Positions 1 to 45,151 of a DNA stretch of 45,151 bases are shown piece after piece (the stretch's first letter is position 1; each line of letters begins with the position of its first letter). This DNA comes from Saccoglossus kowalevskii (Eukaryota; Hemichordata; Enteropneusta; Harrimaniidae), in assembly GCF_000003605.2 (NCBI RefSeq), contig NW_003122412.1, positions 41,700 through 86,850 of the forward strand, in the 5' to 3' direction. The position numbers were made by a program, and so were the translations under genes. The notes beneath the pieces are model-generated. The model saw only the letters and a list, made by a program, of their open reading frames with translations, searched no databases and had not been told where the DNA came from.

Positions 1-2770
1 ATTTCGGCAACCAACCACATACTAAAATCTTCTATGATTGTTTCGCTACGCACTACAAAATTACGGCACGGAAATCTTACAATCAAATCATTAATTCATA
101 ACGTTAATCATTTTTTAAGCTAAAAACTAGTGAATGACAGCTCAAAAAACAAGGCACGTGAATAGTTACTGAAATCGATAGCGATAACTTACGTATTTGC
201 ACTGTTCAATGTAACGTCTATATACGTCTTCCGAAAAAATACAGCAGAAAAACAAGTCCACCATTGTTCATGTGTTTGTTTGTTGTGTCGCTTCTCCTGC
301 TCTAGAAAGTGATTTGTAACACGAGTTCTGATTCATCTACGAGACTTGAACGCGATTTGTATAGGTAGTTGGTCAGATCCTTGTGGGCTCTCGCGATTAC
401 CAAAACTTAAAAAAAATACCAGTAGATAAATTTAAAAAAAATAATAATAGATTTTATGAAAAAAAAATATAAATGATATTATTTTAACAAAAAAAAAAAA
501 AAAAAAAAACCCAAACTAGGATCTTATTTTAATCAGATTGGACTAGCTATAGATTTTGCGTTAAAATGAGGTTCTTTGAATACTGCTAATGGAATCAACT
601 GCTGCCATATTATCCTCATTAGCCACATGGTAGAACAAATCTATTCGTGGGATAAAGGAGGGCTTGACAGGATGTTTTTGGTGTTGGAGACACCAGGAAG
701 ATGTTCCACCCTTGACTCGGCCAGAACAGTGCTGTCATTGTTGTTCTGTTCGACAACTTTCTTAGCGAGTGAGCACGACAAGTGAGTCATGAAATCTACC
801 ACACTATGCTTTTGCCTTTGCTCCGAGCCCTGAATATGTGACTCAAGACAGGTAGTTGGCTACTTAATTGTATTCTCCCTTGGTGTGTTTGCACCCCTGG
901 TTTATTTTGTACCGAGTGCACCACGTGAGGATTAAAACTGGTCAGGTTTTGAGAGACTGTGACCTGGTGCCTCCCCCTTGTACCGATGAATCATGTAGAA
1001 CCACTGAAACGGGTACATTCAAATGGTCAGTTTCTGGTGGTAGGCAAATAATATATCTGTTTCCTCCCCATGCAACCAGACTTTCCAATTATCAGTTCAA
1101 GACGTAGTGCATGTGATGACACCCCATGTACTGCTCTTCAATACATGCTGTGCTGTAGCATCAATTAAATGTACTGACCACGGTATTTTTTACTGAAGTA
1201 AGGAAATATTCTTGAACTGATTTCTGTTCTGCCTATCTTAGCTCAAACAAATGGCTGGAGCTGTCAAAACATTGCATCAAATGACCTGGTAGCTTGGAAA
1301 TTCTGTCATGGTCACACTGCTGCAATGGCTAACTGAAAGCAATATTTTTCCGTGTGAGTATGAGTCAGAGAGGTCACCAGGAAGTAAACTGCTGATTTTG
1401 GTAGGGATGAAATGTCATTTGACTTGACCACCTACACATAATTAGACCCAAACGTAGACACGACTAGTCATAATTCAGACGCCACACCAAACATTTTATC
1501 ATTCTGTGCTGTTGAACGCAGGATAAATGCCTCCTGAGAATTCAAATCCCACACATTTCTTGACAATGTCTCTTTGGTGAGAAGAACAACGGATAATCTA
1601 TCTGTGACATCTCAGTAGGCTGAACAAGGACTTGTTTCTGTTTATATATGCTCCCAGTTGAATACACCAGCTGAATCTGAACAGAGGATTCTCACTGAGA
1701 ACGTTTTATCGCTTTCTTGCAACGGCCCTCTGTTATGGGCTTGGAAATATTCAACCTGTTTCTCTCTGCATTCCTATAATACTTTGATGAAGAACTCCCG
1801 CGATGCCTGCTGTTAGGTAAGAGCAAGTTCATCTCGATCCTTATTAGCAAGAGTTGCAGCTTGGCGACGTTTATTGTTGACTTGCCACTTTCTTTCATCC
1901 CATAAGATATAAACATCGCAACTCGAATGTCGGGAGCAGTCATGGTGGTGCGACAAGTAATTTTGTCTTTGCATTAAATGAACAATTGCGTCAGTTAGAC
2001 TTGGGTTTTTGGCAAGTGGCTAGCTGACTTAACTATCCAGTACACGAGGCCCCAGAGACTGGCAGGTCAGCCATCTTAAAGAGCACCATTCAACACGACT
2101 TCCACATAAAGTAAATTGGCTTCGGCAAATTATTTGATGCAAATGATTCACACAACCACAGCTGTAGTATGGTAAAGCAAACGCCGTTCTTGTTACGTTC
2201 TTGTCACATTCTCGGGTAAATTATATAACCCATTATTTGATTATTAATTAATAAATTAAATAATCATTTACTAACAAATAGTGGTATACTGGAATGTGAC
2301 GATATAAGCAAGCACCCAGCCAAAATTAATTCAACATATTCTGTCAGGTTCCATAGTCAATAAACGATTTTCACATCTACAAGATAAATCACGGGAGTGG
2401 GAGGGGGGCGGTAACGAATATATTATTTATTATCAAGAAAGCAGAAATTAAAAAAAACAACATATGCCCTAGTAATTCATACATTGTACAAATGTTGAAG
2501 GATTTATGTTCGATAAGCAACCATTCAATCCGAGCGATAATCTGAGTCTATAGGTCATGTACCCGCTATTTATATCTGGGCAGACAAAAGCCTTACAGAA
2601 CAATACACGTACATTATACACCGTAATAAACAATTCGACGTTTAGTTTCCCTAGATAATATCCGCAGTACATATTTGTCCTACTGAATTTGCTAAGTATA
2701 AAAATCAGATAAGTCGATTTTAATGAAGAAGTGCGTTTTTGTGTAAAGGTAATCAGATGGGTCATGATGT
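1..2770. other. 5' intergenic region, no recognised gene
   Basis: I find no convincing gene here. There is a poly-A run around 489-510. From about 560 to 2100 the base composition is less AT-rich and there are short open stretches on both strands (for example 1692-1943 on the minus strand), which could be remains of a decayed mobile element, but I recognise no protein family. A 144-codon open frame on the minus strand at 2469-2903 has no splice context or motif and overlaps the upstream region of receptor A. Confidence 0.5.
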
Positions 2771-2778
2771 GAGTAATA

Positions 2779-2788
2779 GGAATTCCCC
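2779..2788 (-). promoter_or_regulatory. NF-kB/Rel consensus site upstream of receptor A
   Basis: The + strand reads GGAATTCCCC, so the minus strand reads GGGGAATTCC, a strict match to GGGRNNYYCC. It lies about 485 bp before the ATG of gene A. A near copy of the context, GTAATAGGTATTCCCC, occurs again around 2927-2941 with one mismatch to the consensus, about 100 bp before a TATAAG. A further one-mismatch site, GGGGAATTCA, is at 3183-3192. Binding is inferred. Confidence 0.45.
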
Positions 2789-3040
2789 ACGCAAATACTA
2801 AGGGCGTATACAAGGTAAAGTCTTTATGATTGTAATGAACTGTTTTCAAGAAAGATAAAACAAGCAATTTCGTCATCCGTGCAAAACTGTGGTTAGTTTG
2901 CATACAATATGTCCATTAATTATGAGTAATAGGTATTCCCCTGGGTACATTAATATACTAAAGTTGTGTAATTAATTGTGGGCGGGGTTGAACCACTCAG
3001 CCAGCCAACATATTAGAATATACGTGAAGTGTAACTCATC

Positions 3041-3046
3041 TATAAG
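3041..3046 (+). promoter_or_regulatory. Possible TATA box of receptor A
   Basis: TATAAG lies about 230 bp before the preferred ATG at 3273. Transcription would then start near 3070, just before an earlier in-frame ATG at 3093. It is weaker than the TATAAAAAG boxes of receptors B and F. Confidence 0.35.
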
Positions 3047-3272
3047 CGTGTTTTTCTTTATTTAAATCTACTTTATTACTTTTCTGCTCAAAATGCACAG
3101 GTTACGGAACTTGGTCTCAACACACATCCCAAATGGCATACCCCTATCACTATGGTATCACTCACAGAACCAATACATACTAGGGGAATTCAACAATGAC
3201 GCACTAACTATTGTTAATTGTTTTCAAACAACGACGACAGTGGACAGAATCTACTCAACAACAGCAGTCAAA

Positions 3273-5568
3273 ATGAATTCATTCACGACCACGGAAAAAC
3301 ATTTCCGATATTTACAGATAATCGCGTGTGTTTTTCTACTTTTCCCACAAAATTCATTGATAGCTCTCGAACTGCCCCGACCAGTCAATCCTTGTGACGA
3401 TGAATATTTCTACAGAGGCGAGGCTTTTGGTTGTAACCCGTGTACGATATGCAGAAACGCCGAGCATATGAATGGATGTGAACAATGTTGTAAGTTGTAT
3501 TTCAAAACATATGAAAGTATACACATATTAACTATTAACAGTATAATAATTTTAATAATGTCAAACAAAAAAAAACATTATTTCTCAACTCTTAATATTA
3601 ATAAATTAAGCTTAATTGAAACTGACAAACGGAGTATACGAAATCATACATCACTGTAAGAAATTAAATTCATGAGCCAATTGAACATGTTTCAAGGGAC
3701 AAGATTTTATTTTTTATTTTACATGTTGTTGTATGTCTATATTAAGAATATCAATTATCAGTAAGGTAATTTCACCCTTCTCACATTAACTGGCATGTAT
3801 ATTTGTTAGTTACAGATCTCAAGTGTGATCCTGGTTGGTTTTTTCGCAATAAGGACTATGGTTGCCACCCATGTATTGTATGTACGACGCCTGATTATCT
3901 ACCTGGATGTAATGAATGTGGTAAGTAACACAAACATCACATATAAAACATGTCATATATAAAACGTAACTCCTTTCAGATCAGGCATCCAAAAATAATT
4001 GTGTACACAATAGATTAGACATCCAGTGGCTTGTTATGAATTGATTGGATGAATTCATATTTTATTTATGAATAGATTGGTATATTACTATGTTTTAAAT
4101 ATGTTGTTTATGCCTCTTTTACAGTTCAATGTATGTATATTTTTAACTATATAATTATATAATTACTTTGTCTTTTATTCAGCTTTATTCAGCTTCTATT
4201 TACAGTCTGAGATTGCATTGAACTTTAGTTTGAAATTGTAAAATATTTCAATGTATTTGTTCTATAGTTTTCTCAACGACTGAATCATTGCCAGTTGAAT
4301 TGAGTCTAACAACGTTAGCAGGGGATATTACAGTTGATAGTCATATTGGTAAGGCACTATTATTATCAATTCATAAGCACACTGTTACAGGGAAGAGTAG
4401 ACCCAGAGATGACTTAAAGATGACCCAAAGATCCTGTTGATCATTGTCATGCCTGTGATTCAGTTCAACATTTTTTTGAACTGAACATGAATGAAATTCA
4501 TATCAAAATAACAATATAAATCTATTATTGCTAATAATAGTTAATTCTGAATATCAAAGCGTTTCTTTTAAATATTTTTATACCACAGATACAGACTCAT
4601 TGGTAGTGTCTACGCTAGCAGATAACGTGATGGTTAATGATAACAATTTTCCTAAGAAAAGACAAGGTAAGACAAAAGATAAGTGTTGAAATGATTGTTC
4701 ATTTACAAAACAGACTTGATTTTTTTTACATTACTGCGTTTAATATAAATAATTAACTAAAAGCCATTTTTGCATAATGTCGCTTACATTTACTATGTTT
4801 ATTCACTATGTTCAATTTTCGCGAGTTTTTATACACACACAAAAATGCATTTGGAGTGGTCCAAGACAAATATTGTAATTCGTAAGGAAGCACAACATGA
4901 TTCAAACTACTGTCGTCCGATCCCGTCACATAGTATTTTTGGCAAAATGTTTATTTAAATTTTAAATATAACGTCTAACATTTTTGGACGAATGCGTTTG
5001 TAAAAATCAATGAAACGGGGGGGGGGGCATTAATCCAATTAGCTACTGTAAATTTTCACAGTTCTCAAATTATGTTTATAACGTTTTTGGGCCGTTGGCC
5101 ATATATCTATCTATATATATATAATGAAAATAAATATGTTCACTATACATGCAGACATGTGAAGACAATTATGAAATTGCTAAACTATTTATTCTTTATT
5201 TGTGGTTTCAGAAATGTGGCTTGTATCAGCCATGATTTTAGGTGCTACGTTCGTTACATTATGTGCACTCGTCGTGTGTATGGTGTGGAAAAAAATTCTT
5301 AATAATATAAAGAAAAGGCGGCATCGTCAACAATACGACACTGAAGGTGAGTATAACAGCGACTTGTTAGTTCTTATCAACATTAGAACACTTCTAATCC
5401 AATCATTAATCCATAAATGTAACACTGACACTGTTATTAATATTTGCAGCAATATACATGAATGGGAAATATGAAACAAGATTAACAACACCAGTCAAAT
5501 ATGCCGACCACCTCACACGTTTTGGACAAGATTTACCACACCAGCCTGTCCAAGAAACCTGTTTGTGA
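3273..5568 (+). CDS. Receptor A: Fn14-like TNF receptor with two cysteine-rich modules and PVQET tail
   Basis: Probable TNF-receptor-superfamily protein at the cell surface that binds a TNF-type ligand and recruits TRAF adaptors. Exons: 3273-3489, 3816-3920, 4268-4348, 4589-4666, 5212-5346, 5450-5568. All have GT-AG borders and phase 1, and the joined frame is 735 bases (244 aa plus TGA). Residues 13-32 look like a signal peptide. CRD1 has Cys 41, 54, 57, 60, 69, 72; CRD2 has Cys 76, 89, 92, 95, 104, 107; both have Fn14 spacing. Residues 108-160 form a Thr/Ser/Val-rich stalk and 163-186 the membrane segment, followed by the basic stop-transfer KKRRHR. PVQET at 238-242 matches the CD40 TRAF2/3 motif. 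An in-frame ATG at 3093 would add 60 residues, but 3273 places the signal peptide near the N-terminus. AATAAA occurs at 6481 and 6500. Family assignment is strong; the ligand is unknown. Confidence 0.85.
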
Positions 5569-6252
5569 GATTCTGTGCCCGACAACGACCGGTTTACAAG
5601 TCATGTTTACAACATTATTAATTTATTTATTTTATAAACCATGGAATCTATTAATTTAAATAGCAGAATTGGTACTAGCTGAATACTTTGTGAGAGCCAT
5701 TCACTCAACTAGCGACGTTCGAAAAATTATAATCATTATATCGCAAGAAATATACACTCTGTACCAGAAATGTATAAACGCGCACCACTTGAATCCCTAA
5801 GCAATGGGAAAAGTGATATGTTTGAGACTATACTGAAGCCTGAACCGTATCGTTGATGATTAACCACGTGTAGCGGTCAATATGTAAAAACCGGTTATAG
5901 GGACACCGGGTACATAATTTGAAATACATTCCAATGTATTCAATTGATTACGCTTATTAAAAAAAATATATATTTCCATTATTTGTAACAATCCTGGTGC
6001 GCGTTAACAGCAACCTTATTTGAGCAGCAGATATGCCGTTGGGAACCAGAGCATAAAAGATTTTTAACTTCGAATATCAAGTACAGTACCGAAATTGAGG
6101 TTAAAGTTCGCGTCGAATGTGATACATACACACCATAATGAATTATGTAAGTTATTAATGCTGACAAATATTGTAATTGCATAATGATTGTTGGTGGTTT
6201 TATTTTATTTATTTATTTGTTCAACATGCATGTATTTTGAAAACATAACAAA
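5569..6252. other. 3' flank of receptor A
   Basis: No second gene is seen after the stop of receptor A. The stretch is AT-rich and probably holds its 3' UTR. The nearest clear AATAAA signals are at 6481-6486 and 6500-6505, about 0.9 kb after the stop. Confidence 0.35.
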
Positions 6253-6299
6253 TGGAATTTCCTTGTCTTGTCATAGCTATTTAAAGAAGGGGATTTCCC
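6253..6299 (+). promoter_or_regulatory. Pair of NF-kB/Rel-like sites between A and B
   Basis: TGGAATTTCC at 6253-6262 resembles the site in the human IL-8 promoter. GGGGATTTCCC at 6289-6299 is a strict GGGRNNYYCC match. They lie 26 bp apart, 0.7 kb after the stop of A and 3 kb before B. No exon follows directly, so an intergenic enhancer or a chance pair are both possible. Confidence 0.3.
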
Positions 6300-6839
6300 T
6301 ACAGGAACTGATGCCGAGTTTGCTTATAGTCAATGTATTGATACATTGGTTAGTAATAACAGTGTTGTTAGTAAAATGTTCAGCTCCGATGGGGGAGCAC
6401 ATTTGAAACAAACAACATGCTAATTATCAAATTTGTAAAAACCTAAAACACAGAACATTGTAAACGCTAGAATATATTTAAATAAACACACATTCATCAA
6501 ATAAAGTTATTTTAAATAGTTTCTAGACTAGAAAATGTTTCAATCATATTTTACTCGAAAGCAACAAAAAGAGATAAAAATAAGTCATCTGAAGATGACA
6601 CAGCCCCCACTTGTCAGATGTGATTATAGTTATATGAATTATAAAGTTTGAATGTATATGTATAAAATCGGGTAGGAAGATTAAGTTGAAAATCAAAAGT
6701 ATGTTACTCAAAGTTAACAGGTAGGACATCTCTATTAAATTTGGTGAAATTTGCATCAGTTTTAACAAAAATTCACAATCAATTGAATATGGATTTACAT
6801 GAACTATTAGTTTCAAAATTCAAAATTAATTAAACATAT

Positions 6840-7715
6840 ATTGACAGATCTAGTAAGTCTATACCAACTTTGGTCTCATTTGAACAACTATTTCACAAAA
6901 TATCGACAAAAATTCAAAATTCATTATAGATGCAAATGAGCTCGTTAATTAAATTGAAACTCAATATTGCATAGCATATATCATATATAAGTCTCTACCA
7001 AGTTTGGTGATTTGGACTATTAGTTCACAGAATATTAACAAGAATTAAATATGCAATTGAGCTCATTATTTGATTCCTTGAAAAAATAAATCAATGTGAA
7101 TCTGTACCAGTGGTCACTCTGTCTTTGTACCAAGTCTCAGCAAAATCGGTCCAGGCATCTCCGAGAAATGATGATGGACACATCCAAACAACTGGATATT
7201 ACAGAATTTTGACATTCAAAATTGCCGCTAGGCAGCCATATTTGATCCAATCAGGAAATAAATCCATGTGAATATGTATACCTCCTTACTGTGTCTTTGT
7301 GCCTGAAATCATTGAAATCAGTCAAGGCATCTCTGAGAAATATCAATGAACAGACAAAAGCCATGAAAAACAATCAAAATGGCTGCCAGTCGGCCATAAT
7401 TGATCATTTCAAAAAAGTAAAACAACATGCATCTGTATGGTCGGTCCCTTTGTATTTGTAGCAAGTCTCAACAAAGTCGGTCAAGCCATCTCCGAGAAAT
7501 GACCATGGACAACACACAAGGACCAAATTTGACTGCATTTTGGCATTAAAAGTCGGCCATATTTGATCGAAGCGGAAAATAAATTGACGTGCACATGTAT
7601 GGTTGACCACTATCTCTTTGTACCACGTTTCAAAAAAAATCGGTCCAACCATCTTCGAGAAATCACTCAGTACGAACTATTGGACTGACTTTATCCGGGT
7701 GGGGCTAATAATCCA
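6840..7715. repeat. Degenerate tandem repeat, unit about 165 bp
   Basis: A recurring block reads roughly: TTTGTACCAAGTCTCA, then a short spacer, AAATCGGTC, CATCTCCGAGAAAT, and later GGCCATATTTGATC. The CATCT(C/T)(C/T)GAGAAAT segment recurs near 7157, 7328, 7488 and 7650, a spacing of 160-171 bp. More diverged copies (CTACCAAGTTTGGT and similar) extend back to about 6860. Copies differ by substitutions and small indels, so the array is old. No protein is encoded. Family unknown to me; such repeats are common in invertebrate genomes. Confidence 0.7.
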
Positions 7716-8912
7716 AATGCAAAATGGCAAGGCAAGAATATTCTGAAAATGCACTGGCAATGTAATTGTTAAAGAACTACAATAATTATTGAATGGTGAT
7801 GTTAAATGCATACATTATATATACTGCATAATGGATTTAAACAATAAAGTTGATAATTTGAAGTTGGTCAATATGCGTCAACTTCTGGGACAGAAAACTA
7901 GGTCAAGTATGTCAGACTAACAGGTCAGACGCAGAATAATAAGATCAGCCAGATCACTGTGTGTGTATATGTAGGGATGGGTGGGTGTCACCAACATAAT
8001 TTGGAAGACGTTTATTAGAAATTATCCATGAGATACAAATGTATAATGTCATATTTGAATTACCCAAATTTATGTCAGGGGGGTCCTGACTTTGAAAAGC
8101 TGATGAGGTCAAACTAACTATTGTATTCAGGTCGTGGTTTGAGTTCATCAATATTACGTTTACTATCGGATTTGTTTTTAAATGACGCTGGAAACATCCG
8201 GATAACAGTCAACTCAATACAGCAATACCAGTATTACTGGTAGAAACGTCCCACGCTTATACTGAATACAATATAGCCAAATTTAATGGCTAAATCAAAC
8301 CATGAAAATGGTGAGTTTTGACATCCCCAAATTCAAAATTTCCAAGGACCATTTATTACTAATCTTCTGTTTTTATTACCTTTCTCCCCCCCAAATTGTG
8401 TGTGTGCTTGACTTGCATATGCTGGGCTTGTATTAGCATAATTATCGACATACTCATTCTAGAGTCCTGCCCACTTAAAGGGTGTTGGTCGTCGCGCAGC
8501 TCGTGTTCGAAGTTCATGTAAATAAACACGCGCTGTGTACGTCGCTATGAGTCCGATATCGAACAGAGCAGACTTTATATTCATTCTGGTAATACATAAA
8601 AAGGAAGCCAGTCCAAATCAAGATATCTATTAGCAATCGTGTTCAACATTCGATGTGGAAATAGTGTACTTTCAAGCAATTGAACCAGATAACAATGAAC
8701 AGCAATGAAGAATCATTGGTCATGTTTCTACTCGAAACAATACAGCTAAGCTTCAGGGCTGAATTAAAACAATAAATTAGTGAATATTGACACTCACTAA
8801 TGTTAAAAGGTCAAGGACCATTAGATACTGACCTCCCGGTCAAGTTATCATTATTATAAAGCATATGTGAAAGTAAGAAAATCGTCCGTCTGAAAAAGGT
8901 ATACTTTGTCAT
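7716..8912. other. Intergenic, nothing recognised
   Basis: AT-rich sequence between the tandem repeat and the receptor B promoter region. I see no splice-linked coding segments, RNA gene or mobile element. Short open frames here lack family motifs. Confidence 0.4.
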
Positions 8913-8923
8913 GGGATTTTCCC
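8913..8923 (+). promoter_or_regulatory. NF-kB/Rel consensus site upstream of receptor B
   Basis: GGGATTTTCCC contains a strict GGGRNNYYCC match and lies about 370 bp before the ATG of receptor B and 165 bp before its denser site cluster. Binding is inferred. Confidence 0.45.
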
Positions 8924-9086
8924 ACCACTGTATTGTTATTTATGTATTTTTACCAACATAGAAGCCTAGACGGTCGTCTTCGCTGTATAAAAAAAATAAT
9001 TAATATATACTACCTTGCGTTATCATTATATTATTATATATTTGACGTGTTATTTCAATATTTTATATGAGGTAATTATCTATCAA

Positions 9087-9121
9087 GGGAAACCCCCTAG
9101 GGAACCCCCTGGGGGTTTCCC
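9087..9121 (+). promoter_or_regulatory. Three packed NF-kB/Rel sites forming a palindrome, receptor B promoter
   Basis: Within 35 bp there are three strict GGGRNNYYCC matches: GGGAAACCCC (9087-9096), GGGAACCCCC (9100-9109) and GGGGTTTCCC (9112-9121). The outer two are reverse complements, so the block could also form a hairpin with an 11-bp stem. It ends 9 bp before a TATAAAAAG box and 163 bp before the ATG. The combination is typical of a strongly inducible Rel-controlled promoter, which is inferred. Confidence 0.65.
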
Positions 9122-9130
9122 AGCCTTAAT

Positions 9131-9139
9131 TATAAAAAG
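9131..9139 (+). promoter_or_regulatory. TATA box of receptor B
   Basis: TATAAAAAG begins 10 bp after the end of the NF-kB-like cluster. A start site about 30 bp on (near 9160) would give a 5' UTR of about 120 bases before the ATG at 9284. The same nonamer occurs upstream of receptor F. Confidence 0.6.
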
Positions 9140-9283
9140 GGTGACATATGTACAAATGCAATACGTCAACCTACAGAGCGGTGTATCATACACTCTTATA
9201 ACTGACGGATGCGTTGTGTAAAATAACATTGATTCGAAACTACTTATTAGCTAATTCAAAATTATTCAAAACTCGTTAGTAAA

Positions 9284-10924
9284 ATGGCTGGACATACAGT
9301 GAGTGTTATGTGGGTAACTGAATTTTTGACGCTATTAATATTGTTGGTGGCAATTCAAGTAGCGACGCGTCAACAGTGCGGAGACGGGCAATTTTACAGG
9401 GGTGAACATTTCGGCTGTAACCCATGTAAACTGTGCACATCTTCAGACGACATACCTGGCTGTGAAGAATGCTGTAAGTATGGCTCAACTAGAAGATTAT
9501 TAACCGATCGTAGTAATTGGAAATGTAGAGTGTAATAATGTATCCAGATAAATCACTGAAGTGACTGACTAATTTTATTTTTGTATTTGTCAGACTCACG
9601 TCATTGTGAAAATGGTTGGTTCTTTCACGGTAAAGACTATGGCTGTCACCCTTGTAGTGTGTGCAAGACACCTGACGATTTACCTGGATGTGATGAATGC
9701 GGTAAACAATATATACTATATTTTATACAACACTTGATTTCACGCAAAGGTGAACAGGTGGCAAATTTAGTAACTCTGTGCAGATTTATAATTTCAGTGA
9801 TCGGTCCAGAATGCCCTCCATTGTTGATGATGACATAACTTACATTAACTCACTAACTAAATCAAAACCACTAAATCAAGTGTCTACTATTACACGGGAC
9901 CACCATTATCAGTATACACCCGCGTCATTCCGCGGCAGCCAAGATTGTATGCCCACCTCTTGCTGGCGGTATGCAAATTAGTTAAAATGGCAACACCAAA
10001 CACGCGTTGTTCACGTGTTCTTGGAGAAGTATGGCGTGTAAGCTATATGCATACTCTATGAACTACAGAACAGAACATTCTTATTTTTGTTGACACCACT
10101 TTATAAAGTCACTGAATAGTCCACAGTATTTAACGTTAGTCTTACTATTTGGTTATTTAGATTTTTCTACATCTGAGCCACAAACACTAACAGCAAGTGA
10201 TTTGAAGAATGACGAAGCAGTGATATCAGAAGTTGACGATGACGTAGTGAATAAGGACAATCGAAATTCAGGTATGGCTGTGTTTCTATTTCAAAACGTA
10301 TTTCCCTAGTATTTTAATGCAGAGTTTATGTTCGATCTAGTACTGAAAAAAGGCTGACGGTGTTTTCTTCGCTTGTAAACAGACGGTAACCCCGCGACAG
10401 TATGGGTACATATTACAGTTGCAGTGGGCGTTGCACTCATCGGACTCATGAGTGCACTGGCAGTCTTCGCTTTAATTCACAGACGCAGAAGGAACACATA
10501 AACGCGTGACGTAGTTCATAATGATACTAGAGTACACGACACCCAAGGTATGTTAGTTGCATGTTAACATTTTGCTGCCGGCAAGCATTCAATGCAATCA
10601 CTCTGATCAAAGAAGACAATATACCAAACAGTTCGGTCGAATATTAACACTTGCTCATTTTCTCTTTCAGTCAATTTTCAGAACGATAAGTTTGAACAAG
10701 TATTAGTTCCAGCCCGGGGGCAACAAACCAAACTCGACGGTCAGTGTGCGCAATACGATGCAATTTCTGTCATTCATTCAGGAGGATCAAACTTCCATGG
10801 ACAAGAATCACTTCCACTTAAGTTAGCCTCAGATGATCACGATGTGTTAAGCCGTAGCAACCATAGTGTGTATTGTGACGATACCGAACGCAAGCAACTA
10901 GTAGATATAACTACCAAAATATAA
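9284..10924 (+). CDS. Receptor B: Fn14-like TNF receptor with in-frame stop after the membrane segment
   Basis: Paralogue of receptor A. Exons: 9284-9473, 9594-9701, 10161-10271, 10383-10547, 10671-10924, all phase 1 with GT-AG borders. Residues 11-27 are the signal-peptide core. CRD1 has Cys 32, 45, 48, 51, 60, 63; CRD2 has Cys 68, 81, 84, 87, 96, 99, and its WFF-KDYGCHPC core is very close to that of A. An acidic stalk covers 100-136 and the membrane segment about 143-166, followed by RRRR. Then TAA (10499-10501) stops the frame after 175 aa. The rest of the exon and the whole last exon stay open in the same frame for about 100 more codons to TAA at 10922. Either the product is a tail-less, decoy-like receptor, or the stop is a recent mutation, allele or sequence error. 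I see no canonical TRAF motif in the tail. AATAAA is at 11933. Confidence 0.8.
10499..10501 (+). other. In-frame TAA just after the membrane exon's basic anchor (receptor B)
   Basis: The frame reads ...RRRRNT then TAA, in a 165-base exon that otherwise keeps phase 1. A single base change from CAA or GAA would explain it. The downstream sequence has no further stop until the expected end of the gene. Confidence 0.8.
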
Positions 10925-11979
10925 GATGATTTTATAGATAATTTGAAAATATAAATCTTGAATTTGTCATTAATATGTTTGTCTACTTACATAATTCACT
11001 TTTATCTGCTTGTATTTTGGAGTTCTTATCAATACCTCAAGGATATTTGTTTTCTATTTTCTTTCCTAGAAATTCGAAACTTTTATATGAATTTGGATAT
11101 TCTTTTGGTAAGATGTTCTTTCTACTTTTTGTTTTACAAATAAGTTACTTTGGCCGATTTGGCCCTTCGTTATTATACACGGATATGTAAATACATGTAA
11201 ATGATAGAGTCTCAACAAACTTAAAGCAGGTGAACAGTATTGTGTTGCTCATCACAACACCTTATTTTTTTAGGAAAATCAAAGATAAAATATTTTTTAT
11301 TACCTTGTGAACTGGGTTGTTTTATTAGGTATTAGTATATATTATGTACAGGCTAAGCACGTATTGTTGATGAACGTACTACGAGTTCAGAACGGCTATT
11401 TATATTGACTAATAACACAACCAGTCTGAGTTCTCGCGTGATTTAGGATATCCGTGCATTTGATGCGTTATTGTTTTTGTCGACAGCAAATAATGGACTG
11501 GTTAAAGTGCAAATTATAAATACCGTAAATCACCCGGACAATTTGTTTAAAGAAATTAAGAACAACATGTCTGAAAAATCAGACAATGGCACGGTCTATT
11601 TTGAATAAGGCACATTAAGTCGAAATCCTTGATATGATACTGTTATGCTAGTTACTTCAACACCTTAAAAATTAAAGCAGACAAAAACTAGCATTTTGTA
11701 GGGGAAATTAAATTCACGTTGGTACAATCGTTGAATTGCTCTGTGGCTGCGGTGTTGAGTGTGGTGCATATTTTAACATTTGGGGCCATGATCAGACAGC
11801 AAACAGCGCACGTAAATTACAAGTGAAATCATGTTCATACAATGGGTAGAATCTCGCTCGCTAGCAAAAACAAAAACACTAAAATTGCAAGACAGTCTTT
11901 TGATGTCGTTTTCTTGTATATTTTTTTCACTGAATAAAGGTTAAAACCACGCCTTGATAATAGAGTGATTTCGGGAATT
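10925..11979. other. Intergenic between receptors B and C
   Basis: Probably the 3' UTR of B, then AT-rich spacer. AATAAA at 11933-11938 is a possible polyadenylation signal for B. Two overlapping open frames at 10958-11190 are short and hydrophobic, with no family motif. I regard them as chance. Confidence 0.35.
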
Positions 11980-12028
11980 GGGAATACCCGCCAACTATCA
12001 TACAATCACCTCATGCAGGGTATTTCCC
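11980..12028 (+). promoter_or_regulatory. Rel/Dorsal-type sites upstream of receptor C
   Basis: GGGAATACCC (11980-11989) and GGGTATTTCCC (12018-12028) fit the looser Rel/Dorsal pattern of GGG, four or five A/T, then CC, though not the strict vertebrate consensus. They lie 100-150 bp before the ATG at 12129, the same position as the sites of the other receptors. I see no TATA box here. Confidence 0.4.
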
Positions 12029-12128
12029 AATTTTTGTGGGTTTGTTCCCAACCTGCCGATCCTTCACATTAATGAAATGGTTGCCTTGAACATTGGTACA
12101 TACCTTTCTGAAATCCATACTTCGAATT

Positions 12129-15100
12129 ATGGCTGTTAGCAGGAAATTGTCCGCATACTATTGGCTCGCATGTCTCACCATTCTACTAACAATTACCAAG
12201 GCCGAAAAACAGTGCAACGATGGCGAGTTTTTTAAAACCGGCGAATGTCATATATGTGAGAGCATTTGTTACGGTTCCAACGCCGTGAAGGAGTGTAACC
12301 AGTGTTGGACACGTAAGTACCAGTCGCCAACTGATCTACTAAGTAATCGATAAATCATTGTTGATAACAAAAATGTATTGTTCAAGCAGCATATCGCCGA
12401 TCGGTTATCGGATTTGAACTCGGGTTTTCCAGTTTCACGGTGTTGTTTTCAAGTTTGTGTAGTGCACACAACCAGTGAATTGAAATTTGTCCCGAATTGG
12501 CCATTGAATAATAACATCCAAAAAAAAATACTGTTGTAACTGAGTTTGCCAACTAATCAAATAAGGGCTCTTATATCGCTTCGGTACGGCAGGACTTAAA
12601 CAGAGCTAACAATAGATCGACACCGTACTACGTCCCACACAAACAAATTAAACAATTACAAACTCTCTCGAAATGATCAAGATAGGGAATAAAAATGTTG
12701 GCTGATGTTAGAGTACATATCAGAGTAATTAATTTCCACGTACACGGAAGATGGGATAAGAAAAAAAACAACAACAACTACGCCACAAAACTTGGAACGA
12801 TTCCAATTGACGGGTGCTTACTGTGTCCATTGTTAACGGCAAACAATGATATTACTGTTAAACCCAATACACTGAATGAGACCATAGGTAAATAACAGCT
12901 CCCCTGCACATGAATTGTTTATTGTTGATGCTCTAATCTGCCACCCTGGCATATGCTGCAATATAAAATCCATTTAACAATTAAACTATATATCAAACAA
13001 TGAATCAATCCTACATTCCAAATTTGTAATTATTATGATGATTTGTATACTTGTGTGTCTTACACATTGTTTTGTTTTATTCTGGAGTTCATAACTTTCC
13101 ATATAATTTCACATTTTTTATGGGTTTTTTTGACTTATCAACTGGTTATAAATTTAAATATCCAATGAGTTAAATATTATTTCTACTCTAACAAATAAGT
13201 TACAAATAACTTAGTTTTGCCGATGGGGTCGCTCTTTCATCATGTAGGGATTGAATATTTAAATAATGTTCAATTATTGGATGTCAACATATATATATAT
13301 TTGTTATTTCGAGTAGTTGGAGAATTATTAGTACCTTATTTCAAAGAAAAATCATATACCGATTTTTATGTAAATTGATTTTAATCTTATACTTTCATCA
13401 AATAAAACATAAGAAATCTGTATATTGTAACAATGGCATTGTGTTATTCCGACTACAAATATTTTATTAATTGGATTGCAAAATATTGTTGACACATTTC
13501 GTTGATTGTGATTGTAATATTTTTTATCACGATATATATTATACTTTTAAATTCACGTTTACTTTGATTGTTTAACTTTTATACTAGTAATAAGTTATAA
13601 TAAGAATTTACCAGTCTCCCTACACCAAAATGTTGAATACAAATGTATGTGTCTGCGACATGTACCGGTCCCTTACGTTTATAATTACCTCGCGTGATTT
13701 ACGATATCAGTGTGTTTATTCTAATATTTCTTTGTTGTTCTATTAGTAACACAAATGAAAATACTAAAAACAGTCAATTAAAATAGAAAACAAATAAAAA
13801 ACGCGATTTAGAAGAACTAAGAATTTAGGAGTATCTAAAGATTTGCATAAAGTAACTACGATCAAAAGGTCAGACAAATCAAACAATGGAAATCGACAAT
13901 ATGGCGCCTGTCACGGTTATATGGTGACATATTAACACCGCGAAAAACATATAAACTAGATATAGTAGTATATCTTGATAAGCACTCAACATAAATTATT
14001 GTGTTATATCGGTGTATTCGCCTGAATGACCGTGATGTTTGGTAATGTGCGAGTCATAGTAGAACTTTGATCTTGGGCGTATAATGCAAGGTTAATATGA
14101 AACGGTCAACATACTTATATGTGTGAAACCTCGTATACCACCAGGAGAATTTGCTGTACATTTGACTTTGAATTATAACTCATTTAACCTTTCTTCCCGC
14201 ATAATTATTTTACTGAATCAAGTTTCATATTAGTTACATCGTGGCTTTCTCTACAGTAACGTTATCGCTGCTTTACAAACAATCTGCTTATATAGCTGTC
14301 AGGGAAGGATTGAGACTGTAAACGGGGGTGGTGTGAACCGGAGATCTTTATTCGGAGTCTTGACATCAGATAAGTACAAAAGTTGTTTCTGGGCGTTGGC
14401 CCAACGGCCAAGCCCAGAGAGCAAACAAGTGGACCAGGTCCGGTGTGTCTCCCTGAGTATATATCTGTGTCCTCTCTTTAAGTCTAAAGTAACATGTCTT
14501 TTTGTAAGCTAAATCACGTGATTCAAATTGAACATTGAAAGTGATTCAATACACCCGCATAAGTTTCCCGAAATACATTGAATAAAAATACAAAAGTGAT
14601 TTTAGCACCTCCACATCGTGGGTAAATTTGTCGCAGGTGATAATGTTTTACGAATTATATTGTTACAAGCGGTGTCATACACTGCCAGCTGCCCATATAA
14701 GACATACTTGCTAAAAGCGACACGGATTTTGTTTCAGAAACCACTCTTGTAGATAGCAATGTGAAGATAGGCTTGGTATTGTTTCAATACAAGCGCCACC
14801 CGTGGGAATCCTAACCAAGTCCATGACGGGTGTCTGTACGAGCGATATGACATAGCTTAAATTAATAAAAAAAGATAGAATGAACAAATCTACAATGTCT
14901 CGTGTCTTGAAACTCTTTCAATTTTATGCAGACAGATTCAATGTTATCGCCAGTTGTTCTAATGAATGTGTGGCCGTATGAGGGAAAAACAACAGCATTA
15001 TCGTTTTCAAAAAATGGTGGCGCTATATACGTGACCTCATACATTACATTAAAGCGAGAGAGTCGTCATCTGCGATGCGTCAGATGGCCATAGCGTGTTA

Positions 15101-16358
15101 TTGTTTACAAACAAGAGTCTACCTTGTGTGTTTTAGCCTGTGTTGTTATCGTCGCTTGGGACTCAATTCCCAGGCGTTCGCAGGTGACGACCCTCCCGCT
15201 TTAATACATTAAATGGTTTAGTTTCAGAAGCAATGTTATAAACTTATAACATTGTGCAGCCGTGACTAATCTGAAAGTCCAATTCTCAACTCATGTATTA
15301 TGATGAGCCATGGCAAATGAAACTACTCATGATTGTTCATTTCATCTCGTCCTAACGTTTTTTGGTGGATTGGTCTTGAAATATTAAATCACTCTAGAGG
15401 GCGCAATGCATGTCTTTTGGGGCGTAGTAACTCATGTTAATCACATTTGATCAGCGAAAATGTTTTTATATAGAAAAGTAAAACTATAGCGGAAAGATTC
15501 TAGTTATAAAGTTAAAGTCTTCTCTATACTGTTATATGTATAGTCAAGGGTCATACAAACGCATAAAACTATCGTGTACTTCTTGTTATTTAATTTTAAT
15601 TTAAAATGACTCGCCGTATATGATTATAGTATTGACCTTTTCATTACTAACACCAATACTAAATCTCCCTTTGTTATAGGATCCACAAGTGACGCAACAT
15701 CAACATTTACCAGTTCTCATCAAATCACAAAAGAACCAATCAAATATGTTATTGACACCGACTTGAAGGTAGAAGTAGGTAAGTGCATATTTACATTGCA
15801 AGACAACTTGCATTAGTATGACGTAATCATATATATGCACATCATCGTATTTAAATATTTCATTATGCACCATATCTTTTTTCCATTACAGAGAAAATAA
15901 AAGAGATGGATGCAGTTATGCTATTTGTTATATGCGCGTTATGTGTTCTGGTTATATGCGGGATTATTTTGGTTTTATTTGTTTTTGTACTGAGGAGATC
16001 GTGGACACCTCGTGGAAGTGGAAACAACCCAGTAGATACCGAAGGTAAATGCAGTACAATAATATAACGCCCATACAAACGGTCTAAACAGGTTGTTGTA
16101 ATAGTACTAAGGGCTATTACAATGAATGTTCAATATTTCGAAACATATTGATATAGTTATCTAGTTTAAATACGATGACAGTAATATGAACCGAGACAAT
16201 GTATTTTATTTTATGCAGCACGACTCGGCGCGTCAGGTGATGTGGAAGTTGGTGTAATTCGACATAGTGCCGGAATTAATGGTCACCGACCAATACAAGA
16301 CCACGAGAAACATTCTTCTGATGTGCCTGGGACCCCTAGCCTCATGGAAAATGTTTAA
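12129..16358 (+). CDS. Receptor C: single-module BCMA/TACI-like TNF receptor
   Basis: Exons: 12129-12312, 15680-15778, 15892-16044, 16219-16358, all phase 1. The joined frame is 576 bases (191 aa). Signal-peptide core at residues 12-25. One cysteine-rich module has Cys 29, 40, 43, 47, 56, 59, spacing x10-x2-x3-x8-x2, followed by Trp. The C-x2-C-x3-C core resembles BCMA and TACI rather than Fn14. A Ser/Thr-rich stalk covers 62-94, the membrane segment 103-125 (very hydrophobic, ends RRSW), and the tail contains PIQDHE at 170-175, which resembles but does not strictly match a TRAF motif. Intron 1 is 3.4 kb, unusually long for this locus, and could hide another exon. A segment at about 12840-12890 ends in a phase-1 GTAAAT donor and encodes Thr/Asn-rich sequence, but has no good acceptor. 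Start chosen as the first ATG before a signal peptide. Confidence 0.75.
14291..14667 (+). mobile_element. Possible solo LTR in intron 1 of receptor C
   Basis: The segment could run from TGTCAGGGAAGG (about 14297) to TTGTTACA (about 14667). It contains a TATATA-like box near 14457, AATAAA near 14580 and a strong hairpin at 14389-14417 (CTGGGC..TTGGCC / GGCCAA.GCCCAG). What follows (AGCGGTGTCA) faintly resembles a gypsy-type primer-binding start. I see no clear target-site duplication and no gag or pol. Tentative. Confidence 0.2.
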
Positions 16359-19060
16359 GCCAGTGTATTATCGCCAGAACAATTAGAGAGCACCACTAAA
16401 TAAGCAAATAAGCATAGTATGTATTCACCTAATGGAATGCACATGCGTGAATGTGAAGTATTTGTATCGTTTCACTATTACAGAGCGCATGCGCATTTTA
16501 TACTAAAATACAGTGTACTATGGTCAAACATTATAGCAAAGAATACATCTATATTGCCGCATAAATCACCACAATTGTGACTATTGAGAACAAAATTGTT
16601 TTATATTTCGATAGTGATTGCCAATATCCAGTGGATAAGCTTTAGTGTAAAATTCCTGTATTATAATTTTTCAAATGGTCACAAGCTGCGTTTATAATAG
16701 CACTATAATATGTAATGTAATATCATATTTATAATAACTACAAACAGTTACTTATGATGATTTTTTTGTCTAACATCAGTTTTATTGGCATCTTTATATA
16801 GTATGAATATCCATCGTATTGGATATAAAATATTTATTTATTTTGGACAGTTTGGTTATTTTGGTTCAGTAAAACGTGAATTAAGAAAGCAGTGGCAAAA
16901 ATGCAGCTCGTGACCCTTCAACACATTGCAATCTAACCACCCATGACTGTACATAATGGTCTGAGTCGTGACACGGGGTTGTAAGTGGTCTATGGCAATA
17001 CAGTAATTGCACAGAGTACATTTTTGCCGAAAACCCAGACGCGGTCTTATAGATACATGTATATAGCAGATGTTTGCTACATTTCAAAACTCATGCCTGA
17101 GTACTATATGCACCCGTGACATTGACTTTGACCATTAGGATACGGACCCTGAATATATTAGAATGACCTTTAATACAGCAAGCTCCAGCGGATCGTGCAT
17201 TATATTTAATTTAGTCATTATTTGATTTGACAATTCATCTTCTATAAATAGCATGATGGGGTTGCCAGGACAACTAAATCGACGACTACACATGTACGCA
17301 ATGGCCGTAAGGGAAATACGTTAAGACATGCACCACAAGCAAAAATGTTAAACACCCAGACAGAAGACCTATCTTCTATGATTGAAATATTTACACCTAC
17401 AGAATCGCAGATGATTATCCATTGTCCAAGTGTATGTTTAGTTAATTAAAATAATGACTATTGGTAAGCACAATATTCAAAATAGATAATTAGTGTCATA
17501 ATAGTGTATACACTCTGTGTAGTATGTAGAAAATAATAGTTAGTGGTGCTGTAGAGTAGTTCCATATCATTGTACGAGGTTGCATCGGTCGGTTTATATA
17601 AACCAATACAATAATTTATGTTATCTCATGTTTGTCTATTCACATGTCATTGTGGCAACACAACATTAAAGTAAAATGGTTTCGAAAAATGTCATTTACA
17701 TTCATCGACGGTAGTGTATTTACGTATTTATTTATTGACAAATGTCTGAATCCTGGATCATTTACTTTTAATATTGCAGTCACTAAACTGATATAAGAGT
17801 TATTGCACGTGCATACAGTGTTATTGTATTGTCAGTGGTGAGATATGTAATTACCGGAATATGAATAATCTTTTGTGACTGGTTTAACGTTAAGCATTAC
17901 TGTAGATAGGATTTTTATTTGCTGGATTTAATTTAAGTAGATTTGGTGCTCAATGAATAGTCACTAGATTTAAAGTCACTGGTTTGTAAAGGAAAAAATA
18001 TCTTCTGTTGCCAACTTTGAGTATTAGCTAGGTTTTAGCTTAGCGTATTTACCTAGTATCAGTCAAATAGTCGGGAATAAAACCCAGCTAATAAACATGT
18101 AAACATAATTTAAGATGAAGTTTTTTGTGTAACTACTACATAGATTGTACTTTGTAAGTGAGACGTCAATGATGATAATAACACAGTGTTGTGTTGTATT
18201 TTATTTTACATAAAAACACAGTTATTTGAGTATTGACTTCAGTCTTTGCAATGCAATCTTGAAGACGTTTTCGTTGTAACTTATTTTTCATATTGTCACC
18301 TCGGGATGGGCTTTGTGAATATGATATGGGGAATGTGATCTTTTCTCCTATTACGCGAATTGAAATATTCCTTGGCTCTATGTTGTCAAGTATATGTGTT
18401 TCATAATCTTTGTGTAGACCCAGATGATTACAGCACAGCTCATCACCTGATATGTAGATTGTATACAACTGTTCAGTAATACAGTGAATACAGTGAGTTG
18501 AAATAAATGGAAAATAAATATATTAATTGTAATCATATTTGTTTCTTGTTTATACATACATCATTTTCGCATGTTTAACCCTACCATCGATTTTAAGTCT
18601 GCAAGTGACTTGAAAAGTTTCCGGTAAATCACGAATTACCTAACACAAGTTTCAAAATATTCATGTTGGTTATATTATCCATGCATACAAGATGTCCAGT
18701 CAATAATGTCAACATCGCGAGTCAGGAAAATGACAGCAGTTACTAATATCTACATATCGAGTCTGATAATTAGACCACAGGGGGCCCAGGAACTATGATC
18801 AATTGTATGCAGTCTCTATGAGGGGGAGGGGGAGGAGGGTATCGGCATGTATCTAAGAAACAGACAAAGGATGAAGGCTCCAGCGAGCTCATATTTTTTA
18901 AACTGGAAAAAACAGACGAACAAAATGAAAAATAAAATCTATAAAAAATACCAGGTTGAAGAATATTAGTTGCTTTTTCATTTTTCGCCAAAGGCTTACC
19001 TATATTTTACGTATATCTGCAGAATAAATCAAGAAAACTACACAAATTGACTCCAATTAT
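16359..19060. other. Intergenic after receptor C, nothing firm
   Basis: AT-rich sequence. The only open frame that looks slightly gene-like is on the minus strand at 18166-18468 (100 codons, mixed composition, preceded by an AG that could be an acceptor). I recognise no family in it. No clear AATAAA close to the stop of receptor C was found; AATAAA occurs near 18502. Confidence 0.35.
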
Positions 19061-19262
19061 GAATAATTAATGGTTGGCCCGAACGCACAGCACAGTTGGA
19101 GGCGTGGCCTGTTCAGAATTTGTCAACAACCAATCATAAGACTGGTTACGAACCACATCGAGGTTACGACTCGGTTAGCCTTGCTCAACTGGTTTGTAAC
19201 CTGTCTTGTGATTGGTTCTTCGAACTGTGCCGTGCGTTCGAGCCAACCGTTAATTATCATAA
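19060..19262. repeat. Palindromic foldback/MITE-like element next to the gap
   Basis: Its two arms are imperfect reverse complements. The left arm starts TTAATGGTTGGCCCGAACG and includes AACCAATCATAAGACTGG. The right arm includes GTCTTGTGATTGGTT and ends CGTTCGAGCCAACCGTTAA. CCAAT and its complement appear in both arms. The element ends 3-4 bases before the run of N, which suggests the hairpin itself hampered assembly. Confidence 0.6.
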
Positions 19263-19265
19263 ATG

Positions 19266-19745
19266 NNNNNNNNNNNNNNNNNNNNNNNNNNNNNNNNNNN
19301 NNNNNNNNNNNNNNNNNNNNNNNNNNNNNNNNNNNNNNNNNNNNNNNNNNNNNNNNNNNNNNNNNNNNNNNNNNNNNNNNNNNNNNNNNNNNNNNNNNNN
19401 NNNNNNNNNNNNNNNNNNNNNNNNNNNNNNNNNNNNNNNNNNNNNNNNNNNNNNNNNNNNNNNNNNNNNNNNNNNNNNNNNNNNNNNNNNNNNNNNNNNN
19501 NNNNNNNNNNNNNNNNNNNNNNNNNNNNNNNNNNNNNNNNNNNNNNNNNNNNNNNNNNNNNNNNNNNNNNNNNNNNNNNNNNNNNNNNNNNNNNNNNNNN
19601 NNNNNNNNNNNNNNNNNNNNNNNNNNNNNNNNNNNNNNNNNNNNNNNNNNNNNNNNNNNNNNNNNNNNNNNNNNNNNNNNNNNNNNNNNNNNNNNNNNNN
19701 NNNNNNNNNNNNNNNNNNNNNNNNNNNNNNNNNNNNNNNNNNNNN
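19266..19745. other. Assembly gap (480 N)
   Basis: Unbroken run of N. Any reading frame crossing it is an artefact. The true size and content are unknown. Confidence 0.99.
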
Positions 19746-20159
19746 AAAAAATGGAACATTGAATGGTCCGAAGAACTCTCCGGCTCAAATTCTCCACCAT
19801 TGCTGCGCCGTGTGTAGAGATGTACTCGCATATTACCCTCGTAATGCTCTTCATTCGGTTAGAGGGCCTTTTACGTCTTGACATTCAATTTTATAGTGAA
19901 TTTTGTCATCTAGTCGTTTTACAGTTTCTATAATGTAATTTCCCTGGATTATTCTTTACGATTTTTTTATTTGGATGTAAATTCTTGTACGTACGAGAAA
20001 AATGACACATTTTTACAGTGTACGAAAAACATATTTGATCGATTACGTTGTACGTCTAGCCTGTGATTACATAATTACGGAATTTATTTTTTCAATTTAC
20101 GTAGTACGAAAAAAATGAACGAAAATAACCCCTGCCCCCTCTCTGTATAGTTGTCACCA

Positions 20160-20740
20160 AGTTTTTGTGGTAATAAATATGCTAATGAGTCACACTCCAA
20201 ACACTGGTGGCGCTCTCACTCCCGTTCATCTCGTTCGGGTTTTCGGCACGTTCGGGTTTTCGGGTACCAGTTTTTGGAGTGTGTTAATGAGTTGGCTGGT
20301 TCCCGCCTCAAGTGTCATGGCGCACCAAGCCACAAGAGGCCGGTAACTAGTAACGAATCCGGCATTCTGATTGGTCCATCACTTTCTCGTTCCTTGTTCT
20401 ATTTACCGGGACGTACCATATATAAAGCAGGAGTTTCCCACGCTCACAAAAGTTATAATATAAAACTGTTTTTGTTGTTGTTATCACTTTGCACGAAAAT
20501 AGAGAGAAATGTTAGAACCACCTCAAGTATGGAGTCGAAGCAGGGGAATGAATGAATGTGGTGTTGTTGTAGTATTACACACACGTTTACGGTTTTCAAA
20601 TTACGTCACTTGGTCACGTGCCTTTGGTTCGGAATCCCGGCCCAGTGGAACATTATTGCGCATTATTGCGATTACTAGTTACCTGCGTCCAACTTACCAC
20701 TCGCAAGGGACGTCGGGAACCAGAGAAGCTAATGAGTAGC
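20160..20740. mobile_element. Foldback-type non-autonomous element with nested inverted repeats
   Basis: An inner inverted repeat pairs CACACTCCAAACACTGGT (about 20190) with ACCAGTTTTTGGAGTGTG (about 20265), with two direct copies of CGTTCGGGTTTTCGG between them. On a larger scale CTGGTTCCCGCC (about 20298) pairs with GTCGGGAACCAG (about 20712), and GGTAACTAGTAAC (about 20341) pairs with ATTACTAGTTACC (about 20671). CTAATGAGT occurs near both ends. The interior contains TATATAAAG near 20421. No transposase is encoded. It may belong with the palindrome at 19060. Confidence 0.45.
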
Positions 20741-21656
20741 ATGATTTGCGCTTCCAACTAATAAGAAAGACAGATTTTGGTCCGATCTGTTTTGTGCAAC
20801 TATGCGCACGCTTGGCCTGCCGCGCAGAATCTTTTGCGAAATCGCACGCCTACTTTCCTCTTTCGGAAGTGTTCCACTCCCGGGTTCTGTAATGTCGCTG
20901 CATATCATGAATAAGTAATAGCAATTGTTGCTGCGGAATCGACCAGTCGTATCGGACCACTATTTAAGTACAGACAAATTGCCACGGCTGAGCCAGTCTA
21001 GTTATCACTGTACAGATATGACAAATCTACAAAGTTACTAATACTGGTCCTCTAATTTGAATAAAAAAGAAATAATAACATATAATGTTTTTTTTTTATT
21101 AATTTGTGTTTTCATGATGACACGGTTTTTTGCAATGTTTTCATTAGTTATATTTTTGGCAATAGACAATCGATAGAATTCTGGTGAGGACATTGGTCAG
21201 AAAGATGATTACAAAAGGAAATGTTAATATTGTGAATGTTTAATATCAAATTTTCAATTGTTGCCATAAAATGATGAATTATTTGTGTTTTATGCAAATT
21301 AACCAATTAAAATAGTATATGTTGGAAATGTAGTGCGCTTTCTGTACTGAACATTTTGTTATGTTCAGTGTTTTAGCCTGAATAACATAGAGGTGATGGC
21401 ATATTTAATAGTTCGAGTAAGTCTGAGCCATGAGTAAAAATATGTAAAAAAACATATTTGATATCAGTTTTTGTATTGACCATTCTGCTACCAATCTTGT
21501 TTTACAGTTAATTTTCAAATAGATAATTATATACCAATCATTTAACAACTTTCTACTACGAAATAAAAGTAAGATAGACAAACTTGTGATTTACAAATAT
21601 TACACACATGAAACACGTTCAGTTCACGTGGACGTATACATGGATAGTGACGACAT
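20741..21656. other. Intergenic before pseudogene D
   Basis: The first 250 bases are relatively GC-rich and may continue the foldback element. The rest is AT-rich with no recognised gene or RNA. Confidence 0.35.
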
Positions 21657-21666
21657 GGGAAATTCC
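21657..21666 (+). promoter_or_regulatory. NF-kB/Rel consensus site upstream of pseudogene D
   Basis: GGGAAATTCC is a strict GGGRNNYYCC match about 350 bp before the former start of gene D. It may be a relic of the promoter layout seen in the intact paralogues. Confidence 0.4.
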
Positions 21667-22011
21667 AATTAGGTAATTGGGAAGGGACTAAACTATGTCA
21701 CTATTTACAGTAATAACAACGAATAATATTGAGATTATACATGCACATAGTTAGCTGGCTATCCAAAGTCCAGACAAATTAAACGAAGCGGAAAATTATT
21801 AGAATGATTAACACATTCCTGTATGAATATATTCGGTAAATGCACTTTACATATCGAAACAACCCCTTCACATCAAACTTGGGAAAATTCACACCACAAA
21901 AAATAAATTCCACTTCGCGTGAGTTTGTCAACTTGATAACACTGTAATGGTCATACCATAGTCGATAACCAAGGACGCAGCATCTTCGCCGTCAACTCTA
22001 CACTGTTAAAA

Positions 22012-23296
22012 ATGAAGCAGAGCGCTAAACGATTCTATAAAAAACGATTTTTACGATATTATTCATTGTATTTGAAGTAACGAGTCTGGGTAACCAGTGC
22101 CAAAGTGGGCATTTCTTCAGGGGAGTACATTTTGGTTGCCATCCATGTAAGCTATGTATACTACAACACAACACAACACACTGCCAGGCTGTGAACAGTG
22201 CAGTAAATGAAACCTGTGAGATTACTGTATTTTATCGGATTATGAAAAAAATATGTATTCGTTTAGTTCAAATGGCTACTTTTGATTACCCGTAATTTTA
22301 AAAAGACACAGAAAAATGATCAACCCAGAAGGGGGTAACAATATAGTTTACGCTTTACCAAGACCAAATTCAGCAAAACATGTTTTATTATTTGTAGATG
22401 TGGACCCTTGTGCCCTAGGATGGTTCTATCAAGGAACTAGTTTTGGATTACAACCATGCAAGACATGCAAATCCACCGATGTTTTGCCGGGATGTAGACA
22501 GTGGGGTATGACATTTATTATAATATAACAATGTATAAATTAAATATTATTCAACAAACGTACATTTGTAGAGAAATCGTTGGCACATTCAATTGTTTCC
22601 ACCATGTAGTTATACATGTGTATTTTATTGTTAAATGCAAAGCGTTCATCACATCTCGATCTATATATATTTTTATATAATTCAGCCAATTTATTTCAGC
22701 ATAACCAAATCGTACACAACAACAACACCACAACCGAAATTGACGACTTCTGCTGCTGTGGCGGGTAGTCTCATTAGTTTTACTGGTACAGATTCACACA
22801 TTTTGTTTCTCATATGTAAAACGTACTAAGATTATTTTTTTTCAATATAATAAATACTTAGAATATCTAGTAAAATTTTCTCTCTGTTATGGGATGATTA
22901 TTATTATTATTCCCAGATCTCAATACACAAATCCTATGGATATGTTCAACAGCGGGCTTGGTATTTGTCGGAGTGTTTTTTGCCCTAACCATTTACTACA
23001 TAATTACAAGAAGTAAAATGCAAGGCACTATTGTAAAAATAAAATAAAAGAAATGGATCTCGAAGGTGCCTATACATGCGTTAGATAGCAAAGCTAACAT
23101 TCTACTTTTGAGTTGCATTGTTTCTCACGCGATTTCACTATTTCAACTGTATTTACTTTCAGCAAAATACGAACCCAACAATAAGAAAATTACATCAACG
23201 CTGATTGAGAAACAGGAATCCAAAGATGCTGATCTAAATATGGCACATCCAAGATATCATAATCAACAACTGGTGTGTGGAACGAATGGACACTAA
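22012..23296 (+). pseudogene. Receptor D: decayed Fn14-like TNF receptor
   Basis: All exon types are recognisable but damaged. Exon 1: a candidate ATG at 22012 meets TAA at 22078. The cysteine-rich part (from Cys codon 22098 to 22202) is in another frame and is broken again in a CAACA-type microsatellite about 8 bases longer than the family needs. Exon 2 (22398-22505) keeps the family length of 108 bases and phase 1, but two cysteines are replaced: GC in the core became GL, and the last Cys became Trp. A Thr-rich stalk segment near 22700-22815 is out of phase. The membrane exon (22917-23065) has a good hydrophobic segment, then TAA at 23045 and a length that breaks the phase. The tail exon (23163-23296) is intact, 44 codons plus TAA. 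Several independent lesions make a functional product very unlikely. Confidence 0.8.
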
Positions 23297-25257
23297 CATC
23301 CTTGCCACCAAGACACTGAACCACATGGGCAATCTCCTGACATATATGACATTTTGAGGGGACGTGATTGAACATGATTTCATAAACTGATGTTACAATG
23401 ATATAACATATTCAAGGCCAGTTATTAACGAATTGCATCAACTGCGCCGGATATATACACATATAAAATGAAAATGACACAACACGTATGTGCTTTCTTA
23501 TCGATATCGATACATAATTTCAATCGGTTAAGAATCAAGTAATATACATGACATCATTTCTCGCAGTACGTTACAGTGGATATGTATATATATTATAACG
23601 GGAAATATAAGACATTTAATTCCAGCTTTAAACACGTCAATGGCTGGTGTGTGTGAATATTTATCTCCATCCAACATAAACATATTCACCACATTATCAT
23701 TTTATTGATTACGTCACGTCATATCTATCGCTGCTGTCAATAATGACAATTTATGGTTTACGATATTACCTGCTGCAGGGTATGGAATGGAATGTCTCAT
23801 GGTTATAATAGTAATTTATTTACGCATGTATCACAAAATGACTTCATGACTGAGGTAATTCGGTTATCATCGCTTTGAACAGTGAATTTAGTTTGGGAAT
23901 CCAACTCTTATAAACAGTAGTGATAACTTTTTAAGGGCATACCTACCATTTTTCTAATACAAGAAATCAGAAACATGGCACCGCCAACAGAAAATGCCAT
24001 GAGTAGATTCAACAATATACGAGGTTCACAGGTACAAATAAAAGTTGGACGAGATATCGCAATGCATATGTGAAACTTGAACTGATTGAAATGATTTTAT
24101 CCACTTTTACCCCAACTTCCTCATATGTACATTGCTCAATAAATGAGCTTTCCTATACAGCTAAATATAATCAGCATCCGACAGAATGCATTTTACTCTT
24201 AAAATATTTCTATACTGAACAGCAGTATGTAATTTGTACCAACTATTAGATTAATTCGATCTATTTAATTATGGAATTAGTAATACAGTTGTCCGACCTG
24301 TACGAAGGTTTAATTGGTGCATTTATTATTGCGAGTATTAGTAGGGTTTGTAGATTAATTCGGTATATTTAACATAATACTGATAAAATTACTGCAAATT
24401 ATCCACCATGGATTATGATAAATTGGTAACATTAAGAGTGGTTATAGATCTATCAGATTAGGCGCTAGTTGAAGTGCGAAAGAAAGGAGAGTTTGGAAAT
24501 GGAGCAAACATATAAAGAAAGAAGTCATAACGAGAGAGCGTTGCCAAAAGAAATAGCGAAGCAGAAAAGGAGCAGGAAAATAGGGTAATTGCATAGGTAA
24601 GTATGGGAAATATTCCCATTGACTCAAGCATAAGTCGGAGATGGTAACATCAGGATGGAATTAGATAAGACTGAAACGATCAAGTCACCCGAATGATCGA
24701 ACACCAAGAAGCACGGCAGTAAAGAGTTTTGTTTATGTACTGATCATAAGTCATTGAAGTATTCAAATAGTAACTGCACTGTGAATATTTGCATAATAAA
24801 GTCATCATTTTATTTAGGTTTAGAGGTGACTTAAGGTTTCGTGGTGGATTATCTTAGTAGGTAGTACTCGTGTTTTGATGGTTACTATGTCATGATCATG
24901 GTTTATACACGTATAACGAAAATACGCGGTAAATACGCGCTGGGTCGAAAACACCCTGCCAACAGAAGTCACAGAAGAGACGTTATATAGTAGTATACGT
25001 CTATTCATGTATAATGTTGATTTGTCAAAGATTGTGAAACGGCCACGGTTTGAATTGACTAGAAAAATAATAATTGTATTTATTGTATTACCTCCAAAGA
25101 ATTCTTTATTTCTTAATTGCAATAAAGTGAACTATAGGTAATCATTTATGCAAATGGAACCAGAACGCTCTACAATGTCTTGAATGCATAGTACACAGTT
25201 TGAAGCCCTGTGACAACTAGTACTGTATTGCTGACACCATTTATTCACTTAAAATTC
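23297..25257. other. Intergenic between D and the retroelement
   Basis: AT-rich. No coding segment, RNA gene or mobile element that I can name. A minus-strand open frame at 24820-25122 shows no motif. Confidence 0.4.
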
Positions 25258-25401
25258 AGGGGCGGATCTAGGATTCTGGAATGGGGGGGGGGCGATAAGT
25301 TGGCCTAAGGCCAAGTTCGCGAGCGCCGATGGCGCGAAGCCTTGTTGGTTGTTAAATATAGGGGGGCCGCGGCCCCCTCGGCCCCTATCTAAATCCGCCA
25401 A
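25258..25401. mobile_element. Short terminal-inverted-repeat element
   Basis: The left end GGCGGATCTAGGATT (25261) is an imperfect reverse complement of the right end CTATCTAAATCCGCC (about 25385). Between them are a G run, GGGGGGCCGCGGCCCCC (a perfect palindrome near 25361-25377) and GCGCCGATGGCGC. It encodes nothing. The strong GC palindromes stand out in this AT-rich locus. It lies directly 5' of the retrotransposon remnant. Confidence 0.5.
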
Positions 25402-25410
25402 TGAAATTGT

Positions 25411-27235
25411 TACACACCCTTCATGTTATGTACTGAAAACCCACACCAATTTTGGGAGCATATTAATAAATTAGGGTCAGTCAAACGTAAAGGTATCCCA
25501 ATGGAAGTTTACGATGACGGTGGTCATATTACAAGTAATCATAACATTGTTTTAAATAAGCGGAAACACGATTCTGATTTGATGGATTTGACACTAATTT
25601 CTACGAACATATTTTATATCATAAATTGGTCCTAAACAAATTGAGTTGGATAATCCTCTGTATGATAGTAATTCTGAATTAAATAAGAATTTCTCTACTG
25701 TGGAAATTGAGACAGTGGCAGCAAAAGCAATGTCAGGGAAGGAAGTTGGGGTAGATACAATCCCGTATGAAGTGCTTAAGAATGACAGTTCTGTTGCCAT
25801 TTTAACACATCTTTTCAACTTTGCTTTGACAGTGCGAAAGTTCCATGCATCTGGAAAAAAACCCATTAATTTGTCCAATTCTGAAAGCGAGGTCGAGTGA
25901 CCCTCGCGTTCCAATGAATTATATGGGCATAAGCATACAGTCCACTTTATCAAAACTTTACCTGAAATTAACCTGAAACAGAAAGGAATAACTCTTGATA
26001 ATAACGTTAATGTCAGTATTTTGTTATACGCTGATGATATCGTGTTGTTAGCTGACAAGGAAGTTGATATGCAAATGATGTTAAGTCATTCAAATAGTTG
26101 GTGTGAAAAATGGAAAATTAGGGTTAATAATGTGAAATCGAAGATGTTACATTTTAGAAAAGCCAGTGAAGCTAGAAGTGCATTCCAATTTTGCATTGGT
26201 GATGACGTGTTAGATTATACCGATAAGTATAAATATTTGGAGATTGTTTTGGATGAATACGTTGATTATTCTGTAACTGCTAGTATCGCAGCAGACTCGG
26301 CAAGTAGAGCGTTAAGAGCGTTATTCGTTAAATTTAAAACTCACAAGAATCTTGGGTTCTCCACATTTACAAAGTTGTATGATGCCAGTGTCGCGCCTAT
26401 ACTCGATTATTGTTCTGGAAATTGGGGTTTTAGTAAATTTGTGCGAAATGATTCAAAATAGGGCTTTAAGATTTTTTCTTGGCACCCATAGGTTTCCCCA
26501 CTCCCGGCTAGGTGGGTCTCGTGCAGAGATCGGAGATGGGCCCATATGGATAGACTGTGGAAGCGTATTAGTGAACTTGATGACAATAGACTAGTTAAAC
26601 AAGTATTTATGTGGGATCAATCCCTAAATTATAATATAATTATAATATTTGGTCATCGGAGATTTACCAAATCGACTTAAATTATGAACACCTAATTGAC
26701 GCAAATATACATGCATTGAGAGAAAATATTGCGAGGAGGTCAGAGTCATCTTGGTCAGAAGATGTTAGTCACAAACCAAAGTTACGTGTCTATGCAACTT
26801 TTAAATTAATTTGAATATAAACCCAAAAAGTGCGTGCTAATAAATTTAATTCAACTCAGCTCAACTGCGCATGGGCACTTTGCCTCTCCGTATCGAGACT
26901 GGGTGATTTAGACACGAGCCTGTAAGTGAACGAATCTGTAAATTTTGTGATGCAAACGTTGTTGAGGACGGGATGTATTTTTTGTTTGACTGTCAGCAAT
27001 ACAATGAATTGAGGCATGAGTATCTAGATTCAATTCTTAATGAAACAACTGGCATCTCACGGGAACAAATACTGGTTCGTTTATTTTCAGGCCCAATAAG
27101 AAAACTTTTTTTTTTATAGAAAAGGCTTTTTACAAAAGAAGAAATTTGTTGTACGTCTGAATTAAATGAACTACACGACTGTATTGTTGATATATTATTT
27201 CAAGCTCTCTTTCATAACCTTTATTTGTAAATGTA
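25411..27235 (+). pseudogene. Broken non-LTR retrotransposon (reverse transcriptase remnant)
   Basis: Three consecutive parts of a LINE-type ORF2 can be read in shifting frames. At 25423-25580 is a linker (FWEHINKLG, GIPMEVYDDGG). At 25640-25880 is the start of the reverse transcriptase domain (VDTIPYEVLKN, ILTHLFNFAL). At 26000-26600 is the palm with the catalytic YADD box (LLYADDIVLLAD at 26015-26050), then the C-terminal part (TKLYDASVAPILDYCSG, RALRFFLGTHRF). About 26930-27040 encodes the end, with CKFCDANVVEDG. The central reverse-transcriptase motifs between about 25880 and 25930 are deleted, and there are several stops and frameshifts. Not functional. Family within the non-LTR elements not determined. 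Confidence 0.8.
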
Positions 27236-27600
27236 ATCATTATTATTTAATATGACATATAAGTCCACTGGGCTGCAGGTCACTATAATAAATTACAGTA
27301 ACTTACTACTTACTACTATAGTGACGTTCAAAGTACAATGACCGCCAATATAAATGACCTTGCTGTGTCTTTCACACAGGTTTAACGTGTACTCACACGC
27401 TGCGAAACTAGATAGTAGTTCAGAAATAAACATTCCATAACAATTTATTTCTCCAATTTAAGTATTATTATTTAATTTTGGCTATGACTAAAATGGTCAC
27501 TTTCGAACACACCACAGTGCGCTACTAGAATCGTATGATGTCATTTTGTTTTGGTTTTGTTTGCTTGATTTGATATCATTTCTATTTAAATATGTTAAAC
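27236..27600. other. Spacer before the receptor E promoter
   Basis: AT-rich; starts with TTACTACTTACTACTA-like simple sequence near 27300 that may be the tail of the retrotransposon. No gene seen. Confidence 0.3.
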
Positions 27601-27644
27601 GGAATTTCCACTGACCATAAATAGAAAAGAACTTGAGTATATAA
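27601..27644 (+). promoter_or_regulatory. Core promoter of receptor E: NF-kB-like site plus TATA box
   Basis: GGAATTTCC (27601-27609; with the preceding C it is one base short of the strict decamer, similar to the IL-8 promoter site) is followed 28 bp later by TATATAA (27638-27644). The ATG is at 27705, so a start site near 27670 would give a short 5' UTR of about 35 bases. Confidence 0.5.
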
Positions 27645-27704
27645 TCATGGTCTTGTAACAACTATACGTTAGTGTTTAACTTGTTTTGCTGGTGAACTGT
27701 TACA

Positions 27705-29229
27705 ATGCGTGCACCCATCAACACGTATTTCACCGCTTTATCTCTACTCATTCTGTTGACGGTTGTGTTGACGTCTGACGGCGCGATACACGACAACAAG
27801 TGTGAGGTTGGTTTCTTCTATGTACAAAACTTTGGTTGCAATCCGTGTAAGGTTTGCAAATCTACGGATTCCATGCCAGGTTGTGAACAGTGTCGTAAGT
27901 TGCGAAAGATAATCGTTTTGTAGTATAACTTTGATTAATCTACAAATCATATATTGTACTTTTAAAATGGTATAAATTAAATTGCACATAGTATTGTATT
28001 ATGCATGGTGTAAATGTGGTGTATAATTTTTATAGATTATAACACTTGCGATACTGGATGGTTTTACCAAGACGATAACTTCGGTTGCCAACCTTGTAAA
28101 ATATGCCAGGCTGCCGAGCACCTTCCTGGATGCGATCAATGTGGCAAGTGAAACTACATTAATAATTACTTACTTACACGCCAATTAGAGCAAAACTAGT
28201 TTGGAATATTGCAGTATTATTCTTCAGATTAGATATGAATTATAGTTTGATTGACCTAATTAAATATGCAAACATGTTTATATATTTTTGGAAAACATTA
28301 TGTCGCATCAAAACGAAAAAAATACGTATTTTCCAAAATGGCCGCAACCTTCATTGTAGCAATCTGACCTAGTCAATCAGGACGTGCATGCCTAGTGCCT
28401 AATGAAATATCTCCACAAATATATCATATATTTGTAAATTTAAGTTGTTGATAAATAATTTTACACCACCGAGAACTGAGTGGATTATTCGAAAAATGTA
28501 TTATTTTCTCAAGGTGTAGTGTTATTGATTATTGATATTGCACATCTTCTGCAATATAATTCACTGGCAGTATTGTGTGTTATTTTTATAGGTTTTCCAA
28601 CTACCGAACCTTCGATATCGCTAGAAACGCATGTAACATTATCAGGTGAGGCAAAATAAAAAAAAAATAATAAAAAAAAAAATAGGTCGGAATGTTAAAT
28701 TCGTTCACGTGGCCAATTTAATAAATCAATATACGAGTAATAATAATTGTATACTTTTTGACGTGAGTATATGCTACATACATGAAAGATCGAATTTGTT
28801 TTTCGACTTTAATTTAGCAAAGCAGAACGATATATCTTGGTTGGCCATAGCAGCAACAATTATGGCGCTGATGACGCTACCTTCAATCGTTTTCCTCATT
28901 TACTGTCAAAGGAAGAAAAAACCCAGAAAGTTATTGTCGGCGATCGCTCGATTCGATGTAGAAGGTAAGTAGTAACAAATGTACGGACGACAATGTCAAC
29001 TGAATTTAAGTAAATTGTATTCTTAGTTAACTGCATAAATACTACTGTTATTTTACTGTTTTCAGCTGGTCAGTGCCATCTGGTGACTGTGTCCAGACCA
29101 CCAAACACTATCTTTAATCTAGCCCCACCAGACCACATGGAAAATGCCGATGAAGGAAATGAACCAACACACATGCCTATTGAAGAAACCCGACAAACCG
29201 ATAGTCCGGTAAGCCTACAGTCGGAATGA
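27705..29229 (+). CDS. Receptor E: Fn14-like TNF receptor with two cysteine-rich modules and PIEET tail
   Basis: Exons: 27705-27894, 28036-28143, 28592-28645, 28818-28964, 29066-29229, all phase 1. The joined frame is 663 bases (220 aa). Exons 1 and 2 have the same lengths (190 and 108) as in receptor B. Signal-peptide core at residues 10-23. CRD1 has Cys 33, 45, 48, 51, 60, 63 (first gap x11); CRD2 has Cys 68, 81, 84, 87, 96, 99 (Fn14 spacing). The stalk is short (100-124). The membrane segment is at about 125-146, followed by QRKKKPRK. The tail holds PIEET at 204-208, the same pentapeptide as the TRAF-binding site of Fn14. Intron 2 begins with GC (GCAAGT at 28144) instead of GT. AATAAA at 29730 is a possible polyadenylation signal. 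Best-preserved complete receptor of the locus. Confidence 0.87.
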
Positions 29230-31570
29230 CCCTGTCAATATGTATCGCCTGGTTTATATTGATAAAAAAACGTAACACCTGTACACACTTTACGTGTATT
29301 TATAAATTGTGTTGTGCCACTATCAACATTTTTCCCAGTCTAGAATTTTCTTTAAATAGTGAAAATTTGGTTGTCGGTGTTTCACTTCAAAGTCACTAAT
29401 GTCACCGGTGGTGTTTGAAAACAATAACAGTTTCATGGCCATTACTGTCGTCTGGTGTCATCTATAAAATTGTGTCCAATTTGACAATTTGTGTTGACAA
29501 TCAGTCATGATCGCTCTTATGTTTGTCCTTTTTTTCTCTTTCTTCGCAAACCATTCATAAGAACAAGAAATATGGGATCCGTGCATATACACTATAATAT
29601 TAATGGTAATTAATGGTTTTTGCAATTGTTTGGATCTATTTGATGAACAGCGAGTGATGACAAACCTGGGTTTTATTTTTGACACTTTATTAATTTAAAA
29701 CCATGATTATCTCCTATCAATTAAACAAAAATAAAATCGTAACTAGGTACACATTATTATGATTAGTCCGTTGGTGGAAAAAAACATGCATCGTGCATTT
29801 TTGTCTGGACTCTCTTTAATAGTTCGTGTTGCAATACTCAATTCACGATTTACAGTATGAAATTACCTTGTATTGCAAAGATTAATATAACTGCCATTCC
29901 GCATTAGCTATGAAATACGGCAAGAATTACATGTTACTAGTTTTTGTATGCAAATATGTTTTCAGTAAACCTTGCCACAGTACAATGCCCAGAAAAGAGT
30001 AAACATGTGTAGGGGTTCTATCCATTAAATATCATATGCTGTATTCTGAATACTGTTCAATAGTTAACAAATTTATGTTAATATATATTCGTTTCATATT
30101 TACCATTTATGTTTTATTTTTGCCATTTATATTTTTCGCATTAAGCAACACATGTTAATATATATCATTTGAAGTTGAGCATTTTATTGAGATTTAATTT
30201 GTTCTATCAATATAAAAAAGTATCGATGCTGCAATAAAAAATACTTTTTTTATACCTGTGTTCATTTCTAGATACAATGTCTGGTATTTACATGTGCATT
30301 TTTCTAAAATTTAACAGCGTTGGTTTGTCTGTGGATTAAACTCGTTTGCTGTCCCAGAATTCTGTGCGCAACAACGTACCCACCACCTTTTTTTTATCAC
30401 TGATTGGTTAATTTATAACTATGTCTACCATGGTCACAAAGACGTCATCTATTTTAAAGCAAGCTTGAGTGGAATGCCCGAATCACGAATCATAGCGCAG
30501 TACTAGTACTACAACCAATAGACCAATAGATACTATGTAGGGCTGACAGTAAAACTACTGTCCCATCTATTTCGTTTACTTCAGTTATTATTGATCTCAA
30601 TAACCTATCTCACTTAGCAATGTAAGAAGTCGATTTCAAAACGCGATTTACAAATGATAACTTGCTACAGAACCTCGGGAGTAATCCACAATAAACACAA
30701 ATGTCAATATGTTAATATATCATGGGTCGCATACCCAGCCACCTGGTCGTTCATGTGATTGTATTCAGAAAATATGCAATATGCAGGGCTAAGGAAACTA
30801 ATTTGGATGAATTTCTAAAGAAAAAGGGTTACAACGATCAAAATAATGTTTTAATTTGCTGAAACTACATGTATGTAATAGAATTCTGGCCAGTAAAATA
30901 CATGTTCACCAGCGCAAACCTCCGTCTACAAATGGATGTAAACAAAACACTCAGATTTGTCAGTCTTTCTACCTTCAATACTTTCCGAAAAGCAGTCAGT
31001 TTAGAATGAGAGTTGCCCAAAACACAGGTCACCGGTAACCGTCAAAAAAACAGAACATAACAGCTGAAATACGCATTCAAACATCGCGTTTTAAATAAAA
31101 CGCGGTGAAAAAGCCTATTGGCTAACAATAATCATATGGTCTATGAACGCTGATTAGGCTAATTGGTGGTAGCAAAACAGCATAATCAAATCTTATGTGC
31201 AAAAGTAGTTCTGTGAAAAATCTTAAGATGTAGAAAAAATAAACATAACACTGTACCAACCAGAAAATAGTTTGAGTTTAAAATGCAAATATTACATTCC
31301 AAGTCAAAATTAAATCAACTGTAATCCACTGTTAATTAATAACCTCAAGATAGGGTTATTTAGTCACAAAAAAGCAATAATAATGAGAGAGGAATATCTT
31401 CACGATATGTTAATACAGACAGTGACAAGGTATGCAATAAAATTATGGGAAGGGATTTAAATATTGGGGATATTTAAATATTTGACTTTAATAAACATTG
31501 AAAGCGTTAAAATGGTAATGATTGTAAAGCATGCCATAATGTGGAAATAGAACAAATTAATGACAATATA
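29230..31570. other. Gene-free stretch after receptor E (first part)
   Basis: AT-rich, with the likely 3' UTR of E up to about 29750. I see no cysteine-rich, membrane or tail exon of the receptor type on either strand and no mobile-element protein. Confidence 0.4.
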
Positions 31571-31584
31571 CCACTAGGTGGCGC
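31571..31584 (+). promoter_or_regulatory. CTCF-like motif
   Basis: CCACTAGGTGGCGC fits the full CTCF core CCASYAGRKGGCRS. It lies in the gene-poor interval between receptors E and F. Two sequences with the related core CTAGAGGGCGC occur at about 15394-15404 (in intron 1 of C) and about 32413-32423. CTCF is conserved in bilaterians; use of these sites is inferred, and they might instead sit inside dispersed repeats. Confidence 0.3.
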
Positions 31585-34500
31585 TCTATTTCCAGAACTT
31601 ATATGAAAAACCTGCATGCATAATATGCATGTCATGGCGGAGATACTGGTTTCCGCCTCCAGAGGTCGCCATAGCTGGGAATATTGATATCGAGGTGGGA
31701 ATATAGCTAAATAAAAGTTGGTAATAATTAGGTATGTGTTAACATCTTAGAAACACTGTTAGTAGTATGAGTGGTGGTTTCCGCGAGACAGAAGTTGCAA
31801 TTACTCCATTCTTAGGTAACTATAGTAACTATCCAGTAGATACGGTGTCACTAATTTTTTTGTCATGACCGACAATTCTAACGTCTGACTGGCTACCGCT
31901 AATCGTTGAGCAAAACGTCGGAACTCTCACTAAACCACCGGAAAGTGAAGTCTGACATACGAATCTACAAATGTTCACGTTGTCATCCTGTAAACGGTAC
32001 ACGTAGGCTCCAAGGAGATCATTGTGAACACAAAAAACATCAAATTACTTGCTAAAAATTACAGGAAAGTACACAAGACTAGTTCCGGAGTGTGATACAC
32101 GTAAACATGATACCATACAAACATTCCAATACGGAATATGGGCCGGTTGTTTAGTTTAATTATGTAATCGAAACATTTTGTGTGTAACAATAATGTACAT
32201 TTGATGAATAAAATTAGTGATATTCCTATACTATAATTATAATGGAACAAATTTATGGATGGTGCCTGAGTTGATTTTGGCGCTCACAGTCGTGTAAGTG
32301 GTGGTATTTGGTATTTAGGATTTGGATAATATATCCTGATAGCCATTTAATTGGAAATTGTGGTTTTGGTAGATTACAATTAAAAAAAGAAAAGTATACA
32401 CGACGATCCATTCTAGAGGGCGCGATTTACGAATCGGCTAGCAGCTGTCGGCTGGTAATTCAGTACTTGTGTAATATAGCAACGTAATCGGGGAAAATAA
32501 TTTCATCGCGGAATAACGGTTACCAAGGTGTTATTCGGTTCAAGCTGTACGCCCTGTCGATTGCCAGGCGAAGAAATATAAACAAACGAAAGCACTTTGT
32601 AGTATTTACGACTAAATCGTCCTATTGTCACATCGTTTGTGTTACAGAAAGTAAAAAAATGAGCTTCTCAATTTAAAAACAGCCAGAATCTAAAACGCGC
32701 ACGCTTTCGTCGGGTTTGAAAATCGAACACTTGCCTGGTGATGTTTTGGTGAGCGTCTTTAAAAGTAGTGCTGATGTGACGCAACGACCGACCAACAACA
32801 AACATAAGATCGCGTGGTGGCAGAGATATATTCGTAATAGAACTCTGCTTGGGAGATTGACCCAAGACATCATATAACCCAAACCACGTGACTTCTATTG
32901 TTTGCTGTCAACTCTGCATCGATTGTTTGTTAATGACCTGTTGACGTTAACTCAAAAGGTTACTCAACTCGTAAATAACGACCTGTCTCAACCACAACAC
33001 AATGCAATACGAACTTTGGCCCAGTAGTAAGGCAAGTCGTTTTTCCCCTACGCCATCTTGCCATCATTTGTTGTGTTTTATTTTTTTGTATTCTGCACTG
33101 TTTTTAAGTTTTTTAGTTATTTTACAGTGATTATAACATCTGTTAACAATGTAATATCACAATATAAGAACAATACATTTCATTAACAATATATTAAATT
33201 CACGCTCAGCAAATGTTATCGACTGTCCCCCACTGATTGGACCAATAAAAAGATATATATTCTATATTAGATTCGATATTATATATATATATATTTTATA
33301 ACAGAAGCTGCTTATTTTAGCATTATTTTAATATTGCTGTCGTCACTCAATACCCCGGCCTATTGTGTTTAAGTATATTGTGTTTCCACCGATAAGTTGG
33401 TCTTTATTCTTGATACTACATAAAAGTCAACCTTGGATGATACGACTGAATGATATGCCACGGTATTGCATGAGAAAATGGGTAATTCCCCAAACCTAAA
33501 TATATACTGGGTTTTTCCAACTGAAATGTGATTGGATTAATTTAATAGAAAACGTATACACATACCTGTCTTTGGCTGTATCTTTAATGTCGGCAGTCTT
33601 AGCTCTGTCAATGTACAGTGGGATTGGTTTCCGCAATGCACCAACTGTATTCAGCGTTAAATAGAATCATTGTATAGATTATTCATCGCTTGCACAACAC
33701 GCCGTAAGAAATAAAAATCCCATGTATCCGTAGACTTCATTTAACATAAAAAACAACAACAGCCGAGTAGGTGTCCAGGTAAATCTTTAAAGAATACCTA
33801 CGGCGCCACACCCACTGTGCAAATTCCACATTTTAGGTCAACCTGGTCACGGAAATTATGTTGGACAAATATTACTGAATATAAATCGGAGGTAGGGTGA
33901 ATAACATCATTATGCAAACAAAAAATAGAACAATTAAATAAAACAATTACGAAAATATGAAGTATGGTGATTTATTGAAATATAATAATGTTGGCACTAC
34001 TCCAAGGTCATAAGGTTCATATAAATAATGCGGTCACCATCGATCAGTCACTACCCAGCTCCCCGTGACACCATCCTGTGTAATCACAAACAGAATAAAA
34101 AAACACGATATTATCTGCGTTTATTTGGTAGAACTGTGAGCCAATGAGTTATGTTATAACTCGTCTTTTATCACGGGGTTTCACCACTAAACTTGACAGA
34201 TATTCAGGGCTATTCCAAAGCCATACGTTGTAAAGTGATGGTCAGATTTAGTATCACGACATATCACGCACATGTCAATCTGGTCATTACGAAAGACAGT
34301 TAATTACAGTTACAGTTAATTATAAATTCTATCTGAATAAAAGTGTATTCGTATACATTGATTTGTGTTTTTTGAACATTCATTGATTCTATGTTAATGA
34401 TGTTATTTCTCAGATGGTTGTCATATATTATTAAGGATTTATATTGATAATTATAGCTAGCTTAGTCAGTCATGTAATTGGCTGAAGCAAGGCCATATAT

Positions 34501-35022
34501 CTGGCATGCGCTCTGTTGAAAAATTGAATATTAAACTGGATTAAATATCTAACTGAATCGAGATCACATATCCATTATCACAGTTCATAGCGATTGCAGT
34601 GGTCAGATTAATAGGTTAGATCACAAGCACATTTACAAGCAATAATACGAATTGTTATTGCTTTAAAATGTTAATATTATTGTGAGCTTTGCTGGAAACC
34701 CTACGTTTTTTCGCAAAATCCACATACAATACAATCCACATCCGATACAAAATACATGCGTTTACCGTCTATATCCTATAATTGCAGATAACACGGCGGA
34801 ACCTCTCTCTGTCCGGTGTCACGTGGTGTTACTTCCTCTATCAACAAATCATTGCCTAATTTCTATCATCTGACCAGAATTAACTTCTCTCTCTGAACGA
34901 CATAGGAAACTTTCGGGTCAGCTGATTTCAAGTTTGCATCCAGGAATTCTGAAAATTAAGTGCCGCATGATAATACAAAAATATACCATAATCTGGTACA
35001 TTGTCTCAAATTAACAGAAATA
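31585..35022. other. Gene-free stretch between E and F (second part)
   Basis: Contains a palindrome GCATGCATAATATGCATG near 31614-31631 and a TA microsatellite near 33275-33300. The section 32400-33010 is somewhat less AT-rich, but I recognise no gene or element in it. Confidence 0.35.
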
Positions 35023-35275
35023 GCAGGTTAACTTGGCAGGGTATAATATTAAGAGGTGATTCCCGACTAATACAAGAGACAAAATAGGGTATTGCGAGAA
35101 GCAGTTTTTATAATTTTTTAAAGTAAAATATCAATATTGATTTTAGTAATACCACAGTATAGTTATTAGCAACAAGTGACCTCTTTAATACATGTGCAAT
35201 TTATCAGTACGAACGTAAAATATGACTTGGCAATCTGTGAAAGCGATGGGAAGCAGAGTGCAGTAATCCAAGGTG
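35023..35275. repeat. Dispersed repeat, copy 1
   Basis: Shares with 38466-38645 the strings GGTATAATATT(A/T)AGAGGTGA, AATACAAGAGACAAAAT, TAAAATATCAATATTGATTT and, further on, (A/G)AATCTGTGAA.GCG.(C/T)GG..AGCAGAGTGC, in the same order and orientation, with indels. Family unknown. Confidence 0.6.
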
Positions 35276-38200
35276 CGTACTCGTTATTTGTATAGAATGC
35301 CAAATATAATATTTAGGGATTGCAGACTGGAAATATATTTAAAAGTTGTTACCGGTAATTTAAATGTTTTCAGATTTCGTGCAAATTATTGAATAGATTT
35401 GCATCTGTAATGTTAAATTTGTGAATTTTCAATGCGCTCACAACTATTATAACCATCGGGTGGAACACATTCACTATAGATAAAAAAAAAATTTAACGAA
35501 TCAAAACAGTCATCGTTAAAAAACATTGAAAAAAATATTTGGATGTCTGGGCAGATAAACGTACTTTATCAGAAAGATGTGAACTGTTGGTTAAAGTACC
35601 GACAATTGGTACATTGTTTACAAAGTGCCGTAATTACAAGTTTCTTGTTTTTACATTTTGGAATCCATGCAAAAAAACACACAATTACGTATAAATATGT
35701 GAGTATTTTAAAACCAAACTCATCCATTGCTGAATTTATTGGGAGAATATTACGAATGTAGTAGAAGTAAAATTCACATTAATTATTTTCATGGAAGACA
35801 TGTTTCAAACCATATTAAACTATATATTTTATAAACGTCCATAATTCACCCAAATTAAAAGAATAATGTTACGTTTGAATTAATTACGTTGTCACGTAAC
35901 TGTTCGGTAAATGTAAATACATCCTTTATTATTGAAGATTGAAATGATTTATGTTGGAAAATTATATTGGATACGTCAATGTTTACCCCTATCATGTCTA
36001 TTTTTGTGTTTGCATCAAAATATCTTTACATTCAGGTAGTCAAATCTTCAGAATGTGTAAATTTAACGAAAGTCACGGTGACTGTTATGCTTATATATAT
36101 TACATGTACATCTAATTAGTAGTACTCATTTAATGTCAGAATTAATAATATGATATAGGCGAATCTGCACATCAATAGATGAATAGGGAAGTTGCTACAT
36201 ATATTTTGTCATCTAAAGCTTGACATACATTTGTATTATATACAATATAATATATCCTTGTTAACATGTGCCAACAAACTCTACTAACTTTATTTAAAAT
36301 AATCAAGCAAAGTAAATAAATTAACTACAAAGAAATTCGGTATGATTAAATAAGAGTTGGAAGCTTGAACAGCCAACAAGATTGCTGGAGCTGTTTTAGT
36401 ATGAATAGTTTCATTAAAGCTATTGAGATGTACTTTTTCAATATAACGAAATTGAGAAATAAAATGTGTATAATATACATTAACTCGTATAATATTTAAG
36501 GATGGCATGCACTTTTTTAACCAATGTATTTACATGAGCTAATATATATGAATATTGTATTTGCAGCGACGCGAAGAAGATTTGTACGGGGAGTTACAAG
36601 ACTCCCTAGGAACGTCCCTATGAACATTGCGATATAGCAAGGGACTTTCTTATTGGTGCTATCAATTGATCTAATGTTATTTGCTACATTTTATGACAAT
36701 CTCACTACTTCTGACGTCACGTATTTATTGTTTATGCACGTAATATGTGTAAATTGTTGTTACATTTCATACTGTAATGTTGTTGTGACTATGAAAAGTG
36801 ATCCGTACGAATGTTGTTTGCGGTCGATTCAACCGTCTGGGGAAAGTTGATGTGGTTATTGGAACATTGGTACGGACTTTACTAGGGAAGTTACCAGTAC
36901 AAATTTATTTTGTACCAGCAGTAAGAAATGACATGTTAGATATGTTCAGAAAACTTCACATTGCATCTCATGAAAACGGCGGTTATTTGTTGTAATTAAT
37001 GAAATAGACATGATTGTGAACTACAAATTGGCCAAAATCATGCAAATTAAATGAATTAAATGGACACGTTATATCATATTGTCCAGAGTGGCTATCCCGC
37101 GTTTATTCTGCAACGATGAGAGAAATGGGAGAGGAGTAGAGGTGTATGGTGACCTAAAATATGGTCAAGCAACAAGTCAGTTCGGTTGTTTTGTTAGCAT
37201 TGAAGTCGACGAAACTGCAAAGAAAGCAGAGGAAGTTCCTCGGCCGAAGTCCGTTTTCGAGGTGAAGAAAATCTTGTTCTTATTTTTTTTTCATTTTCTG
37301 ATTCGTTTAATTTGCTTGCACACACAGTGCAATGTTTTGTTAGTTATTGTCATAAAGTAGTGATATGTACGTGTGTACATTCTGCCTTGACATATACTGA
37401 AAATGGTGTTCATGCTGCACCTTGAATGCAGTGTTTCTGACTGAAGGTACTACATCATGACTACATGTACTAGAGCTTGTCTGAAATGGTTATACCTGTG
37501 ACAGTAATACAGTACGAGAGGTGTACATCAACATGTGCCTCCTACAAATAAAGACTACTTGTTGTGTTTTTGGTACACTCTGTTCTGTGGTTCAATTCGT
37601 AATACCAGCTCCGTAGTCCTGTGGTTTTAGCAGCATTTTTTTTGGCAGGATTTTTTTTCGCCCTCTCGCATTAGTTTTTGGGTCTCCAGAGGATGTCACC
37701 CATAAAATTAAATCAGTGTGGCCCAAAGAGAAAAAAACAAACAAACATATAAAAAAGAGTTGACTTATAAATAAATTCATTGTTCTAGCATAACTGTGGC
37801 GTATACATAAGTTTACGGTACAGAACATAAAACTTTGAACATAAATGCGTGTCAGATGATAAAAGCACTGCAATGATTCTAGTATCACTTATGGTAAGTT
37901 GCGTATAGAGTGAAAAAAAGCATGTGTCGTCTAAGAGCATCAAATATAGGAATGTTGGAGGACACAAACATACGCACTACAGTGCCCGGGTCGATTCAGG
38001 AATAAACAAATGCATATTATACGCAACACGGAGATCATAAATACTTTTACGACAATGTTGATACCAAAGCTGTGAACAATACATGTTACAACAAAAGGTT
38101 CGGAACAATGTAATTTTAACATTACTACTGCAGCTAACAAAATCAAAGCAATATATTGGCTGTGTCGTAGATCGAATGATCAGTCTATCGTTTAATGTCC

Positions 38201-38465
38201 TCATCATCCATGAAATTATCAGTAACGACAAATACTAAATAAACGTGCTTATGCACAATTTTTAGTTTAGAGTCGCCGAGATATATATAATAGCATTGAT
38301 GTATACTCTTAAAGTAACAAAGTGAGTTTTAATCAAAACGTGTCTTACACAAGTCCTTACAATCGATCTATTATAGTATATATGGCATTATACAAGACAC
38401 ATTAACATTCGATAACAATATTTCAACTTTTTTCAATTAAATGAAAGAAGATATTTTTGGAGATC
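35276..38465. other. Gene-free stretch between the repeat copies
   Basis: AT-rich. From about 36565 to 37360 the sequence is less AT-rich and holds short + strand open segments (36568-36633, 36798-36995, 37079-37360) that read more like coding sequence than their surroundings, but I could not join them by splice sites or recognise a family. Nothing else seen. Confidence 0.3.
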
Positions 38466-38645
38466 AAAAGCAGATTGGCAAGGTATAATATTTAGAGGTG
38501 ACTCTCGATTAATACAAGAGACAAAATGGGGTATTTTTAAAAGTAAAATATCAATATTGATTTGAGCAATTCCTCCTCCATAAAAAAATACGAACATAAA
38601 AAGTGACCTCGAAATCTGTGAATGCGGCGGGGAGCAGAGTGCCAA
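38466..38645. repeat. Dispersed repeat, copy 2
   Basis: Second, more deleted copy of the segment at 35023-35275, same orientation. An internal piece of about 60 bases is missing relative to copy 1. Confidence 0.6.
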
Positions 38646-39359
38646 TAAACAATAGGGTTAAAATACCTGGCGCTGGTGTTAATTGGATACCGCAAACATA
38701 TTGCAACAGATAAGCCATAACATCAATGATTTTCTGGCTTAAGTTAAACCCAGAGGCGGTTCTATAACTTAATCCAAACACACTAACTTATTTCCTAGTG
38801 TCTTTGCTTAAACCACACATACTGACACGCCAAATAATGGAATAATTGTTTTATATTTAGTTCATCTTCTTGCAAATTTCACTAACCACGAAGTACATGT
38901 TAACATCAAGTTCTAAAACCACCCGCTATTTTTGTTTGAATAACCAATTATTTGTCCCTTAGATGACCAGGTGAATTCCTTGGGTTGTTCTAGAACTAAA
39001 TCCACGTGTCCTAGTCTCATTGGGCGGCTATTCCGCCAGCTAATCGCTGCGCAAAACAATAGCGTGGCGTCAAAAGTGTGATTGAAAATAATAAAACACC
39101 AGGGTTATCATAGTTGTTTATATGGTAATTATTGACTTTATAGGATAACTGTAGAATAACGCTCTGGGAATTTTACAAATTGAATCACCCACCTCCTAAA
39201 ACACAAACTCCCAATATTGGAAAAAAACTGTTGTAACGTACATGAAACCAGTCATAATGCGACGTTTTTATTGGTCTTTGCAATAATGAATGCCATATGT
39301 ATGATGTCAGATTTATTTCAACCATGTCATTATAACAGATCGGTTTGTCATTATAAACA
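38646..39359. other. Spacer upstream of receptor F
   Basis: No gene seen. Includes a short GC-richer stretch around 39020-39065 of unknown nature. Confidence 0.3.
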
Positions 39360-39370
39360 GGGAAAGTCCC
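39360..39370 (-). promoter_or_regulatory. NF-kB site upstream of receptor F
   Basis: The + strand reads GGGAAAGTCCC, so the minus strand reads GGGACTTTCCC, which contains the classical immunoglobulin-kappa/HIV-type NF-kB decamer GGGACTTTCC. It lies 55 bp before a TATAAAAAG box and about 150 bp before the likely ATG. Confidence 0.6.
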
Positions 39371-39425
39371 AATGTAACGTTGTTAATGAGAGGGGGTTAC
39401 CAGATGTTGAACAAAAAAGAACAGT

Positions 39426-39434
39426 TATAAAAAG
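39426..39434 (+). promoter_or_regulatory. TATA box of receptor F
   Basis: TATAAAAAG, identical to the box of receptor B. It predicts a start site near 39456, just before an in-frame ATG at 39475 and 64 bases before the ATG preferred here (39520). Confidence 0.55.
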
Positions 39435-39519
39435 TAAACAATCTGTTTAAATATCACCAAGTCACTCCGACTAAATGTACCTCTGCAGACAACCCGACAG
39501 CTACACAAGTCTAAAACAC

Positions 39520-39718
39520 ATGATGACTACCAGAAATATATTTACATGCATTGTTCTAGTGATATATATAACTTGGTCAACAGACAATGCTGTCTACGCT
39601 TTTCCAGTTCGACACAGATGCCGGTATGGCGAGCTTTACATAGACGGGAAATGTCACGACTGCATGACAGCATGTAATGGTAATAATCATGGCGATGCAT
39701 GCCAATTATGCTGGTCAG
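39520..39718 (+). CDS. Receptor F, first exon (partial): BCMA/TACI-like cysteine-rich module
   Basis: First coding exon of a receptor of the same subfamily as C. It has a hydrophobic signal-peptide core (residues 7-19 from 39520), then one cysteine-rich module with Cys 34, 45, 48, 52, 61, 64 (x10-x2-x3-x8-x2) followed by Trp, and a phase-1 GTAAGA donor at 39719. Spacing and the final CW match C exactly. ATG choices are 39475, 39520 and 39523; the later ones place the signal peptide at the N-terminus. I could not find convincing stalk, membrane or tail exons before the satellite. A hydrophobic phase-1 segment starting at 40793 after an AG (GNQTTVLEVDIFVCLLLVII) is a weak candidate membrane exon without a good donor. 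The gene may continue beyond the satellite or be a remnant. Confidence 0.6.
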
Positions 39719-42339
39719 GTAAGACTATTAAATTCAAGAAAAGAGGGACTGTGATTTAGCGTACGCCTGTTTGTGTGCGGGCGTAGAAGATACCTTTCTC
39801 TGTGATATATTATCCCAAAATATTCATTATCCACGGCTGATATAAACGAAGATTATTCTCTGTAACAGTCACATATATCGACCGTTAACACAGCCGAACG
39901 CTGGTGATCGCCGCAATCAGAAACATCTACTTAACAACGATAACTATGAGCTCCACTGGACCGCAACATATCGACTGACTTACAAAAGTCTCTCAGACAC
40001 ATATAACAATTAGCCAATGTCCTGTGGTAACCTCCCTAAACCCAAACATTGAGTAATTTATATAGTCCATGCAAACACACATCGCTTACTAGTCAAAACG
40101 CCGTGACACAAATAGTTCGGTACCACTGCTCATTGAAAAGAGTTCACACAAAACCCGTGTATTCGTAAAATCTAACTATTCATACATAAATTATACAATA
40201 TGTTATGCAGAGTTAGTGGAAATATACATTTTGGCACTAAGCATTATATTTAATTAGTTCTTAATCATAATGCATTGTAATGTTACTCACATTCATGTTT
40301 ACAGTATTTATTTTAGTAGGTGATATATGTAGTCAATTAGAGTAACGATAATTTATTAGTACTTTTCTTATAATCACCAAGATTCACACATCGCCATCAT
40401 TGTATTAAAAATAAAGCTGTTCTGAAAGTATTTCGTAAGGATGATGTGGATTTTCTTGAGGCAGCTAACCACAATAGACTTATTAAACTTTGGTAGAGTC
40501 TGCAACTCTTTTTGGTTTTTTGTTGGTATTTCAGAAGGCTATTTAGAGTGTTTCACTTTGTATAATATGGGAAATAAAACAACAGCAACAACAACAACTA
40601 TGAAGTAAAAGAATAAATCATTGAAATATAATCATTTAATTTAGTATTGTTGATAGAAGTAAATTATCAAAGTATTGGAATTTAAAGATTTGGCTTCTCA
40701 GACCGATCCTGTCCTATTCTGTCATATTCACACTCTTTAAGTATCTACGAGTTCACACAATTCAATATTATTATACCTGATGACCATGACAGGCAATCAG
40801 ACTACCGTATTAGAGGTTGACATTTTTGTATGTCTACTTCTTGTCATAATTGTATTTTTACGTCCATCCGGGTACTTTCCGATCCTCGATTTAACTGATT
40901 TACGTCAATATCTTGTGACGGCATCGTTTTGTTTGATTTTGTTACATATTGTGTGTGTTTTGACAGTATATTATGTACAGTGTATTTGTTGAAAGAGAAT
41001 GGTGTTGACAGAAACCTTTACTCAAGCAGTGTGCTGCTCCGTGTGAAGCTTGTTTCAGTGTTCTACATGTAATGCGAACTTCAACGCAATGTAGCGCATA
41101 TATAGCTGCGCACAGGATGGCGCCGGATGTTGTTGTAAAAGTCAATTCTTCGTCAGGCTGTAGCTGTTGAAATTAAGTTTATCAAAACAACCATGAAAGT
41201 AAAAATAAAACTTAAGGTAGAGATGCAGTTTACCTAACAGGTATTTTAATTAGTTAATTAGAAAACCAAGATGACCTCCCTTGTCCACAAAACTATATAT
41301 TTTCGAAAAGCTTATTGTATGAATTTTAAAATTTTGTTAGTATTTTTTATGGACTCTGTAATTTGAAATATGCACAAAAATATGCTTTTTTGGTCAAAAG
41401 TGATTTAAAAAAAATTAGCTTCTAAACCATGCTTCTATTTCCTGTCAAAATTGGTTTATGGGTACATCTGTTTACTATGAAGAAAGTGTCGTCTTGAAAA
41501 CTGTCTACCAGTTGTCAATTTTGCAGGGCAGCAGCTCAAATTTTACTACTTCAAGATTATGCATAAATTAACACTCAGGCTAGTTGTCTGTACGATTGCT
41601 GTAACACTGTTCAACCAAAAACAATGCCCCGACGGCGTTTTGAAGATACACACATAGTCAACCATTTGTGAAAATTTCAAAACAAAAGGTCAAAGCGTCT
41701 AGGAGCTTTTTTTTAAAAACGTTCTGGGATGTGCACTAAATAGAAGCTGAGATAATTGCTAATTTGCATAACAATTCACTCAGTAAGAAGTGTGCTGATG
41801 CCCATGTGTAACAGTTCCAAATTTGAATGTATTATCGTTCTGTTAAAAGTTAAATATAATGCATAATATGGAGATCCCGTCATTTCTTTTTTTTCACCAT
41901 GTTTCTTTTTTATTATTTATGTACAGCCTTGCTAAATCTTGCTAAGCATTCAAAAGAGAGAATGCTTGCACCTGTTATCTATATTTTAAAATCGTTTTTT
42001 TTTAATTTTACAAGATTTCAACAGTCTATAGCCAAGACTGTTTGGATAATAAAAAGAATCACTCCCAAGTGCCCACGAACCTGCATCTCTACCTTAATAG
42101 AATTCAATCACTGTTCTTGAACTCTTTCAACTTGTATATTTGTGTTAGTACATGCATTCAGCTCTACAAGCGTGAAGTTTACCATGATTTCGATTGAATG
42201 TCACAAATTCTGTTTTAAGATCTATTTGGTATAATAATTCGCCTCTGTTGACAATAAGCTTTTCGGGTTGCTAAAACTGTATATCCACCTCTGTTGGGGT
42301 GTGCATTTGTATAGTGTTACCCTGCCCAATATAGTGTAT
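39719..42339. other. Sequence downstream of the receptor F first exon
   Basis: AT-rich. Either intron of F or intergenic. Apart from the weak membrane-exon candidate at 40793, no coding segment is supported. An open frame at 41899-42120 shows no family feature. Confidence 0.35.
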
Positions 42340-45151
42340 AATATTATATATTGTGTATAATGGATTGGGTCATTCCTTCAAAAAGGGTGATATTCCCTAT
42401 ATATATTGTGTACATTGGATTTGGTCATTCCTCCAAAAAGTGTGATATTTCCTATATATATTGTGTACATTGAATTGGGTCATTCCTTCAAAAAATGTGA
42501 TATTTCCTATATATATTGTGTATATTGGATTTGGTCATTCCTTCAATAAGTGTGATATTTCCTATATATATTGTGTACATTGCATTGGGTCATTCCTTCA
42601 AAAAGTGTGATATTTCCTATATATATATTGTGTACATTGGATTGGGTCATTCCTTCAAAAAGTGTGATATTTCTTATATATATTGTGTACATTGAATTGG
42701 GTCATTCCTTCAAATTGTGCGATATTTCCCATATATATTGTATATATGGCATTGGATCTTTCCTTCAAAAAGTGAGATATTTCCCATATATATTGTGCAC
42801 ATTGGAGTTGGTCATTCCTTCAAAAAGTGTGATATTTCCTATATATATTGTGTACATTGGATTTGGTCATTCCTTCAATAAGTGTGATATTTCCCATATA
42901 TATTGTGTACATTGGATTGAGTCATTCCTTCAATAAGTGTGATATTTTCTATATATATTGTATACATTGAATTGGGTCATTCCTTCAAAAAGTGTGATAC
43001 TTCCTATATATATTGTGTACATTGGATTTGGTCATTCCTTCAAAAAGTGTGATATTTCCTATATATATTGTATACATTGAATTGGGTCATTCCTTCAAAA
43101 AGTGTGATATTTCCTATATATATTGTATACATTGAATTGGGTCATTCCTTCAAACAGTGTGATATTTCCTATATATATTGTGTACACTGCATTGGGTCAT
43201 TCCTTCAAAAAGTGTGATATTTCCTATATATATTGTGTATATTGGATTGGGTCATTCCTTCAAAAAGTGTGATATTTCCTATATATATTGTGTACATTGG
43301 ATTTGGTCATTCCTTCAAACAGTTTGATATTTCCTATATATATTGTGTACACTGCATTGGGTCATTCCTTCAAAAAGTGTGATATTTCCTATATATATAT
43401 TGTGTACATTGGATTTGGTCATTCCTTCAAACAGTTTGATATTTCCTATATATATTGTGTACATTGCATTGGGTCACTCCTTCAAAAAGTGTGATATTTC
43501 CTATATATATTGTGTACATTGTATTGGGTCATTCCTTCAAAAAGTGGGATATTCCCTATATATATTGTGTACATTAGATTGGATCATTCCTTCAAACAGT
43601 GTGATATTTCCTATATATATTGTGTACATTGCATTGGGTCATTTCTTCAAAAAGTGTGATATTTCCTATATATATTGTGTACATTAGATTGGGTCATTCC
43701 TTCAAAAAGTGTGATATTTCCTATATATATTGTGTACATTGCATTGGGTCATTCCATCAAACAGTTTGATATTTCCTATATATATTGTGTACATTGGATT
43801 TGGTCATTCCTTCAAAAAGTGTGATATTTCTCGTATATACTTTGTACATTGTATTTGGTCATTCCTTCAAAAAGTGTGATATTTCCTATATATATTGTGT
43901 ACATTGTATTGGGTCATTCCTTCAAAAAGTGTCATATTTTTCGTATATATTGTGTACATTGGATTGGGTCATTCCTTCAAAAAGTGTGATATTTCCTATA
44001 TATATTGTGTACATTGGATTTGGTCATTCCTTCAAAAAGTGTCATATATTTCGTATATATTGTGTACATTGGATTGGGTCATTCCTTCAAAAAGTGTGAT
44101 ATTTCCTATATATATTGTGTACATTGTACTGGGTCATTCCTTCAAAAAGTGTGATATTTCCTATATATATTGTGTACATTGGATTTGGTCATTCCTTCAA
44201 AAAGTGTCATATTTTTCGTATATATTGTGTACATTGGATTGGGTCATTCCTTCAAAAAGTGTGATATTTCCTATATATATTGTGTACATTGGATTTGGTC
44301 ATTCCTTCAAAAAGTGTGATATTTCCTATATATATTGTGTACATTGAATTGGGTCATTCCTTCAAAAAATGTGATATTTCCTATATATATTGTGTACATT
44401 GGATTGGGTCATTCCTTCAAAAAGTGTGATATTTCCTATATATATATATATATATATTGTATAAATTGGATTTGGTCATTCCTTCAAAAAGTGTGATATT
44501 TCCTATATATATTGTGTACATTGGATTGGGTCATTCCTTCAAAAAGTGTGATATTTCCTATATATATATATTGTATAAATTGGATTTGGTCATTCCTTCA
44601 AAAAGTCTGATATTTCCTATATATATTGTGTATATTGGATTTGGTCATTCCTTCAATAAGTGTGATATTTTCTATATATATTGTGTACATTGTATTGGGT
44701 CATTCCTTCAAAAAGTTTGATATTTCCTATATATATTGTGTACATTGGATTTGGTCATTCCTTCAAAAAGTGTGATATTTCTTATATATATTGTGTACAT
44801 TGGATTGGGTCATCCTTCAAAAAGTGTGATATTTCCTATATATATTGTGTATATTGGATTTGGTCATTACTTCAATAAGTGTGATATTTCCTATATATAT
44901 TGTGTACATTGGATTTGGTCATTCCTTCAAAAAGTGTGATATTTCCTATATATATTGTGTACATTGGATTGGGTCATCCTTCAAAAAGTGTGATATTTCC
45001 TATATATATTGTGTATATTGGATTTGGTCATTCCTTCAATAAGTGTGATATTTCCTATATATATTGTGTACATTGGATTTGGTCATTCCTTCAAAAAGTG
45101 TGATATTCCCGAGATATATTGTGTACATTAGATTGGGTCATTCCTTCAAAC
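42340..45151. repeat. 55-bp satellite array with higher-order structure
   Basis: About 50 head-to-tail copies of a 55-bp unit containing GATATTTCCTATATATATTG, TGTACATTGGATT, GGTCATTCCTTC and a short A run. The array runs past the end of the window. Two main variants alternate (GGATTGGGT and GGATTTGGT). Near the end a 164-bp three-unit block, including one 54-bp unit with the shortened GGGTCATCCTTC, is repeated (units at about 44811 and 44975). Variants with GTCATAT(T/A)TTTCG recur at about 43931, 44041 and 44206. Long open frames on the + strand are by-products: 55 is not a multiple of 3, and the only stop (TGA in TGTGATAT) is lost in variant units. Confidence 0.95.

What the first reader, a model, noticed from the sequence alone, without database searches (positions are those of the whole stretch)
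2779..39434. Shared NF-kB-site promoter layout across the receptor array
Strict sites precede A (2779), B (8913, 9087-9121), D (21657) and F (39361). Near or Dorsal-type sites precede E (27601) and C (11980, 12018). In B, E and F a TATA box follows within 60 bp. With G and C near 0.17 each (my rough estimate), a strict match is expected about once per 28 kb on both strands, so this clustering looks far from random. It predicts a positive loop: receptor to TRAF to NF-kB to receptor genes. I scanned by eye, not exhaustively.
Basis: partly seen in the sequence, partly recalled or inferred. Interest (0 to 1): 0.8.

Follow-up and report, generated by a model that had tools for sequence, protein, structure and literature searches.

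The report
NF-kB sites before Fn14-like receptor genes
A cluster of six small cytokine-receptor genes in an unnamed animal carries far more binding sites for the immune switch NF-kB just ahead of its genes than chance gives, so these receptors are probably turned on by NF-kB, although the proposed self-amplifying loop is well supported for at most one gene.

Summary
Strict sites (GGGRNWYYCC) form 8 clusters in the window, 5 of them within 500 bp upstream of the six starts. Local dinucleotide shuffles average 0.07-0.08, and 0 of 300 and 0 of 500 reach 5. 0 of 1500 permuted motifs do. The rest of the window is near the genome rate: 3 clusters against 0.9-2.0 expected. Strict half-site pairs peak at 10-11 bp, as a Rel dimer needs, and none of 15 other motifs is as enriched.

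It is weaker than claimed for two genes. E's site is an unremarkable one-mismatch hit; C has two near-sites. The "layout" is loose: positions and strands differ, and only B and F have a clear TATA.

The genes resemble Fn14 receptors (cysteine spacing; PIEET in E's tail). The positive loop is only partly supported. TRAF motifs occur only in A and E. B, with the richest promoter, has an in-frame stop after its membrane span and looks decoy-like. D looks decayed. NF-kB induction of the array is likely; the sign of the feedback is open. Expression data and an ordinary-promoter control were not available.

The parts
2779..2788 (-). strict kB site GGGGAATTCC upstream of A (-494)
2932..2941 (-). one-mismatch kB-like site GGGGAATACC upstream of A (-341), in a context like that of 2779 (by eye)
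3273..5568 (+). gene A, 6 exons, 244 aa: leader, two Fn14-type Cys modules, membrane span, tail with PVQET
   Evidence: hand-made exon reading; motif
8913..8923 (+). strict kB site GGGATTTTCC(C) upstream of B (-371)
9087..9121 (.). triple kB cluster upstream of B (-197 to -163); outer sites are perfect 11-bp inverted-repeat arms; 9040-9283 found once in the readable genome
9131..9138 (+). TATA box (TATAAAAA), 10 bp after the kB cluster
9284..10924 (+). gene B: two Cys modules, membrane span, then in-frame TAA at 10499-10501; the frame stays open through the rest of the tail
11980..11989 (+). near-site GGGAATACCC upstream of C (-149)
12018..12028 (+). Dorsal-type 11-mer GGGTATTTCCC upstream of C (-111)
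12129..16358 (+). gene C: exon 1 12129-12309 (one Cys module), later exons roughly 15679-16358 (junctions not checked); no canonical TRAF motif in the tail read
21657..21667 (+). strict kB site GGGAAATTCC(A) upstream of D (-355); 21580-21760 found once in the readable genome
22012..23297 (+). D: degenerate receptor copy (stop and frame breaks around the first module, Cys replaced in the second); extent approximate
27600..27609 (+). weak kB-like site CGGAATTTCC upstream of E (-105); not beyond chance on its own
27705..29229 (+). gene E, 5 exons: two Cys modules, membrane span, tail with PIEET
   Evidence: hand-made exon reading; motif
39360..39370 (-). strict kB site GGGACTTTCC(C) upstream of F (-114)
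39426..39432 (+). TATA box (TATAAAA), 56 bp after the kB site
39475..39718 (+). gene F exon 1 (leader and one C-type Cys module); later exons not found

Best explanation
This is a tandem array of small Fn14-like TNF-receptor genes whose proximal promoters carry genuine, selectively kept Rel/NF-kB dimer sites. In life the array is probably induced when NF-kB is activated. Shown here: the sites, their position, their specificity and their excess over background. Inferred: binding, induction and selection. Receptor A (and possibly E) can pass the signal on to TRAF and NF-kB and so amplify. B, if its stop codon is real, makes a membrane receptor without a signalling tail that would soak up ligand and damp the response. 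The array would then be NF-kB-inducible with mixed rather than purely positive feedback.
For: 5 of 8 strict clusters lie within 500 bp upstream of six starts against about 0.06-0.14 expected. 0 of 1500 permuted motifs reach this. There is no clear excess elsewhere in the window. Strict half-site pairs peak at 10-11 bp. Of 16 motifs counted, kB included, only kB stands out so strongly. B, D and F promoter stretches are found once in the readable genome. Upstream regions share only short, non-corresponding matches, so the sites are not one recently copied block. RHD, TRAF and TNF matches exist in the genome. TRAF motifs occur in A and E. Fn14's TRAF-binding motif is given as PIEET (PMC13079164, passages), and Fn14 induction with positive feedback is discussed for mammals (PMC5504244, passages).
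Against: No expression, binding or comparative data. E has no significant site. D, with a strict site, looks like a pseudogene. The one further receptor-like exon found elsewhere (C2716, L038, E = 0.365) has no site, even with one mismatch, in 1.5 kb upstream. The motif and the 500 bp cut-off come from the finding itself. Promoters of unrelated genes were not scored, so a general promoter enrichment is not excluded. GGGAA and TGGGAA are also enriched (17 against 4.5 and 9 against 1.9 expected), and with the loosest half-sites (GGR, YCC) the spacing one base shorter scores as high (7 against 6). The paper that names PIEET also reports that loss of the neighbouring KFTT, not of PIEET, abolished NF-kB activation by Fn14.
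Confidence: 0.75

Rival explanations
1. Pure positive loop: receptor to TRAF to NF-kB to all receptor genes of the array.
For: A has both a strict site and PVQET; E has PIEET; pathway domains are present in the genome. A mammalian Fn14 loop is discussed in PMC5504244 (passages), and PMC5696327 states that TWEAK upregulates Fn14 in glioblastoma cells (passage).
Against: No canonical TRAF motif in C or in D's pieces; F's tail unseen; B's tail lies behind an in-frame TAA; E's kB site is not significant. In PMC5504244 TWEAK lowered LPS-induced Fn14 in the cells used, and in PMC13079164 PIEET is not the element whose loss abolished NF-kB activation.
Confidence: 0.3
2. The sites are bound by another GGGAA-binding factor (Su(H)/RBPJ, Ikaros-like or HIVEP/Schnurri-like zinc fingers), not Rel. 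These names and their consensus are recalled.
For: TGGGAA is enriched upstream (9 against 1.9 expected) and GGGAA too (17 against 4.5).
Against: Strict GGGR/YYCC pairs peak at Rel spacing (5 at 10 bp, 3 at 11 bp, 2 at 9 bp, 1 at 8 bp, 0 at 12-20 bp). The fuller GTGGGAA occurs once upstream. The strict sites of A and F do not themselves hold TGGGAA.
Confidence: 0.12
3. Promoters in general in this genome are rich in kB-like sites, so the array is nothing special.
Against: Upstream GC (0.32-0.38) is not raised, and SP1, CRE, AP-1 and the like are not enriched to the same degree. The upstream DNA of L038 has no site.
Confidence: 0.1
4. Chance plus selective reading.
Against: The strict motif survives shuffles, permuted motifs, rotations, alternative starts, cut-offs of 200-1000 bp and removal of D.
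Confidence: 0.03

Closest known systems
TWEAK receptor Fn14 (TNFRSF12A) and its NF-kB-linked autoinduction
   Same: Same C-x2-C-x2-C-x8-C-x2-C core as the solved Fn14 chain 2kn0 (aligned), small membrane receptor, PIEET in E as in Fn14, likely NF-kB induction.
   Different: Two modules in A, B and E against one in Fn14 (recalled); a six-gene tandem array; TATA in B and F whereas mammalian Fn14 promoters are said to lack a typical TATA (PMC3902304, passage); matches to 2kn0 only at E 0.36 and 0.88; no Pfam TNFR match.
NF-kB-induced TNF receptors in vertebrates (for example CD40, TNFR2, Fas; recalled)
   Same: Receptor genes downstream of the factor they activate.
   Different: There, sites were validated experimentally (recalled); here only sequence.
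Decoy TNF receptors lacking a signalling tail (TRAIL-R3 and the like; recalled)
   Same: B as assembled has ectodomain and membrane span but no tail.
   Different: B's downstream tail frame is still open, so the stop may be recent, polymorphic or an assembly error.

Membership tests
NF-kB/Rel target promoter | kB consensus in the proximal promoter beyond chance | tested here: met
   (A, B, D, F strict; C near-sites; E not significant)
NF-kB/Rel target promoter | two half-sites at dimer spacing | tested here: met
   for GGGR/YYCC; with the loosest half-sites the peak is blurred (7 at 9 bp, 6 at 10 bp)
NF-kB/Rel target promoter | Rel binding and induction | not testable with these tools
   needs ChIP and expression data
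NF-kB/Rel target promoter | conservation of sites in relatives | not testable with these tools
   the tool states that this genome has no relatives held
Fn14-type TNF receptor | C-x2-C-x2-C-x8-C-x2-C module after a leader | tested here: met
   A, B, E; C and F diverge
Fn14-type TNF receptor | statistically sure sequence match to the family | tested here: inconclusive
   2kn0 at E = 0.36 and 0.88 by profile; no TNFR Pfam family up to E = 1
Fn14-type TNF receptor | TRAF-binding motif in tail | tested here: inconclusive
   met in A (PVQE) and E (PIEE), not in C or D's pieces; B stops before its tail; F unseen
Fn14-type TNF receptor | fold | tested here: inconclusive
   model of E's first exon, mean pLDDT 53.9, not usable

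The most novel reading that the evidence does not exclude
An animal genome keeps a tandem set of Fn14-like receptors under independently maintained NF-kB sites, mixing tail-bearing amplifiers (A, E) with a tailless damper (B), so that one NF-kB pulse sets both gain and brake of the same ligand system. Because the promoter DNA no longer aligns while the sites remain at differing positions, the control would be kept by turnover of sites rather than by inherited copies.
Probability: 0.2. Interest if true: 0.65.

Novelty: new member of a known kind. Interest (0 to 1): 0.45.

Why it matters
If true, NF-kB-driven expression of Fn14-like receptors, discussed for mammals, would extend to a receptor array of another, unidentified animal. 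It would give a compact natural case for asking how feedback through a receptor family is kept when promoters diverge. It also gives a clear list of sites for a reporter or ChIP test.

Tried and rejected
Tried without use. Pfam gave no TNFR family. The structure prediction of E's first exon was too poor (three-row alignment, pLDDT 53.9; submitted, collected), so no fold search was run. Rfam and tRNA scans were empty. Seven paper searches were made. Three of them asked about TNFR genes or kB sites in invertebrates; their listings (10 of 49, 2 of 2 and 5 of 5 papers) showed no title on such an array, which is thin evidence of absence. Passages only were read in PMC3902304, PMC13079164, PMC12206918, PMC5348407, PMC5696327 and PMC5504244; PMC12206918 and PMC5348407 gave nothing used. 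No paper was read whole.

Considered and rejected. (1) Chance or base composition. (2) Duplicated promoter blocks: the comparison of the six stretches (1200 bp before to 200 bp after each start) gives 9 short matches, four in exon 1 and five upstream (13-34 bp), none over the listed kB sites and none at corresponding distances. (3) Repeats: B, D and F promoter stretches are found once; A's stretch was asked for but did not complete. (4) Counting raw hits: 16 raw strict hits shrink to 8 clusters because palindromes and overlaps count several times. (5) Very loose GGRNNNYYCC: 41 window clusters, many from the satellite, whose unit contains GGGTCATTCC. In the permuted-motif test 3 of 1500 reached 8 or more window clusters, with 29-31 hits each and none upstream; I take these for satellite hits.
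Full report
WHAT THE WINDOW IS. The window is G000:C1494:41700-86850 of an unnamed 572-Mb genome in 4830 contigs; the genes are intron-containing animal genes. I did not identify the species. Reading the genes by hand and splicing in a script gives A (3273-5568), B (9284-10924), E (27705-29229), exon 1 of C (12129-12309, later exons to about 16358 with junctions unchecked), exon 1 of F (39475-39718) and a degenerate copy D (about 22012-23297). A, B and E have a hydrophobic leader, two cysteine modules C-x(11-12)-C-x2-C-x2-C-x8-C-x2-C on separate exons, a membrane span and a tail frame. The C-x2-C-x2-C-x8-C-x2-C core is the spacing of the solved Fn14 chain 2kn0, which is also the only PDB match of A up to E = 10 (E = 0.36). 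These matches are weak, Pfam finds no TNFR family and the structure model was unusable, so 'Fn14-like' is a resemblance with fitting details, not a proven membership. E ends near PIEET, given as Fn14's TRAF-binding motif in PMC13079164 (passages read); A ends near PVQET. The same paper says that loss of the neighbouring KFTT, and not of PIEET, abolished NF-kB activation by Fn14.

THE OBSERVATION. Strict GGGRNWYYCC gives 16 raw hits, because palindromes and overlaps count several times; merged within 40 bp there are 8 clusters. Five lie in the 500 bp upstream of the six starts: A 1, B 2, D 1, F 1. Local dinucleotide shuffles of these same stretches give a mean of 0.07 (0 of 300 reach 5) and 0.08 (0 of 500). 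Shuffles of the whole window give a mean of 0.6 clusters against 8 (maximum 3 in 40 shuffles). Of 1500 column-permuted versions of the motif none reaches 5 upstream clusters or 4 genes. Circular shifts of the start set give p = 0.004 at 500 bp, 0.012 at 1000 bp and 0.043 at 300 bp. Of the eleven motif definitions, all exceed local shuffles at 500 bp (p 0.013 or less); by rotation ten of eleven are at p 0.041 or less, and the loosest, GGRNNNYYCC, is at 0.185.

GENOME BACKGROUND. The genome has 15,399 raw strict hits in 572 Mb. Of 20 stretches fetched (six of them flanks of the window's own contig) ten read entirely as N; the readable part, about 90 kb, holds one cluster. Depending on whether half of the genome is unread, the rate is 21 to 47 clusters per Mb. 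The 3 kb upstream then expects 0.06-0.14 clusters and has 5 (nominal Poisson P 8e-9 to 4e-7); the other 41.7 kb expects 0.9-2.0 and has 3 (P 0.06 to 0.32). Among the 79 clusters made by the first 100 listed places (of 15,399), no 44.7-kb span starting at a cluster holds more than 4, against 8 here (recount). N stretches lower that comparison, so I lean on the upstream test. Strict clusters per 500-bp bin over six genes: 5 at -500..0, none at -1000..-500, none at -1500..-1000, one at -2000..-1500 (D), none from 0 to +1500. Leaving out D, or using other start codons for A and F, keeps the excess at cut-offs of 200-1000 bp; at 150 bp one cluster or none remains.

SPECIFICITY. Of 16 motifs counted in the same 3 kb (definitions recalled), kB is 5 against 0.08. 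The next ones are far weaker: SP1 2 against 0.21 (p = 0.020) and CRE half-site 5 against 1.67 (p = 0.016). With GGGR and YYCC held apart by k = 0 to 20 bases, upstream counts are 1, 2, 5 and 3 at k = 0-3, 0 at k = 4-12, and at most 1 at wider spacings; B's triple site contributes to several of these. The peak at 10-11 bp is what a Rel dimer site requires. With the loosest half-sites (GGR, YCC) the peak is blurred: 7 at 9 bp, 6 at 10 bp, 4 at 11 bp. GGGAA and TGGGAA are also enriched (17 against 4.5; 9 against 1.9), which leaves room for other GGGAA-binding factors.

WHAT DOES NOT HOLD AS STATED. E's site has a mismatch in the first G, and one-mismatch hits occur 1.7 per kb (raw, outside the satellite), so it carries no weight. 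C has two near-sites 38 bp apart, which is suggestive. The layout is not shared in detail: distances are -494 (A), -371 and -197 to -163 (B), -149 and -111 (C), -355 (D), -105 (E), -114 (F), on both strands. Clear TATA boxes follow only in B and F; E has weak ones; A, C and D have none in the 300 bp before the start by the four patterns used. The upstream sequences share only 13-34 bp matches at non-corresponding places, and B, D and F promoter stretches are found once in the readable genome; A's did not complete.

INDEPENDENT GENES. A protein search with B's leader and ectodomain finds 18 matches: nine in the window; one exon at C2716 (E = 0.365, L038) that reads as leader plus one Cys module, with a membrane-span reading after it; and eight at E 1.4-2.1 on two contigs, with stops inside, which I take for unrelated repeats. 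L038 has no kB site, even with one mismatch, in 1.5 kb upstream. A search with C's exon finds only C and, weakly, F. Six TNFR_c6 matches have no known starts and were not used.

MECHANISM. The genome has six Rel-homology matches on two contigs (best 67 bits over 45 positions), 14 TRAF-type zinc-finger matches and seven TNF matches (best E 1.4e-5; two with stops inside). Canonical [PSAT]-x-[QE]-E motifs (definition recalled) occur in A and E, not in C or D's pieces. Only A thus joins a strict promoter site to a TRAF motif. B, with the richest promoter (lone site, triple site, TATA), has TAA at 10499-10501 just after its membrane span (checked); the frame beyond stays open to the end of the last exon, so the stop is recent, variable or an assembly error, or splicing differs from my reading. 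If real, B is a tailless receptor and its induction would damp the response. D carries a strict site but is degenerate. Mammalian Fn14 is a precedent for induction with positive feedback (PMC5504244, discussion passages; PMC5696327, passage, says TWEAK upregulates Fn14 in glioblastoma cells), though in PMC5504244 TWEAK itself lowered LPS-induced Fn14. PMC3902304 (passage) names AP1 and SP1 sites in the Fn14 promoter and, in what I saw, no kB site. The Fn14 and NF-kB work by Tran and colleagues is known to me only from reference lists and recall.

VERDICT. The positive loop is partly supported, with mixed feedback at least as likely. This is a new instance of a known kind of regulation.

Noticed in passing
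window 10499-10501: In-frame TAA in B right after the membrane span, with the tail frame open beyond it through the last exon.
   Followed up: partly
window 22012-23297: D looks like a decayed receptor copy: broken frame near an acaac repeat and a Cys replaced twice in the second module.
   Followed up: partly
window 29066-29229: E's tail carries PIEET, the same five letters as the motif given for Fn14.
   Followed up: yes
window 42345-45150: 55-bp satellite, about 51 copies, running to the window's end; its unit holds a kB-like GGGTCATTCC.
   Followed up: partly
window 25901-26461: Open frame with YADDIVLLADK, by eye a reverse-transcriptase remnant of a non-LTR-like element upstream of E.
   Followed up: no
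window 19071-19265: Inverted repeat (by eye; the two arms were printed side by side) next to the 480-base run of N, like a foldback element.
   Followed up: no
L038 (G000:C2716:50516-50692): A further single-module small receptor-like exon outside the array, without kB sites in 1.5 kb upstream.
   Followed up: partly
window 20415-20440: A strict kB site (GGGAAACTCC, minus strand, 20430) sits just after ATATATAAA, about 1.6 kb before D, with no gene assigned.
   Followed up: no
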